In this document: positions 1-61,253 of the stretch, in pieces
Numbering within the stretch: position 1 is the first letter of the stretch
How the letters are laid out: the number at the start of each line of letters is the position of its first letter
Assembly: GCA_007692455.1 (NCBI GenBank)
Contig: RECC01000051.1
Coordinates: 1-61,253 of the forward strand
Reading direction: 5' to 3'
Source: Alkalibacterium sp.
GTDB lineage: Bacteria > Bacillota > Bacilli > Lactobacillales > Carnobacteriaceae_A
Length of the DNA stretch: 61,253 nt
Program-made: the position numbers and the translations under genes
Notes under the pieces: model-generated
What the model was told of the DNA's origin: nothing
The model's input: the letters and a program-made list of their open reading frames with translations, nothing else
The model's database searches: none

Positions 1-265
1 CAGTAACCTCAACTGATTTCATGCCGTTTTCCATTCCGCCTTTAGCAGCAGCTTCTGCAGCCATTTGAGCAGCAAAGGGAGTAGATTTACGAGAACCTCT
101 GAATCCCAATGAACCTGCTGAAGACCATGAAATTGCATTCCCATGTACATCAGTTATCATTACAATAGTATTGTTGAATGTTGAACGGATATGTGCTATT
201 CCGTGTTCAATATTCTTCTTCACTCTACGTTTACGATTACGAGCGGGTCTTTTTGCTTTAGCCAT
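1..265 (-). CDS. rpsK: 30S ribosomal protein S11, partial (C-terminus cut by window edge)
   Basis: S11 lines the small-subunit platform near the mRNA exit. The start ATG is at 263-265, and the first 88 codons are visible: a basic N-terminus ([11 protein letters not shown]) and then the typical [18 protein letters not shown] segment. A full S11 has about 129 residues, so roughly a third lies outside the window. It follows rpsM after 29 bases with a good ribosome binding site (AGGAGGTTAAT). rpoA would be expected next, beyond the edge. The identification is secure; only the 3' end is missing. Confidence 0.96.
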
Positions 266-294
266 TCGTAGATTAACCTCCTAACTTATGGTGA

Positions 295-660
295 TTATTT
301 TTTCTTACCAGCAATAGCGACTGCTTTGCCTTTACGCGTACGCGCATTGTTTTTAGTATTTTGTCCACGTACTGGTAAACCACGACGGTGACGGATGCCA
401 CGGTATGATCCAATTTCGATTAGACGCTTGATGTTCTGGTTAACTTCACGACGAAGGTCACCTTCAACTTTAAGCTTATCGACTTCAGCACGGATTGTAT
501 CTAATTGATCGTTGGTAAGTTCACGTACGCGAGTTTCTTCAGGTACGCCAGCTGCTTCTAAAACTTTCTGAGCTGTTGTTTTACCAATTCCATAGATGTA
601 TGTTAGTGAAATGACCACATGTTTATCACGTGGAATGTCTACACCTGCTATACGAGCCAT
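295..660 (-). CDS. rpsM: 30S ribosomal protein S13
   Basis: S13 is a small-subunit head protein that contacts the P-site tRNA and forms bridges to the 50S subunit. The 121 residues are normal length. [13 protein letters not shown] opens the protein, the central helical part reads [12 protein letters not shown], and the basic tail [18 protein letters not shown] reaches the tRNA in known structures. It lies between rpmJ (21 bases upstream) and rpsK, as in the alpha operon of Firmicutes. The ribosome binding site AGGAGGTG precedes the ATG. Confidence 0.98.
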
Positions 661-681
661 GTATTTACACCTCCTGTATTA

Positions 682-795
682 TTATCCTTGACGTTGTTTA
701 TGCTTTGGATTTTCGCAAATAACCATTACACGGCCGTTACGACGAATCACTTTGCATTTGTCACACATTTTTTTGACTGATGGTCTTACTTTCAT
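682..795 (-). CDS. rpmJ: 50S ribosomal protein L36, zinc type
   Basis: Translation of 795-682 gives a 37-residue protein beginning [14 protein letters not shown] and ending KHKQRQG, which is L36. Two cysteines in CDKC, a third in VICEN and a histidine near the end form the zinc-binding ribbon of the C+ type. A GGAGGGAAAGTTC ribosome binding site stands before the ATG. It sits between infA and rpsM, the standard Firmicute position. Confidence 0.97.
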
Positions 796-831
796 GAACT
801 TTCCCTCCTTGAGTATTTCGGAGTCCTAAGT

Positions 832-1050
832 TTATTTAAATCGATACGTAATGCGCCCACGAGTTAAATCATATGGAGACATTTCAACTGTTACCTTATC
901 CCCAGGCAGAATCCGGATGTAATTCATACGAATTTTGCCAGAAACGTGTGCTAGAATTTCATGCCCATTTTCGAGTTCAACTTTGAACATCGCATTCGGT
1001 AATGTTTCTAGAACGGTTCCTTCAATCTCTATAACATCGTCTTTTGCCAC
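832..1050 (-). CDS. infA: Translation initiation factor IF-1
   Basis: IF-1 occupies the ribosomal A site during initiation. I place the start at the GTG at 1048-1050, preceded by AAAGGAGG, which gives the usual 72-residue protein ([12 protein letters not shown]...ITYRFK). The reading frame stays open further upstream, but that part is unlike IF-1 and has no ribosome binding site. The S1/OB-fold features include the [17 protein letters not shown] segment. Neighbours are adk upstream and rpmJ downstream; a methionine aminopeptidase gene, often found between adk and infA, is absent here. Confidence 0.95.
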
Positions 1051-1222
1051 GCCTGGTTTCCTCCTTTGATATCTCACTTCTGTACGCACGAAATAGCGAG
1101 AAAGAGTATTCTCACTACGTTGGCTGGTTATAATTGATTCAAACACCATTATTTTGGCGCTCGTACTATTATACCACGCGCACACAATCATTGCAAGGAT
1201 TCATTTAAAACATCGGACTGCT

Positions 1223-1867
1223 CTAGTTTAATAGGTCCACAATGTCTTGAAATACTTCTTTTGGACTTTGCTCGCCATCGATCTCACGAACTAAATCATA
1301 CTCTGCGTAATGCTTAGCAAGTATCTCTGTCTGTTCTTCATTCACGTTAATACGATTTTCAACCGTTTCAGGTTTATCGTCTTCACGCTGGTAGAAGTCG
1401 TGTGCTCCGCATTTGTCACAAGTGCCTTCCACTTTTGGTGGATTCATTGTCTTGTGATACGTTGCGCCACAGTTTGAACACATGAATCGTCCGGTTAGAC
1501 GTTCCATCAAAATATCTTTCGGTACTTTGATGTACAGTACGTGCTGGATTCTTCTGTTGGAAGACGCCAATGCGTGCTGCAGGGCCTGAGCCTGATTCAG
1601 TGTACGAGGATAGCCATCTAACAGAAATCCTCTTTTCGCGTCGCTTTGCTGCAGACGCTCTTTTACAATACCGTTGGTTACTTCGTCAGGGACGAGTTCC
1701 CCGGCATCCATATACTTTTTCGCTTCAAGACCTAGAGTGGTTTTGTTCTTCATTGCAGCTCTGAACATATCTCCAGTGGAAATATGCGGGATAGAATACT
1801 TCGAAGCTATCTTCGCTGCCTGAGTCCCCTTACCTGCTCCCGGTAGACCGAGTAGGATTAGATTCAT
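1223..1867 (-). CDS. adk: Adenylate kinase, zinc-containing
   Basis: Catalyses ATP + AMP = 2 ADP in the cytoplasm. The P-loop GLPGAGKGT lies at about residues 7-15, the DGYPRT motif follows near 85, and the LID contains a four-cysteine zinc site (CSNC at about 129-132 and CDKC at about 149-152), typical of Gram-positive enzymes. Two ATG codons abut (1868-1870 and 1865-1867); the second is seven bases from AGGAGG and is preferred, giving 214 residues. The gene lies 112 bases after secY, the usual spc-operon neighbour. Confidence 0.97.
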   Translation of the reverse strand: MNLILLGLPGAGKGTQAAKIASKYSIPHISTGDMFRAAMKNKTTLGLEAKKYMDAGELVPDEVTNGIVKERLQQSDAKRGFLLDGYPRTLNQAQALQHALASSNRRIQHVLYIKVPKDILMERLTGRFMCSNCGATYHKTMNPPKVEGTCDKCGAHDFYQREDDKPETVENRINVNEEQTEILAKHYAEYDLVREIDGEQSPKEVFQDIVDLLN

Positions 1868-1982
1868 CATTCTTCCTCCTTAGTTGTTAGGCGTTTCTAC
1901 AGCCGCAACGTGAAAAAGATCGATTCACCCAACACAAATCACCTAGATTTAACGGGCAAATCGTCTATTTCAATGCGTTACC

Positions 1983-3281
1983 TTATGTGCGCTGAATGAA
2001 ACCCTGGTAACTCTTCTTACTTAGCAATCCTTCAAGCTGACGCATGGAATCAAGTGCCACACCAACTACGATGAGTAAACTTGTTCCGCCTAGCGCGATC
2101 GAACCAGGAAGATTGAATAAAGCAGAAGCTATAATCGGAAGCAATGAAATCGTTCCTAAATAAATCGCTCCCACCGTGCTTAAACGAATAAGCATGTAAC
2201 CAATGTATTCTTCAGTTGCTCGTCCAGGTCTTACACTTGGTATATATCCATTTTGTTTCTGCAGATTCTCTGCCGCTTTCTCAGGGTTAACCTGAATGAA
2301 GGCGTAGAAGAATGTAAAGAGAACAATAAGAAGAGTGTAAAGCGCTGCTCCAAGCGGTTCCTGCAGATTGAAAATGTTATTCAACGTCTGGAACCATGCT
2401 GCGTCCTGATTACCTTGAGCAAAGTAACCGAGAACGATTTGTGGAGTCATAAGAAACGAACTGGCGAAGATAACTGGGATTACTCCAGCTGAGTTCACTT
2501 TTAAAGGCAATACAGCACTGTCTTTCGATGTGCTTGCACGTTTAGAATAACGCACTGGTATATTACGCTTTGCATTTTCCATGTAAGTGACCAGTAATAC
2601 CAATAATACAAACACCACTACGATAGTAGCTGTCAGAACCCATGCACCGACGATTTCATCACCGGCATTACGAATTTGTGTGTTGTAGAATTGTTGTACA
2701 TCCTGCGGGATACGCGCAACGATACCGGAGAAGATGATAAAGGATGTTCCGTTACCAAATCCGTTCACAGTAATCATTTCACCTAACCACATAACCAGCA
2801 TGGTTCCTGCAGTCAGGATAATTGCAATCGTGACATACGTTGCCGGTCCGGGATTTCTTACCAATCCAAGTCCAGTTAACGCATTAAACCCGTAAGAGAT
2901 ACCGATTGCCTGGAAAAAAGCCAGAACAATCGTTAAATAGCGCGTTGCCTGATTTAATTTCTTTCGTCCTACTTCACCCTGCTCAGACCATTCCTTGAAT
3001 TTCGGAAGAACGTCCATTTGCAGAAGCTGTACGACGATGGAGGAAGTGATATATGGTGAAACACCTAAAGCGAAAACTGAGTAACTCCCCAGGGCACCAC
3101 CACCAAATGTATCCAGTAGATTAAATAGGCCAGTATCTGATAATTCTGTTAAAGCTTGTGCATTAACACCAGGTACTGTGATATGTGTTCCTAAACGGAA
3201 AACAACCAAGATACCTAATGTGAATAAAACACGGCTACGAACATCTTTCTCTTTTATAGCGCCTTTAATCAGCTCGATCAT
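1983..3281 (-). CDS. secY: Protein translocase subunit SecY
   Basis: SecY is the channel of the Sec translocon in the cytoplasmic membrane. The 432 residues and about ten hydrophobic segments fit. The N-terminus has the plug region TVPGVNAQALTELSDTGLFNLLDTF split over the first loop, and NRNIPVRYSKR-like text (here AKRNIPVRYSKRAS) marks the cytoplasmic loop that contacts the ribosome and SecA. Its start is two bases from the end of rplO, indicating tight translational coupling. The partner gene secE is also in this window at 42781-42957. Confidence 0.98.
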   Translation of the reverse strand: MIELIKGAIKEKDVRSRVLFTLGILVVFRLGTHITVPGVNAQALTELSDTGLFNLLDTFGGGALGSYSVFALGVSPYITSSIVVQLLQMDVLPKFKEWSEQGEVGRKKLNQATRYLTIVLAFFQAIGISYGFNALTGLGLVRNPGPATYVTIAIILTAGTMLVMWLGEMITVNGFGNGTSFIIFSGIVARIPQDVQQFYNTQIRNAGDEIVGAWVLTATIVVVFVLLVLLVTYMENAKRNIPVRYSKRASTSKDSAVLPLKVNSAGVIPVIFASSFLMTPQIVLGYFAQGNQDAAWFQTLNNIFNLQEPLGAALYTLLIVLFTFFYAFIQVNPEKAAENLQKQNGYIPSVRPGRATEEYIGYMLIRLSTVGAIYLGTISLLPIIASALFNLPGSIALGGTSLLIVVGVALDSMRQLEGLLSKKSYQGFIQRT

Positions 3282-3283
3282 CC

Positions 3284-3724
3284 TTAGATCACCTCTACTG
3301 ATCCACCGGCAGCTTCGATCGCTTCTTTAGCAGAAGCAGAAAACTTGTGTGCTTTCACAGATAATTTGTGATCGACGTTTCCTTTCGCCAAAACCTTAAT
3401 CCCGGATTTTTCGTTTTTGATTACTCCTGATTCTACAAGTAGTTCTGGAGTAACTTCTGTTCCTTCTTCAAAACGGTTCAATGTGTCTAAGTTGACAATT
3501 GCGAACTCTTTACGGTTGAAGTTAGTGAAACCACGTTTTGGTAGAGTTTGGAATAATGGAGTTTGTCCACCTTCGAAACCTAAACGTACTCCTCCGCCTG
3601 AACGCGCTTTTTGTCCTTTTTGACCACGACCGGATGTTTTACCGTTACCAGAAGACGATCCTCGACCTACACGGTTACGTGTCTTACGAGATCCTTCTGC
3701 AGGTTTTAATTCATGAAGTTTCAT
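3284..3724 (-). CDS. rplO: 50S ribosomal protein L15
   Basis: L15 is a late-assembly large-subunit protein. The start is set at the ATG at 3722-3724 ([14 protein letters not shown]), with AGGAGG about nine bases upstream. A GTG four codons earlier overlaps the ribosome binding site and is unlikely. The 146-residue product has the glycine/basic-rich N-terminal extension ([20 protein letters not shown]) that runs into 23S rRNA, and a globular C-terminus. It lies between rpmD and secY. Confidence 0.97.
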
Positions 3725-3761
3725 AAATCCTGGCACCTCCTTTAGTTAGACTCTGTACTCA

Positions 3762-3941
3762 TTAAACTTCTTTGACATCGATTAAATGAGCGATATGTTT
3801 AATTGCGCCTCTTGTATAGTCGTTATCTGGTCTAACCACAGTACTGTGGGTTTTTTTAAGACCTAATGACTGAACTACTTGCTGTTGCTTTACAGGACGA
3901 CCAATCAAACTACGCTTTAAAGTAATTTCCAAGTTTGCCAT
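3762..3941 (-). CDS. rpmD: 50S ribosomal protein L30
   Basis: Translation from the ATG at 3939-3941 gives 59 residues: [20 protein letters not shown], a central [15 protein letters not shown], and AHLIDVKEV at the end. This is the short bacterial L30. It starts 14 bases after rpsE with an AAGGAGAGATGAC ribosome binding site and precedes rplO, the fixed order of the spc operon. Confidence 0.97.
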
Positions 3942-3955
3942 TGTGTCATCTCTCC

Positions 3956-4459
3956 TTATCCAAGTAATTCTTCTACAGATTTCCCACGCAGCTTAGCTAC
4001 GTCTTCAGCGCGTTTTAGTTGTCCAATTCCGTCGACTGTTGCACGAATCATGTTGATAGGTGAACTTGAACCAACGGATTTAGATGATACGTCTTGTACG
4101 CCAGCTAATTCAAGAACCGCACGAACTGGGCCTCCAGCAGAAACTCCAGAACCGGCTACAGCTGGTTTCAAGATGATGTTACCGCCGCCGTGGCGTCCGA
4201 TAACTTGGTGTGGAAGAGTAGTTCCAACCATAGGTACTTCCACAAGATTAGTTTTAGCTGCTTCAATCGCTTTACGGATTGCTTCAGGAACTTCTTGCGC
4301 TTTACCTGTACCAAATCCGACGTGTCCGTTACGATCTCCTACAACTACTAAAGCAGCGAAACGTAGACGACGTCCACCTTTAACAACCTTAGTAACGCGG
4401 TTAATCTCAACTACGCGATCTTCAAGATCTAATTTAGATGCATCAATATGAGTTGACAT
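3956..4459 (-). CDS. rpsE: 30S ribosomal protein S5
   Basis: S5 stabilises the decoding centre and mRNA entry. The 167 residues are normal. An N-terminal double-stranded RNA binding fold carries [19 protein letters not shown] (the family signature), followed by the C-terminal domain with [11 protein letters not shown]. It is 22 bases downstream of rplR and 14 bases upstream of rpmD. Confidence 0.98.
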
Positions 4460-4481
4460 GTACTGTAACTCCTCCTTTTCT

Positions 4482-4838
4482 TTAGAATTTTAGTCCGTTT
4501 TCACGTGCTGCGTCAGCTAATGCCTGTACGCGGCCGTGGTATTGATATCCGCCACGATCAAATACTACTTCCGTAATATCTTTTTCATTTGCGCGTTTAG
4601 CAACTAAAGCGCCTACTGCAGAAGCTATTTCAACTTTCGAATCACCTGAAACGTCAGTATCTAAGGACGATGCACTTGCGAGCGTTACACCCTCTAAGTC
4701 ATCAATTACTTGAGCATAGATGTTTTTATTCGAACGGAATACGTTCAAACGCGGGCGCTCAGCAGTACCAGAAAGATTTCTGCGAATACGTTGTTGTCTT
4801 TTTTTGCGTAATTTGTTTTTATCTGGTTTTGAAATCAC
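4482..4838 (-). CDS. rplR: 50S ribosomal protein L18
   Basis: L18 binds 5S rRNA. The start is assigned to the GTG at 4836-4838, because it follows AGAGGTGACAATT at good spacing and gives [19 protein letters not shown], the standard basic N-terminus, and a product of 118 residues. An ATG seven codons upstream would add MNKEVTI and overlap the ribosome binding site. The C-terminal part [19 protein letters not shown] is typical. Confidence 0.95.
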
Positions 4839-4947
4839 AATTGTCACCTCTTTATTCAAAATTCTCTTTATCAGAGATTATCAGGTTAACTGGTAAAGCC
4901 GTAAGCAGAACGTGAAGCCAAGAGCTTGCCGGTTCCACTCTATACGA

Positions 4948-5484
4948 TTATTTACCTGTTTTACCTTCTTTACGGCGTACGTTTTCGCCTCTGTAGCGAA
5001 TTCCTTTACCTTTGTAAGGCTCAGGTGGGCGTACGGCACGAATGTTAGCTGCTAATGCGCCAACTTTTTCTTTGTTTGCACCTTTAATAGAAATAATAGT
5101 GTTTTTTGGTACTTCAACTGTTAAGCCTTCTACCTGATCAAATTCAACCTGGTGAGAAAGTCCAACGTTTAATACTAATTTGTTTCCCTGCAATTGTGCA
5201 CGGTAACCAACACCATTTAATTCCAATACTTTTTCGAATCCAACTGAAACACCTTCGACCATGTTGTTTACCACAGCACGAGTTGTTCCGTGAATAGTAC
5301 GGCTAGCTTTAGAATCATTTGGACGTGTAAAAGTCATTTCGTTACCATCGATGTTTACGTTGATAACTGGGCTTAATTCACGTGTCAATTCTCCGTTTTT
5401 ACCTTTAACTGTAATCACGTTTCCGTCTAGATTTACATCTACACCTTCTGGGATAGTGATTAGTTTATTTCCGATACGGCTCAA
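4948..5484 (-). CDS. rplF: 50S ribosomal protein L6
   Basis: L6 sits near the GTPase-associated centre of the 50S subunit. The 178 residues form the usual two repeated domains, beginning [15 protein letters not shown] and ending with the signature [16 protein letters not shown] and a basic tail. It lies 31 bases after rpsH and about 110 bases before rplR; the longer gap shows no obvious terminator. Confidence 0.98.
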
Positions 5485-5515
5485 AGTCCGGCACCTCCTT
5501 CATCTTTGTTACTGA

Positions 5516-5914
5516 TTACCAAACGTATGCGAGGACTTCTCCTCCAATATTTTTAGCACGCGCTACTTTATCTGTTACAACACCTTGTGAAGTGGATACT
5601 AGGGCAATTCCTAGGCCGTTCAACACTTTAGGCATTTCTTCTGCGTTAGCGTAAACACGCAAACCTGGTTTTGAGATACGTCTCACTCCAGTAATTACAC
5701 GCTCATTGTTCTGACCATATTTCAAGAAAATGCGGACGATGCCTTGTTTGTCATCTTCCACGAATTCAACATCCTTGACGAAACCTTCTGATTTCAGGAT
5801 ATCGGCCATATCTTTTTTTAAGTTAGAAGCAGGAATTTCCACTTTCGTATGACGCGCATTGTTTGCGTTACGGATACGAGTTAAAAAGTCTGCGATTGGA
5901 TCTGTCATGACCAT
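5516..5914 (-). CDS. rpsH: 30S ribosomal protein S8
   Basis: S8 binds the central domain of 16S rRNA early in assembly. It has 132 residues beginning [18 protein letters not shown], with the C-terminal signature [16 protein letters not shown]. The first ATG is nine bases from GGAGG, and the MVMTDPI start matches Bacillus S8. The gene is between rpsN and rplF. S8 is the known translational repressor of the spc operon in Escherichia coli; whether that holds here cannot be seen. Confidence 0.98.
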
Positions 5915-6033
5915 TCGTTGTAGCCTCCTTTACGGCAAGTTTTCTCATTCAGTTTTGCTCGGCTGTCTTCCATTTGCTTTCTTCCAAAGAAGTTAAACGA
6001 GAAGTCATATTGCCCAGCATATATTCCAGTTGT

Positions 6034-6219
6034 TTACCAGCTTGCTTTTCTCATCCCTGGAATTTGACCTTTATATGCTAGCTCACGCAAGCAGATACGG
6101 CATAATTTAAATTTTTTGTATACGGAGTGTGGGCGTCCACAACGTTCACAGCGGGTATACTCACGAGTCGAAAACTTGGCTGGTTTTTTGTTTTTTTCTA
6201 TCATTGCTTTTTTAGCCAT
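6034..6219 (-). CDS. rpsN: 30S ribosomal protein S14, zinc-binding short form
   Basis: The 61-residue protein carries CERC and CRIC, the four-cysteine zinc ribbon of the C+ form (also called type Z), and ends IPGMRKASW. It sits in the spc operon between rplE and rpsH. The long zinc-free S14 used by many Firmicutes under zinc starvation is not in this window. Confidence 0.98.
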
Positions 6220-6252
6220 TTCTAATATTACCCTCCTAATAGGTAGTTTAGG

Positions 6253-6792
6253 TTATTTCTGGAACGGCATTCCCAATTGTCCGAGTAATTCACGAGCTTC
6301 TTCGTCTGTGTCAGCAGTTGTGACAATAACGATATCCATCCCGCGTACTTTGTCAACATCATCATAGTCAACTTCAGGGAAAATTAGCTGCTCTTTAACT
6401 CCTAACGTGTAGTTTCCACGTCCGTCAAATGAGTTTTTGCTCACTCCACGGAAATCACGTACACGAGGTAATGAAACAGTAACTAATTTATCTAAGAAAT
6501 CATACATGCGGTCTCCGCGTAAAGTAACTTTCGTGCCGATTGGCATACCTTCACGTAAACGGAATCCGGCGATTGAACGCTTCGCACGAGTTACAACTGG
6601 TTTTTGTCCAGAAATCAATGTTAATTCTTCTACTGCTTTATCTAAGTTTTTAGTGTTTGATACTGCTTCTCCAACACCCATGTTGATAACAATCTTGTCA
6701 ACTTTTGGTGCCTGCATTGGTGAAGTGTATTCAAATTTATCAACTAATGATGGACGTACATCATTATTATACTTTTCTTTAAGGCGTGTCAT
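6253..6792 (-). CDS. rplE: 50S ribosomal protein L5
   Basis: L5 binds 5S rRNA and contacts P-site tRNA. It has 179 residues, with [17 protein letters not shown] near residue 30 as the family signature, and ends in [12 protein letters not shown]. It lies 29 bases from rplX and 33 bases from rpsN, as in other spc operons. Confidence 0.98.
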
Positions 6793-6821
6793 TTATGAAT
6801 GCCCTCCTTTCCTACTTTGTA

Positions 6822-7127
6822 TTAAAGTGCTTCGCCAGATTTTTTAGCGTAGCGAACTTTCTTGCCATCTTCAATCTTGTATCCTACACGAGTAGGTTCA
6901 TTTGTTTTAGGATCAATCAACTGGACATTAGAAACTTGAATTGGTGCTTCTGTTTCAACAATTCCGCCTTCTTGTCCCATACCAGTAGGACGGGTATGTT
7001 TCTTCATGATGTTGAGTCCTTCAACGATTACTTTGTTTTGTTTAGGCATTGCTTTCAAGACAGTACCTTCTTGGCCTTTATCTTTACCGGCAATAATTCT
7101 TACTTTATCTCCTGTTTTAACAAACAT
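6822..7127 (-). CDS. rplX: 50S ribosomal protein L24
   Basis: L24 starts 50S assembly by binding near the 5' end of 23S rRNA. The KOW motif is at the start ([20 protein letters not shown]), and the length is 101 residues. The order rplN-rplX-rplE is standard. Confidence 0.98.
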
Positions 7128-7161
7128 TCTCTAGCGCACCTCCTTATGACGTATATCGGAA

Positions 7162-7530
7162 TTATAAAACTTCCGGAGCTAACGAAACAATTCTCATAAA
7201 GTCATTTTCACGTAATTCACGAGCAACTGGTCCGAAGATACGTGTTCCACGTGGTGCTTTGTCTTCACGAATAATTACACATGCGTTTTCGTCAAATTTA
7301 ATATAAGATCCGTCTGGGCGTCTCGCACCAGATTTTGAGCGAACGATTACTGCGCGAGCAACGTCACCTTTTTTAACAACGCCTCCTGGTGTAGCGTTTT
7401 TAACTGTTACGACAACTTCGTCACCGATGTTAGCATAACGACGGCCTGCGCCACCTAATACTTTAATGACAAGCACTTCACGTGCACCAGAGTTGTCAGC
7501 GACTTTCATACGACTTTCTGTTTGAATCAC
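7162..7530 (-). CDS. rplN: 50S ribosomal protein L14
   Basis: L14 is a beta-barrel protein at the subunit interface. The 122 residues begin [19 protein letters not shown], with the family signature around [12 protein letters not shown] and [11 protein letters not shown] near the end. It follows rpsQ after 84 bases; this gap includes the inverted repeat ACCGCC AGGCGGT at about 7590-7602, probably a small RNA hairpin. Confidence 0.98.
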
Positions 7531-7614
7531 GTTAGGATCCTCCTTTCAAACTCACGATGAAGCTTTTTGCTTCTCGCTGTCTTTCATACCGCCAGGCGGT
7601 AATCTGTTGTTCTA

Positions 7615-7878
7615 TTAAAGAACGATTGCCTCTTCTACCACTTCTAATAAACGGAATCGTTTATCTTTAGACAATGGACGAGTTTCCATGATTTTAACAA
7701 CGTCGCCTGTTTTAGCTGTGTTATTTTCATCATGTGCTTTGAATTTAGTTGAATATTTTAAAAGTTTTTTGTATTTACGGTGCTGTTTTTGCGTTGCAAT
7801 TTCTACAACGATGGTTTTATCCATTTTGTCAGAAACAACTTTACCTTGGTAAACCTTACGGTCATTACGTTCAGCCAT
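7615..7878 (-). CDS. rpsQ: 30S ribosomal protein S17
   Basis: S17 is a primary 16S rRNA binding protein with an OB fold. It has 87 residues, including [18 protein letters not shown] and the signature [20 protein letters not shown]. It lies 41 bases from rpmC and leads rplN. Confidence 0.98.
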
Positions 7879-7919
7879 TTTTTAGCCTCCTTTGATTAAG
7901 CTATTGCACTCACGCTAGA

Positions 7920-8111
7920 CTAAACTGTTTCTGCTTGACGCAAAACAGTTTTAACGCGAGCAATGTTCTTACGAACCTCTCCAATACGAGCGGTGTTTTC
8001 CAATTGTCCAGTAGCTAATTGAAAGCGTAAGTTAAATAGCTCTTCTTTAAATTCTGCTTCTTTTTCTATCAATTCAGTAGTGGATAAGCCTTTTAATTCA
8101 CTAGCCTTCAT
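7920..8111 (-). CDS. rpmC: 50S ribosomal protein L29
   Basis: L29 lies at the polypeptide exit tunnel, next to L23. The start is placed at the ATG at 8109-8111 ([18 protein letters not shown]), giving 63 residues; a start seven codons earlier would lengthen the overlap with rplP and is not the family's N-terminus. As placed, rpmC overlaps the end of rplP by 11 bases, a common coupling for this pair. The helical hairpin ends in [16 protein letters not shown]. Confidence 0.95.
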
Positions 8112-8532
8112 TTGAGTCACCACTTTCTTCACGAGTTACTATCCGAGTTCTAACGGGTAGTTTGTGTGAAGCTAAACGCAATGCTTCGCGAGCGACTTCG
8201 TCAGATACGCCACCGATTTCAAACATGATTTTACCACGTTTGACTGGTGCTACCCAACCTTCAGGAGCTCCTTTACCTTTACCCATACGAACACCAATTG
8301 CTTTAGCTGTCACTGGTTTGTGAGGGAAAATTTTAATCCATACTTTCCCACCACGTTTCATATAACGAGTCATCGCTATACGAGCTGATTCGATTTGTCT
8401 GCTTGTGATCCATACTGAATCAACAGCCTGCAAACCATATTGACCATAAGCTAGTTCTTTTCCGCCTTTAGCTTCTCCGCGCATTTTTCCACGGAACTCA
8501 CGACGGTGTTTTACACGTTTTGGTACTAACAT
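8101..8532 (-). CDS. rplP: 50S ribosomal protein L16
   Basis: L16 helps position tRNA in the A site. It has 143 residues and starts [24 protein letters not shown], with the signature [20 protein letters not shown]. Only two bases separate it from rpsC, and it overlaps rpmC. Confidence 0.98.
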
Positions 8533-8534
8533 GA

Positions 8535-9191
8535 TTATTTCCCTCCTTTCTTGTCTTCAAATTTCTCAGGAAGAACTTCTCCTTTGTAAATCCATACTTT
8601 AATTCCGAGCTTACCGTAAGTAGTGTCGGCTTCTTCGTTAGCGTAATCGATGTCTGCACGAAGAGTATGCAAAGGTACTGTTCCTTCTGAAAAGCTTTCG
8701 CTACGAGCAATGTCTGCTCCGTTTAGTCGACCGGCTACCATTGTGCGGATACCTTTAGCTCCCATACGCATAGCGCGCTGGATAGCTTGCTTTTGTGCAC
8801 GACGGAATGAAATACGGTTTTCTAATTGGTCAGCGATACTTTTAGCTACTAAAGTAGCATCCAGATCAGGTTTTTTAATTTCCACGATGTTTACGTGTAC
8901 TCTCTTGTTAGTCAGGTTGTTTAAACCATTTCTTAGTGCATCTACTTCAGAACCACCTTTACCAATAACCATACCTGGCTTAGCAGTGTGAATAGATACG
9001 TTTACTCTATTTGCTGCACGTTCAATTTCTACTCGAGAAACGGAGGCATCACTTAGTTTTTTAGCAATGTACTCACGAACAGCAATATCTTCATGTAATT
9101 TTTCTGCAAAGTCTTTTTCTGCGTACCATTTAGCGTCCCAGTCGTGGATTACGCCAACACGCAGTCCATGAGGATTTATTTTCTGTCCCAT
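8535..9191 (-). CDS. rpsC: 30S ribosomal protein S3
   Basis: S3 forms the mRNA entry site. It has 218 residues with a KH domain ([16 protein letters not shown], GxxG loop around residue 78) and a C-terminal domain containing [20 protein letters not shown], the family signature. It lies three bases from rplV. Confidence 0.98.
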
Positions 9192-9194
9192 TGA

Positions 9195-9551
9195 TTACCC
9201 CTCCTTCTTCTCTGATACCACGATTGTGATGTGGCTTGTACGTTTGTTTATACGTGAAGCTGCACCTTTTGCACGAGGGCGGAACCTTTTTAAGGTTGCT
9301 CCTTCATTTACATAGGCTTCACTTACGACTAATTCTTCGATATCCATATCGTAGTTGTGTTCAGCATTTGCAATTGCTGACATTAAAACTTTTTCTACCG
9401 CTTCCGCTGCTCCTCTGTTAGTGAAGCGAAGGATAGAAATAGCTTCTGCAGCACTTTTCCCTCTAATGGTATCAACAACCATACGTGATTTACGCGGTGC
9501 GATTCGAACCATGCGAGCAGTTGCTTTAGCTGCTGTTACTGTTTCTGCCAT
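9195..9551 (-). CDS. rplV: 50S ribosomal protein L22
   Basis: L22 lines the peptide exit tunnel with L4. It has 118 residues. The beta-hairpin carries [21 protein letters not shown], where macrolide-resistance changes occur in other species; the sequence looks ordinary here. It lies between rpsS and rpsC. Confidence 0.98.
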
Positions 9552-9572
9552 GAATGTATCCTCCCTTCGCTA

Positions 9573-9848
9573 TTAACGTCTAGTTGTGCGGTCGTCTTTC
9601 CCGTGTCCGCGGTACGTTCTTGTTGGTGCAAATTCACCTAGTTTGTGTCCAACCATGTCTTCTTGAACATAGACTGGCACGTGTTTTCTTCCATCATATA
9701 CGGCAATGGTGTGACCTACAAAGTTAGGGAAAATAGTTGAACGACGTGACCATGTTTTAATTACACGCTTATTGTCATCATCCATTTCACGAACTTTTTT
9801 CATCAGGTGATCATCGACGAAAGGTCCCTTTTTCAAACTACGGCTCAT
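9573..9848 (-). CDS. rpsS: 30S ribosomal protein S19
   Basis: S19 pairs with S13 in the 30S head. The 91 residues begin [19 protein letters not shown], and the signature is [15 protein letters not shown]. It lies 61 bases from rplB; the gap holds GGGGATAGACCCC, a small hairpin. Confidence 0.98.
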
Positions 9849-9909
9849 GTATTGCCCTCCTTTTGGGGTCTATCCCCTTAATCTCATCTAGCTTTTAAGT
9901 GTCAGTTAA

Positions 9910-10743
9910 TTATTTCTTTTTACGACGACGTACAATAAGTTTATCTGAACGTTTGTTAGTGCTACGTGTTTTCTTACCAAGAGTTGGTTTACCCCATGGT
10001 GACATTGGGCTTGGGCGTCCGATTGGCGCTTTACCTTCACCACCACCGTGTGGGTGATCGTTAGGGTTCATTACAGAACCACGAACAGTTGGGCGCTTGC
10101 CTAACCAGCGGCTACGTCCCGCTTTACCAATGTTGATTAATTCGTGCTGTTCATTACCTACAGTACCAACCGTTGCACGGCAAGTGAGTAAGATAAGACG
10201 GCTTTCGCCTGAACTTAAACGAACTAATGCGTATTTACCTTCTTTACCTAATACTTGAGCAGAAGCTCCAGCTGAACGAACGAGTTGTCCGCCTTTACCA
10301 GGTTTCAGTTCAACGTTGTGAACGAATGTACCGACAGGAATGTTTGCCAATGGCAATGCATTACCTACTTGGATATCCGCTTCTGGACCTGAGTAGATGT
10401 CTGTTCCTACTTTAAGTCCTTTAGGTGCAAGAATATAAGTCTTTGTTCCGTCTTCATATTGAATCAATGAAATGTTAGCAGAACGGTTTGGATCATATTC
10501 AATCGTTTTAACGATACCGCGAACGCCATCTTTCTGACGCTTGAAATCAATCACACGGTATTTGTGTTTGTGGCCGCCGCCTTGATGACGGACAGTGATT
10601 TTACCAGCATTGTTACGTCCAGCACGTTTAGGGTTTGGTCTCAACAAACTTTTTTCTGGTGTTGTTGATGTGATTTCAGCAAAATCAGACCCTGACATGT
10701 TACGACGTCCGTTTGTGGTTGCTTTATACTTTCTAATCGCCAC
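9910..10743 (-). CDS. rplB: 50S ribosomal protein L2
   Basis: L2 is needed for subunit joining and supports the peptidyl transferase centre. It has 277 residues. The conserved [20 protein letters not shown] segment, with its essential histidine, is near residue 225, and the protein ends in a basic run ([10 protein letters not shown]). It is 39 bases from rplW. Confidence 0.98.
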
Positions 10744-10782
10744 GTGATTCCCTCCTTATAATACTAGTTTCAGTTTATTTTA

Positions 10783-11073
10783 TTATTCTTCGTCTCCGAA
10801 TAACTTGATGTCATTTGAATCTGCAGACAAAGTAACAATCGCTTTACGACGTTTTTTAGTGTGTCCTTCATAACGTCCCATACGCTTAGGTTTAGGCGCT
10901 GTGTTGATTACGTTAACTTTATCTACTTTTACGTCAAAAATCTGTTCAACAGACTTTTTAATTAGTGGTTTTTTAGCACGAACATCAACTTCGAAGGTAT
11001 ACTTTTTTTCGTCCATAGCATACATAGAAGCTTCAGTGATGATCGGGCGTTTGATTACGTCACGTGCATTCAT
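10783..11073 (-). CDS. rplW: 50S ribosomal protein L23
   Basis: L23 is the docking site for trigger factor and SRP at the tunnel exit. It has 96 residues, [20 protein letters not shown] at the start and the central extension with [18 protein letters not shown]. Its ATG overlaps the TAA of rplD by one base (TAATG), so the two are translationally coupled. Confidence 0.98.
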
Positions 11074-11696
11074 TATTGAAGAGCCTCCTCTACTTTTTCC
11101 AGAGCAGCCTTCGTTAAGATGAGTTTGTCATGCGCAACAACATCCAGCACAGATACATTGTTAGGAGCTACAACTTTAACTCCAGGAATGTTACGTGCAG
11201 ATAGTTTAGCAAATTCATTGTCATCTTCTAAGACAACCAAAGCTTTTCTATTAACATCTAAGTTATTTAGTACCGCTCTGAACTCTTTAGTTTTTGGTGA
11301 GTCGAAGTTCAAGCCGTCTACTACGATAATCTCTTCATCTGCTACTTTAGAAGATAATACAGATTTAATCGCTAAGCGACGAACCTTTTTAGGTAATTTG
11401 TATGCGTAAGAACGAGGTGTTGGTCCAAAGACTGTTCCTCCTCCACGCCATTGTGGTGAACGGATTGACCCTTGACGAGCACGTCCTGTTCCTTTTTGAC
11501 GCCATGGTTTGCGTCCCCCGCCGCGTACTGCGCTACGGTTTTTTACTGCGTGTGTTCCTTGTCTTAAAGAAGCGCGTTGCATAGTGATTGCATCAAAAAC
11601 AACACTTTCGTTTGGTTCGATACCAAAGATTGCATCATTTAATGTTACATCGCCATTTTGCGTTCCGTCTTGTTTAAATAACGTTACAGTTGGCAT
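11073..11696 (-). CDS. rplD: 50S ribosomal protein L4
   Basis: L4 extends a loop into the exit tunnel. It has 207 residues; the basic loop [20 protein letters not shown] is around residues 60-80. In Escherichia coli, L4 also represses its own S10 operon; whether it acts on the long leader upstream of rpsJ here is unknown. It lies between rplC and rplW. Confidence 0.98.
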
Positions 11697-11722
11697 TCTG
11701 CTAGTCCTCCCTTCCTAATCTA

Positions 11723-12358
11723 TTACTTGTCTGCTTTTTCTGCAGTTTTAATTTGAACGAGTGATTTCTTAGATCCAGGTACGTTACCTCTGATCAGTAA
11801 AACGTTACGGTCAGTATCGACACGAACGATTTCAAGATTCTGTACAGTGACTTGATCGCCACCCATACGTCCAGCTAGTTTTTTACCTTTGAATACACGA
11901 CCTGGATGAGTAGCCATACCCATTGAACCAGGACGACGGTGGTAACGAGAACCATGCGTTTCAGGTCCGCGGCTTTGTCCGTGACGTTTAATAACACCCT
12001 GGAATCCTTTACCTTTAGACGTTCCTGTTACATCGACGATATCGCCTTCTGCAAATGTGTCTACTAATACTTCGTTTCCAACTTCTACGTCCCCAAGCTC
12101 TGCATCTCTGAATTCTCTAATGAAGCGCTTAGGAGCCGTGTTAGCTTTTTTAACATGACCTTGTGCCGGTTTGTTAGATAAAACTTCACGTTTATCTTCG
12201 ATACCTAATTGAACAGCGTTATAACCGTCCGTTTCCATTGTTTTAACTTGTAAAACAACGTTAGGTTTCACTTCAACAACTGTTACAGGAACTAATTCAC
12301 CTGTTTCGCTGAAGATTTGTGTCATTCCGACTTTTTTTCCTAAGATTCCTTTGGTCAT
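11723..12358 (-). CDS. rplC: 50S ribosomal protein L3
   Basis: L3 starts 50S assembly and reaches the peptidyl transferase centre. It has 211 residues, [20 protein letters not shown] at the N-terminus and the signature [20 protein letters not shown] with a central loop. It is second in the S10 operon, 41 bases after rpsJ. Confidence 0.98.
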
Positions 12359-12399
12359 GATTACACCTCCGTTTTAATAATTTTTGTTTATGTTCTGTT

Positions 12400-12708
12400 T
12401 TATAGTTTAATTTCGATATCTACGCCTGATGGTAAGTCAAGTTTAGTCAATGCGTCAACAGTCTTTGGTGTAGGATTTAAAATATCTACAAGACGTTTGT
12501 GCGTACGCATTTCAAACTGCTCACGTGAATCTTTGTATTTGTGCGGTGAACGGATAACTGTGTACAGTTTACGTTCAGTTGGCAATGGGATTGGACCAGA
12601 TACGTTTGCCCCAGTTCTTTTTGCCGTTTCCACAATTTTGTCAGCTGATTGATCTAGTACTCGATGCTCGTAAGCTTTTAGTCGAATACGAATTTTTTGA
12701 TTTGCCAT
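12400..12708 (-). CDS. rpsJ: 30S ribosomal protein S10
   Basis: S10 (also the NusE antitermination factor) is 102 residues long. It begins [20 protein letters not shown] and contains [19 protein letters not shown], the family signature with the extended loop. It is the first gene of the long minus-strand ribosomal operon. GAAGGAGGGAAAAATC precedes the ATG, and about 450 bases of untranslated leader lie upstream. Confidence 0.98.
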
Positions 12709-13160
12709 GATTTTTCCCTCCTTCGCTTATTTAAGAAATAAACCTAGCTCCACGAAAATTTTCAACTACCCTCCATGGCAATGCACCCGGGTGTGTCGTA
12801 ACCTCTCGCTTCCTAGCCTCGGTTCTATGATTGATGCCCCCCCAGCATAACTATCGTTACACAGGTTAAATAGATTCTGCTGAATTAAGCTTCTCTCACA
12901 GACACCTATACAAGTATACAGACAACACCGTTGGATATCAAGTGTTTTTCCTGAATTAATTGGTTTTTTTCAAAACTAATTGCTTTGTCTGCAGGACTTG
13001 CTGACCAACTTTTACAATTATAGTGTATTCCCTCATACTTTAAAACCATAACCCTCTGAAAACTGCAGAATAAATGGCGTCTCTTCACTGTTCTGACACA
13101 AATTGACTTCTCCGCTCATGAGCTCTCCCTGGTCTTTTTTTCGTACTCATTTTTCAGCGT
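12709..13160 (-). promoter_or_regulatory. Long untranslated leader of the S10 operon (gene-free stretch)
   Basis: About 450 bases lie between the likely rpsJ promoter and rpsJ with no convincing gene. On the minus strand it contains several self-complementary segments, including the ten-base palindrome CACCCGGGTG at 12784-12793, GATGC/GCATC-like pairing around a run of seven G at 12835-12843, and a nine-of-ten inverted repeat near 12957-12980. A second -10-like TATAAT lies at 13017-13022 without a good -35. S10 leaders are commonly regulatory, but I cannot match this one to a named leader class. Confidence 0.5.
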
Positions 13161-13164
13161 GCTT

Positions 13165-13194
13165 ATTATATAGTAGAAACTCGTTCAAAGGTAA
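13165..13194 (-). promoter_or_regulatory. Candidate SigA promoter of the S10 operon
   Basis: Reading the minus strand, TTACCT (13189-13194), an 18-base spacer and a perfect TATAAT (13165-13170) form a plausible promoter. The -35 is weak (three of six), so the exact site is uncertain; TTGAAC just downstream would leave too short a spacer. Confidence 0.5.
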
Positions 13195-13275
13195 CTAACT
13201 ATTCTTCTTTTACATCCACTTAAACCTAGTTTAGTGTCACACCCACATAAGTCTGCATCAGCATGTTGAAAACGT

Positions 13276-13304
13276 TTGTATTGGCGGGTCATTCTCTATA
13301 CAAT
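13276..13304 (+). promoter_or_regulatory. SigA promoter of the moxR operon
   Basis: TTGTAT at 13276-13281, a 17-base spacer and TACAAT at 13299-13304 lie on the plus strand, about 64 bases before the chosen moxR start. The spacing is ideal and each hexamer differs from consensus at one or two positions. Confidence 0.65.
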
Positions 13305-13367
13305 AATAAAAACAACACTTTAATTTTTAATACTGTTAACTATCTTACTAAAAAGGAGTTTCCCCTC

Positions 13368-14339
13368 ATGACTTTTTCGGATCAGACTGCTCAGTCTATA
13401 GACAAGCTGCATCAGCTCATCGATGCAGCAGATCAAATTATAATTGGAAAAAAAGAAGTCACACGGCTGACTATCGTTGCCATGCTTGCAGGCGGTCATG
13501 TGCTGTTTGAAGATATACCTGGAGTTGGGAAAACCCTTCTGATTCGCACAATAGCTAAATGCCTCGATGCCGATTTTTCCCGCATTCAATTTACACCTGA
13601 TCTCATCCCGTCAGACATTATTGGATACACAGTCCCTCATGCAGAAAAGGCACTTGTTGATTTTCGCAAAGGTCCTATATTTAATCAGCTTCTGCTCGCA
13701 GATGAAATTAACCGAACCTCTCCACGTACCCAGGCTGCAATGCTTGAAGCAATGTCGGAAAAACAGGTAACGGTTGATGGAATGACGTACAATCTCCCTG
13801 AACCATTTTTTGTTCTTGCTACACAGAACCCTATAGAGTATGAAGGAACCTATCCCTTACCTGAAGCGCAGCTCGACCGTTTTCTCTTCCAGTTGTCTCT
13901 CGGTTACCCTACCGCTGATCAGGAAGTAACGATGCTGTCTTCACCTGACCAGCAGAAAGCAGCTGAACAGCTCGAGCCTGTCATGACACTGGATGAGTTT
14001 CTGTCATTGAAAGACGCTGTGCAGCATGTGTATGTGGAAGAGCGTCTACTCCACTACATCATTTCTCTGGCAACTCTTACGCGGGAACATTCAGCCATCA
14101 GACTAGGTGTCAGTCCTCGGGGAAATCAGTATTTCCTATCGGCTGCCCGGGCAAATGCCTTAATAGAAGGCAGGGATTTTGTAACCCCCCAGGACATTCT
14201 AACTGTTCTGAAGCCCGTCTATCGTCACAGACTGCTTTTTGAAAATGACCTATCAAAAACTGAAATCGATACGTTCATTGATGACCTGGCAGACAACTTA
14301 GTCGTTCCAACAATTAGGGGCAAACGCCCATGGGATTAA
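13368..14339 (+). CDS. MoxR-family AAA+ ATPase
   Basis: A AAA+ ATPase of the MoxR class, thought to act as a chaperone for membrane-associated or secreted proteins. The Walker A is EDIPGVGKT at about residues 46-54 and Walker B is LLADEINRTSP at about 105-115, followed by ATQNPIEYEGTYPLPEAQLDR, split across sensor 1 and the arginine finger. The start is the ATG at 13368, nine bases after AAAGGAG; the frame is open upstream but lacks a ribosome binding site. Length is 323 residues, normal for the family. It overlaps the next gene by ten bases. MoxR, DUF58 and transglutaminase genes are a recurrent trio whose exact job is unknown. Confidence 0.93.
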   Translation: MTFSDQTAQSIDKLHQLIDAADQIIIGKKEVTRLTIVAMLAGGHVLFEDIPGVGKTLLIRTIAKCLDADFSRIQFTPDLIPSDIIGYTVPHAEKALVDFRKGPIFNQLLLADEINRTSPRTQAAMLEAMSEKQVTVDGMTYNLPEPFFVLATQNPIEYEGTYPLPEAQLDRFLFQLSLGYPTADQEVTMLSSPDQQKAAEQLEPVMTLDEFLSLKDAVQHVYVEERLLHYIISLATLTREHSAIRLGVSPRGNQYFLSAARANALIEGRDFVTPQDILTVLKPVYRHRLLFENDLSKTEIDTFIDDLADNLVVPTIRGKRPWD

Positions 14340-15355
14340 CACGTTCGGTTCTCCGCATTATCTGGTATGTTTTTCTTTACGCACTCGTTATTTGGTATAC
14401 CCTGACTTTTTCGACTACCGTTGCCTGGTTTTTATTTTATTCCTTTACACTTCTGCTGTTGATTGCTTACCTGTCTTCCAGGCACACTCCCGTTATCAGC
14501 TCCATCGATTGGGATAAAATTAATAATAATGAGATTGTCGTCTCTCTAACCGTACAAAGTAAAAGAGGCTTCCCGCTTCTGCTATCGTCAGTCGATCTGA
14601 GACTCTATAAAGACAATCAGCAACACCGGCTCCACCGGTCATCTTTTTTAGCACGAAAAGTGAAGGCGACCTTCGAGCCTATAGAACTTTCACGAGGCTA
14701 CCATGATCATCTGACATTGACCCTGGACTCTTCCGGTCTGTTCGGGATATTTCCGAGACGGCTTAATTATAATATCCCAATTGCTGTTTCAATTTATCCA
14801 GCAGTTATTCAGAAGTCTAAACGGTCCGAACTGATGCGTAAGCTCACCCAGACTCTTACACCGGTGCTGTACTCTCCTCTTCATGAGTTTTATGTAAAAG
14901 AAATTCGTTCTTATCAGGACAGGGATGCTATCAGTTCTATCGACTGGAAGAGCAGCCTGAGACGTGGCCAGTGGCTGGTTAAAGATTACGACACCCTTGA
15001 GGAATCCCCTTTTGATTTATTTTTTTACGGCGCAGTTCCTACTGAGTTTGAGTTTCTCCTGAGTGTCACCTATACCTTATACAAAGAATTGACCCAGAAC
15101 TTTAAAGTTAACCTTCACCTGATTGGAGATTTTGACCATCACGCAGATATAAAATACACACAGAAACATTTTCTGACTATCCAACCGGCTTCGAATAAAG
15201 AAGAAGCGTCTCACATTCTAAGGCGCTCCCTGACCGTCGGGAGAAATCACTTAATCATTATGGCCAGCGACGCCACAACACCGAGTAATTTGACCGAAGA
15301 CCCTTCTGTTACCATACTGGATGAACACGCACTTCACTTTCTGAAAGGAGGGTGA
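14330..15355 (+). CDS. DUF58 domain protein with N-terminal membrane hairpin
   Basis: A 341-residue protein with two hydrophobic segments at about residues 10-50 and then a soluble region. The DUF58 signature lies near residue 200: EIRSYQDRDAISSIDWKSS followed by RRGQWLVKDYD. DUF58 proteins resemble von Willebrand factor A domains and occur with MoxR ATPases. ATGGGATTAA overlaps the moxR stop codon, so translation is coupled. Its end is six bases from the transglutaminase gene. The partners suggest a membrane-anchored adaptor in envelope assembly or quality control; that is inference from context. Confidence 0.9.
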   Translation: MGLTRSVLRIIWYVFLYALVIWYTLTFSTTVAWFLFYSFTLLLLIAYLSSRHTPVISSIDWDKINNNEIVVSLTVQSKRGFPLLLSSVDLRLYKDNQQHRLHRSSFLARKVKATFEPIELSRGYHDHLTLTLDSSGLFGIFPRRLNYNIPIAVSIYPAVIQKSKRSELMRKLTQTLTPVLYSPLHEFYVKEIRSYQDRDAISSIDWKSSLRRGQWLVKDYDTLEESPFDLFFYGAVPTEFEFLLSVTYTLYKELTQNFKVNLHLIGDFDHHADIKYTQKHFLTIQPASNKEEASHILRRSLTVGRNHLIIMASDATTPSNLTEDPSVTILDEHALHFLKGG

Positions 15356-15361
15356 CCAACC

Positions 15362-17776
15362 ATGCAACACCGAACAGCCTTAGCAATTTTTAAAGACAGT
15401 CTAGTGGGACTCCTACACGCCGCTGTCTTCCTGCCTGTGCTTCATTTCGGCTTTCAGCTTAATCGAGTTTCCGGCATTCGGGAACTTGTCACCTTCTTTC
15501 TCTTATCACAAGCTCTGGCAGTCATCCTCCACAAGGGATGGACCTATTTTATTGGACAGTCCCTATTTACTCTTTCATTTTTATGGTACCTTTTCCGAGA
15601 TCACAGTGAGTCTCTCTGGCCCACCGGCTGGTTGAGAGACTCGGCAGCACTCTTCAGAGACCAGTGGAATCTTCTTATTGCTGCTGAACTGTCTGAAACT
15701 CCTCAGTTTCTGCTCATAACACTTTTTTTCGTTCTCATTTCACTGCTCACTTACTTAAGTGTGCACAAACACCTGGCCTTCCCATCATTTCTCAGTGCTT
15801 TTATCTATCTCCTGCTGGTACACACGTTCAGTGCCAATACTATCCTACCTGAGATGATTCGCCTTATCGGATTTGGCTTTATCTTCATATCAGTGATGCA
15901 CATGACTACTCGCACAACAACCTTTCAATTTGTCAGAAATGTCAGCCTGACTGCTTTAATCACTTTCGCACTGACAACTTTGTCTACCTGGGGAATAGAA
16001 CGCGGACGCCCTACTCAGGAATGGGTAGAAGGCCAAACACAATCTTACCAGAGAAATCTTGATGAACAAGGTTTCTTCGACTGGATTAACAACTACACTA
16101 GCGGCATAGGTTACAGACGAACCGGTATGGGCTTTGACGACGCTGAACTGGGCGGCCCCCTCAGACAAGACTATACACGTCTGTTCAGAGCACACACCAG
16201 CAATCCCCATTACTGGAAAGTCCTTCACCGGACAGAGTACAACGGCTTGGGATGGGTAAGTGATGAAGAAGACGAGGATACTCAGATAATATCCACTCCT
16301 TATAATATCGCTTACGACTATACCATGACTACTGAAGACCTTAGCCTTTTACGTACATCAGAGGACCTTTCAACCATCCAAATAGACTGGCTGGACGACT
16401 TGGGTTATATTGCCTACCCATATGGCTGGTATGATCTGAACAGTGAGAGCGAATCCGCTTATACAATCGAACGGCATGAAGACAGTGCTTTGTATGCCAT
16501 GGAACTGGAAGAAGGAGAACTGCTGGAGTACTCCGTTTCATATGACCGTTCCTTCCCTTCGCGCTTTGATGAGGATTTACTGCGTGAAGATGACGGCTGG
16601 CGAGACTTCTATAATGATGTTTACGAAGAAACGATGCAGGACATGGATGACGTTCAAGATGATGATATCAGCGGAGTGGATATCTGGTTTGACGAGGAAC
16701 TTCAATTACCTGAATCACTACCTGATCGAGTCAGTCAGCTGGCGTATGATTTGACGGATGGACTAACCAGCGAATACGAAATGGTTAGAGCAATTGAGCA
16801 GTACCTGAAAGAAGACGGAGGATACCGCTACAGTCTGCTTGAAGTCGAAAGCACTCCTGATGGTGGTGATTATGTGGATCACTTTTTATTCGAATCAAGA
16901 ATCGGTTACTGTAACAACTTCTCTTCTGCCATGACTGTTCTTCTGCGTGAAGTCGGCATACCTGCCCGCTGGACTAAAGGCTTTACACCCGGCAGTCAGT
17001 ACACAGACGAAGATGGAGAGACCTTTTTTGAAATAAGTAACGCCAATGCCCACTCATGGGTAGAAGTCTTCTTTCCCAGTTACGGCTGGATTCCGTTTGA
17101 ACCGAGTCCCTCCTTTGCAAATCCCTTAACGAATCCTGAACCGGTAGCCACTGTTGTGGGTGAAACATACTCGTTCGTAGATGATGATTTTATTGATATG
17201 CAAGCAGAAGATGCGGAACAAGGTGCTGATGATGTGGATTCAGAAACACTTGAAGAAGGTGAATCACACCCTAATGATGAATTACTATCGGAAAGTGACG
17301 GGCAGTACTATGGTAATGGCGAGTCCTCTGGAGGGCGATCCCTGTTCTTTAATCTTTCAATGGTAGCTGTGATTTTTCTCAGCATTATTCTCGCCATATT
17401 CAGATGGCGAATTGCCATTCGTTTTTCAAAACTAGCGCTAGAGAAAAATCTGTTGACACTGCATGCTGCCTGTTTCCTGATCCTCAGACTATTTAACTTT
17501 AAACTGAAGCGACAAACTGGGCAGACAATCGACAGTTACCTGTATCAGTGGAAACCATTCATTACAGATAATTCCGATGAATCTCGAACAATCAATCGCT
17601 TTGTCAGTCTGGCCGACGAAGCATTTTACGGGCCTCAAACCGAAAAGCAGAAACCAACAGCTGAACAGACAGCTATTCTTCTGAACAGCCTCGATTTACT
17701 GGAGACCCTTCCGGACTTGAAAAAAAATCCACGAACGCCTCATCCATTAAGTGGCAAGATACAGGAAAAACTTTAA
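15362..17776 (+). CDS. Membrane-anchored transglutaminase-like protein (TgpA type)
   Basis: The 804 residues start with about six membrane segments (to roughly residue 215, DUF3488-like). A long, very acidic extracellular region follows, then the transglutaminase core, one membrane segment near 660-680 and a cytoplasmic C-terminal tail. In the core, Cys517 (RIGYCNNFSSAMT) and His564 (NANAHSWVEVF) are the expected catalytic pair; the third position, in GWIPFEPSP, is Glu580 rather than aspartate. Family members cleave or cross-link peptides outside the cell, but substrates are unknown. It closes the moxR-DUF58 operon and is followed by a strong terminator. The acidity of the outer domain hints at life in salty or alkaline surroundings. 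Confidence 0.9.
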   Translation: MQHRTALAIFKDSLVGLLHAAVFLPVLHFGFQLNRVSGIRELVTFFLLSQALAVILHKGWTYFIGQSLFTLSFLWYLFRDHSESLWPTGWLRDSAALFRDQWNLLIAAELSETPQFLLITLFFVLISLLTYLSVHKHLAFPSFLSAFIYLLLVHTFSANTILPEMIRLIGFGFIFISVMHMTTRTTTFQFVRNVSLTALITFALTTLSTWGIERGRPTQEWVEGQTQSYQRNLDEQGFFDWINNYTSGIGYRRTGMGFDDAELGGPLRQDYTRLFRAHTSNPHYWKVLHRTEYNGLGWVSDEEDEDTQIISTPYNIAYDYTMTTEDLSLLRTSEDLSTIQIDWLDDLGYIAYPYGWYDLNSESESAYTIERHEDSALYAMELEEGELLEYSVSYDRSFPSRFDEDLLREDDGWRDFYNDVYEETMQDMDDVQDDDISGVDIWFDEELQLPESLPDRVSQLAYDLTDGLTSEYEMVRAIEQYLKEDGGYRYSLLEVESTPDGGDYVDHFLFESRIGYCNNFSSAMTVLLREVGIPARWTKGFTPGSQYTDEDGETFFEISNANAHSWVEVFFPSYGWIPFEPSPSFANPLTNPEPVATVVGETYSFVDDDFIDMQAEDAEQGADDVDSETLEEGESHPNDELLSESDGQYYGNGESSGGRSLFFNLSMVAVIFLSIILAIFRWRIAIRFSKLALEKNLLTLHAACFLILRLFNFKLKRQTGQTIDSYLYQWKPFITDNSDESRTINRFVSLADEAFYGPQTEKQKPTAEQTAILLNSLDLLETLPDLKKNPRTPHPLSGKIQEKL

Positions 17777-17782
17777 GTATAT

Positions 17783-17827
17783 GCAATAAAGCTGATCAGT
17801 GATTTCTCTGATCAGCTTTTTTATTGC
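17783..17827. terminator. Bidirectional terminator after the moxR operon
   Basis: GCTGATCAG (17791-17799) pairs with CTGATCAGC (17809-17817) across a nine-base loop. The stem is extended by A/T pairs and followed by a T-run on the plus strand. It ends the moxR operon and could also stop transcripts arriving from tuf. Confidence 0.9.
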
Positions 17828-17849
17828 GACTAACTATAGTTGAGAGGCG

Positions 17850-17984
17850 ATGAATATCAATTATAGCAGGATAATCGGTATTCATGACAGGTTTTACAGG
17901 ATGAATCTTGATTAAATCATTATAATTGAGATTCATGCTTGGGAAGACGGAAGGAAAAGTGATTATAACAGTATAATCACTTTT
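17850..17984. repeat. Array 1: three palindromic units at an exact 51-bp pitch
   Basis: Three inverted repeats are centred at 17867.5, 17918.5 and 17969.5. Unit 1 (17850-17885) pairs ATGAATATCAATTAT with ATAATCGGTATTCAT, 13 of 15. Unit 2 (17901-17936) pairs ATGAATCTTGATTA with TAATTGAGATTCAT; its two mismatches become G-U pairs in plus-strand RNA. Unit 3 (17955-17984) is a perfect 13-bp stem, AAAAGTGATTATA, with loop ACAG. Units 1 and 3 share the core ATTATA(G/A)CAG. The array lies between the convergent ends of the transglutaminase gene and tuf, between their two terminators. I do not recognise it as a named element. Confidence 0.75.
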
Positions 17985-18083
17985 CAACCCTACTTAGAGA
18001 GACCGAATCTTAATTAAGCGAAAACAGCACGATGTACACTTGTAATTTATATTCATTTTAAGTTTTTCCCTACCAAATAAAAA
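17985..18083. other. Remainder of the convergent gap
   Basis: After array 1, about 100 A/T-rich bases remain before the tuf terminator. They hold the ten-base palindrome CTTAATTAAG at 18009-18018 but no gene or promoter that I can support. Confidence 0.5.
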
Positions 18084-18119
18084 AAAGAGTGCTTAGAAGA
18101 AAACTTCTAAGCACTCTTT
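18084..18119 (-). terminator. Rho-independent terminator of tuf
   Basis: A perfect 16-bp stem (18084-18099 with 18104-18119) around an AAAA loop, followed on the minus strand by a run of T. It lies about 30 bases after the tuf stop codon. Confidence 0.95.
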
Positions 18120-18148
18120 AAGATTAAAATCATTAGTTAAGATTGAGA

Positions 18149-19333
18149 TTACTCAACAATCTTAGTAACAACTCCAGCTCCTACAGTACGGCCACCTTCA
18201 CGGATAGTGAATTTAGTTCCGTCTTCAACAGCGATTGGAGAAATTAGAGAAACACTCATGTTAGTGTTATCGCCAGGCATAACCATTTCAGTACCTTCTG
18301 GTAACTCAACAACACCAGTTACGTCAGTTGTACGGAAAAAGAATTGTGGACGATAGTTAGTGAAGAATGGAGTGTGACGTCCACCCTCTTCTTTTGAAAG
18401 AACATATACTTCTGCATCAAATTTAGTATGCGGAGTAATTGAACCAGGTTTAGCTAAAACTTGACCACGTTCGATGTCGTCACGTGACATACCACGTAAA
18501 AGAGCACCAATGTTGTCTCCAGCTTCAGCGTAGTCTAGTAATTTACGGAACATTTCAACACCAGTAACAGTTGTTTTAGCAGTGTCTTTAATTCCGATAA
18601 CTTCAACTTCGTCTCCGACTTTAACTTCACCAGTTTCAACACGACCAGTTGCAACCGTACCACGACCAGTAATTGAGAATACGTCCTCAACTGGCATCAT
18701 GAATGGTTTAGCTGAGTCACGTTCTGGAGCAGGGATGTAGTCGTCTACAGCTTGCATTAATTCAAGAATTTTCTCTTCGTAAGCTTCGTCGCCTTCAAGA
18801 GCTTTTAAAGCTGAACCAGAAACGACAGGAATGTCGTCGCCTGGGAAGTCGTATTCGCTTAATAGGTCACGAACTTCCATTTCAACTAATTCTAGTAATT
18901 CTTCATCGTCAACCATGTCAACTTTGTTTAAGAATACTACGATATAAGGAACGCCAACCTGACGTGAAAGCAGGATGTGCTCACGAGTTTGAGGCATTGG
19001 TCCGTCAGCAGCAGAAACTACCAAGATAGCTCCGTCCATTTGAGCAGCACCAGTGATCATGTTTTTAACATAGTCCGCGTGTCCTGGGCAGTCAACGTGT
19101 GCATAGTGACGTGTATCAGTTTCGTACTCAACGTGTGAAGTAGAAATTGTGATTCCACGTTCTTTTTCTTCTGCAGCACCATCAATTGAATCGTATGCTT
19201 GAGCTTGTGCATAACCTTTCTTAGATAGTACAGTAGTAATTGCAGCTGTTAAAGTTGTTTTACCGTGGTCGACGTGTCCGATTGTTCCAATGTTCATATG
19301 CTGCTTGGAACGGTCAAATTTTTCTTTTGCCAT
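18149..19333 (-). CDS. tuf: Elongation factor Tu
   Basis: Delivers aminoacyl-tRNA to the ribosome. The GTPase motifs are GHVDHGKT (about residues 18-25), DCPGHADYV (about 80-88) and NKVD (about 135-138); beta-barrel domains 2 and 3 follow. The start is the ATG at 19331-19333 ([13 protein letters not shown]), 11 bases from AAGGAGG, giving 394 residues; an ATG three codons earlier overlaps the ribosome binding site. It has its own promoter and a terminator, though it also follows fusA in the str operon. Confidence 0.98.
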
Positions 19334-19410
19334 TTTAAACATTTCCTCCTTAGGGTTATCTTCTTTTTTTAAATAGAAAAAGATTTTTCTATTCCTATTT
19401 CCACTAATTA

Positions 19411-19439
19411 ATTATACCGATAGAACGGTATAAAATCAA
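19411..19439 (-). promoter_or_regulatory. SigA promoter of tuf, overlapped by an inverted repeat
   Basis: On the minus strand, TTGATT (19434-19439), a 17-base spacer and TATAAT (19411-19416) form a strong promoter in the fusA-tuf gap. The inverted repeat TATACCG-n6-CGGTATA (19413-19432) covers the -10 and most of the spacer, so it could be an operator. Confidence 0.75.
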
Positions 19440-19451
19440 TTCATTTGGCAA

Positions 19452-19498
19452 ATCACGGTACTCTTCCTTCTGTCATTAAATGATGTCAGAAAAAGTAC
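19452..19498 (-). terminator. Hairpin downstream of fusA
   Basis: On the minus strand, CGGTACT pairs with AGTACCG at the base, and TTCTGACAT with ATGACAGAA (one mismatch) further in, around a CATTTA loop. There is no T-run, so it may slow or process transcripts between fusA and tuf rather than end them. Confidence 0.4.
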
Positions 19499-19524
19499 CG
19501 AACTGCCGGTCAGACGGTTAGTTA

Positions 19525-21609
19525 TTACTGTCCGCCGTTTTTCTTGATGATCTCTTCAGCAATGCTCTTAGGCACTTGCTCATAGTGATCAAATTGCATT
19601 GTAAATGTTCCGCGACCTTGAGTTGCAGAACGCAATGCAGTTGCGTAACCGAACATTTCTGCTAGTGGAATGCTTCCTCTAACAACTGTTGCGTTTCCGC
19701 GTTGTTCAGAACCTTCGATATTTCCGCGACGAGCAGAAATGTGGCCCATGATGTCTCCCATGTAATCTTCAGGTACAGTGATTTCAACAGCCATCATTGG
19801 CTCAAGAATTACTGCGCCTGCTTTTTGAGCAGCATTTTTAAGTGACAGTGAAGCAGCAACTTTAAATGCAGTCTCATTTGAGTCGACATCGTGGTAAGAT
19901 CCGTCATATAGTTTAGCCTTAACGTCTACTAATGGATAACCGGCAAGAACACCGTTGTCCAGTGACGCTTCAAGACCAGATTTAACTGCTGGGATGTATT
20001 CACGTGGAACAACCCCACCAACGATTGCATCTTCGAATTCGAAACCTGCTCCTTCTTCGTTTGGAGTAAATTCAATCCATACGTGACCGAATTGACCTTT
20101 ACCACCAGACTGACGAACAAATTTACCTTCGGATTGAACCTGTTTGGTGAATGTTTCACGGTAAGATACTTGAGGTGCTCCAACGTTCGCTTCAACTTTG
20201 AACTCACGTTTCATACGGTCAACGATGATGTCCAAGTGCAGCTCACCCATACCAGCGATGATTGTTTCGCCAGTTTCGTGATCTGTTTCAGCACGGAAAG
20301 TTGGATCCTCTTCAGCAAGTTTTTGAAGAGCAATACCCATTTTATCCTGGTCTGCTTTTGATTTAGGCTCAATAGCAACCTGGATTACAGGCTCAGGGAA
20401 TTCCATTGATTCAAGGATAACTGGGTGATCCAAGTCACATAGAGTATCTCCTGTTGTTGTGTCTTTAAGACCAACGGCAGCAGCGATATCTCCAGAGAAC
20501 ACTTCTGAAATCTCTTCACGAGAGTTCGCGTGCATCTGTAGGATACGACCGACACGCTCACGCGTATCTTTTGTTGCGTTAAGGATGTAAGAACCTGATT
20601 CCAATGTACCTGAGTACACACGGAAGAAAGTCAGACGTCCAACGAACGGGTCTGTCGCTACTTTAAATGCTAAAGCTGAGAATGACTGGTCATCTCCTGC
20701 TTCAACTTTGATTGTAGTTTCTTCATCTCTTTGTTTGTGACCAACGATGGCACGAACATCTAGAGGAGATGGCAGATAATCTACAACAGCATCCAGAAGT
20801 AACTGAACACCTTTGTTCTTGAAGGCAGAACCAACAAGTACAGGGTAGAAGTCTACACTTAGAGTTGCTTTACGAATACCCGCTTTAAGCTGTTCTTCAG
20901 AGATTTCTTCTCCTTCAAGGTATTGCATCATGAGTTCTTCGTCCATGTCTGCAACGCCTTCAATAAGCTTAGTACGCCATTCTTGAGCAAGTTCCATGTG
21001 ATCTTCAGGAATGTCCTCTTCAGTAATCTCAGTACCTAAGTCATTACCGTACATGTATGCTTTCATTTTAACTAAGTCGATAATACCGACGAAGTCATCT
21101 TCAGCACCAATTGGCAATTGAATTGGGTGAGCATTAGCCTGCAGACGGTCATGCAATGTTTCGTTAGCATGCAGGAAGTCTGCACCTAATTTATCCATTT
21201 TGTTGACGAATACTACACGAGGTACGCCGTAAGTAGTTGCTTGGCGCCATACAGTTTCTGTCTGTGGTTCAACACCTGACTGTGCATCCAATACAGCAAC
21301 AGCTCCATCTAGTACACGTAATGAACGTTCTACCTCAACGGTAAAGTCCACGTGTCCAGGAGTGTCGATGATGTTAACACGGTGGTTGTTCCACTGGGCA
21401 GTTGTCGCAGCGGAAGTAATGGTAATTCCACGCTCTTGTTCCTGCTCCATCCAGTCCATTTGTGAAGCACCTTCGTGTGTTTCACCAATTTTGTGGATTC
21501 GGCCAGTGTAATAAAGGATACGCTCAGTCGTGGTAGTTTTACCAGCATCGATGTGCGCCATGATTCCGATATTACGTGTCTTCTCTAGCGGAAATTTTCT
21601 TTTAGCCAC
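19525..21609 (-). CDS. fusA: Elongation factor G
   Basis: The translocation GTPase. It has 694 residues with the GTPase motifs [10 protein letters not shown] (about 18-27), DTPGHVDFT (about 82-90) and NKMD (about 136-139). Domains III-V follow, including GMGELHLDI and the [16 protein letters not shown] segment. The start is GTG at 21607-21609, preceded by AGAGAGGTGTAA. It is the third gene of the str operon, 124 bases from rpsG. Confidence 0.98.
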
Positions 21610-21733
21610 TAATCGTTACACCTCTCTTTGATAAATTAAATCATGTTTCCATGAATTCGGATAATCTAACGGGAAGCTGGGGCAGCATTACCGCACAGAA
21701 AATTCTATGCGGCAATACCATGTGCACCAGATT

Positions 21734-22204
21734 TTACCAGCGGTAGTGAGCAAATGCTTTGTTTGCTTCAGCCATACGGTGGATTTCTTCACGTTTACGA
21801 ACAGCAGCACCAGTATTGTTTGCTGCGTCCATGATTTCTTTAGCTAATCTGTCTTCCATGGTGTTTTCACCACGTAGACGTGCATAGTTAACTAACCAGC
21901 GTAACGCTAGAGTCGTACGACGATCAGGACGTACTTCTACAGGCACTTGGTAGTTAGAACCTCCTACACGACGAGCTTTAACTTCTAATACAGGCATGAT
22001 GTTTTTCAGTGCTTGTTCAAACACTTCCATAGGGTCATTTCCTGTTTGTTCTTTAATTTGATCAAATGCATCATACAAAATCGTTGATGCTTTTCCGCGT
22101 TTACCGTCAACCATCAAACGGTTGATTAAACGGGAAACCAATTTAGAATTGTACATTGGATCTGGCAATACATCACGTTTTGTTACAGGACCTTTACGAG
22201 GCAT
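21734..22204 (-). CDS. rpsG: 30S ribosomal protein S7
   Basis: S7 organises the 3' domain of 16S rRNA and lies at the E site. It has 156 residues, [20 protein letters not shown] at the start and [14 protein letters not shown] at the end. In Escherichia coli, S7 represses the str operon by binding the rpsL-rpsG gap; here that gap is 90 bases, and no equivalent site is evident. Confidence 0.98.
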
Positions 22205-22294
22205 TCAAATTCCTCCTTTCGGGAATAGTTTTTCAGATTTTGGAAGCTGAGCTTGACGCCTCACTTCACTTTTAGTTTTAGTTTTAATTAAGAA

Positions 22295-22705
22295 TTATTT
22301 TGCTCTCTTTGTTCCGTATTTAGAACGACCTTGTTTACGGTCTGATACTCCAGCAGTATCAAGCGCACCACGAACGATGTGGTAACGTACTCCCGGCAAG
22401 TCTTTTACTCGACCACCACGGATAAGTACTACACTGTGTTCCTGCAAGTTGTGTCCTTCACCCGGAATATAAGCAGTTACTTCGATCATGTTTGATAGAC
22501 GCACACGAGCGTATTTACGTAACGCTGAGTTAGGTTTTTTAGGAGTCATTGTTCCGACACGAGTACAAACACCACGTTTCTGTGGAGAGTATACTGTTGT
22601 CTGTTTACGTTTTTGAGTGTTGTACCCTTTGTTCAACGCAGGTGACTCAGATTTACTAATTTTTGATTTACGAGGCTTACGGATTAGTTGATTCATTGTA
22701 GGCAT
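22295..22705 (-). CDS. rpsL: 30S ribosomal protein S12
   Basis: S12 is at the decoding centre. The start is the ATG at 22703-22705 ([16 protein letters not shown]), which follows GGAAGGAGGAAACATCAAT; upstream codons in frame run through the ribosome binding site. The 136 residues include [15 protein letters not shown] and [12 protein letters not shown]. The lysine in TPKKPNS, whose change gives streptomycin resistance elsewhere, is the ordinary residue. It is the first gene of the str operon. Confidence 0.97.
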
Positions 22706-22940
22706 ATTGATGTTTCCTCCTTCCATATATTCTTTGAAAATAACATTCTTCTAGGTCCACACATCCAGGTGGTTCTTTTTTTAGCAAAAAAGAATAATCG
22801 CAATGAAGCGACATCGCATTGCCTTCAAAAACCATTGATATGCAGCGTTATTCGGCTCTTATGCGCCAGTCAGAACGACTGTAAACTCTAATTGAGCTAG
22901 ACGAATCTAGAACAGGAATCTGTACACAAAAGCACCTATA
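22706..22940 (-). promoter_or_regulatory. rpsL leader
   Basis: About 235 bases of untranslated leader precede rpsL. It contains local inverted repeats, for example TCTAG...CTAGA near 22896-22912, and a run of seven T at 22775-22781 facing AAAAAAG. No match to a named riboswitch or leader was recognised, and no gene is supported. Confidence 0.45.
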
Positions 22941-22942
22941 GC

Positions 22943-22971
22943 ATAATACCATGACCATAGAGTGTTGTCAA
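22943..22971 (-). promoter_or_regulatory. Strong SigA promoter of the str operon
   Basis: On the minus strand a consensus -35 TTGACA (22966-22971), a 17-base spacer ending TGG (extended -10) and TATTAT (22943-22948). It is the only good promoter in the rpoC-rpsL gap. Confidence 0.9.
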
Positions 22972-23008
22972 CATTCTCTCGAAACTTTTATGATAAATAA
23001 AGGTGGCG

Positions 23009-23030
23009 GGAGCAGCATCTTGGCTGCTCC
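23009..23030 (-). terminator. Terminator after rpoC
   Basis: GGAGCAGC pairs with GCTGCTCC (23009-23016 and 23023-23030), 20 bases after the rpoC stop codon. The minus-strand tail CGCCACCTTTATTT is only weakly T-rich, so efficiency is uncertain. Confidence 0.65.
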
Positions 23031-23048
23031 GTCTCCTCTATCTCTATT

Positions 23049-26000
23049 TTACTCTTCAGTCTTTTCAGCAGCTGGTGAATCTTCACTGATGCTGTAGACA
23101 TTTTCGCTGACTACGCCAACTTCTTTTGGTTCCATATCATTATAGACTTTCATACCTGTTCCGGCTGGAATAGATTTACCAATAATGACATTCTCTTTCA
23201 ATCCGATCAGCTTGTCATTCTTACCGCGAATGGCAGCATCTGTCAGGACACGTGTTGTTTCCTGGAAGGATGCAGCTGACAAGAAACTGTTTGTTTCTAG
23301 TGAAGCTTTAGTAATACCCAACAGAATTGGACGACCTGTCGCCGGCAAGCCACCAGACAGAAGTGTAGATTTGTTCGCTTCCTTGAAGTCGTAGATATCT
23401 ACGAGGCTTCCTGGAAGAATGCTGGTGTCACCTGGATCCATGACTCTCACTTTTTGAAGCATCTGGCGAACCATTACTTCGATGTGTTTGTCTCCGATTT
23501 CCACCCCTTGACTTCGGTAAGCGTACTGTACTTCCTGCAGCATATAGTTCTGCAGTTTCAGCACGTTACTTACAGCAAGTAGCTGTTTCGGTTCGATAGA
23601 CCCTTCATTCAGTCCGTCTCCACGTTCCACATAGCTGCCTTCTTTAACTTTTAGACGGGCATTAATTGCCAGTGTGTACGTACGCGTATCTGTTGCACCT
23701 TTAATGGTGATTTCTTTTGTTCTCTCGCTAGGGTTTTCCTCAATGGAAATAACTTCTCCGGAAACTTCAGAGATAGTCGCAACCCCTTTAGGATTTCTTG
23801 CTTCAAATATTTCCTGAACACGCGGAAGACCTTGTGTAATATCGTCTCCGGCAACTCCACCTGTGTGGAATGTACGCATGGTCAACTGTGTTCCCGGTTC
23901 TCCGATTGACTGGGCAGCGATTGTTCCGACTGCTTCGCCAACTTCAACTTCACGGCCAGTTGCCAGGTTACGTCCATAACACTTCTTACATACACCGTGA
24001 TTGGTGTTACATGTAAAGACGGAACGGATAGTGACCTGTTCGATGCCTGAATTCACAATAACTTTAGCGATATCTTCAGTAATCAGATCGTTTTCACGTA
24101 CCAGAATGTCACCAGTTTCAGGGTGCTTAACTGTCTTACGTGCATAACGTCCGATAATACGTTCTTCAAGTCCTTCAATTTCTTCTGAACCGTCACGAAT
24201 CGTTTCCGCATCCAGACCACGTTTTGTGCCACAGTCTTCTTCACGGATAATAACGTCTTGTGCAACGTCAACTAGACGACGCGTCAAGTAACCTGAGTCG
24301 GCTGTCTTAAGGGCCGTATCAGTCATTCCTTTACGGGCACCGTGAGTAGAAATGAACATCTCTAAAACGGACAGACCTTCACGGAAGTTGGATGTAATCG
24401 GCAGTTCCATGATTCGTCCACTCGGCGCTGCCATCAGTCCACGCATACCCGCTAACTGGGTAAAGTTGGAGATGTTACCACGAGCTCCGGAATCACTCAT
24501 CATGAAGATATTGTTGTGGTGATCAAGTGTATTCATCAAGTGATTCTGGATGATGTCTTTCGTCTTCGTCCAGACTTCAATAACAGCAGTATAACGCTCT
24601 TCTTCAGTAATCAGACCACGACGGTGTGACGCATTGATGCGGTCGACCTGATTGTGAGCCTGCTCAAGGATTTCCCCTTTTTCTTCAAGATGGGAAATAT
24701 CAGCAATACCTACTGTAATACCGGACTTAGTAGAATACTTGTAACCAAGGTTTTTCATTTTATCCAGCATCTTAGATGTTTCAGTTACTTGGAATCGTTT
24801 AAAGACTTCGGCAATGACATTACTGAAGTTTTTCTTCTTAAATGGTGAAACCAATTCAGCATCCTGAATGTGTTTCACAATATCTGTTCCATATGGTACG
24901 AAGTACTTGTCAGGTGTCTGCTTTTCCAGATTTGCCTGAGTCGGTTCGTTCAAGTATGGAAACTCCGGAGGCATGATTTCGTTAAAAATCAGCTTACCGA
25001 CAGTCGTTACCAGATATTTGCCTTTCTGCCATTCTGTAAATGGCTTGTTCGGCAAGGATGACGTATGCACGGCAATTCTTGAATGCAAGTGTACATAGCC
25101 TGTCTGATAAGCCTGTAGTGCTTCAGCGTGGCTGGAGAAAATCATACCTTCTCCGATTTTACCTTTATCTTCCATAGTCAGGTAATAGTTACCTAAAACC
25201 ATATCCTGGGAAGGTGTTACAACTGGCTTACCATCTTTAGGATTCAAGATGTTCTGTGCACCCAGCATTAAAATGCGGGCTTCAGCTTGTGCTTCATCAC
25301 TTAAAGGAACGTGAACAGCCATTTGGTCTCCATCAAAGTCAGCGTTATACGCTTCACATACTAACGGGTGAAGACGGATTGCTTTTCCTTCGACAAGTAC
25401 CGGTTCAAATGCCTGAATACCTAATCGGTGAAGAGTAGGTGCACGGTTAAGAAGAACTGGGTGTTCGCGGATAACGTCCTGGAGTACTGCCCAGACCTCG
25501 TCATCCATGCGCTCAACTTTACGTTTCGCATTTTTGATGTTATTGGCAATTTCTCTGGCAACCAGTTCTCTCATGACAAATGGTTTAAACAGTTCGATAG
25601 CCATTTCTTTCGGCAGTCCACACTGGTACATTTTCAGACTTGGTCCAACTACGATAACCGAACGACCGGAATAGTCGACACGTTTACCCAGCAAGTTCTG
25701 ACGGAAACGTCCCTGCTTCCCTTTCAGCATGTGTGAAAGAGATTTAAGCGGTCGGTTACCCGGTCCGGTAACTGCACGTCCACGACGGCCGTTATCGACT
25801 AATGCATCGACAGCTTCCTGCAGCATACGCTTCTCATTTTGAACAATGATGTGCGGTGCATTTAGATCAAGCAGTCGTTTCAGACGGTTGTTACGGTTGA
25901 TGACTCGACGGTATAAGTCGTTCAAGTCACTTGTTGCGAAACGTCCACCTTCAAGCTGTACCATCGGTCTCAACTCTGGAGGAATAATTGGCACAACATC

Positions 26001-26684
26001 CATAACCATCCATGCCGGATCATTTCCTGAATTTCTGAATGCTTCAAGAATATCCAGACGACGAATAGCACGTGTACGTTTCTGTCCAGTTGCTGACTGA
26101 AGAAGTTCTTTTAATTCAGCGACTTCTTCTACTAGTTTGACATCATTTAAGAGTGTCTTAATAGCTTCAGCACCAATTTCAGCCTGAAACGCATTGCCGT
26201 ATTGTGCACGGCGTTCACGGTATTCTCTTTCGGTCATCAGTTGTTTCTTTTCAAGTGGTGTATCACCCGGTTCAGTTACAACGTATGATGCAAAATAGAT
26301 AATTTCTTCAAGTGCACGGGGTGACATGTCGAGGACAAGTCCCATACGACTCGGAATACCTTTAAAGTACCAGATGTGTGTGACAGGTGCTGCCAGTTCC
26401 AAATGTCCCATACGTTCACGACGTACTTTAGACTTGGTTACTTCAACGCCACAACGGTCACAGACAATCCCTTTGTAATGCACACGCTTGTACTTCCCAC
26501 ATGAACATTCATAGTCTTTAGACGGTCCGAATATTCTCTCACAAAACAGTCCATCTTTTTCAGGTTTTAGTGTACGGTAATTAATTGTTTCTGGTTTTTT
26601 AACTTCTCCAAATGACCAGCTTCTAATCTTATCTGATGAAGCCAATCCTATCTGAATACTTTCGAATTTATTTACATCGATCAA
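23049..26684 (-). CDS. rpoC: DNA-directed RNA polymerase subunit beta'
   Basis: The catalytic clamp subunit. It has 1211 residues. The N-terminal zinc finger is [19 protein letters not shown] (about residues 60-78), the active-site motif NADFDGDQM (about 446-454) holds the three magnesium-binding aspartates, and a second four-cysteine site uses CGTK near 800 and [11 protein letters not shown] near 880. The start codon is TTG at 26682-26684, after GGGAGGTAGCCCC. The C-terminal tail is acidic ([11 protein letters not shown]). It follows rpoB by 105 bases. Confidence 0.98.
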
Positions 26685-26789
26685 AGGGGCTACCTCCCTT
26701 TAGTAGATTACAGAGCTGCCCTAGTGCTCCTGTTTGTTCATAGATGACGGGAGAGAAGGTCACTATCTGACCTTCTCCTGTCCATCTGA

Positions 26790-29700
26790 TTATTCCTGTT
26801 CCTGCTGTTCAGCGGCTTCTTCCGCTTCACTTTCAGCACGCGCCAGATCTTCTTTTTCTTTGGCTTCTACCGCACGCTTTTCATCTTGTTCTTTTTTCAT
26901 TTTTTCAAGTGAATCGACATTGCCGAATTCATCATCTTCGTCGCTGTCCTGCAAGTCAATCGGCTCTTTATTGATGTCGAGAACTTTAAGGTCCAGTCCA
27001 AGTGACTGAAGTTCCTTAACTAATACGCGGAACGATTCAGGTACACCCGGTTTCGGAATTTTCTCACCTTTAACGATAGCTTCGTACGTTTTCACACGTC
27101 CGACAACATCATCTGATTTATAAGTTAGAATTTCCTGAAGGGTATAGGCTGCTCCATAGGCTTCAAGCGCCCAAACTTCCATCTCACCAAATCGCTGTCC
27201 ACCGAACTGAGCTTTACCACCAAGTGGCTGCTGAGTTACGAGTGAGTACGGTCCAGTTGAACGTGCGTGAAGTTTGTCATCAACCATGTGCGCCAGTTTG
27301 ATGAAGTACATGACTCCAACTGACACTTTGTTGTCGAACTCTTCACCTGTACGTCCGTCAAACAGAACAGTTTTTGCATCATCGTCCATGCCCGCTTCTT
27401 TAATCGTTTCCCAGACTTCATCTTCATTTGCACCGTCAAATACCGGTGAAGCGATGTGAATACCCAGTTTACGCGCGGCCATACCCATATGAAGCTCAAT
27501 AACCTGTCCAATATTCATACGAGACGGTACCCCTAATGGGTTAAGCATAATATCGACTGGCGTTCCATCAGGCATAAATGGCATGTCTTCTTCCGGAAGA
27601 ATCAGGGAAACAACACCTTTGTTTCCGTGACGTCCAGCCATTTTATCCCCTACATTAATCTTACGTTTCTGAACGATAAAGACACGAACGAGGTAATTGA
27701 CGCCTGGAGACAGTTCGTCACCGGCTTCACGCGTAAATATTTTCACGTCGTGAACAATTCCGCCCCCACCGTGAGGTACACGAAGGGAAGTGTCTCTTAC
27801 TTCACGGGCTTTTTCTCCAAAGATGGCATGCAGAAGTTTTTCTTCCGCAGACAATTCGGATACCCCTTTAGGCGTTACTTTACCGACAAGGATATCGCCG
27901 TCATGCACTTCAGCACCAATTCTGACAATACCACGGTCATCCAGGTCTTTCAGTGCATCTTCACCAACGTTTGGCAGTTCTCTTGTAATTTCTTCAGGTC
28001 CCAGTTTAGTGTCACGGGCTTCTGATTCATATTCTTCAATATGAATGGAAGTGTAAACATCATCTTTAACCAGACGTTCTGACATGATAACCGCATCTTC
28101 AAAGTTATAGCCGTCAAATGTAGTGAAGGCAATCAGCGGATTACGTCCTAGTGCCATTTCACCATTTTCCATGGATGGGCCATCTGCTAAGATATCGCCT
28201 TTGTCCACTTGTTCGCCGTGTCTGACTAATGCACGCTGGTTGTAAGACGTACCTGCGTTTGATCGTTTAAATTTAGCAATATTGTAGTAATCCAGTGTTC
28301 CGTCTTCACGTCTGACTTTGACTTTATTCGCATCGACGTATTCAACGACACCAGGGTGTTCGGCAATGACAGCCGCTCCAGAGTCACGTGCGGCAGTGTG
28401 CTCGATACCAGTTCCGACAAGCGGTGCTTCCGGCTGCATTAACGGCACAGCCTGACGCTGCATGTTCGCACCCATCAGGGCACGGTTGGAGTCATCATTT
28501 TCAAGGAACGGAATACTTGCTGTCGCTACAGAAACAACCTGTTTAGGTGAAACGTCCATGTAGTCCATCAGTGAAGCATCCAGCTCTTCGTTGTTGTTTT
28601 TCGTACGAGCGAGTACCAGATCATTTTGGAATGACCCGTCTTCGTTAAGCGGTGCATTCGCCTGAGCAACAACAAACAAGTCCTCTTCATCTGCAGTCAA
28701 GTAATCAATGTGTTCAGTCACTTTACCGGTTTCTTTGTCTACTCGACGGTAAGGCGTTTCAATAAATCCAAATTCATTAATTTTAGCGTATGTTGATAAA
28801 CTGTTGATTAGCCCGATGTTTGGTCCCTCAGGCGTTTCGATCGGACACATACGGCCATAGTGAGAATAGTGAACGTCTCGCACTTCATAACCGGCACGGT
28901 CACGCGTCAATCCACCCGGTCCTAATGCAGACAGACGTCTCTTGTGAGTCAGCTCGCCCAGTGGGTTGGTCTGATCCATGAACTGAGACAGCTGTGAAGA
29001 ACCGAAGAATTCTTTAATAGAAGCAACGACCGGTCTGATGTTAACCAGCTGTTGAGGCGTGGTTGTTGACGTGTCCTGAATAGACATACGTTCACGCACC
29101 ACACGCTCCATACGGGATAAACCGATACGGAATTGATTCTGCAGCAGTTCGCCTACTGAACGGATACGTCTGTTTCCTAAGTGGTCGATGTCGTCAGTTT
29201 CTCCGACACCTTCCTGTAAGTTAAAGAAGTAGCTCATAGATGCAATCATGTCTGCCGGAATGATATACTTCACTTCACGGTCAGGATTAGCATTTCCGAT
29301 GACATTAATGACACGGTCACTGTCCTGAGGTGAGTAAACTTTTACAATCTGCAAATCAATTGGTTCTGGAACGACACCTTCATCTGAAGGATGCAGTGTA
29401 ACAGAGTTCAATCCATTGTCCAGACGCGGTCCTAATTCATCCATGACTTCACGGTTGATTAGCGTGCCTTCTTTTGCAACGATTTCGCCGGTTTCACTGT
29501 CAACCAGTGTTTCAGCCAGCGTCAGTCCCATCAAACGGTTTTTAAGATCCAGTTTTTTGTTCATCTTGTAACGACCAACGCGAGCGAGGTCATAACGTTT
29601 AGGATCGAAGAAACGTGTGGTCAAAAGACTTCTAGAAGAATCAGCTGTTTTAGGCTCTCCTGGACGCAGACGCTCATAGACATCTTTCAATGCCTCTTCA

Positions 29701-30401
29701 ACACGAGAGTCAGAAGAGTTTTTGTGTACATCTTTTTCTACAGTAGCCAGAAGACTTTCGTTTGATCCGAAGATATCCAGAATCTCATCGTCAGATCCGA
29801 ATCCTAATGCACGAACGAGTACGCTTAATGGAATCTTACGCGTACGGTCAATACGGACATTTGAAAGACCTTTTGAATCTGTTTCATATTCCAGCCATGC
29901 TCCACGGTTAGGAATAACCGTTGAACCGAAGCCTTCCAGACCATTTTTCTCAACTTTAGGGCTGAAATACACACCCGGTGAACGAACAAGCTGAGAAACA
30001 ATAACACGTTCAGCACCATTGATGATGAACGTTCCCTGGTTAGTCATTAACGGGAAGTCTCCGAAGAATACTTCCTGCTCCTTAACTTCCCCAGTCTCCT
30101 GATTGATTAAGCGGAGTTTTACATATAATGGCGCAGAATAGTTTGCGTCATGCTGTCTCGCTTCATCTACAGAATATTTAGGGTCCTGCAATTTATAGTC
30201 AGTGAATTCTAAAGATAAGTTCCCCGAGAAATCCTCGATAGGAGAAATATCTTTGAACATGTCTTTTAATCCTTCTTCTAAAAACCATCTGTACGAGTTA
30301 GTTTGAATCTCAATTAAATTCGGAAGTTCCAATACTTCTTTAATTCGTGAGTAACTTCTACGTGTACGGTGCTTGCCGTATTTCACATCTTGGCCTGCCA
30401 A
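26790..30401 (-). CDS. rpoB: DNA-directed RNA polymerase subunit beta
   Basis: The second-largest catalytic subunit. The start is set at TTG (30399-30401; [19 protein letters not shown]), eight bases from AGGGG and matching the TTG-started Bacillus protein; a GTG three codons earlier has no room for a ribosome binding site. The length is 1203 residues. The rifampicin region [17 protein letters not shown] and [14 protein letters not shown] is wild-type in appearance. The C-terminus carries a Lys/Glu-rich tail of about 50 residues ([10 protein letters not shown] at the end), typical of Firmicutes. Confidence 0.97.
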
Positions 30402-30665
30402 CCTCTTCACCCCTCATAAATAATCACTAGCCGTCATACTCAAAAGCAATTGCTGGTTTTGATCACCCGCTTTTATATTACAATTGCGTTACAATTGTTA
30501 ACAAAAGTTTAAAAACAGGGCATTTACCCTATTTTAGACCAAAAAAAATACAAAAGAGTCGTGAAAGAATCATCCTGAATCATCACACATTCTTTTGTTT
30601 TGCTTCAAAAACCGCGTCCGGACAATATTTCGCACGGGTTTTATTTTCATACTTTGTTTAGCGTC
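30402..30665 (-). promoter_or_regulatory. rpoB leader with attenuator-like hairpin
   Basis: The 270-base leader of rpoB holds a hairpin at 30550-30598. ACAAAAGA pairs with TCTTTTGT and GTCGTGA with TCACAC (one bulge), followed on the minus strand by a tail of eight T. That is the form of an intrinsic terminator placed before the gene, so readthrough may be controlled. A further T/A-rich hairpin region lies at 30600-30650. No coding region is supported. Confidence 0.55.
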
Positions 30666-30670
30666 TATTA

Positions 30671-30699
30671 AGTTTACACAAAAATCAAGTCTGTGTCAA
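30671..30699 (-). promoter_or_regulatory. Strong SigA promoter of rpoBC
   Basis: On the minus strand, TTGACA (30694-30699), 17 bases and TAAACT (30671-30676). ACACA and TGTGT within the spacer form a small inverted repeat. It begins 17 bases downstream of the rsmC terminator. Confidence 0.9.
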
Positions 30700-30715
30700 G
30701 GTTTTTCGAATGTTT

Positions 30716-30750
30716 AAAGCCCTGGATCGTAGTGACCGAACCAGGGCTTT
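30716..30750 (-). terminator. Terminator after rsmC
   Basis: AAAGCCCTGG and CCAGGGCTTT (30716-30725 and 30741-30750) form a ten-base stem around a 15-base loop, between the rsmC stop codon and the rpoB -35 box. The T-tail is short. Confidence 0.75.
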
Positions 30751-30763
30751 CTTTTCTATTTAA

Positions 30764-31366
30764 TTACTTAACTGACTGGAGAACCCAGTAACCTTTATCT
30801 AAACCGATTCGGGTGACATTCCCGTAAGTCTCTTCCATAACTTTCTTTGCACTCGGTGCCCCCTGCTTTTTCTGAATAACTATAATCAGTACTCCGCCGT
30901 CGACAAGGTGGTCTTTCGCATCGGTTATAATCTGGTGCACGGTCTGTTTACCGGCTCTTATAGGCGGATTGGAAAGCACTGCACCGTAATCTTTCTTGGT
31001 CACGTTATCGTAAACTGATGATTGAAAAATCGATACGTTTTTTATCCCGTTATTTTCTGCATTCTTTTTTGCCAGGTCCATTGCGCGTTCATTCACGTCA
31101 ATCATATTGATTTTAAGATTCGGATTAGCCTTGCCCAGCGACAAGCCGACTGGCCCGTAGCCGCAGCCGACATCCAACACGTTTCTGTTAGGAAACACAC
31201 TCTCATCGATTGCCTCGATCATGACCTGCGAACCAAAGTCCACGCGGTCTTTGGAGAATACACCTGCATCCGTCGTGAAGATGAGCTTATTCCCTTTTAG
31301 TGTCGCTTCGATTTCTTGTTCATTTTTTTTAGTATTCGGTTTGGATGTAAAATAGTGATCGGACAT
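30764..31366 (-). CDS. Class I SAM-dependent methyltransferase, RsmC type (YbxB)
   Basis: Likely methylates guanine in 16S rRNA, as RsmC does. The start is the ATG at 31364-31366 (MSDHYFTSKPNTK), after AGAGGAGACGCGAC, giving 200 residues; upstream in-frame codons lack a ribosome binding site. The SAM-binding motif is LDVGCGYGPVG and the catalytic motif is LSNPPIRAGK (NPPI), followed by GGVLIIVIQKKQGAPSAKK. In Bacillus the homologue ybxB lies between rplL and rpoB. Here it still precedes rpoB, but rplL has moved about 8 kb away. Confidence 0.92.
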   Translation of the reverse strand: MSDHYFTSKPNTKKNEQEIEATLKGNKLIFTTDAGVFSKDRVDFGSQVMIEAIDESVFPNRNVLDVGCGYGPVGLSLGKANPNLKINMIDVNERAMDLAKKNAENNGIKNVSIFQSSVYDNVTKKDYGAVLSNPPIRAGKQTVHQIITDAKDHLVDGGVLIIVIQKKQGAPSAKKVMEETYGNVTRIGLDKGYWVLQSVK

Positions 31367-31403
31367 GTCGCGTCTCCTCTTTTTCATATTAATCGTTAGT
31401 CCC

Positions 31404-31432
31404 AGTATACTATGCTGTGTAGTATGCGACAA
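31404..31432 (-). promoter_or_regulatory. SigA promoter of rsmC
   Basis: On the minus strand, TTGTCG (31427-31432), 17 bases and TATACT (31404-31409), 38 bases upstream of the start codon. Confidence 0.75.
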
Positions 31433-31446
31433 GACTAGCGGAATAG

Positions 31447-31628
31447 AGTTTAAATCTGTTTTGCATGCTGAACTTGAAAAATTGGCCTGCTGAATGGAGT
31501 TTGCACCTTTTTCAGACCTTCAAACTTTACCGAATGGAAAGCCCGTCTAGTTTGGGCTATCTCCGTAAAAGGAAACTTAAATTTTTCAATTAAAATTTGA
31601 AGTTTAAGAGAATTGGAAAGTTTAAACT
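31447..31628. repeat. Array 3: four units with AGTTT/AAACT boxes at a 51-bp pitch
   Basis: AGTTT occurs at 31447, 31498, 31549 and 31601, and its complement (A/G)AACT at 31470, 31522, 31573 and 31624; both boxes keep a 51-52 base pitch over four units. Because the two boxes alternate, each can pair with either neighbour. The best hairpin is at 31573-31605, where AAACTTAAATTTT pairs with a 14-base right arm (one bulge) around TCAATT. The interior sequence is otherwise poorly conserved. The array fills the gap from the fumC stop codon to the rsmC promoter; no gene is supported there. Confidence 0.6.
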
Positions 31629-31674
31629 GCATCCACCGAACTGAACTGCCTTCACTCTAGTATTCTCGTCCGTT

Positions 31675-33036
31675 CTAAACCATATCTGCAGGATTGATAT
31701 ACTCATCAAACTCTTCTTCCGACAACATCTGCATCTGGAGTGCCGCTTCTTTCAACGTCAGCTTCTCCTCGTGAGCTTTCTTGGCAATCCTCCCCGCCTT
31801 GTCATAGCCAATGTGCGGAGATAAGGCCGTCACCAGCATCAGAGACTGTTCAACCAGCTCACTCATTTTCTCTTCATTAACGGTTATGCCTTTCAGACAG
31901 TTCTCATTGAAGAGTGCCAAGCTGTCACTGAGTAGCGTGATACTTTGAAGAATATTATGGGCAATCACCGGCATGTAGACGTTCAGTTCAAAATTGCCCT
32001 GCGAGGCTGCAATGCCAACTGCCGTATCATTCCCCATCACCTGTACGCAAACCATCGTCAGTGCTTCGGCCTGTGTCGGATTCACTTTTCCGGGCATGAT
32101 TGAACTGCCTGCTTCATTGGCTGGAATGGTGATTTCTCCCAGCCCGCTTCTGGGCCCACTGGACAGCCATCTGACATCATTGGCCATCTTCATGGCATTT
32201 GCTGCCAGTGCTTTCAATGCACCGTGAGCAAATACAAAGGCATCTTTACTCGATAAGCCGTGGAATTTATTGGGACTTTCTTTAAAAGGTATATCTACTG
32301 CATCTGAGATCCGGCGAATCGTCTGTTCTGCAAAATCCGAATGAGTATTGAGTCCGGTTCCTACTGCTGTACCGCCAAGCGGGAGACTGAGTAGTGGATT
32401 TAAAGTCTGATTAATCATGGCTTCATTCTGCTTTATCATTTCTCTCCAGCCGCTCACTTCCTGACCAAAGGTGACTGGAGTCGCATCCTGCAAATGTGTG
32501 CGCCCTATTTTTATTGTCTCTTTATATTTATCTTCAAGGAGTCCCAAGCTTTCCTGAACGTCTTTCAGAACGGGTAACAATTTCCCTTTCAGAAGTGCAG
32601 CAGAGGCAATGTGCATGGCTGTCGGGAATGTATCATTAGTACTCTGCCCTTTGTTGACATCGTCATTCGGATGAATAGTCAGTTCTGTTCGTTCTGACGC
32701 CAGATGAGCTATGACTTCATTGACATTCATATTCGTCTGCGTGCCACTGCCGGTCTGCCAAACTGCCAACGGAAACTGGTCATTCCATTTTTCGTTTATT
32801 ATTTCATCGCATACTTCCACTATAGCTTCTGCTTTACCATTCTCCAGTAGATTCAACTCTGCATTCGTCAGAGCCGCCATTTTCTTAACAAGCGCGTAGG
32901 CATGAATCAGTTCAAGCGGCATCTTCTCTGAGCCAATTGAAAAATTCTGAAGGCTGCGCTGAGTCTGCGGCCCCCACTTGCTTCCTTCTTCTATACTAAT
33001 CTGTCCAAATCCGTCGCTTTCCATACGCTTAGTCAT
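31675..33036 (-). CDS. fumC: Class II fumarate hydratase
   Basis: Interconverts fumarate and malate without an iron-sulfur cluster. It has 453 residues with the superfamily signature GSSIMPGKVNPTQAE near residue 315, the catalytic histidine region GRTHLQDATPVTFGQE near 180, and SGTQTNMNVNEVIA near 96. AAGGGGATTAAT precedes the ATG. It stands alone between the permease gene and the repeat array, with no other citric-acid-cycle gene nearby, which would fit a lactic-type bacterium using fumarate reduction or aspartate metabolism. Confidence 0.96.
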   Translation of the reverse strand: MTKRMESDGFGQISIEEGSKWGPQTQRSLQNFSIGSEKMPLELIHAYALVKKMAALTNAELNLLENGKAEAIVEVCDEIINEKWNDQFPLAVWQTGSGTQTNMNVNEVIAHLASERTELTIHPNDDVNKGQSTNDTFPTAMHIASAALLKGKLLPVLKDVQESLGLLEDKYKETIKIGRTHLQDATPVTFGQEVSGWREMIKQNEAMINQTLNPLLSLPLGGTAVGTGLNTHSDFAEQTIRRISDAVDIPFKESPNKFHGLSSKDAFVFAHGALKALAANAMKMANDVRWLSSGPRSGLGEITIPANEAGSSIMPGKVNPTQAEALTMVCVQVMGNDTAVGIAASQGNFELNVYMPVIAHNILQSITLLSDSLALFNENCLKGITVNEEKMSELVEQSLMLVTALSPHIGYDKAGRIAKKAHEEKLTLKEAALQMQMLSEEEFDEYINPADMV

Positions 33037-33195
33037 ATTAATCCCCTTTTTAAATCATAATATCTGGATACTTTTTCTTCAGTAACTTAAGTTTGCATGC
33101 TTACCTCACTGTATATTTAGATTATAATCTGCTTAGTTAGTCGATTGACACTATTAACTATACCAAATAATTGGTACAAAAAAGAGCAATAAAAT
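33037..33195. other. Upstream region of fumC
   Basis: An A/T-rich stretch with a TATAAT on the minus strand at 33121-33126 that lacks a good -35, and the inverted repeat TACCAA-ATAA-TTGGTA at 33161-33176. The repeat may be an operator or a hairpin. I cannot assign the fumC promoter with confidence. Confidence 0.4.
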
Positions 33196-33249
33196 AAACA
33201 CCTTCCTTTTTTTAACATGCCCTATAGCATATTGAAAAGGAAGGTGTTT
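33196..33249 (-). terminator. Terminator after the uracil permease gene
   Basis: AAACACCTTCCTTTT (33196-33210) pairs with AAAAGGAAGGTGTTT (33235-33249), a 15-base stem with a 24-base loop. T-rich tails occur on both sides (TTTATTTTATT on the minus strand), so it can work in both directions. Confidence 0.85.
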
Positions 33250-33344
33250 TGCTTTTTTATATTATTACGTCTCAGTTCTCCCACGTGCTGTTCTCTGCTT
33301 GATCCCCATCAGAAGCAGCTACAGCTTTTGTTACATTTAGTCGT

Positions 33345-34703
33345 TTACGCTTCACTGCTTAGATTTAACTTCCCCGCTTTACTCGACTTGCTTGATTCAA
33401 CATTTTCCTGAAGCTCGGACTCATATTCCGGCTCTTCTTTCGGAAGAATCAGATTCAGGATGATTCCGACCATGGCGCTCAAGGCTGTACCGGAAAGAGT
33501 CACGAAGCCGGCAATATCGAACACCGCTCCGCCCAGTCCAATAACAAGCATAGAGCTGGCAATAATCAGGTTTCTCGTCTGGTTAAAGTCGACTTTATCT
33601 TCAATCATGACTTTGAGTCCGTTACTAGCGATAACTCCGTAGAGCAAAATGGACATTCCGCCGAGTACTGGCGCAGGAATCGTTGAGATAAGGGCAGTGA
33701 ATTTACCCATGAAGCTTAGCGCAATCGCGATAAAGGCTGCGTTTCTGATAACCGAAACGGATGCGATACGAGTCATGCCGATTACACCGGTATTCTCACC
33801 GTATGTTGTATTCGCCGGTCCACCGAAGAATGCTGATACAGCGGTTGCTGCTCCATCACCAATCAATGTACGTTTCAATCCTGGCTCTTTCAAGAATTCG
33901 CGGTCACAGATTTTACCCAGCACGGAGTGATCCCCAATGTGTTCTGCTACTGTAACCAGAACGATTGGCAGAAGCGCCCATGTTTCCGGTCCGAAGTAGA
34001 ATGAGTAGCTGTCAAAGGTTTCAGTCTGGAATGGCAGATGAATCTGCGGTAATGCAAACCAGTTTGCTTCTGCTACTGGTGAGAAATCAACTATACCCAG
34101 TACAACAGCTATGAGATAGCCACCGACAATTCCCATAAGGAACGGGATGATTTTGAAAAATCCTTTTGCTTTAGTGTTGATGAATGCTGTAATCAGGAAT
34201 GTTGAAACAGCTACAAAGATAATTCGCCAGTCTGAATCGGCTACAAAGCCGGCGTTTGTAACGGCGTTGCCTGCCAATCCTAGACCAATGACCATAATCA
34301 TCGGTCCGATGACGATAGGGGGTAAGATTTTGTCCACCCAAGCTGTTCCGGTATATTTAATAATGCCTGCAATAATAATATAGAGTAAGCCGACCATGAT
34401 AACGCCGGTTTGGGCTGCACTGATGTCTCCGCCCATCTGATCCATCGCAATCTGCATCGCTGCAATGTAAGCAAATGATGACCCCAAGTATACGGGAACT
34501 TTTGCTTTAGTTGCTATTTGATAAATAATTGTGCCCACGCCACTTGCAAGAAGTGCTACTGATACGGGCATGTTGAGCAGGATAGGGACTAGAATCGTCG
34601 CCCCGAACATTGCGAATACGTGCTGTAAACTTAAAAATAATCCTTTTAGAGGTGCAGGTCTTGCCTCCACATCTAGTATTAACGGTCGTTGTTGTACTGC
34701 CAT
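33345..34703 (-). CDS. pyrP: Uracil permease, nucleobase:cation symporter-2 family
   Basis: Takes up uracil with protons across the cytoplasmic membrane. It has 452 residues and about 14 membrane segments. Typical pieces are FAMFGATILVPILLNMPVS at the N-terminus, VTVAEHIGDHSVLGKI with the substrate-binding glutamate, and GPANTTYGENTGVIGMTRI. The start is the ATG at 34701-34703 (MAVQQRPLILDVEARP), nine bases after AGAGAGGA. A PyrR-type RNA element and a terminator precede the gene, which supports uracil rather than xanthine as substrate. There is a hydrophilic C-terminal tail of about 35 residues. Confidence 0.9.
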   Translation of the reverse strand: MAVQQRPLILDVEARPAPLKGLFLSLQHVFAMFGATILVPILLNMPVSVALLASGVGTIIYQIATKAKVPVYLGSSFAYIAAMQIAMDQMGGDISAAQTGVIMVGLLYIIIAGIIKYTGTAWVDKILPPIVIGPMIMVIGLGLAGNAVTNAGFVADSDWRIIFVAVSTFLITAFINTKAKGFFKIIPFLMGIVGGYLIAVVLGIVDFSPVAEANWFALPQIHLPFQTETFDSYSFYFGPETWALLPIVLVTVAEHIGDHSVLGKICDREFLKEPGLKRTLIGDGAATAVSAFFGGPANTTYGENTGVIGMTRIASVSVIRNAAFIAIALSFMGKFTALISTIPAPVLGGMSILLYGVIASNGLKVMIEDKVDFNQTRNLIIASSMLVIGLGGAVFDIAGFVTLSGTALSAMVGIILNLILPKEEPEYESELQENVESSKSSKAGKLNLSSEA

Positions 34704-34740
34704 ACTTATCGTCCTCTCTTTTGTGTATTTTAGGCATAAA

Positions 34741-34768
34741 AAAATGCCCTTTACATTACGCAAAAGGA
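34741..34768 (-). terminator. Attenuator terminator in the pyrP leader
   Basis: On the minus strand, GTCCTTT pairs with AAAGGGC (one G-U pair) around a short loop, followed by ATTTTTTTAT. It lies 38 bases before the start codon, so it would end transcription before the gene unless an antiterminator forms. Confidence 0.75.
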
Positions 34769-34866
34769 CCTTTAGAGTAAGATGGAATCCACTAATTGAT
34801 TCGGCAGTACACTTTTCTCTCTGTACTTATATACCGTTCAACTAATAGAAAATGAAGTTTTTCCAT

Positions 34867-34897
34867 CCTTTTCTACCTCACTGGATAGATTTAAAGG
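34867..34897 (-). promoter_or_regulatory. PyrR-binding RNA element
   Basis: On the minus strand, CCTTT, three unpaired A, the stem UCUA/UAGA and AAAGG form a bulged hairpin whose loop reads UCCAGUGAGG. This matches the loop consensus I know for PyrR binding (CNGNGAGG type). PyrR bound with UMP would favour the downstream terminator at 34741-34768 and so shut off uracil uptake when pyrimidines are plentiful. Confidence 0.8.
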
Positions 34898-34912
34898 AGC
34901 TTTGCTGTAAAT

Positions 34913-34941
34913 AGTGTACCAGTCTCTCTAGAATTATGCAA
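34913..34941 (-). promoter_or_regulatory. SigA promoter of pyrP
   Basis: On the minus strand, TTGCAT (34936-34941), 17 bases ending TGG and TACACT (34913-34918). It places the start of transcription just before the PyrR element. Confidence 0.75.
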
Positions 34942-34981
34942 CAATTGTTTTCAGTTTTTTAAGGCTTACCGCATTCCGGCT

Positions 34982-35017
34982 TTGCTTTAGTTCGGACTAA
35001 CTAGTATACTAGTTAGT
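34982..35017 (+). promoter_or_regulatory. Promoter and 22-bp palindromic operator of the MFS transporter gene
   Basis: TTGCTT (34982-34987), 17 bases and TATACT (35005-35010) form a SigA promoter on the plus strand. A perfect 22-base palindrome at 34996-35017, centred on TAGTATACTA, covers the -10 and part of the spacer. A dimeric repressor of the MarR or TetR kind is likely, but no such regulator is encoded nearby. Confidence 0.8.
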
Positions 35018-35047
35018 GACACTACTTAGAAAGAGGTTACCTCATAT

Positions 35048-36274
35048 ATGAAAAATCCAGCTAAATCCCTTAAACACTGGTTGGTTCTGGCCATCGCGTG
35101 TGGCATGTCCGCCAGCGCAGTCGGTATAAACCTGAATGTGATCGGGGTATTCTACACACCGGTTTCAGAAAGCCTCAATGTCTATAGAGGAACATTCGCC
35201 ATGCACGCTACTCTATCGACACTTGCACTTTCTTTCGTTTCTCTTTATTTCGCACCACTTCTAAACCGGTTCGGCTGGAAACCCGTTCTGACCGGTGCAG
35301 CACTGCTCGCTTCCCTTTCGACCATCCTGATGGCGTTCACCACTACCATGTGGGTCTTTTACCTTTTAGGTATTCTAAGAGGAATCGGAACTGGCCTTTA
35401 CGCAATGGTGCCTCTCTCGACGATAGTCAACAACTGGTTCGAGAAAAAGAAAGGCTTCGCAATGAGCCTCTCGTTTGGCTTCAGCGGGATTATCGGTGCC
35501 ATTTTTTCTCCCATATTCACCTCATTAATTGCGTCTATCGGCTGGGAAAACAGTTTTATCGTCATGGGCACAGTCATGTTTATCTTTGTACTGCCGGCCA
35601 TCCTGTATCCTTACAGTTTTAATCCTAAAGATGACGGCTACCTGCCTTACGGTCACGACGAAAACGAAGAGTCTTCTCGCAAAGTCATCAAGAAAGCGAA
35701 TTGGACAAATTTTTCCTATACTCAGAAATCTTTCGTACTGCTTGCTTTAATCGGCTTGCTGCATACATCAATCACAGGTATCTCACAGCACTTGCCCGGC
35801 TTTGCAGAATCAAATCTGCTTTCTACCCAGGTCGGCGGTATCATGCTTTCCGCTGTCATGGTCGGTAACATATCATTCAAGCTGCTGATTGGCTTTATCA
35901 GCGATACCATTGGTGTAATGAAATCTACCGTCATCCTGATAATGATTAATATTGCCGGCATTCTTCTGCTGCTGTCTGTTCCCCATCCGGCAGCACAGAT
36001 AATTGGTTCCTTCGTCTTCGGATCTGTATTTGCCGTTCCGGCTGTTGCCTTTCCACTGCTGACAACCGAACTTTTTGGCAAAGAATTATATGTACGAATT
36101 TTTCCAATCATTTCCTTCATTGCCGGTGTCGGCGGCGCCCTGTCCATGACGGTCGTCGGCTATGTCTTTGATTTTACCGGTTCCTATGTGCCAGCCTTCA
36201 TGACCGCTCTCGTCTTTCATGGAGTCAATTTATTTATACTCTTTTCAGCCCTCAGGAATAACATTAAGGACTGA
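35048..36274 (+). CDS. MFS transporter, substrate unknown
   Basis: A 408-residue membrane protein with about 12 hydrophobic segments. Short charged loops follow the major facilitator pattern, for example LNRFGWKPVLTG between segments 2 and 3 and GFISDTIGVMKS between segments 8 and 9. The central loop KDDGYLPYGHDENEESSRK is long and polar. Overall it resembles the CynX/NimT or oxalate-formate antiporter branches, which move small anions or drugs, but the substrate cannot be read from the sequence. It is monocistronic and probably inducible, given the operator. An AAAGAGG ribosome binding site stands 12 bases before the ATG. Confidence 0.85.
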   Translation: MKNPAKSLKHWLVLAIACGMSASAVGINLNVIGVFYTPVSESLNVYRGTFAMHATLSTLALSFVSLYFAPLLNRFGWKPVLTGAALLASLSTILMAFTTTMWVFYLLGILRGIGTGLYAMVPLSTIVNNWFEKKKGFAMSLSFGFSGIIGAIFSPIFTSLIASIGWENSFIVMGTVMFIFVLPAILYPYSFNPKDDGYLPYGHDENEESSRKVIKKANWTNFSYTQKSFVLLALIGLLHTSITGISQHLPGFAESNLLSTQVGGIMLSAVMVGNISFKLLIGFISDTIGVMKSTVILIMINIAGILLLLSVPHPAAQIIGSFVFGSVFAVPAVAFPLLTTELFGKELYVRIFPIISFIAGVGGALSMTVVGYVFDFTGSYVPAFMTALVFHGVNLFILFSALRNNIKD

Positions 36275-36287
36275 CATACACTACAGT

Positions 36288-36330
36288 AAAAGCGCGTGGA
36301 CAAGATTAACTCTCTTGTCCACGCGCTTTT
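36288..36330. terminator. Bidirectional terminator between MFS gene and LOR gene
   Basis: A perfect 18-base stem (36288-36305 with 36313-36330) with a seven-base loop and T-runs on both strands. It serves the convergent MFS gene and the rodA-ftsW-LOR operon; the LOR stop codon directly adjoins it. Confidence 0.95.
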
Positions 36331-36813
36331 TTAGTTATTGCTTGTTCTTGACGCAGAAATCACACAGTCAATGACAATGACGATGCCCAGCAGGAGATGC
36401 AGCTGAGATTCGTCATGAATAATGATTTCATACGTGTCTCCCCAGGATAAAAACTTTTTATTAATGTCGGCAATAATTTTCCCCTGACTTTTTATCACAT
36501 AATCATGGGCCGTAATCGAACCTTCTATGTTCCAGTCAGGACCATGGATAGTATAATTGTTCTTGAAAAAAGCAAATTCCTTCTTGATTGTCGCTACTTT
36601 ATCTTCACCGCTGTACAGGTCATATTCCGGAAGCAGTTTCCATAACTGCTGTTCAATGTACATGACTTCCTGGTGATCAGGGGTGTAGACCCGCAACTTT
36701 TTTCCAAGTGCCATGAACTGTCCTTCAACATAAAAGCGGTCTGCTTCATTTTCGTCTTTCACAGAGAACTTATCGTTCAAAGAGAATACTTGCTGTTTTA
36801 TAAATAAACGCAT
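36331..36813 (-). CDS. LURP-one-related (LOR / YxjI-like) protein
   Basis: A 160-residue protein of the LURP-one-related fold, similar to Bacillus YxjI. It opens MRLFIKQQVFSLNDKFSVKDE, continues YVEGQFMALGKKLRVYTPDHQEV split over two strands, and ends with a hydrophobic stretch (LLLGIVIVIDCVI) that resembles the buried tubby-like central helix or a membrane tail. The function is unknown; the tubby-like fold suggests binding to membrane lipids. The ATG at 36811-36813 follows AAGGAGGAATAAT and is one base from the ftsW stop codon, so it is translated with the two cell-shape genes. Confidence 0.85.
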   Translation of the reverse strand: MRLFIKQQVFSLNDKFSVKDENEADRFYVEGQFMALGKKLRVYTPDHQEVMYIEQQLWKLLPEYDLYSGEDKVATIKKEFAFFKNNYTIHGPDWNIEGSITAHDYVIKSQGKIIADINKKFLSWGDTYEIIIHDESQLHLLLGIVIVIDCVISASRTSNN

Positions 36814-36814
36814 A

Positions 36815-37987
36815 TTATTCCTCCTTGCCATATAGCTTGATAGCTTTATTGTAATTGACGCGAGCTGAGATATTTGCGACCAGTCCAACCGAGGCCGATA
36901 GAACTATCATACTGGACCCACCGTAACTGACGAACGGAAAGGTCAGTCCGGTAATGGGCATAATCCCAATCACTCCGCCCAAATTGATGAAGGCCTGAAC
37001 CATAAACATAGTCGCTATTCCAATACATAATAAAGAGTCAAAGGAATGCTGGGCCCGAACAGCTGTCAAAAACAATCTGGAAACCATTATGGTGAACGTG
37101 AGCAGTAGGATGAAAATCCCTACCAGGCCAAACTCTTCTCCAATGATGGATACAATAAAATCTGTATAGGGAAATGGGAGAAACCCCGTCTTCTGAACAC
37201 TGTTGCCGAAGCCGACTCCCAAAATGCCTCCTCGACTGAGCGCATAATAGGAATGAACCAGCTGCATGCCGGCTCCTTCAGCAAGAGTAAAGGGATCCCA
37301 GAAACCCAGAAATCGGTTATAGCGGTATTCGTTTAGAAAGAACAGGCGTGTTCCGTACTGTCTAATTAAATGGGACAGCCCAAGCAGCAGCGATACACCT
37401 GCCGCCCCGAAACCAAAACCTAATTTAGGCGAAACTCCGCTGGCAAATATCATAATTGCTCCAATAAGAACGATGATAAAAGATGAGCCCGTATCCGGTT
37501 GGATATAGATAAAGAGTACAATGGCTGACACCAGGATCATCGGCGCCACAATAGCTTTGAAAAAATCCTCTGCTATCTTTTTCTGCTTAATTGACAGAAT
37601 GTAAGCCAGATACCAGATGACCATAAACTTGGCAAATTCAGCCGGCTGTATATTAAAGAATGGTGTTTCAATCCATCGTCTCGCTCCGTAAATTTCACGT
37701 CCGAAAATCAGGAGGACCAGCAGCGAGAGTGCCGTAACGACGGTTCCCACTTGTACAAAACGCTTGTGTTTCATTGCTTTTATGGGAAATATGAAAGCAA
37801 TGAAAAAGATAACATAGCCTATGATGACATAAGTAGCCTGCCGTGGCAGGTAATGATGGGGATTCCCGTAATCTGACAGGGCACTGTAACTACTCGCACT
37901 GTAAACCATCATGATACTGAACAACGTCAGCACGAAATAGGGAACGACAATCAACTTGTCTACATATTTAATTCGGTCACGCAACAT
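36815..37987 (-). CDS. SEDS peptidoglycan glycosyltransferase, FtsW-like
   Basis: Polymerises lipid II into glycan strands, probably for division. It has 390 residues and ten membrane segments. The large outer loop contains RWIETPFFNIQPAEFAKF, and the end has the family signature GVIGIMPITGLTFPFVSYGGSSM, with FPFVSYGG pointing to FtsW rather than RodA. The second SEDS gene lies 27 bases upstream. The assignment to FtsW, not a second RodA, is an inference; no divisome gene lies nearby. Confidence 0.85.
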   Translation of the reverse strand: MLRDRIKYVDKLIVVPYFVLTLFSIMMVYSASSYSALSDYGNPHHYLPRQATYVIIGYVIFFIAFIFPIKAMKHKRFVQVGTVVTALSLLVLLIFGREIYGARRWIETPFFNIQPAEFAKFMVIWYLAYILSIKQKKIAEDFFKAIVAPMILVSAIVLFIYIQPDTGSSFIIVLIGAIMIFASGVSPKLGFGFGAAGVSLLLGLSHLIRQYGTRLFFLNEYRYNRFLGFWDPFTLAEGAGMQLVHSYYALSRGGILGVGFGNSVQKTGFLPFPYTDFIVSIIGEEFGLVGIFILLLTFTIMVSRLFLTAVRAQHSFDSLLCIGIATMFMVQAFINLGGVIGIMPITGLTFPFVSYGGSSMIVLSASVGLVANISARVNYNKAIKLYGKEE

Positions 37988-38014
37988 ACTGACAACCCTT
38001 TCTCCTTCGACCTT

Positions 38015-39208
38015 TTAAGTGCCTGGATGAAACTCTTCGCCTTCTCCGGAGAAGAAGTACGACTTGTGATGGAAACGCATGGACATAATTAAACCGATTC
38101 CCATCATATTCCCTAGAAGCGATGAGCCTCCTTGAGACACAAAAGGCAAAGGGATACCTGTCATTGGAAGCAGACCAATATTCATCCCTACATTTTCAAG
38201 CACGTGGAAAACAATCATCATTATAACGCCAGTGGCAATATAAGCATAAAATTCATTTCTAGTATCGTAGACCACTTTGATCATATGGTAGACAAGAATG
38301 AAATAAATAAATATTAGAAATGCACCGCCGGCAAAGCCGAAGTTCTCGCCAATTGTGGCAAAAATCATATCAGATTCTCTAACCGGAACATAGACTTCAC
38401 TTACACCGAAACCTTTTCCGAATACGCCACCTGAGCCAATTGCTTTAAACGTCTGAACTATCTGATAAGACGTGCCGCTTGTTCCCTGATGCGGATTAAG
38501 CCAGGTATCGATTCGGGCAAACTGATATGGTTTAAACAAACCGGTATTCAGAAGAAACTCTCTATTATAGACCACCAGGATAATCAAAGTGAGACCAATG
38601 GCTGATATGACTAGGAAAATAGGCAGTAAAATCTGCCATCTTATTCCAGATAGCAAGGTCACACCAATGGCTATCGCTATATAAACTAACGCCGTTCCCA
38701 AATCATTCTGCATAAAAACTAAAGCGATTGGAATGAGAGCAAATAGAGCCAGTTTGCCGAGCAGAAGTAAATCCGAGCGAAAGTCACGGTTCTTGAATAC
38801 ACTGTTGTGCTTCGTCACTACTTTCGCAAGCATCAATATAAAGGGAATCTTTACAAACTCTGACGGTTGAATGGTACCTATTGGACCAAGCCTCACCCAA
38901 CGTCTTCCTCCTGTAGACAAGGCCATGTTCCGATCATAGAATACCAGAGTGAGCAGCAGGATAATAATCCCTGCCACATAAAGATAAGTTGTCATTTTCC
39001 AGAGCTGTTCCGAGTTGAACTGCATGATAATGAGCACGGCAACGACGCCAACCCCATACCAGACAATTTGTCTGATGGTCATTCCCAGGCCCCCGCCTTG
39101 AATTAAGACTGTTGTCGAATAGAGTGAAAGTATACTGATAATCGCCAGCAGCATAACTGACAGGATAACCCCATAGTCAATACGCTGAGGGTGTTTTTCA
39201 TTGTTCAT
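38015..39208 (-). CDS. rodA: Rod shape-determining protein RodA
   Basis: SEDS glycosyltransferase of the elongation machinery. It has 397 residues from the ATG at 39206-39208 (MNNEKHPQRIDYGVIL), nine bases after AAAGGA. The conserved outer loop reads WVRLGPIGTIQPSEFVKIPF and the end GLLPMTGIPLPFVSQGGSSL, with PLPFVSQGG typical of RodA. It is first in a rodA-ftsW-LOR operon. Confidence 0.9.
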   Translation of the reverse strand: MNNEKHPQRIDYGVILSVMLLAIISILSLYSTTVLIQGGGLGMTIRQIVWYGVGVVAVLIIMQFNSEQLWKMTTYLYVAGIIILLLTLVFYDRNMALSTGGRRWVRLGPIGTIQPSEFVKIPFILMLAKVVTKHNSVFKNRDFRSDLLLLGKLALFALIPIALVFMQNDLGTALVYIAIAIGVTLLSGIRWQILLPIFLVISAIGLTLIILVVYNREFLLNTGLFKPYQFARIDTWLNPHQGTSGTSYQIVQTFKAIGSGGVFGKGFGVSEVYVPVRESDMIFATIGENFGFAGGAFLIFIYFILVYHMIKVVYDTRNEFYAYIATGVIMMIVFHVLENVGMNIGLLPMTGIPLPFVSQGGSSLLGNMMGIGLIMSMRFHHKSYFFSGEGEEFHPGT

Positions 39209-39343
39209 TTTAAGTGTCCTTTCTTTTTCTGTCGCAGATTCTGATAAGCAAAAGTGACACGTCACTTCAAAGAACAATTTTATCAAATATCAGTCCATAT
39301 AACTACACAATCTTAAAAATGACACAAAATAGTAGAATGCAAA

Positions 39344-39378
39344 AAATCCCTCTGTCACATAATCGGACAGAGGGATTT
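39344..39378 (-). terminator. Terminator after rplL
   Basis: AAATCCCTCTGTC pairs with GACAGAGGGATTT (39344-39356 and 39366-39378), followed on the minus strand by a run of six T. It ends the rplJ-rplL transcript, 25 bases after rplL. Confidence 0.95.
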
Positions 39379-39403
39379 ATTAGCTGTTCTTTAGAAAAGT
39401 TAA

Positions 39404-39769
39404 TTACTTAACTTCTACTGAAGCTCCAGCTTCTTCTAATTTAGCTTTCAATTCTTCAGCTTCGTCTTTAGAAACGCCTTCTTTAACTGCTGAAGGTGCT
39501 CCGTCTACTAGTGATTTAGCTTCTTTCAAACCAAGACCAGTAGCTTCACGAACTGCTTTGATTACTTTGATTTTAGCTGATCCAGCAGATGTTAATTCTA
39601 CTGTAAATTCAGTTTGCTCTGCTTCTGCTGCTGCTCCAGCTCCTGCTGCTGCTACTGGTGCTGCTGCTTCAACGCCGAACTCTTCTTCAATTGCGCTTAC
39701 TAAGTCGTTTAATTCAACAACTGTTGACTCTTTCAAGTCAGCAATGATTTTTTCAATATCTAATGCCAT
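39404..39769 (-). CDS. rplL: 50S ribosomal protein L7/L12
   Basis: The stalk protein that recruits elongation GTPases. It has 121 residues. The dimerisation domain includes [19 protein letters not shown], the hinge is alanine-rich ([14 protein letters not shown]), and the C-terminal domain carries [19 protein letters not shown]. It lies 83 bases from rplJ and is followed by a terminator. Confidence 0.98.
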
Positions 39770-39852
39770 TTTTGTTTTCCTCCATTTAATTTGGTTTTGT
39801 TTTTTAACAGGCTGCGCTTAAGCACAGTTCACTGTTAGTCGAATCGACTGCT

Positions 39853-40362
39853 TTATGCAGCTTCTTCTTCTTCTTTTTTCTCTGCAACTGCTTTGACTGC
39901 CAACGCAGTGTTTCGCATAGGTGCCTGTAGTACAGATAATAGCATTGAAAGTAGGCCTTCGCGGCTTGGTAGTGTAGCAATTTTGTTGATTTGTTCAACA
40001 GTTGCAACTTTACCTTCCAATACGCCACCTTTAATTTCAAGTGCTTCTGCGTCTTTCGCAAATTCTGCGATGATTTTAGCAGGTGCTACGACTTCTTCGT
40101 TACTGAATGCTACAGCTGTAGGTCCTTTGAAGACATCTACTAATTCTGATAATTCAGCTGCTTCTGCCGCGCGACGTAACATGGTGTTTTTCAATACGCG
40201 CATTTCGATACCTGCGTCACGTAATTGCTTACGTAATTCAGTTACTTGGCCTACTGTCAAACCACGGTAGTCTACAACTACTACTGCTTGTGCTTCTTGA
40301 AATTTAGAAGTAAGATCTTTAACAATCTCTTCTTTTTTCGCGATAACATGCTCTTTACTCAT
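39853..40362 (-). CDS. rplJ: 50S ribosomal protein L10
   Basis: L10 anchors L7/L12 dimers on the ribosome. The start is the ATG at 40360-40362 ([17 protein letters not shown]), after CAGGAGGTGAAACATCA, giving 169 residues; the frame is open upstream but reads into the leader. [20 protein letters not shown] is the family signature. The Lys/Glu-rich end KKEEEEAA is normal. Confidence 0.97.
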
Positions 40363-40630
40363 TGATGTTTCACCTCCTGATCGATTGAAATGAGGATTCA
40401 ACTTTATACCATTTTCCTCAACGAAATTTATGGAATAAAAAAACCCCATGTCACCGTAGACATAGAGGGAGTGTAAATTGATTGTTCATCACTTTATCCT
40501 CGGTATGATATTAAGGCACCAGGCCACATACTGTCTTCGGTATTATCAAGCTGTCTGTCCGGTAATTAGCTTACCGCCATTCAGCTCTCATTCATCAATG
40601 CATATTCAATTAAAGTTAATTCCTTAACCT
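40363..40630 (-). promoter_or_regulatory. L10 leader with internal terminator
   Basis: About 270 bases of leader precede rplJ, in the place of the L10 leader of Firmicutes, which L10 (with L7/L12) binds to lower its own expression. Near its 3' end (40437-40470), GTCTACGGTGAC closes a hairpin with CCTC/GGGG pairing below, followed on the minus strand by seven T, the form of an attenuator. Upstream, several hairpins can form around 40500-40600. I rely on position and architecture; the full consensus was not checked. Confidence 0.7.
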
Positions 40631-40665
40631 GCACTATTATAGCAAGCTATTCAGTGCAGGTCAAG
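40623..40665 (-). promoter_or_regulatory. SigA promoter of rplJL embedded in an inverted repeat
   Basis: On the minus strand, TTGACC (40659-40664), 17 bases and TATAAT (40636-40641) form a near-consensus promoter. CTTGACCTGCACT and AGTGCAGGTTAAG, complementary at 12 of 13 positions, lie at 40653-40665 and 40623-40635, so the -35 box is inside one arm and the transcription start region inside the other. Confidence 0.85.
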
Positions 40666-40679
40666 AAAAATTAAATTTT

Positions 40680-41375
40680 TTATTTAAGAACTGTGCTTGT
40701 GTCTACTTTAACACCAGGTCCGAAAGTACTTGCAACTGCCATGTTCTTGATGTAAACACCTTTAGAACTTGCAGGCTTAGCTTTCACAATTACGTCGTGA
40801 AGAGCTGCCAAGTTTTCTTTCAATTTTTCGATATCAAATGATACTTTACCAATTGGCACGTGTACGTTTGACTGACGGTCAACACGGTATGTTACCTGTC
40901 CAGCTTTAATATCATTAACAGCTTTAGCTACATCAGGTGTAACTGTTCCTGTTTTAGGGTTAGGCATTAGGCCTTTAGGTCCTAAGACACGTCCCAATTT
41001 ACCTACTTCAGCCATCATATCCGGTGCAGCAACAACTACGTCGAAGTCTAACCATCCACCTTGAACTTTTTCTACAAGGTCGCTGTCTCCTACGAAATCT
41101 GCTCCTGCTTCTTCAGCAGCTTTAGCAGCGTCGCCTTTAGCAAATACGATTACAGTCTGAGTTTTACCAGTTCCGTGCGGCAATACCATTGCTCCACGAA
41201 TCTGCTGATCAGCTTGTTTAGGGTCTACTCCTAATCGGTAAGCTACTTCAATAGTAGCGTCGAATCCGGCGTAGTCGATTTCTTTAACTAATTCCAATGC
41301 TTCAGTTGCATCATATTGTTTCTCGCGGTCTACTTTTTCCAAAGCAGCTACGAATTTTTTACTCTTTTTCGCCAT
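40680..41375 (-). CDS. rplA: 50S ribosomal protein L1
   Basis: L1 forms the mobile stalk that moves deacylated tRNA to the E site. It has 231 residues; [20 protein letters not shown] is the family signature near residue 130. L1 represses the rplK-rplA operon in Escherichia coli. Here rplA lies 146 bases from rplK, with a CTCCGC/GCGGAG-closed segment in the gap (41423-41494) that could be a control element. Confidence 0.98.
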
Positions 41376-41521
41376 TATATTTCCTCCTTAGTGTGGTATT
41401 AGCGGTTTAACCTCCCACTTGATCTCCGCAAAAGCGTAAAAACAGATGTCCTTACGGCTTGGCCGAACAAGTTCCCTTATTCAGCTGGTCGCGGAGGCAG
41501 CAAGCAATGGGGGCAAATTCA

Positions 41522-41947
41522 TTATCCTTCGACAGTGAATCCCATACTGCGTGCTGTACCTTCAACCATGCGCATAGCTGCTTCTACATCAGCTGCGTTT
41601 AGGTCTTCCATTTTTGTTTCTGCAATTTCTCTAACTTGAGCGCTAGTTACAGATGCCACTTTTTTAGTGTTTGGTTCGCCTGAACCAGACTCAACGCCAG
41701 CTGCTTTTTTAAGCAATACTGCTGCAGGTGGAGTTTTTGTGATAAATGTAAATGAACGGTCTTCGTATACTGAGATAACTACCGGAATAATCATTCCTGC
41801 TTGATCTGCAGTACGAGCGTTAAATTCTTTACAGAATCCCATAATGTTTACTTGCGCTTGTCCTAGTGCAGGTCCTACTGGGGGAGCCGGATTAGCTTTC
41901 CCTGCGGGTATCTGCAGTTTCACGACGTTTACAACTTTTTTTGCCAC
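41522..41947 (-). CDS. rplK: 50S ribosomal protein L11
   Basis: L11 is part of the GTPase-associated centre and is needed for the RelA-dependent stringent response. It has 141 residues. The proline-rich N-terminus [20 protein letters not shown] and the C-terminal rRNA-binding domain are both intact. It lies about 150 bases after nusG, with its own likely promoter. Confidence 0.98.
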
Positions 41948-42059
41948 GAGACATACCTCCTTGACTTTAGTCCGTGAGTGGTTAAATGAGGTTTCAGTTT
42001 TCCTCTCCCACTATAAATCATACTTCTTATACACATAAGCATACAAGACGCACTGACTT

Positions 42060-42088
42060 AGTGTACCACTTCTGATTGCTTTCCGCAA
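42060..42088 (-). promoter_or_regulatory. SigA promoter of rplK-rplA
   Basis: On the minus strand, TTGCGG (42083-42088), 17 bases ending TGG and TACACT (42060-42065), immediately after the nusG stop codon. A second possibility, TTGTAT with TATGAT at 18-base spacing, lies just downstream. Confidence 0.65.
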
Positions 42089-42095
42089 TACTTTT

Positions 42096-42650
42096 TTAGT
42101 CGTCCAGTTTGGAAATCTGGTTGTAATCCAGCTCGGCATTGGTTTCGCGTCCGAACATTTCCACAGATGCCTTGATTTTTCCTTTGTCGCCTTCAAGTTC
42201 AGTGACTGTACCTTCCATGCCTGCGAACGCGCCGCCGACAATCTTGATACGTTCGCCGACTTCAACATCCATCTGTACTTTACGCGGGTTGATGCCCATA
42301 CTGCGCAGAATCTGATCCACTTCTTCAGGCAGTAAAGGTGATGGTTTGCTTCCGGCACCGTGAGAGCCGACAAAGCCAGTTACGCCGGGAGTATTTCTAA
42401 CAATATACCAGGCATCGTCTGACATGATCATTTCTACCAAAACGTATCCTGGGAAAATTTTCTCTGTGGTTGTATCAACTTTTCCGTCTTTTTCCTGAGT
42501 GGTTTCTTCTTCAGGAATCAATACCTGCAGAATGTTGTCTTCCATTTTCATACTGTTGGCACGGGACTCCAAGTTTTGCTTTACTTTGTTCTCATAACCT
42601 GAATAGGTGTGAAGAACGTACCATGCTTTTGCTGTTTCTAATTCGCTCAT
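42096..42650 (-). CDS. nusG: Transcription termination/antitermination protein NusG
   Basis: Binds RNA polymerase and affects pausing and termination. It has 184 residues; the NGN domain includes AWYVLHTYSGYENKVKQNL and PGYVLVEMIMSDDAWYIVRN, split over two strands, and the KOW domain VGERIKIVGGAFAGMEGTV begins near residue 128. A hairpin and T-run directly precede the gene. Confidence 0.98.
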   Translation of the reverse strand: MSELETAKAWYVLHTYSGYENKVKQNLESRANSMKMEDNILQVLIPEEETTQEKDGKVDTTTEKIFPGYVLVEMIMSDDAWYIVRNTPGVTGFVGSHGAGSKPSPLLPEEVDQILRSMGINPRKVQMDVEVGERIKIVGGAFAGMEGTVTELEGDKGKIKASVEMFGRETNAELDYNQISKLDD

Positions 42651-42681
42651 GTGTAATAATCTCCTTTTTTGTCTGTAATAA

Positions 42682-42717
42682 AAAAACCTTCTTCCATTGT
42701 CTGGAAGAAAGGTTTTT
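42682..42717 (-). terminator. Terminator-like hairpin directly upstream of nusG
   Basis: On the minus strand, AAAAACCTTTCTTCCA pairs with TGGAAGAAGGTTTTT (one bulge) around GACAA, followed by seven T. It lies 30 bases before the nusG start, so it is either the secE terminator or an attenuator within the nusG leader. Confidence 0.85.
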
Positions 42718-42755
42718 CGCCTGTTCTCGCTACGTAGTATAGCACGTAGGGGCTG

Positions 42756-42784
42756 TTAAATCTACTCTTATTACTGTTTGTCAA
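42756..42784 (-). promoter_or_regulatory. Candidate promoter upstream of nusG
   Basis: On the minus strand a consensus TTGACA (42779-42784, overlapping the secE stop codon), 17 bases and ATTTAA (42756-42761). A TATACT at 42735-42740 inside the inverted repeat CTACGT/ACGTAG is an alternative -10 without a clear -35. Confidence 0.5.
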
Positions 42785-42957
42785 ATTAAGTTCAATAAAA
42801 AGGTAATAACTGAGTCGGCTGCATAGAAGAAGACACCGAAGAATGCCATTACACCAAAAACGGTAGCGGTATTCTTTTTCATAGCTTCTTTAGTCGGCCA
42901 TGTTGTTTCGCTTAATTCGTACTTCACTTCTCCAAAAAACTTTTTCACTTTATTCAT
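42781..42957 (-). CDS. secE: Preprotein translocase subunit SecE
   Basis: The single-span clamp around SecY. Translation gives 58 residues: MNKVKKFFGEVKYELSETTW, then PTKEAMKKNTATV, one membrane segment (VFGVMAFFGVFFYAADSVI) and a short tail. The motif with TTWPTK is the family signature. The start ATG is at 42955-42957, with GAGGAGTTTCC upstream. It lies between rpmG and nusG, the usual order. Confidence 0.96.
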   Translation of the reverse strand: MNKVKKFFGEVKYELSETTWPTKEAMKKNTATVFGVMAFFGVFFYAADSVITFLLNLI

Positions 42958-43015
42958 GGGAAACTCCTCTCGTTACAAGGTAATTAATCGGTCACTCTTT
43001 AACGGCTGCAGTGGA

Positions 43016-43165
43016 TTACTTTGTTTCTCTGTGCAGCGTGTGTGTTTTACAGTATCGGCAATATTTTTTTACTTCCAGACGTTCTGTACGGATTTTTGCG
43101 CCTACTTCTTTAGTATAGTTACGCGATCCGCATTCTGTACAGGCCAGGGCCAGCTTCTTTTTCAT
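43016..43165 (-). CDS. rpmG: 50S ribosomal protein L33, zinc type
   Basis: The 49 residues begin [17 protein letters not shown] and contain [14 protein letters not shown] at the end, so both CxxC pairs of the zinc form are present. The ATG is at 43163-43165, after GAGGAAACAATCC. Another L33 copy, common in Firmicutes, may exist elsewhere. Confidence 0.96.
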
Positions 43166-43217
43166 TGGATTGTTTCCTCACTTCAGTTTCATCTGACATT
43201 ATTTCATAGTCTTCATT

Positions 43218-43246
43218 ACTTTACCATTATCTGAAAACACTGTCAA
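43218..43246 (-). promoter_or_regulatory. Strong SigA promoter of rpmG-secE
   Basis: On the minus strand, TTGACA (43241-43246), 17 bases ending TGG and TAAAGT (43218-43223). It begins just downstream of the apbE stop codon. Confidence 0.88.
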
Positions 43247-43252
43247 ATCGGC

Positions 43253-44311
43253 TTAATTGACCTTTTCAAAGTCATTGTGGTTAATTTCCACGTCTTCTGT
43301 AATGCCTTCTGACACAAACACTTCTAGATCATTAGTCGTATAGATGACTTCGACACCCTCAAGACCATTGATATAGTCCAGTCCTTCTTCAACGCCGAGT
43401 GAAAAGGCGATATTCGCAATCGCATCCGCATCCATGGCATTGTCTGCTATGATACTTATTCCAGAGATATTATTCTCGAAAGGATAGCCTGTGTCCGGGT
43501 TCATCAAGTGATGGTACTCGTCATCTCCATCTCGGACCAGTCGCTCGTAGATACCTGATGTGACGATTGCACGGTCTGATACAGGAACCATCCCGATAAT
43601 ATCGCCTCGGTCACCGTAAGGATTTTGAATGCCGACATTCCACGGGTCGTCTTCTCCGCGGGTGCTGTTGCCAACCACAACGATGTCTCCACCTAAATCA
43701 ACAATAGCCGTGTTGACGCCTTCTTCAACTAATACACGAGCTGCTTCATCGGTAATGTACCCTTTGGCAATCGCACCTAAATCCAGCACCATGCCTTCTT
43801 CCTGCAGATAGATCGTCTGATTATCTTCGTCCAGTTCAACCAGCTGGTAGTCCACAACTGCTACTGCTGCGTCCAGTTCATCCTGATCGGGTACGGCTGC
43901 ATATTCCTGACCAATTCCCCATAAGGATGTCACGGCACCGATTGTCGGATCAAAGCTGCCGCCTGATTCTTCTGCAAAGTGTAATGCCCGTTCCATAACG
44001 TAAAAAACTTCTTCAGACACTTCTACCGGCTCAATGCCCGCCTGGCGGTTAACTTCTGAAATTTCTGAATCTGGATTCTGCATCGAAAACCATTCATCCA
44101 GTTCTTTCACCCGGTCAAAGGCTTTATCCATTGCGTCTTCACCGTCTTGATTAAAGACACGCATATTCGCTACTGTTCCCAGTAGAAATTCTGTGCGTTC
44201 ATAAGGCTGTTCAGCCAATCCTCTTGAGTCGTCATCGTTACATGCAAATAAGGTAAGTGATAATACAGGTATCATAAGTGATAATACTTTTTTCTTGTTA
44301 CTGGTAAACAT
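43253..44311 (-). CDS. apbE: FAD:protein FMN transferase, lipoprotein (ApbE family)
   Basis: Attaches FMN covalently to threonine in extracytoplasmic proteins. It has 352 residues. A lipoprotein signal peptide ends in LTLFAC, with the lipidated cysteine at residue 24. The catalytic domain contains LGTVANMRVF, GSFDPTIGAVTSLWG, LDLGAIAKGYITDEA and NTAIVDLGGDIVVVG, followed by the magnesium-binding region DAMDADAIANIAFSLG. It is divergent from the Gx-transporter gene. In Gram-positive bacteria, ApbE often serves extracellular electron transfer or flavin-based reductases; the acceptor protein is not in this window. Confidence 0.93.
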   Translation of the reverse strand: MFTSNKKKVLSLMIPVLSLTLFACNDDDSRGLAEQPYERTEFLLGTVANMRVFNQDGEDAMDKAFDRVKELDEWFSMQNPDSEISEVNRQAGIEPVEVSEEVFYVMERALHFAEESGGSFDPTIGAVTSLWGIGQEYAAVPDQDELDAAVAVVDYQLVELDEDNQTIYLQEEGMVLDLGAIAKGYITDEAARVLVEEGVNTAIVDLGGDIVVVGNSTRGEDDPWNVGIQNPYGDRGDIIGMVPVSDRAIVTSGIYERLVRDGDDEYHHLMNPDTGYPFENNISGISIIADNAMDADAIANIAFSLGVEEGLDYINGLEGVEVIYTTNDLEVFVSEGITEDVEINHNDFEKVN

Positions 44312-44486
44312 AATCAGTTCCCTTCCCTTTCTTTTTCTCTGTACATCTTACAGTAAAAGTGTTACTCTGTCTATGTTTTCACAAGATTAGATTCATTATA
44401 AAATTGCTTTAATGATTATAGCTTGATGAGCCTTTTTGTGCGACAATACTCTATAGAAGAAACCACTCCAGAAAAGAAGGATTCCA
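44312..44486. promoter_or_regulatory. Divergent apbE / Gx-transporter intergenic region
   Basis: The 175-base gap between two divergent genes is A/T-rich and must hold both promoters. A TATAAT lies on the minus strand at 44395-44400, and the plus strand has TTGATG with AATACT at 16-base spacing near 44423-44450. Neither is strong, and no operator is obvious. Confidence 0.4.
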
Positions 44487-45062
44487 ATGAATCGTACCCA
44501 AAAAATGATCTATATATCCCTGCTTTCCGCTCAAGCCGTCATACTCGGTTTGGTCGAACGCAGCATACCATTCCCTTTTGCTTTCGCACCTGGTGCCAAG
44601 CTCGGGGTGGCCAACTTAATTATCATTGTCGCCATTTACACACTCCCATTCAAAGACAGTCTGAAAGTCGTCATCATGCGGCTTTTAATGACCACTCTCT
44701 TAGGCGGGACCATCTCCACCTTTATGTACAGTTTTGCCGGAGCCATGCTGAGTTATGCCGGCATGCTTATTGTTAAATTTGTCGGTGGAAAACGCGTGTC
44801 AATTATCGGCGTCAGCGCAACCGGCGGAATTCTCCATAACTTGGGGCAACTGCTGGTCGCCAGTACCATTGCCCAGACCTGGACGGTACTCCTGTATCTG
44901 CCGGTCCTTTCCTTTTTCGGGATACTCTCCGGAATCGGCATCGGCATCGCAGCCAACTTCCTGATGGCCCACGTCACGACCATCCAGCGCTTCAAAAAGG
45001 CGCATGAGGAAAAAAAAAGCAGTAAAAGCAAACATAAGCACGTAGCCAATACACTGGTATAA
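44487..45062 (+). CDS. Gx transporter family protein (heptaprenyl diphosphate synthase component I family)
   Basis: A 191-residue membrane protein with about five hydrophobic segments and the family motif PFAFAPGAKLGVANLI (GxKLGxANI type), near residue 30. It is often annotated as heptaprenyl diphosphate synthase component I, but it looks like the substrate-binding subunits of ECF transporters. ApbE neighbours in other Firmicutes suggest a role in flavin supply outside the cell. The C-terminal tail is lysine-rich (KKSSKSKHKH). AAGAAGGATTCCA precedes the ATG. Function by context only. Confidence 0.8.
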   Translation: MNRTQKMIYISLLSAQAVILGLVERSIPFPFAFAPGAKLGVANLIIIVAIYTLPFKDSLKVVIMRLLMTTLLGGTISTFMYSFAGAMLSYAGMLIVKFVGGKRVSIIGVSATGGILHNLGQLLVASTIAQTWTVLLYLPVLSFFGILSGIGIGIAANFLMAHVTTIQRFKKAHEEKKSSKSKHKHVANTLV

Positions 45063-45069
45063 ACCAATC

Positions 45070-45113
45070 GCCCTGTTTCCGGAGATTTACAACTTCGGAA
45101 GCGGGGTTTTTTT
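45070..45113 (+). terminator. Terminator after the Gx-transporter gene
   Basis: CCCTGTTTCCG pairs imperfectly with CGGAAGCGGGG around about 14 bases, followed by seven T on the plus strand, eight bases after the stop codon. Confidence 0.75.
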
Positions 45114-45248
45114 CATAAAAAAAGCAAAGTGACAGATACCATCACTTCACCTCTTTATGTTTCTTCTCATTAGTCTTTTCCCTTTACAAATTATTGAAAC
45201 TTTTCACTGATCATTCTATTACTCGAACATATGCCCTATGTTAAACGA

Positions 45249-45875
45249 TTATAGAAATAGCTTTCTATATTTTTCGGTACATCGATGTTTAGCATTCAAT
45301 ACCTTGCTTCGCGTACAGTTTAATTTTTCAGCAATATCATCATACGAATAGCCTAAATAACAGTTCAGGCATACCTCTTTTTCAAAAGTAGATAAGCGTG
45401 ACAGATATTCATCCACAGTCTCATTAATGATTGGACTGTCTTCCGGTTGTACAGAACGCGAAAAACCGGCCAGCTGATAGCCGTTTTCTTCTATGACACC
45501 CTCCAGAGACAATGACTCCCGTATTGCACGCCTTTTCACTGCATTATTCCACCGTATCAGCCGGTGGAAGTGATTATCAATACACAGACATACATACTGA
45601 TTGAAATTCATGCCTTTATTGCATTCGTATTTCTGACTCGCCTTGACTATTACAAGACAGGCTTCCTGATATAAATCATCTCTTTCGTACCCCTTTATGT
45701 ATCGTCGATACGTAGTGCGCTTAATAATGGGCTGACACTGTTCGAACAGTACGGGATAAAGCTGTGATTCTCCAGACTGGATTCTTTGAATAAGGCTGTC
45801 GGCTACAGGCTCGCTGAAATCTTTAAACGTTTTCTTCTCATTAGCAGTAATCTTTTCTTGGGTAGTCGTCTGCAT
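45249..45875 (-). CDS. Sigma-70 family factor, SigH/ComX-like
   Basis: An alternative sigma factor of 208 residues. Region 2 is recognisable at ERDDLYQEACLVIVKASQKY, with the polymerase-binding core, and region 4 at LGYSYDDIAEKLNCTRSKVL, a helix-turn-helix. Its place between yacP and rpmG is that of sigH in Bacillus, and streptococcal ComX and lactic SigX belong to the same branch, so control of competence genes is a reasonable guess. The start is the ATG at 45873-45875, eight bases after AAGGAG. Confidence 0.85.
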   Translation of the reverse strand: MQTTTQEKITANEKKTFKDFSEPVADSLIQRIQSGESQLYPVLFEQCQPIIKRTTYRRYIKGYERDDLYQEACLVIVKASQKYECNKGMNFNQYVCLCIDNHFHRLIRWNNAVKRRAIRESLSLEGVIEENGYQLAGFSRSVQPEDSPIINETVDEYLSRLSTFEKEVCLNCYLGYSYDDIAEKLNCTRSKVLNAKHRCTEKYRKLFL

Positions 45876-45949
45876 CCTTTCTCTCCTTCTGTAGATTGTA
45901 TTTTCAATTACAGAGCAGAGCAATTATTGTAGTAGTAGTTTGCATCACA

Positions 45950-45995
45950 TGAAAGCGTTTCACTTATTATACTACCCGTTTATCTCAATAGTCAT
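45950..45995 (-). promoter_or_regulatory. Promoter and operator-like palindrome of the sigma factor gene
   Basis: On the minus strand, ATGACT (45990-45995), 18 bases and a perfect TATAAT (45966-45971). The palindrome TGAAA-GCG-TTTCA (45950-45962) lies at the expected transcription start. It resembles a cre site but is one base too short in the centre, so a different repressor is possible. Confidence 0.55.
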
Positions 45996-46105
45996 TAATA
46001 TTTTTTAGATTGTGAGATTATTCTCATGAAAATATGCTAATAAATTCAAAAAAACCGCATAGAATATGAATTCTCATATAAAATACGATTTTTATGTTAA
46101 CTTAT

Positions 46106-46648
46106 TCACTTTTCTTTTTCATACTTCTTTTCAATCATGTCAACATACAGCTGCTTGAGTAAATCCTTGTCCTTTTCCTTCAAAGGGGAGTTGCGACTTT
46201 TATTCTGCATCCGGTAAAGGGCACTGTCGATGGCGATTTTCTTCTTGGCCGTCTGGATGTCCTTGTAGAGTTCATTGGCAGACTTTCGAGTCGCGCCTCT
46301 CTGGAAGATAATCCACTGTTCGGCCAGATCTGATGTAGCAACCTGTACATGCGTAATTAATAGATTTTCTTCCCCGACTGCTTTTTCAATGTAGCTGTCA
46401 GCAGTTTCGCCTTCACTGGTAAAGATAACGGCCACATTATACTTGTCATAACGCTTGGACAGGCCCGGTACCAGCTGCGCATCAAAGACGATACGCACTT
46501 CAATGCCTTCAAAGTTGGCGTAATTGCTCAACTCATGCAGCAAGGCATCACGGGCATCCGCTATCTTGTCCTGCCGCTTCAGCTTGACCAGTTCCGGCCA
46601 CGCCCCAATCATATTGTAACCATCCACAAAAAGCAGTTCCTTTTTCAC
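46106..46648 (-). CDS. NYN-domain endoribonuclease (YacP / Rae1 family)
   Basis: Bacillus Rae1 cleaves mRNA in the ribosomal A site. The 180-residue protein has the NYN/PIN active-site start LLFVDGYNMIGAWPEL with Asp near residue 9, then RIVFDAQLVPG and FTSEGETADSYIEKAV, which supply further acidic residues, and a basic C-terminus. It follows a 467-base gap that holds array 2, although in other genomes it usually follows rlmB directly. Confidence 0.92.
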   Translation of the reverse strand: MKKELLFVDGYNMIGAWPELVKLKRQDKIADARDALLHELSNYANFEGIEVRIVFDAQLVPGLSKRYDKYNVAVIFTSEGETADSYIEKAVGEENLLITHVQVATSDLAEQWIIFQRGATRKSANELYKDIQTAKKKIAIDSALYRMQNKSRNSPLKEKDKDLLKQLYVDMIEKKYEKEK

Positions 46649-46704
46649 TTGACTCCCCTCCTTTCAGAAAAGTTAAATGTTCAGCAGTTAATATCAAAAA
46701 ATTT

Positions 46705-47069
46705 AAGTAACCAGCTTCTCTAGACGCTTAATTGTCTGAACTCGCTAGTGAGTATGGTTTGAGTTCGGATAATAACAACCGTATTGACGGAAGTCACTCG
46801 CTGATTTTATTTGAGTAACCGGTTAAAGCCTCTTATCATGGCAACTCACCCACAGATTAGACGTGAGTACGGGCAATAAGCAGCTTCTTGACGGAACTCA
46901 AACGCATGCTTCCTTCCAGTCACCGCAATAACTCTTCTATTGCCGTGACTCGGCAGTCCCTTCGCTTGCAGTTACGGTAATAAGGCTTTATTCACACTAC
47001 TCGCAGAGAATATTGAAGCGAGTACCTTTAATACCAATGGAATAATCATTACGCCCAACGGCGCTTAAG
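46705..47069. repeat. Array 2: seven degenerate tandem units at a 52-bp pitch
   Basis: Units begin at 46705, 46761, 46813, 46865, 46917, 46969 and 47020 (steps of 56, 52, 52, 52, 52 and 51). Each starts (G/C)AGT, or AAGT in the first, most carry AATAA at bases 11-15, and all but the last end their palindromic part about 35 bases in with ACTC. Units 46761 and 46865 are alike at about 30 of 41 positions. Each unit can fold; the best is 46918-46950, where AGTCACCGCAATA pairs with TATTGCCGTGACT at 12 of 13. The array fills the gap between the rlmB terminator and yacP. No gene is supported there. Confidence 0.75.
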
Positions 47070-47076
47070 AAGAAAA

Positions 47077-47096
47077 ATAACAGAGGTCTCTGTTAT
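47077..47096 (-). terminator. Terminator after rlmB
   Basis: ATAACAGA pairs with TCTGTTAT around GGTC, followed on the minus strand by five T. It lies 20 bases after the rlmB stop codon and separates rlmB from array 2 and yacP. Confidence 0.8.
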
Positions 47097-47115
47097 CTTC
47101 CCATCTAGGTTATAT

Positions 47116-47961
47116 TTAAAGCGAATGACGCTTACGGTAGACTTCGTACATCAAGAGACCGGAAGCGACTCCGGCATTCAAACTCTGCACATCTCCAACC
47201 ATTGGAATAGTCAGGGTTTCATCTACTTTGTCTTTAACCAGTCTGGAGAGGCCTTTACCTTCACTTCCGATAACAAGTCCGATTGGAGAGGAGACATCCC
47301 AGTGACGGTAGTCTTTCCCTTTCATATCGGTGCCAAAAATCCAGAGACCGCGGTCTTTCAGTTCATCGATGGTTTGAGCCATATTCGTCACACGGGCGAC
47401 CAACACATGCTCGATAGCACCGGCTGAGGCCTTGGCTACGGTCGATGTCAAGCCAACCGCACGACGCTTCGGTATAATGACCCCGTGAACTCCACTGGCA
47501 TCGGCTGTTCTCAGAATAGATCCCAGGTTGTGTGGATCTTCTATTCCGTCGAGCAGGAGGAAAAACGGCTGTTCATTCTTCTGTTCCGCTTTTTCAAACA
47601 GGTCATCAATCGATGCATAGTTGACCGGACTTGCGGCCAGAACCAGACCCTGATGATTCCCTCCATCTGATAATGTATCCAGCTTGTTCTTCGGTACAAA
47701 GGACAACTGTACCTTTCGCTTCTTGGCTTCTGATACCACCCGGTCAATTTTTTCGCCGGATAGGCCGTCCTGCACAAAGAGCTTATTTACGTCACGCTCT
47801 GAACGCAGGGTTTCCAGTACAGGATTTCGTCCATAAACCATTTCATCGGATTCGCTGTCTGACTCCACATCAGCAGGGCGCCCACTTTCTTTTTTGGAGT
47901 GAATGCGGCTTTTCTTGGATTTTTTATCATGTGATTTCTTGTCGAATGGTTTTTTAGGCAT
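47116..47961 (-). CDS. rlmB: 23S rRNA (guanosine-2'-O-)-methyltransferase RlmB
   Basis: SpoU-type methyltransferase that modifies G2251 of 23S rRNA. It has 281 residues. The SPOUT motifs are LLDGIEDPHNLGSILRTADA (motif 1), VIGSEGKGLSRLVKD (motif 2) and IPMVGDVQSLNAGVASGL (motif 3); an N-terminal substrate-binding domain starts at VYGRNPVLETL. About 40 highly charged residues (Lys- then Ser/Asp-rich) precede it, a variable extension. It is 17 bases after mrnC. Confidence 0.95.
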   Translation of the reverse strand: MPKKPFDKKSHDKKSKKSRIHSKKESGRPADVESDSESDEMVYGRNPVLETLRSERDVNKLFVQDGLSGEKIDRVVSEAKKRKVQLSFVPKNKLDTLSDGGNHQGLVLAASPVNYASIDDLFEKAEQKNEQPFFLLLDGIEDPHNLGSILRTADASGVHGVIIPKRRAVGLTSTVAKASAGAIEHVLVARVTNMAQTIDELKDRGLWIFGTDMKGKDYRHWDVSSPIGLVIGSEGKGLSRLVKDKVDETLTIPMVGDVQSLNAGVASGLLMYEVYRKRHSL

Positions 47962-47978
47962 TTCACTGCTCCTTTCTG

Positions 47979-48386
47979 TCAGTTATCGAATGTTTGGCTA
48001 ATTTCATCAATGCACCAGCTAATCAGGTCATTCAGGCGGTCAGTCTGTTCCGTCAGGTGCAGAAAACCCATGACGGCCTCAAAACCGGTCGAATAACTAT
48101 AGGTCTGTGCATCGGTGTTTTTTGCTTTGGAGTAGCTCTTAGCGTTCCGTCCGCGTTTGAAGTAAGTCCACTCTTCTTCTGTGAGCTTGTCCATTTCTTT
48201 AAACCGGTCTACCAGGTAAGCCTGGGCCTTGGCAGACACATAACGGGTCGCTGTGACATGCAGGATATTCGGCTTTGTCTGTCCTTCAAAAATCAAGTAT
48301 TCCCTGATTCTCAACTCATAGGCGGCATCGCCCATATAGGCAAGTGCCAGTCCATTAATCAGCTTCGGATCGACTGCTCTAGTCAT
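47979..48386 (-). CDS. mrnC: Mini-ribonuclease 3
   Basis: Matures 23S rRNA ends in Firmicutes. It is an RNase III catalytic domain without an RNA-binding domain, 135 residues long. [17 protein letters not shown] holds the acidic active-site motif, and [20 protein letters not shown] and [13 protein letters not shown] follow. It overlaps the end of cysS by eight bases, so expression is coupled. Confidence 0.95.
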
Positions 48387-49803
48387 TTCCGCTGCCTCTC
48401 TTCCATCTGATGCCTTGAGGTGTATCTTCCAGAATGATGTTCTGCTCCTTCAACTGGTCTCTGATGGCATCCGCACGCTGAAAGTTTCTTTCTTTTCTCG
48501 CCTGCTGTCTTTCCTCAATAAGGGCTTCGATATCCGAGTCAAGCAGTTCTTCATCCACTGACATTTGTATGCCGAATACATTCATCAGCTCATCAATCAG
48601 TGTGATACCTGCTTCAAGGACCTGTTTGGATACAGTTGACTCTTCCATATAACGGTTCAGAAATCGGATTAGATCATAGACAACTGTTATGCCGTTTTGA
48701 CTCTGGAAGTCGTCATCCATCTGAGCAATGAACTGTTCTTTAAAGTGAGTGAGTTGTTCCAGCCTGTCATTGTCATTAGCCAACGTTTCTTCAGCCTGAT
48801 CGATTCGGTGGCCTGCATTAAAGTAAGCTGTCTCAATCCGGTTAAGATTAGTCTTGGCTTCTTCAATCGCTTCCTGAGAGTAATTAATGGGACGTCTGTA
48901 ATGGGCCGTTGACATAAAGAAGCGCAGGGCTTTCGGGTCATGCTGCTCCCGCAGTTCTTTGACAAGCACGACGTTCCCTATCGACTTACTCATTTTTTCA
49001 TCGTTCATCGTCACAAAGCCGTTGTGTATCCAGTAATTGGCAAAGGTCTGGCAGGTTTTCGCTTCAGTCTGGGCAATTTCGTTTTCATGGTGCGGGAAGG
49101 TCAGATCCTGACCACCGGCATGAATATCGATGGTGTCACCCAAGTATTTAGTTGCCATAACCGAGCACTCTATGTGCCAGCCAGGTCGACCGTATCCCCA
49201 TGGTGAATCCCAGCTGATTTCTCCTTCTTTTGCTGTTTTCCATAAGGCAAAATCAAGCGGGTCCTCTTTTTTGGTGCCTTCATCCCCTAACCTATTGCTC
49301 GCACCGAGTTCCAGTTCATCCAGCGAGACACGGCTGAGTTTGCCGTACTGTTTAAACTTGCGGGTCCGGTAATAGACATCGCCTTCGCTTTCATACGCAA
49401 AGCCGTTGTCAATCAGCGCTTCAATGAAGCTGATGATTTCCGGAATATTTTCCATTACACGTGGTGAATGAGTCGGCTTCTGAACATCCAGAGCTTGCGT
49501 GTCTTCATAAAATGCTTCAATAAAAGTATCTGCTACTTCAGGGGCAGTCTTACCCAGTTGGGCAGCTGCATTGATAATTTTGTCATCAACGTCGGTGAAG
49601 TTGGAAACATAATTAACCTCAAACCCCCGGTAGGTCAGGTATCTTCTAATGGTATCAAAGGCAACTGTGCTGCGTGCATTTCCGATATGAATATAGTTAT
49701 AGACAGTCGGACCGCAGACATACATCTTCACTTTACCTTCTTCAAGCGGAACAAAGGTTTCTTTTTTTCGAGTCAATGTGTTATACAGTTGAATCATGCG
49801 CAC
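48379..49803 (-). CDS. cysS: Cysteinyl-tRNA synthetase
   Basis: Class I synthetase, 474 residues. The zinc-binding cysteine lies in [18 protein letters not shown], which also holds the HIGH-type motif HIGN. The second zinc ligands are at [14 protein letters not shown] and the following [16 protein letters not shown], and KMSKS is intact in [10 protein letters not shown]. It follows gltX by 158 bases. In Bacillus a serine acetyltransferase gene (cysE) lies between the two; it is absent here. Confidence 0.97.
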
Positions 49804-49891
49804 AGACTCCTTTCTCTTTCAATAGTCACTTTCATTATACAAGAATTCAACCCCGGCTGCTTCCATTTGTACCAGAGGGATTAAATGGAAA

Positions 49892-49931
49892 AGCCACACA
49901 ACCCGTTGAAGACCGTTCCGGTTGCATGGCT
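49892..49931 (-). terminator. Terminator after gltX
   Basis: On the minus strand, AGCCATGCAACC pairs with GGTTGTGTGGCT (two G-U pairs), followed by TTTTCC. It lies in the gltX-cysS gap, so cysS may depend on readthrough or an unseen promoter. Confidence 0.6.
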
Positions 49932-49961
49932 ATGGCTTACCTGGTTCGCATTCGCTGTTGA

Positions 49962-51437
49962 TTAAGACTGAATTGCAGCTTTAGCTTTGTCTAAATTTGC
50001 CAGAGCTTTTTCTCTTCCCAGCAGTTCAATGGCATCATTCAGCTGAGGACCGTGCTGCTGACCGGTTACGGCCACACGAATCGGCATAAAGAGATTTTTT
50101 CCTTTCACACCAGTTTCTTTCTGAACAGCTTTAATTGATTTTTTAATTTCATCAGCTTCAAAGGGTTCAACTTCCTTCAACTGATTGGCAAAAGCATCGA
50201 GGACTTGAGGAACAGTTTCACCTGCCAGTACTTCTTTTTCTTCGTCGGAAAATTCCAGTGAATCCTCAAAGAACAATGTAGCCAGCTGTGTAATTTCAGC
50301 AGCATAGCTCATCTGCTCCTGGTAAAGGCTGATTAGTTTTTTAATCCATTCACTTTGCTCAGGTGTCGGATTTTCTTCCGCATAACCTGCCTTAACAAGA
50401 TGAGGTACAGCTTTTAAAGTCAGTTCATCCAGGTCCATATTTTTCAGATACTGGTTGCTGATCCATTCCAGTTTTTTCGAATCAAATGCTGCCGGTGATG
50501 TTCCCAGACGCTTGTGATCGAACATATCGATGAATTCCTGCTTGCTAAAGAGCTCATCTTCTCCAACCGGAGACCAGCCGAGCAGTGTAATAAAGTTAAA
50601 GAGTGCTTCCGGCTGATAACCCAATTCACGGTACTGTTCAATAAACTGGAGAATCGTTTCGTCACGCTTGCTTAATTTTTTACCTGTGTCACTGTTGATG
50701 ATAAGGGTCATATGCCCGAATTCCGGTGTTTTCCACTCAAAGGCTTCATAGACCATCATTTGCTTAGGCGTATTGGCGATGTGGTCATCTCCACGCAGAA
50801 CATGGGTAATTTTCATGTAATGATCATCAACCGCAACTGCAAAGTTGTAAGTCGGCATGCCGTCACGCTTACGGATAACCCAGTCGCCTCCAACAGAGTC
50901 GGCTTCAAATGTTATCGGACCTTTTACCATGTCATTGAATGTATAGGTGCTGCCTTTTGGAACACGAATACGGATGACCGGTGTAATGCCTTGCTCTTCT
51001 TTTTCGCGTTGCTCTGCAGCTGACAGGTTAGCACATTTCCCACTGTAATGCGGCATTTCGCCACGGGCACGCTGCGCTTCGCGTTCAGCTTCCAGTTCTT
51101 CACTGGTGCAGTAGCACTTGTAGGCACGGTTGCCAGCGAGAAGCTGGTCTACTAACGGGTCATAAAAATCCAGACGTTCAGACTGTCGATACGGTCCGTA
51201 AGGTCCTCCTACATCCGCACTTTCATCCCAATCAATACCCAACCACTTAAGGTTATCGAGCTGGCTTTGTTCGCCTGTTTCCACTTGACGCTTGCGGTCT
51301 GTGTCTTCGATTCGAATAATAAAATCGCCACCGTGATGGCGGGCAAATAAGTAATTAAATAATGCTGTTCGTGCGTTTCCAATGTGCAGGTGCCCAGTTG
51401 GACTAGGCGCATAACGTACGCGAACTTTATCTGTCAT
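49962..51437 (-). CDS. gltX: Glutamyl-tRNA synthetase
   Basis: Class I synthetase, 491 residues. [20 protein letters not shown] has the HIGH-type motif and KLSKRDE the KMSKS-type motif. In the lactic and Bacillus group it is usually the non-discriminating form that also charges tRNA-Gln; consistent with that, no glutaminyl-tRNA synthetase is in this window. It lies between ispD and cysS. No T-box leader was seen. Confidence 0.96.
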
Positions 51438-51510
51438 ATTTATTTCTCTCCCTTTCGTCTTACAATAGTCTTAACTTACCATTATTCGGCTAGTTCCGCC
51501 ACAATAACTG

Positions 51511-52230
51511 TCAGTCAAGTTTGTTCAGCCAGCCGGTATCAATTAAACAGATGGCCATATGATAATCCAGTTGCGTCGTCAGTTTGAAATTCAATTCTTC
51601 TCCAGCAACTGTTTTCACTTGATGTCCTGATCGTTCGACCAGTTCACCCTCCTCATTTCCATAAAACTGCTCTGTCTCGGCCTTTTCAAAGGCTTCTTTC
51701 AGAACAGAAAGCGAAAAGGCCTGAGGTGTCTGAACCCGGCGCACTTCCGCCCGATACAGAGAATTTAGCACTTCATTTTCTTTAACACGTTTCAGCGAAT
51801 CCGTTACTGGGATAACCGGTATGACCGCTTCACTTTCATTCAGACCCTTGATCAGTCTATCTATCAGACGGTCTGTCAGAAATGGACGAGCAGCATCGTG
51901 TACCAGCACAGAGCCGGATTCATCAGTCGCTAGTTTATCCAAGGCTAAAGCGACACTGTCCTGCCGTTCACATCCACCCGTGACCCAGTTTACTTTGGCT
52001 GGGGTCACACCGTATAGAGATTCAAGGCGTGTCTGAAACTGCTGTTTTTCTTCATCCTTTATAACCAGCCAGACGGTTTTGCACCGATTATCTTCCAGAA
52101 AGAGGCGCAGCGAATAGTCAAACACCGGCCGGTTATTTAAAGGCATTAATACTTTATTGATATTTTCATCGGAATTAAACCGTGAAGCCGAGCCGGCTGC
52201 AAGCAAAATCACTGCATAGTCTTCGGTCAT
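51511..52230 (-). CDS. ispD: 2-C-methyl-D-erythritol 4-phosphate cytidylyltransferase
   Basis: Third step of the MEP isoprenoid pathway. It has 239 residues. The nucleotide-binding start is AVILLAAGSASRF, a lysine follows in NKVLMPLNNRPVFDYSL, and VHDAARPFLTDRLIDRL is the catalytic signature. Many Lactobacillales use the mevalonate pathway instead, and in some Gram-positives ispD relatives are ribitol-5-phosphate cytidylyltransferases (TarI). Its place after yacL supports IspD, but ispF, which usually follows, is missing, so the pathway is uncertain. It overlaps yacL by four bases (ATGA). Confidence 0.85.
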   Translation of the reverse strand: MTEDYAVILLAAGSASRFNSDENINKVLMPLNNRPVFDYSLRLFLEDNRCKTVWLVIKDEEKQQFQTRLESLYGVTPAKVNWVTGGCERQDSVALALDKLATDESGSVLVHDAARPFLTDRLIDRLIKGLNESEAVIPVIPVTDSLKRVKENEVLNSLYRAEVRRVQTPQAFSLSVLKEAFEKAETEQFYGNEEGELVERSGHQVKTVAGEELNFKLTTQLDYHMAICLIDTGWLNKLD

Positions 52231-53339
52231 TCCCCATCATTCCGGTCATTCAATGTTTTCTGATCATTAACCAGCTTGGCGAAAATCATTCGGCCTGCGT
52301 TCGTTTGCAGAGAGCTGGTGACGACCACATCGACTCGTTCATTCATATGGTGTTTGCCTTCTTCAACAACCACCATGGTTCCATCATCCAGATAGGCCAC
52401 TCCCTGAGCGCGTTCTGTTCCGTTCTTGACAATCATGACGCGCATTTCTTCCCCGGGTATAACAACCGGTTTGACTGCATTAGCTAGCTGATTGATATTC
52501 AAAACAGGTACATTCTGAAATTCTGCCACTTTATTTAAGTTGTAGTCATTCGTTACAATCATGCCATCCAGTTTTTTGGCCAAATGCACGAGTTTCAAGT
52601 CGACATCTTCCGATTCCGGTATAGCGTTGTCGTCCATTTCCAGCTGAATCGCGTCGTATTTCTGCATGGCGTTGAGGATATCCAGACCGCGTCTGCCTCT
52701 TACTCGTTTCAGGCTGTCTGAAGAATCAGCAATATACTGCAGCTCTTTCAGCACATAATGGGAAACGACAAATGTCCCCTCGAGAAAACCAGTCTGAACC
52801 ACATCGAGAATGCGGCCATCAATAATGGCACTGGTGTCCAGTACTTTATACTTTCTAAATGAGTCGCCTTCCTTACGGTCAAGCACATCTTCATTCTCTG
52901 TCTTGGATGTCTTTGATGTAAAGAACCGTCTAATTTCTTCCCGTCTGGACGTTCCGAACTGGAACCCCATATAGGCCAGAACCACCGTAACAATCAGCGG
53001 TACAACGTCACTTATAATAATCATATTCAGTGCAATGAGTGATAAATTTATTAATACAGCAAGAATAAGTCCAATAATCGCACCCACACTTCCGAACATG
53101 AGGTAGGCAATGCTTAGCTGACCAAATGCTTTTTCAACACGCTGAATCAGTTTTTCAATCGGTTTTATAGCTTGAAACGATATAACATAAAAGAAACCCG
53201 CTCCAATAATCATACCGACGACAGGATTTAGCAGCCAGCCGGGAGCACTTGCCCAGTTCTCGACCAAATCAGGGAACAGATTATATCCCAGACTGCCTCC
53301 AACCAGAGCAAAGGTTAAAATTATCAATTTTGCTACCAT
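52227..53339 (-). CDS. PIN/TRAM domain protein YacL
   Basis: A 370-residue membrane-anchored putative RNase. About four hydrophobic segments occupy residues 1-130. The PIN domain starts KVLDTSAIIDGRILDVVQTG (first active-site aspartate), with further acidic residues in ESEDVDLKLVHLAKK and IVTNDYNLNKVAEF. A TRAM domain (RAQGVAYLDDGTMVVVEEGK) ends the protein. It follows radA, as in Bacillus. The substrate is unknown. Confidence 0.92.
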   Translation of the reverse strand: MVAKLIILTFALVGGSLGYNLFPDLVENWASAPGWLLNPVVGMIIGAGFFYVISFQAIKPIEKLIQRVEKAFGQLSIAYLMFGSVGAIIGLILAVLINLSLIALNMIIISDVVPLIVTVVLAYMGFQFGTSRREEIRRFFTSKTSKTENEDVLDRKEGDSFRKYKVLDTSAIIDGRILDVVQTGFLEGTFVVSHYVLKELQYIADSSDSLKRVRGRRGLDILNAMQKYDAIQLEMDDNAIPESEDVDLKLVHLAKKLDGMIVTNDYNLNKVAEFQNVPVLNINQLANAVKPVVIPGEEMRVMIVKNGTERAQGVAYLDDGTMVVVEEGKHHMNERVDVVVTSSLQTNAGRMIFAKLVNDQKTLNDRNDGE

Positions 53340-53422
53340 ATCTTCCCTCCTTTATTAATATACTGTTGCTTTATAAGTATAACAGGTGCAGGCTGAAAAA
53401 CGAACTCAGGCCGCCTTATTCT

Positions 53423-54793
53423 TTATGAAAAGGCCCGCCTGATTGCGTCCTGTAAAGTCGTGCAGCCAACGATTTCTATTTCTTTAGGAAATGTCCAGCC
53501 GTCCATGTTATTTTTGGGTACAAACACTCGCTTGAAACCGAGTTTAGCCGCTTCATTAACCCGCTGATCAATTTTTGATACTCGACGTATTTCACCAGTC
53601 AAGCCAATTTCACCGATATAACAATCGGTCGGTCGGGTTTCTTTTTCTTTATAACTGGAGGCGATACTAATGGCTATCGATAAATCGATGGCCGGTTCGT
53701 CCAGTTTCACCCCGCCTGCCGCTTTCAGATACGCATCCTGGTTTTGCAGCAGTAAACCCGCTCTTTTTTCCAGAACAGCCATAATCAGAGATACACGTGA
53801 ATAATCCAGCCCACTTGCCGTTCGTTTGGCATTACCGAATACAGTCGGCGATATCAGCGACTGTATTTCAACGAGGATTGGTCGTGTGCCTTCCATTGCG
53901 GCTACAACAGCCGAACCGGTAGCTCCGGAGAGTCGTTCTTCCAGAAAGAGCTGGGACGGATTGAGGACTTCCTCAAGCCCTCCGTTTTTCATTTCAAAAA
54001 TACCTATTTCATTGGTAGAACCAAAACGGTTTTTGACTGCTCTGAGAATACGGAAGGTGTGATGTCGCTCTCCTTCAAAGTAAAGAACGGTATCCACCAT
54101 GTGCTCGAGCATTCGTGGTCCGGCAATGTTCCCTTCCTTGGTCACGTGACCCACAAGGAAGATGGCAATGTCATTCATTTTGGCAATTTGCATCAAAGAC
54201 GAGGTCGACTCTCTTACTTGGGATACACTACCGGCTGCACTGTCAATATTTGCATGGTGCATCGTCTGAATCGAGTCAATAATCACGTAATCCGGTTTCA
54301 GTTCCTCAATGGTTTCCTGAATAGCCGAAAGCTCTGTTTCGGCGTACAGATAGAAATCTGCGCCTCTGAGTTCCAGTCGTTCGGCACGCATTTTTATCTG
54401 AGAAGAACTTTCCTCACCGGAAACATACAGCACTTTTCCGCCTTTTTGATTCAACTGCGCTGACACTTGAAGAAGCAAGGTCGATTTCCCTATTCCCGGA
54501 TCCCCGCCAATCAAAACAAGAGACCCCGGAACGACACCGCCACCAAGGACGCGGTTAAATTCAACCAGGTCTGTTTTTATTCGCTCCTCTTTTTCGAGTG
54601 TCACAGCTGTAATGGGTTCAGCCTTTGATTTCTTTCCCGACATTGTCACTCTGCTGCGGCTGTCTGTCTTATCGGGCAGTTTTTCTTCTACCATTTGGTT
54701 CCATGCTCCACAGCTGGGGCACTTACCTAAATATTTCGGTGATTCTGATCCACAGTTCTGACATACGAATACCGTTGCCTTTTTCTTTGCCAA
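53423..54793 (-). CDS. radA: DNA repair protein RadA (Sms)
   Basis: A RecA-like helicase that helps branch migration in recombination and transformation. It has 456 residues. The zinc finger is [18 protein letters not shown] (about residues 10-27), Walker A is [14 protein letters not shown] (about 97-110), the RadA-specific [11 protein letters not shown] motif is near 260, and the Lon-like domain begins near 300. It lies 25 bases after dut. Confidence 0.97.
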
Positions 54794-54818
54794 ATTGGAA
54801 ACTCCTTTTACAGTTCAA

Positions 54819-55313
54819 TTATCTTCCGCTCGAGCCAAATCCACCCGTCCGGACGTCGTACTCTCCCGCTTCGTTGTCTACCACATTATAAGGGGTGAAA
54901 ATACCCTGAGCGATACGCTCGCCTTTTTTAATATGAACATCTTCCAGTCCATAATTTATCAGTTGAACAAAAATCTCACCTTCGTTGCCTTCATTATTGT
55001 AGTAATCGGAGTCAATGACGCCAATACCGTTCGGCACAGCAAGCTGTCTTTTCATCGGGTTACTTGACCGGTTAGCCAGCAGTAGGTATTCACTTTCCGG
55101 CATATAGGCCTTGACCCCTGTCGGTACTAACGTTGATTTCATCGGATTGCCTTCTGCTTCTTCTGCTTGGAATGCTTTAAAAACTGACGGAACCGTGATG
55201 TCCACCGCTGCCGTTAAATCGTACCCTGCCGACCCTTTTGTGGCACGTTTCGGCATGTCAATCGTGTTCTCTTTATATTTAGATACGGGCTCAAACCCTC
55301 TATTTTTTTTCAT
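54819..55313 (-). CDS. dut: Deoxyuridine 5'-triphosphate nucleotidohydrolase
   Basis: Hydrolyses dUTP to dUMP, keeping uracil out of DNA. It has 164 residues with the trimeric dUTPase motifs: KGSAGYDLTA (motif 1), RSSNPMKRQLAV (motif 2), GVIDSDYYNN (motif 3), QGIFTPYNV (motif 4) and RTGGFGSSG (motif 5, last residues). The ribosome binding site before the ATG is poor, so translation may be weak or the leader unusual. It stands first in the radA operon. Confidence 0.93.
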   Translation of the reverse strand: MKKNRGFEPVSKYKENTIDMPKRATKGSAGYDLTAAVDITVPSVFKAFQAEEAEGNPMKSTLVPTGVKAYMPESEYLLLANRSSNPMKRQLAVPNGIGVIDSDYYNNEGNEGEIFVQLINYGLEDVHIKKGERIAQGIFTPYNVVDNEAGEYDVRTGGFGSSGR

Positions 55314-55444
55314 AAATAATAAACTGCTGTATTATCAAAAACTACAGCATAAACCCCTCTCTATCTTATACATTATTTTATAATAATAATTCTATTTTAC
55401 ACTAAAAAACAGGCTTTATAAATGTTATTTTTACAAATAAAAAA

Positions 55445-55477
55445 CCTCTCTGAGTATACAACCGCATACCAGAGAGG
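55445..55477 (-). terminator. Terminator after the sugar ABC ATPase gene
   Basis: CCTCTCTG and CAGAGAGG (55445-55452 and 55470-55477), with GTAT/ATAC pairing inside, followed on the minus strand by six T. It lies 42 bases after the ATPase stop codon. Confidence 0.9.
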
Positions 55478-55518
55478 AAAAAAGGGGGCTAAATTATTTT
55501 CAACACAGTTATCTCAGA

Positions 55519-56625
55519 TTAACGGATAACGTCTGTTGATTCAGGGTCGAAGAAGTGTGATTTACCCATATCGAATGCCAGGTCAACATTATCACCTGGT
55601 GTATGGTAGTCACGTGCGTCTACTCGAGCAATAAACTCGGTACCTCCGACTTGTGAGTAAAGCATTGTTTCAGCACCTAAAAGCTCGGAAACTGTAATTT
55701 TTGAAGTAACAACAGTACCAGGAGAAGCGTCCAACGCTACCTGTTCACTCTTGATGTCTTCTGGACGAATACCGAATACCAGCTTCGCACCGTCTTTGAA
55801 TCCATGTTCGCTTAATGTATTCAATTTACCTTGAGGCACTTCAAGAACCAGGCCATCGCCATTGGTAATTTTGTTTCCGTTAAGTGTTACATCAAAGAAG
55901 TTCATAGCTGGAGATCCGATGAATCCACCAACGAAAATGTTAACAGGTGTATCGTAAACTTCTTTAGGTGTTCCGATTTGCTGAATGAAACCATCTTTAA
56001 GAATAACGATTCGGTCAGCCATTGTCATCGCTTCAGTCTGGTCATGTGTAACGTAGATTGAAGTGGTGTTCAGACGCTGGTGCAATTTCGCAATTTCCGC
56101 ACGCATCGCTACACGCAGTTTCGCATCCAAGTTGGACAGAGGCTCATCCATCAGGAATACTTTAGCATCACGAACAATCGCACGACCTAATGCCACACGC
56201 TGACGTTGTCCACCAGATAGAGCTGCTGGTTTACGCTCAAGCAATTCAGTTAGTCCTAAGATTTTAGCTGCATTGTCAACACGGTTTTTGATTTCGTCTT
56301 TTTTGTACTTACGCAGTTTAAGTCCGAAAGCCATGTTGTCAAATACTGTCATATGCGGGTATAGCGCATAGTTCTGGAATACCATCGCAATGTCACGATC
56401 TTTAGGCGCAACATCATTCATCATTGTATCGCCAATCCATAGTTCGCCGCCTGTAATTTCTTCAAGACCAGCAATCATACGAAGTGTTGTAGATTTACCA
56501 CAACCTGATGGTCCAACGAATACGATAAACTCCTTGTCCTTCACACGCATATCAAAATCTGATACCGCATATTCATCTGAATTGTCATAACTCTTATAAA
56601 TATTCTTCATTGCTATTTCTACCAT
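55519..56625 (-). CDS. Sugar ABC transporter ATP-binding protein (MsmK/UgpC family)
   Basis: The energising subunit of CUT1 sugar importers, 368 residues. Walker A is [13 protein letters not shown] (about 36-48), the Q-loop is in [11 protein letters not shown], the signature is [18 protein letters not shown] (about 135-152), Walker B is [16 protein letters not shown], and the regulatory TOBE domain occupies the last 130 residues. No permease or binding-protein gene is adjacent, so it probably serves several importers, as MsmK does in streptococci. A CcpA-type and a LacI-type site overlap its promoter. Confidence 0.93.
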
Positions 56626-56709
56626 TAATAATCACCTTTCTTATTACAAAAGTAATTGATTCATAACTAACTTGAATCAAAACATTGTTTAGTTGACAAT
56701 TCCCATTCT

Positions 56710-56747
56710 ATTGTAAACGGTTTACTCGCGCTATGTAAACGTGCACA
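56710..56747 (-). promoter_or_regulatory. Promoter of the sugar ABC ATPase gene with LacI-type and cre-like sites
   Basis: On the minus strand, TTTACA (56734-56739), 18 bases and TACAAT (56710-56715). GTAAAC-G-GTTTAC (56713-56725), a perfect palindrome, covers the -10. TGTAAACGTGCACA (56734-56747) matches the CcpA cre consensus at all but one position and covers the -35. Together they suggest induction by a sugar and repression by glucose. Confidence 0.75.
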
Positions 56748-56892
56748 AAAAAAGTGGAATTGTTTTGTGCATGGTGACTAACACAGTTAAAGACCCTAAC
56801 AGAATGGTATTTACTGGAATGCTCACCTCAGTTCACATTAGTAATATAAACTGACATTAACCATTCATTATAAACAATGTAAGCCTTTGCTG
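56748..56892. other. Remainder of the divergent gap before the SDR gene
   Basis: About 145 A/T-rich bases with no supported gene. TTTTGTGCA (56764-56772) and TGCACAAAA (56742-56750) form an inverted repeat just beyond the cre-like site. Confidence 0.4.
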
Positions 56893-56920
56893 TTGTAAAT
56901 CAAGTCATATGTTGTATAAT
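56893..56920 (+). promoter_or_regulatory. SigA promoter of the SDR gene
   Basis: TTGTAA (56893-56898), 16 bases and a perfect TATAAT (56915-56920) on the plus strand, 38 bases before the start codon. Confidence 0.7.
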
Positions 56921-56957
56921 GAACTTGTGAAATAAAATACGAATAGGAGTGTGTTGG

Positions 56958-57698
56958 ATGAATGATTTAAAAGATAAAGTCGTCATCGTCACGGGCGGAG
57001 CATCAGGTATTGGACTGGCTACAGTCGAAGCTTTTCTGGACAAAGGGTCCAAAGTGGTCCTCAGTGATTACAATGAAGAAGATGGAAAAAAACACGCTGA
57101 CCGACTAAGCGGTAAAGGTGATGTTACTTTTATCAAAGCAGACGTCTCCAGCGAAGAAGACGTTAAAGCATTAGTTGAGCAGACTGTTGATAAATATGGA
57201 TCACTTGACGTCATCTTCAATAATGCCGGTATCGGCGCACAGGGAGAAACACACGATTTAACCTATGAAGATTATCACAAAGTCATCAAAATAAACCAGG
57301 ACGGTGTTTTCTTTGGTAATAAGTACGCTGTCCAGCAAATGAAAAAGAATGGTGGCGGTGTTGTTGTCAACTGCGCATCCATCCTCGGCCTAGTGGGCGA
57401 ACCGACTGCCTATGCCTATAATGCATCCAAAGGTGCGGTCGTTCTGATGACCAAGTCTCTGGCACTGCAGTATGCGAAAGACAATATTCGCTGTGCGGCT
57501 GTAGCACCGGGTTATGTTGAATCAGGTATGGTCAACAGAGAAGCTTTAGGCGAATACTACGATAACCTGGTGGACAAGCATCCTATTGGGCGTCTCGGAC
57601 AGCCGGAAGAAATTGCTCATGCCGTAATTTTCATTGCAGAAAATGAATTCCTGACCGGTATCACCCTGCCAGTTGAAGGCGGTTATACTGCACAATAA
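56958..57698 (+). CDS. Short-chain dehydrogenase/reductase
   Basis: A 246-residue classical SDR. The cofactor motif is TGGASGIG (about 12-19), NNAG is at about 90-93, the catalytic serine is in NCASILG, and the catalytic Tyr/Lys are in AYAYNASKGAV (YxxxK). The aspartate after the second strand (SDYNEED) favours NAD over NADP. It resembles glucose dehydrogenase or cyclopentanol dehydrogenase relatives; the substrate is unknown. The ATG at 56958 follows AGGAG at eight to nine bases; a GTG three codons upstream is less likely. Confidence 0.92.
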   Translation: MNDLKDKVVIVTGGASGIGLATVEAFLDKGSKVVLSDYNEEDGKKHADRLSGKGDVTFIKADVSSEEDVKALVEQTVDKYGSLDVIFNNAGIGAQGETHDLTYEDYHKVIKINQDGVFFGNKYAVQQMKKNGGGVVVNCASILGLVGEPTAYAYNASKGAVVLMTKSLALQYAKDNIRCAAVAPGYVESGMVNREALGEYYDNLVDKHPIGRLGQPEEIAHAVIFIAENEFLTGITLPVEGGYTAQ

Positions 57699-57717
57699 TT
57701 TATCTATTTAGCAGCAG

Positions 57718-57747
57718 AAAAGCTGGAAGGATAGCCTTCCAGCTTTT
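57718..57747. terminator. Bidirectional terminator between SDR and acetyltransferase genes
   Basis: AAAAGCTGGAAGG (57718-57730) pairs with CCTTCCAGCTTTT (57735-57747) around ATAG, with T-runs on the plus strand. The two genes converge here. Confidence 0.95.
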
Positions 57748-57748
57748 T

Positions 57749-58300
57749 TTACATTATAGTTTTCGTGACTCTTGCAGGTACACCTGCAAGCACTACATTA
57801 TCTCCAAAAGATTTCGTGACAACCGCTCCGGCACCGACAACCACATTATTTCCTAAGGTGACCCCACCTATCACAGTCGCATTCGCACCTATCCAGCAAT
57901 TATCTCCTATCGTAATCGGTTTGGCGAATTCCAGACCGTTATAGCGCTGAACGGAATCCAGCGGATGATCCGGTGTAACTAGAGAGACCCCAGGACCTAA
58001 AAGAGCATTTTTTCCAATGGTAATCGGACAGGCATCCAGCAAGACACAATTGAAATTTGCATAGAAATTATCTCCTACTTTGATATTGTAGCCGTAGTCA
58101 ACGCGCAGTCCCGGTTCTACCCGTATTCTTCCTTCAATCGTGTGAAAAATAGTCTTAATTAACTTCTCTCTGGCATAGTCGTCTTCAAGCTGGTTATACA
58201 TATGAGTCAGTCCATGCGCACGTTCTCTTTCCTTTACAAGTTCTTCATCTTTGGGATTATAAACTTCCCCGGCACACATTTTTGTTTTTTCTGTTTTCAT
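57749..58300 (-). CDS. Sugar O-acetyltransferase (maltose/galactoside acetyltransferase family)
   Basis: Uses acetyl-CoA to acetylate a sugar hydroxyl. It has 183 residues. The N-terminal mac domain contains KMCAGEVYNPKDEELVKER, and left-handed beta-helix repeats follow, including GYNIKVGDNFYANFNCVLLD and VTPDHPLD with the catalytic histidine. The end ILG-like repeats finish with VLAGVPARVTKTIM. The start is the ATG at 58298-58300; its ribosome binding site (AAGTGACT) is weak. It may detoxify surplus sugars; this is the usual suggestion for the family. Confidence 0.92.
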   Translation of the reverse strand: MKTEKTKMCAGEVYNPKDEELVKERERAHGLTHMYNQLEDDYAREKLIKTIFHTIEGRIRVEPGLRVDYGYNIKVGDNFYANFNCVLLDACPITIGKNALLGPGVSLVTPDHPLDSVQRYNGLEFAKPITIGDNCWIGANATVIGGVTLGNNVVVGAGAVVTKSFGDNVVLAGVPARVTKTIM

Positions 58301-58493
58301 AGTCACTTCAGCCCCATTTCTTCTTCGCAATTCTATAGGTCTATACTATCACATTTCACTCAGAAACCTTTAATGAGAGCCAATTGACATCTGAATAGCT
58401 AATCTTTAAAATGAGGAGGTAACTTACTTTTTTAAAGTATTTAAATCAACTATTCATTCTGGTTAACTAGTATACAACAATGGAGAGAATCTT

Positions 58494-59612
58494 ATGACCT
58501 ATAGTTTCCTAGAGCCTTACAGCTTTAATAATGAACTGCAATTAAAAAATAAAATAGTAATGGCCCCTATGACTACCAGCTCCAGCACCCCGGAAGGTGA
58601 CGTTACTGAAGAAGAGCTGATATACTACCTTGTCAGATCGAGCGGACCAGGAGCAGTCATAACAGCTTGTGCCTATATCGGATCTGAGGGTCAGGCTTTT
58701 CCCAATGGGATGAGTGTAGCTAAAGACAGCCATATTGATGGATTGAAAAAACTAGCCCAAATTATTAAGCTCCAGGGTTCCAAGGCTATCCTTCAAATCT
58801 ACCACGGAGGACGAATGAGCCAGCGCCAGTTTAACGGTGGCCGCCAGCCCATCTCTCCTTCCCCTATACGGGCGGAAAGAAAATGGGCAGATACACCTAA
58901 AGAACTCACTGAAGCTGGAATCACTATACTGATCAGTCAGTTTGGAACAGCCGTCAAGCGGGCAATTGAAGCGGGCTTTGACGGCGTGGAGCTCCACGGA
59001 GCAAATACCTACCTTCTTCAGCAGTTTTTTTCTCCTCACTCAAACAGAAGAACAGATAACTGGGGAGGCTCAATTGAAAACCGATTGAAATTCCCTATTG
59101 AAGTGGTCAGACATTGTCAGTCTGTTATTCAAACGCATGCTGACAAAAGCTTTCTATTAGGTTACCGATTCTCTCCTGAAGAAATTGAGACTCCCGGTAT
59201 TCGTTTAGATGACACCTATATTTTGCTTGATGCATTAATCGGAGAAAATATAGATTACCTGCACCTATCAGTCAATCACTACTTCCAGCCTTCTATCGTT
59301 GGCTTTAGAGAATACAAGAAACAGATCCCGGAACAAATTGGACAGTATATCGATAATCGTGTACCTCTGATAGGTGTAGGAGCGATTAAAACGGCAGAAG
59401 ACGCTGAAAAAACGCTTCGCTATGCCAATCTTGTATCACTCGGCAAGCAGTTGATTATAGATCCGAAATGGGTTCAGAAGATTGAAGAAGGAAAAGAAAA
59501 ATCCATTCAGACAGCCATCAATTTGTCTCAACCGCAAGATTATCATATCCCTGAAAATTTATGGAAAACCATTACGCAAATACCCAACTGGTTTCCAGTT
59601 AAAGAGCACTAA
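58494..59612 (+). CDS. NADH:flavin oxidoreductase, old yellow enzyme family
   Basis: An FMN-dependent ene-reductase-like enzyme, 372 residues. The N-terminal strand IVMAPMTTSS, the substrate-binding region LQIYHGGRMS, GFDGVELHGANTYLLQQFFS and SNRRTDNWGGSIENRLKFP are the family signatures, and the phosphate-binding end includes LVSLGKQLIIDP. It has no iron-sulfur cluster domain and so is a short single-domain form. Physiological substrates are unknown. The upstream region shares TAACTAGTATAC with the MFS operator at 34996-35017. Confidence 0.9.
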   Translation: MTYSFLEPYSFNNELQLKNKIVMAPMTTSSSTPEGDVTEEELIYYLVRSSGPGAVITACAYIGSEGQAFPNGMSVAKDSHIDGLKKLAQIIKLQGSKAILQIYHGGRMSQRQFNGGRQPISPSPIRAERKWADTPKELTEAGITILISQFGTAVKRAIEAGFDGVELHGANTYLLQQFFSPHSNRRTDNWGGSIENRLKFPIEVVRHCQSVIQTHADKSFLLGYRFSPEEIETPGIRLDDTYILLDALIGENIDYLHLSVNHYFQPSIVGFREYKKQIPEQIGQYIDNRVPLIGVGAIKTAEDAEKTLRYANLVSLGKQLIIDPKWVQKIEEGKEKSIQTAINLSQPQDYHIPENLWKTITQIPNWFPVKEH

Positions 59613-59693
59613 TAGTTTATTATCATACTACTTTTCTTCCAATAATGATAAAGTAAGTATAGGCACCATTATTTGTAGAGAGGAATGATTTAT

Positions 59694-59993
59694 ATGAATA
59701 TATCAGTTACAGATAAAGCAGTTAACTGGTTTGAAAAGGAATTAATGCTTGAAAAAGGAGACGCCATCCGCTTCTTCGGGAAAACTTATGGAAACACAGA
59801 AGTGCACGAAGGCTTTTCTGTCGGAATGAGTGTCGACCAGCCGGAAGACTCTGTTCTTGGGCAGACCGAAGTAAACGGGGTAACCTATTTTACTAATGAA
59901 CACGATCACTGGTTTTTCAGTGGATATGATTTAGAAGTAGACTATGATGAAGAAAAAGAAGAGCCAATTTATCATTTCCATGAAACAGAGTAG
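59694..59993 (+). CDS. HesB/YneR-like protein lacking cysteine
   Basis: A 99-residue acidic protein similar to Bacillus YneR and the HesB/IscA fold (NISVTDKAVNWFEKELML; AIRFFGKTYG). IscA proteins carry iron-sulfur clusters on cysteines, but this one has none, so it cannot do so in the usual way. The start is the ATG at 59694, nine bases after GAGAGGA; another ATG at 59685 overlaps the ribosome binding site. It is close to the next gene and probably co-transcribed. Confidence 0.8.
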   Translation: MNISVTDKAVNWFEKELMLEKGDAIRFFGKTYGNTEVHEGFSVGMSVDQPEDSVLGQTEVNGVTYFTNEHDHWFFSGYDLEVDYDEEKEEPIYHFHETE

Positions 59994-60026
59994 TTATCAA
60001 GGTCTATAACACAGAAGGAGAAACAG

Positions 60027-60860
60027 ATGGACTTCTTAAATCTAATTGAGGATATTGACCATCCGAAGCCTTACGTAAGTGGTACGCATATTATGTGGAC
60101 AGATAACTATATCTCCTCATTTCTGCTGGAAGCGCATCTTGACCCAGAGATTGGTGCAGCCAGTCGCTCTTTCAGTGACATTGACAAGACAATTAAAAAA
60201 ATAGAGAGCTTGGTAAAGCCGGAAGCAAGAATACTCGACTTGGGATGCGGTCCCGGTCTTTATACAGAAAGACTCTCCCAGAATGGCTATGATGTAACGG
60301 GAGTAGATTTCTCTAAGCGCTCTATTAACTATGCACAAGAGCAGGCAGCTGAAAAAAATCTAAATATCACTTATATTATTGATGACTACCTGAATCTGGA
60401 TTTCAATAATCAATTCGATTTAGTCATGATGATATACTGTGACTTTGGTGTGCTGCTACCTGATGACCGCACAAAAATGATAAAGAACATTAAGTGTGCC
60501 CTCAAACCGGGTGGCATTTTTCTTTTTGATTCAATTAATCGCGAGGCAGTAGAAACAATGTCCTTCACTACGTCCTGGGAGTTAACTGAGAAAGGATTTT
60601 ACAGCCCGATGCCCTATCTGCTTCTCAGCAGTAGCCATCATTTCCCTGACCATAAAGCAATCCTTGATCAGCATGTTATCATTCAGGAAGATAATAATCC
60701 GAAGGTCTATCGCTTCTGGAATCACTATTTCGAAAAAGAAGATATTAGTAATCTTTTTATGGAGAATGGATTTACACATTTTGAGACAGTTCAATCATTG
60801 CTAAGTGGAGAAGGTCCATATAATGATAATTCAGTAGTCTTTTATGTCATTCATAGATAA
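60027..60860 (+). CDS. Class I SAM-dependent methyltransferase
   Basis: A 277-residue protein. The SAM-binding motif is RILDLGCGPGLYTERL (about residues 68-83), GVDFSKRSINYAQE gives the acidic motif 2, and KPGGIFLFDSIN is motif 4/5. The N-terminal helical region (SGTHIMWTDNYISSFLLEAH) is typical of a Firmicute group of unknown substrate. It starts 33 bases after the HesB-like gene with AAGGAGAAACAG. Confidence 0.88.
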   Translation: MDFLNLIEDIDHPKPYVSGTHIMWTDNYISSFLLEAHLDPEIGAASRSFSDIDKTIKKIESLVKPEARILDLGCGPGLYTERLSQNGYDVTGVDFSKRSINYAQEQAAEKNLNITYIIDDYLNLDFNNQFDLVMMIYCDFGVLLPDDRTKMIKNIKCALKPGGIFLFDSINREAVETMSFTTSWELTEKGFYSPMPYLLLSSSHHFPDHKAILDQHVIIQEDNNPKVYRFWNHYFEKEDISNLFMENGFTHFETVQSLLSGEGPYNDNSVVFYVIHR

Positions 60861-60881
60861 AAAAGCATAAATCATATACAG

Positions 60882-60915
60882 CAACCTGATACCGCTATCT
60901 ACTGGTGTCAGGTTG
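60882..60915 (+). terminator. Terminator after the methyltransferase gene
   Basis: A 12-base stem (60882-60893 with 60904-60915, one G-U pair) and a ten-base loop, followed by TTTTGTATTTC on the plus strand. Confidence 0.85.
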
Positions 60916-60993
60916 TTTTGTATTTCTCAGGCTAGGACTGTTAGAAAATATAGAGTGCAATTACTTTTATTCAATTTTTATCTATAGCAAAAA

Positions 60994-61051
60994 AAGCTCC
61001 TTTATAGTTCAAGAGAAGTCTGATAATTTCTCTTGAACTATAAAGGAGCTT
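60994..61051 (-). terminator. Very long terminator hairpin after tRNA-Asn
   Basis: A perfect 24-base inverted repeat (60994-61017 with 61028-61051) with a ten-base loop; on the minus strand it is followed by seven T. It lies 57 bases after the tRNA gene. The stem is about twice as long as needed for termination. Confidence 0.85.
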
Positions 61052-61107
61052 ACTGCTGATTACATATTATGTATTAAGAAGCCTGAGTAAAAAAGGGTAC
61101 AAAAAAA

Positions 61108-61180
61108 CTCCGCAAGCAGGGCTCGAACCTGCGACAACACGATTAACAGTCGTGCGCTCTACCAACTGAGCTATTGCGGA
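61108..61180 (-). tRNA. tRNA-Asn (GTT)
   Basis: The minus strand folds as a 73-base cloverleaf. The acceptor TCCGCAA pairs with TTGCGGA, the D arm has AGCTCAGTTGGTAGAGC, the anticodon stem-loop is CGACTGTTAATCG with anticodon GTT, and the T arm has GCAGGTTCGAGCCCTGC. The discriminator is G at 61108, and CCA is not encoded. Others in a tRNA cluster may lie upstream beyond the window edge. Confidence 0.97.
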
Positions 61181-61253
61181 ATAAGGTAACGCTATTATAA
61201 CAAAAAAAGAGCTGCACGGCAACGTCCTGCTTTCACAAAGGGAGACCCTTCAC
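61181..61253. other. End of window, upstream of tRNA-Asn
   Basis: Seventy bases with no identifiable gene. No complete promoter for the tRNA is visible, so it may belong to a longer tRNA operon to the right. Confidence 0.4.

Follow-up and report, generated by a model that had tools for sequence, protein, structure and literature searches.

Intergenic arrays of palindromic units with a pitch of 51 or 52 bp in Alkalibacterium sp. and related genomes

Three arrays in the window

The DNA analyzed, referred to as the window, is a 61,253-nt stretch of contig RECC01000051.1 from Alkalibacterium sp. and contains three arrays of palindromic units (A1, A2 and A3), none of which is assigned to a strand. 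A1 (17850-17984) lies between a gene for a transglutaminase-core protein (PF01841; 15362..17776, + strand) on the left and the convergent tuf gene for EF-Tu (TIGR00485; 18149..19342, - strand) on the right. Both genes have a terminator-like hairpin at their 3' side (17788..17819, + strand, and 18084..18119, - strand, respectively), and A1 lies beyond each of these. It consists of three imperfect palindromes with centers at 17867.5, 17918.5 and 17969.5, so the spacing is exactly 51. Unit 1 (17850..17885) is a 36-bp imperfect palindrome and has the same arm, ATGAAT, as unit 2 (17901..17936), whereas unit 3 (17955..17984) has different arms from these two, AAAAGTGATTATA/TATAATCACTTTT, with AAAAGTG, at unchanged pitch. 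A preliminary description of this DNA had proposed that arms are kept within an array; in A1 this holds for units 1 and 2 and fails for unit 3.

A2 (about 46760-47055) is located between rlmB (TIGR00186; 47116..47961, - strand) upstream and yacP, which encodes an NYN domain (PF05991; 46106..46648, - strand), downstream. It has five clear units and a weak one at a pitch of 52, and in this layout 10, 8, 11, 12, 7 and 5 of the 15 inner positions are paired in units 1-6. Unit 1 (46760..46799) has TGAGT, with AGTCA instead of ACTCA in the 52 register, units 2 (46812..46848) and 3 (46864..46900) follow TGAGT-N27-ACTCA, and unit 4 (46918..46950) is the best palindrome of the array, followed by unit 5 (46970..47001) and the weak unit 6 (47020..47055). 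In A3 (31447-31628), read by eye, AGT starts at 31447, 31498, 31549 and 31601 and ACT at 31472, 31524, 31575 and 31626, giving steps of 51 or 52. Its four units (31447..31474, with AGTTT...AACT; 31498..31526; 31549..31577; 31601..31628) are all weak.

The window was scanned for periodic dyads at pitches of 30-80 with four units, taking the best three places per pitch. A1 scored 40.8 at pitch 51 and A2 43.4 at pitch 52, while the remaining scores listed were below 13, except for a coding-type repeat at 39.4-39.6 kb. The latter shows up at pitches that are multiples of three. A3 scored only 12.4, a value reached by none of 300 shuffles at pitch 51/52 and in 1 of 100 shuffles over any pitch of 46-57. 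A1 and A2 are thus strong arrays, and A3 is weak, yet above shuffles at 51/52. Tandem Repeats Finder reported none of the three arrays, and a chain score using palindromes only placed A1 among its best 12 but not A2.

The pitch of 51-52 and the dyad geometry with array-specific arms, as initially described, are borne out for A1 and A2 and less firmly for A3. The proposed shared core A(T/A)TA(T/A)AnCAG did not hold up: it fits at 17860, the sequence at 46875 reads AATAAGCAG, which is one base short, and most other units lack it.

Pitch and distribution

Dyad symmetry at pitches of 24-90 was scanned in 157 loci of this and related genomes, covering 2,779,451 b (~2.78 Mb), a total that includes slight double counting where some named loci of 10 kb share bases with fetched stretches. 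Locus L039 was omitted, being the same place as L103, and L165 and L195 repeat the window and L100. A pitch of 51, 52 or 53 was found in 44 of the 58 seeds called non-coding; of the remaining 14, half resemble coding sequence by eye. The off-peak pitches were 24, 41, 54, 61 (two seeds at one locus), 67, 78 (2), 80, 82 and 84 (4). Since the seeds at 54, 78 and 84 look coding by eye (L7/L12-like or Ser/Glu-rich), six loci are left. Units at four of them measure 40-41 or 61, close to four and six helical turns, which are too few cases to weigh. Refinement, limited to arrays seeded at pitch 50-53, gave 149 unit-to-unit spacings, with 51 in 59, 52 in 83 and 53 in 7.

A variable-gap search, in which only the lengths of the listed places were used, also returned sequence-unrelated arrays with equal pitch among those places (listed for G001, G003 and G004, with five further genomes represented by counts); its control was uninformative because the reversed pattern fits the arrays as well. 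BLAST of A2 against its own genome gave no second copy and, besides A2 itself, only short matches. The phenomenon is larger than first noted: the suggestion of a family united by pitch rather than sequence is supported, further arrays occur in this genome and its relatives, and pitches scatter far less than chance would give. Neither outcome named beforehand as contradicting the suggestion, a lack of further arrays or a chance-like spread of pitch, was seen.

When 395 genomes of the order were searched by pattern, the TGAGT/ACTCA variant was confined almost wholly to two genera. The arrays had been expected to be always intergenic, which is true for most; 3 of 47 seeds with a pitch of 51-53 overlap long open frames. 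Gap orientation was codirectional for 24 of 43 arrays, convergent for 14 and divergent for 5, and convergent gaps were more frequent with arrays (14/43) than among array-free gaps (10/114). Several species keep arrays at fixed chromosomal places. Unit number varies; by eye, a single unit seems to remain in G007 at a place where the related G010 carries four or five.

Arms and register

Arm sequences vary from array to array, and no sequence is common to all arrays. A short step, A[C/G]T, nevertheless lies exactly 14 bases from the dyad center in 36 of 52 array entries, or in 36 of 51 distinct arrays because one place (L032, identical to L243:6535) was counted twice. At other offsets it occurs in at most three entries, except at 10-11, where identical sites are being measured from the other center. 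A2 has the step, A3 has AGT/ACT in a different register, and A1 is among the 16 entries that lack A[C/G]T at offset 14. The summed information was 4.35 bits, compared to 1.73 ± 0.10 (maximum 1.91) in 60 register randomizations, for entries that are not independent, as arm families are common to the G005 and G027 arrays.

Evolution of orthologous arrays

Four orthologous arrays with 12 units were compared between species. Positions were identical in 313 of 360 cases for arms (87%), 89 of 168 for loops (53%) and 44 of 72 for gaps, and indels amounted to 0-2 bases in three of the four arrays. In two arrays, loops (46/84 identical) diverged more than the 150-base flanks (476/588), a difference that is beyond the reach of a pure spacing constraint.

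The preliminary description had also suggested compensatory arm change, and this was not found. Among 139 arm pairs there were 19 one-sided and no two-sided changes, where 0.65 two-sided changes are expected by chance. The absence of two-sided changes is weak evidence taken alone; changes on one side only fit half-sites rather than stems. Two-sided changes that appeared restored when whole units were considered vanished once arm positions alone were counted. A small excess of pairing was seen within arrays (1732 of 4266 cells versus 1666 ± 18 in 500 shuffles, maximum 1711), and this would suit a hairpin also.

Comparison with known repeats

Among open-licence PubMed Central papers we recognized no description of such arrays, and none on Alkalibacterium in combination with inverted repeats came up. 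The boxB module of BOX elements has a length near 45. Streptococcal BOX elements are dispersed, form stem-loops and carry inner modules in a variable-number tandem array (PMC3049150). REP/BIME elements are described as palindromes of 20-40 bp that are often clustered with short spacers and are intergenic, mostly in unidirectional and convergent gaps (PMC3733652). The present arrays are likewise intergenic and mostly in codirectional and convergent gaps (24 + 14 of 43), but they have no common sequence, keep a pitch of 51/52 and show A[C/G]T where REP/BIME elements carry a GTAG or CGTC tag. With the tag as defined in PMC3733652, no GTAG/CGTC foot common to the consensus of the 52 array entries was seen by eye. 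BOX elements have boxA/boxC ends and sequence-defined module families, while each array here has its own sequence. CRISPR arrays combine near-identical repeats with unrelated spacers; here the units have diverged from one another, and their loops vary through base substitutions. The earlier distinction from REP/BIME stands for the array's own genome, in which no Y1 transposase was found, and that from BOX probably stands by anatomy.

Lox/dif-type and integron attC sites have inverted arms around a core of 5-8 bp, and conservation in attC is confined to short end triplets. The unit geometry fits such tyrosine recombinase sites, a likeness of geometry alone, and differs from lox, dif and attC in the tandem arrangement of several units per locus at fixed pitch. 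Neisserial NIME/dRS3 elements form intergenic arrays with units bounded by short inverted repeats; they are not known to keep a fixed pitch, and the dRS3 sequence is conserved, unlike that of the arrays described here. The bacterial dispersed repeats compared are families by sequence, whereas these arrays form a family by spacing and symmetry, which explains why sequence searches such as that with A2 miss them.

Interpretation

With pitch, dyad symmetry, register-locked step, lineage and orthology with conserved arms and spacing as the observed basis, we consider it plausible, though somewhat short of probable, that the arrays are duplex-DNA rows of inverted half-sites for a putative dimeric, cooperatively binding protein. 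This belongs to the same class of explanation as the nucleoid-protein platform of the preliminary description, which we also favor. A unit would comprise an arm (~15), a core (5-6), an inverted arm (~15) and a spacer (~15), in total 51 or 52 bp. By arithmetic this is about five turns of B-DNA, which would put successive dimers on one face and could allow assembly along an array or bridging between arrays. Recognition by the putative protein would depend on spacing and dyad symmetry, joined in most arrays by the A[C/G]T step at offset 14; the remaining arm sequence would be common within an array, because units duplicate from one another, and drift between arrays. The arrays occupy intergenic gaps, which are convergent more often than gaps that have no array. 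Arms so unlike between arrays make one protein that reads the sequence of all of them hard to picture.

The main rival, which we regard as unlikely, is that the arrays are non-autonomous mobile or recombination sites, spread by an enzyme acting in trans and growing by unit duplication. Their arm-core-arm units of 34-37 bp resemble tyrosine recombinase sites or the ends of miniature transposons, and the G005 arrays, read by eye, have the geometry arm 15 - core 6 - arm 15. Arm families are dispersed, with 147 forward and 151 reverse matches for one in G027 (1 and 0 in the control) and 14 of 15 places within C28 61-102 kb for one in G005. The rlmB-yacP gap differs in length among congeners (467 b here, 560 b in G011, 33-96 b in ten others), and a DarT/DarG-like module of G005, absent at the same place in G001 and G002, ends ~30 bases from an array. 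However, that module is not bounded by arrays on both sides, and inheritance at fixed places in several species argues against mobility. The Y1 (RAYT) transposase (PF01797, E <= 1e-5) was absent from the array's own genome (89.5% complete) and seven other array-bearing genomes (together G000, G001, G006, G008, G011, G015, G021 and G027), but it was present in 20 of 60 genomes overall, including the array-bearing congeners G002, G003, G005, G009 and G010. If an enzyme does spread the arrays, they would amount to a mobile element whose geometry persists as its sequence is lost. Neutral tandem duplication, with hairpin slippage making arrays that merely decay, is already disfavored and appears very unlikely; it would account for the variable unit number seen by eye in G007 and G010, but not for equal pitch in sequence-unrelated arrays, a register-locked step, or arms that are better conserved than loops.

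Transcribed hairpin arrays, kept for RNA structure as 3' UTR elements or small RNAs, are an improbable explanation, although the units are palindromes and, by eye, several G005 arrays adjoin terminator-like palindromes (a finder that proved too strict detected one at just 2 of the 44 arrays) and the array of G005/G002/G004 has a stop codon on one side and hairpins on the other. Processed RNAs, suggested at the outset, are not supported, as mismatches showed no strand bias when 24 arrays from codirectional gaps were examined (G-T 75 times and A-C 68 times on the coding strand). The arms also lack compensatory changes, A1 lies outside both neighboring terminator-like hairpins, no match to an Rfam family at the arrays attained the gathering score, and an RNA has no need of a fixed 51/52 pitch. 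Guide arrays with dual spacers, as in TIGR-Tas, would likewise consist of stem-loops in variable but palindromic units. TIGR arrays have constant unit and spacer sizes per locus, locus-specific repeats and some variable palindromes, and are defined by alternating repeats of 8-12 nt, 9-nt spacers and a 36-nt unit (PMC12045711). Measured against that description, the present units are 51 or 52 long with arms of ~15 and no guide-like spacers were seen; moreover, the arrays stand beside housekeeping genes, and the G027 loops resemble one another rather than being unrelated spacers. The Nop domain (PF01798, E <= 0.001) was found in 0 of 41 genomes, in a search that detected 4 of 14 controls and whose model could miss a divergent Tas domain. 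This missing protein largely refutes the TIGR-Tas reading, which is scarcely credible.

Returning to the phased half-sites, a bolder version, which is more doubtful, is that the arrays represent a new class of chromosomal element in which length is conserved and sequence is not, i.e., lineage-wide half-site arrays with a five-turn pitch and an arm-tolerant putative protein. Each locus would then acquire a 'dialect' of its own under a constant ruler, and the arrays would be the bacterial counterpart of phased nucleoprotein arrays, organizing or insulating the ends of genes. If a protein reads the arrays, it may belong to a system with locus-specific dialects that folds the chromosome or insulates neighboring genes. 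In either case, culturable species allow pitch, arms and loops to be changed one at a time.

Pitch and location of the arrays

The window corresponds to contig C23 of G000, a 2.05-Mb draft genome that is 89.5% complete. Its YacP has its best matches, among named genomes, in Alkalibacterium, followed by Marinilactibacillus. Array A1 (17850-17984) lies between the convergent transglutaminase-core gene and tuf, outside the terminator-like hairpins of both; A2 (about 46760-47055) occupies the rlmB/yacP gap, and A3 (31447-31628) is flanked by fumC and a gene for an MTS-domain methyltransferase. Periodicity was quantified with a dyad-pitch score, in which n units at pitch P (the unit-to-unit distance) are folded about every possible dyad and the column make-up is compared with background. 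In a scan of the window over pitches 30-80, A1 scored 40.8 at pitch 51 and A2 43.4 at pitch 52. Among the best three places per pitch, all others remained below 13, except for a coding-type repeat at 39.4-39.6 kb with scores at multiples of three. A3 scored 12.4, which was matched by 0 of 300 shuffles at pitch 51/52 and by 1 of 100 over any pitch of 46-57. The multiples-of-three repeat (39400-39670), by eye likely the Ala-rich stretch of L7/L12, mimics periodic arrays and is a source of false positives in such scans. A ribosomal protein L10 leader (RF00557) scored above its gathering threshold at 40428-40558.

The preference for this pitch extends beyond the window. In the first 900,188 bases, six matches scoring at least 20 lacked any open frame, three at pitch 51 and three at pitch 52; they represent five places, one array having been read twice. 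A wider scan (157 loci, 2,779,451 bases, pitches 24-90, three units, score at least 22) gave 67 seeds, 58 of them off long open frames. Among these 58, pitch 51 occurred 20 times, pitch 52 22 times and pitch 53 twice. With 44 of 58 seeds at 51-53, the pitch distribution is far narrower than expected by chance. Most seeds are intergenic, but not all: nine of the 67 overlap long open frames, including three at 51 or 52.

The 149 spacings in refined arrays were 51 (n = 59), 52 (n = 83) or 53 (n = 7), in a refinement that took only seeds fitting a fixed pitch of 50-53, so that indel-rich arrays would escape. The free-gap pattern TGAGT-N(13-41)-ACTCA-N(3-29)-TGAGT, based on one arm variant, does not have this fixed-pitch bias. 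Among the places listed for three of the eight genomes counted, with overlapping places on both strands counted separately, it gave pitch 51 or 52 in 88 of 100 cases in G001, 36 of 37 in G004 and 3 of 13 in G003, a genome with few arrays of the exact motif. The unit number was three, which is also the detection minimum, in 23 of 26 pitch-51 arrays and 8 of 24 pitch-52 arrays.

Non-coding arrays of other pitches were also noticed. Tandem arrays at L228:3268-3500, L236:8020-8150 and L237:18052-18500, from two other genera of the family, have pitches of 41, 41 and 40, near four helical turns, and the one in L236 is palindromic. An array in G035 (L248:3206-4200) has a pitch of 61-62 and was refined to 17 units, and one in G010 (L137:7593) has pitch 67 with a repeated TTGAGATCGACCGAGCTGAAGCGAG part.

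Distribution and inheritance

The pattern TGAGT-N27-ACTCA-N15-TGAGT was sought with at most one mismatch on both strands of 395 genomes of the order, with a gap-swapped pattern as control. Matches numbered 146 against 6 for the control in the own genus (12 genomes), 133 against 0 in genus g9 (five genomes), and 52 against about 90 in the remaining 378. At least one match was present in 10 of the own-genus genomes and in 4 of those from g9. Further arrays do exist in this genome and in relatives. Other array variants reach beyond these genera: G015 has one array, and G027, from another family, has eight pitch-52 and two pitch-53 seeds in 120 kb, some being parts of one array, and one arm family with 147 forward matches genome-wide. 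G048 has one pitch-51 seed, which lacks the A[C/G]T step described below. Samples of 20-80 kb each from G012, G013, G014, G016, G017, G018, G019, G028, G032, G035, G036 and G042 yielded no 51/52 seed; G019 has five TGAGT/ACTCA pattern matches outside the sampled stretches.

Several arrays recur at fixed gene gaps. Between rlmB and yacP, G000 (gap of 467 bases) and G011 (560 bases) each have an array, with the same pitch and different arms; the gap measures 33-96 bases in the other ten congeners, and G027 has a pitch-52 array there (L032). Arrays lie 3' of tuf in G000, G010, G001 and G008, again with differing arms (the G011 contig ends there), and 3' of tyrS in G000, G002, G004 and G005. One tyrS array has orthologous copies in G002 and G005, which align with 79% identity and 20 gap columns and comprise, by eye, about seven units. 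A pitch-51 array adjoining a GH16-domain gene is common to G005, G002 and G004; between G005 and G002 the array itself has 69% identity, compared with 88% in the following gap. The arrays are therefore inherited and change their arms, and arm families are shared among loci of one genome. In one G001/G002 array, 153 of 153 bases are identical inside a block of 90% identity, which points to recent conversion or transfer. At L293:1504-1660 and its counterpart in L294, from two species, array and flanks are 99-100% identical and the surrounding block 90%. A pitch-51 array in G006 (L108:11358-11664) has nearly identical units and is open in more than one reading frame; it could represent either a coding repeat or an array of recent origin.

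Conserved register and proposed DNA-level constraint

Arms are common within an array and mostly not across arrays. The preliminary description had them constant inside each array; such sharing is seen generally, but A1 unit 3 has arms unlike those of units 1 and 2, so this constancy is not strict. The A[C/G]T step, read outward from the dyad centre, occurs at offset 14 in 18 of 22 pitch-51 arrays and 18 of 30 pitch-52-53 arrays. The second centre is displaced by 25.5 or 26 bases, and for this reason these sites are seen again at offsets 10 and 11; any further offset has at most three entries. Summed information was 4.35 bits, against 1.73 ± 0.10 in a register randomisation that kept each array's content (60 runs). 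The 52 entries hold one duplicate and several arm-sharing families, making the effective number smaller; the pitch-52 ACTCA entries derive from several genomes and arm families. Among the places listed, arrays on C1, C6, C7 and C9 of G001 have two unlike arms (TGAGTTCGACAT and AGTGCA.ACTCA) and a poor inner palindrome, with TGAGT/ACTCA and pitch retained.

A family of processed RNAs, or arrays growing by unit duplication with compensatory arm change, had been among the readings considered. In 24 arrays in codirectional gaps, mismatches in otherwise paired columns, read on the coding strand, were G-T in 75, A-C in 68 and other in 176 cases, so no preference for wobble was seen. Orthologous arrays (G005 with G001 for three arrays and with G008 for one; 12 units) retained 87% identity in arms, 53% in loops and 61% in gaps. 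Three of these four arrays differ by 0-2 inserted or deleted bases, and the fourth carries an insertion of 42-44 bases in G001 and G002. At 139 paired arm positions there were 19 one-sided and no two-sided changes. Compensation was thus not observed, although with 0.65 two-sided changes expected by chance this count is no test alone; all it indicates is that the data do not require compensation. Within-array pairing was 1732 against 1666 ± 18 after shuffling, a small excess reached by 0 of 500 shuffles (maximum 1711). One-sided changes with a low pairing excess are the pattern given by conserved half-sites; paired stems should compensate.

Possible role and relation to known systems

The pitch of 51-52 bases is close to five helical turns, and the A[C/G]T steps alternate at about 30 and 21-22 bases, or about three and two turns. 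This turn arithmetic suggests that all half-sites would face one side of the helix, where each unit could bind one dimer, with contacts between neighbouring dimers. Arrays occupy convergent gaps in 14 of 43 cases, three of them within a single gap, compared with 10 of 114 array-free gaps. A role at gene ends, for example in insulation or in absorbing supercoiling, would fit this preference. A real alternative is that the arrays are sites of a mobile or recombination system, which the unit geometry, the dispersal of arms and the concentration of one arm family within 40 kb of G005 would all suit.

The arrays had been described as matching neither CRISPR nor REP/BIME nor BOX elements. This stands for CRISPR, which differs in repeats and spacers, and probably for BOX, which differs in anatomy when compared by module layout. 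The nearest known kind by anatomy and location is REP/BIME, from which the arrays differ by tag, by sequence family and, in this genome, by RAYT, which gave no match. TIGR-Tas differs in unit length and in its Nop protein, for which 0 of 41 genomes had a match. The arrays are classed here with intergenic palindromic repeat arrays, as a variant, and may be a kind of their own.

By eye, a recurring palindrome ATTTTTCGCC..GGCGAAAAAT, with variants, adjoins several of the arrays in G005 (L128 about 5215-5245, 6250-6290, 10470-10500 and 17850-17880), in some cases within divergent gaps. The same locus carries a DarT/DarG-like module (L128:7125-9401) that is absent at this place in G001 and G002 and whose right end is about 30 bases from an array.
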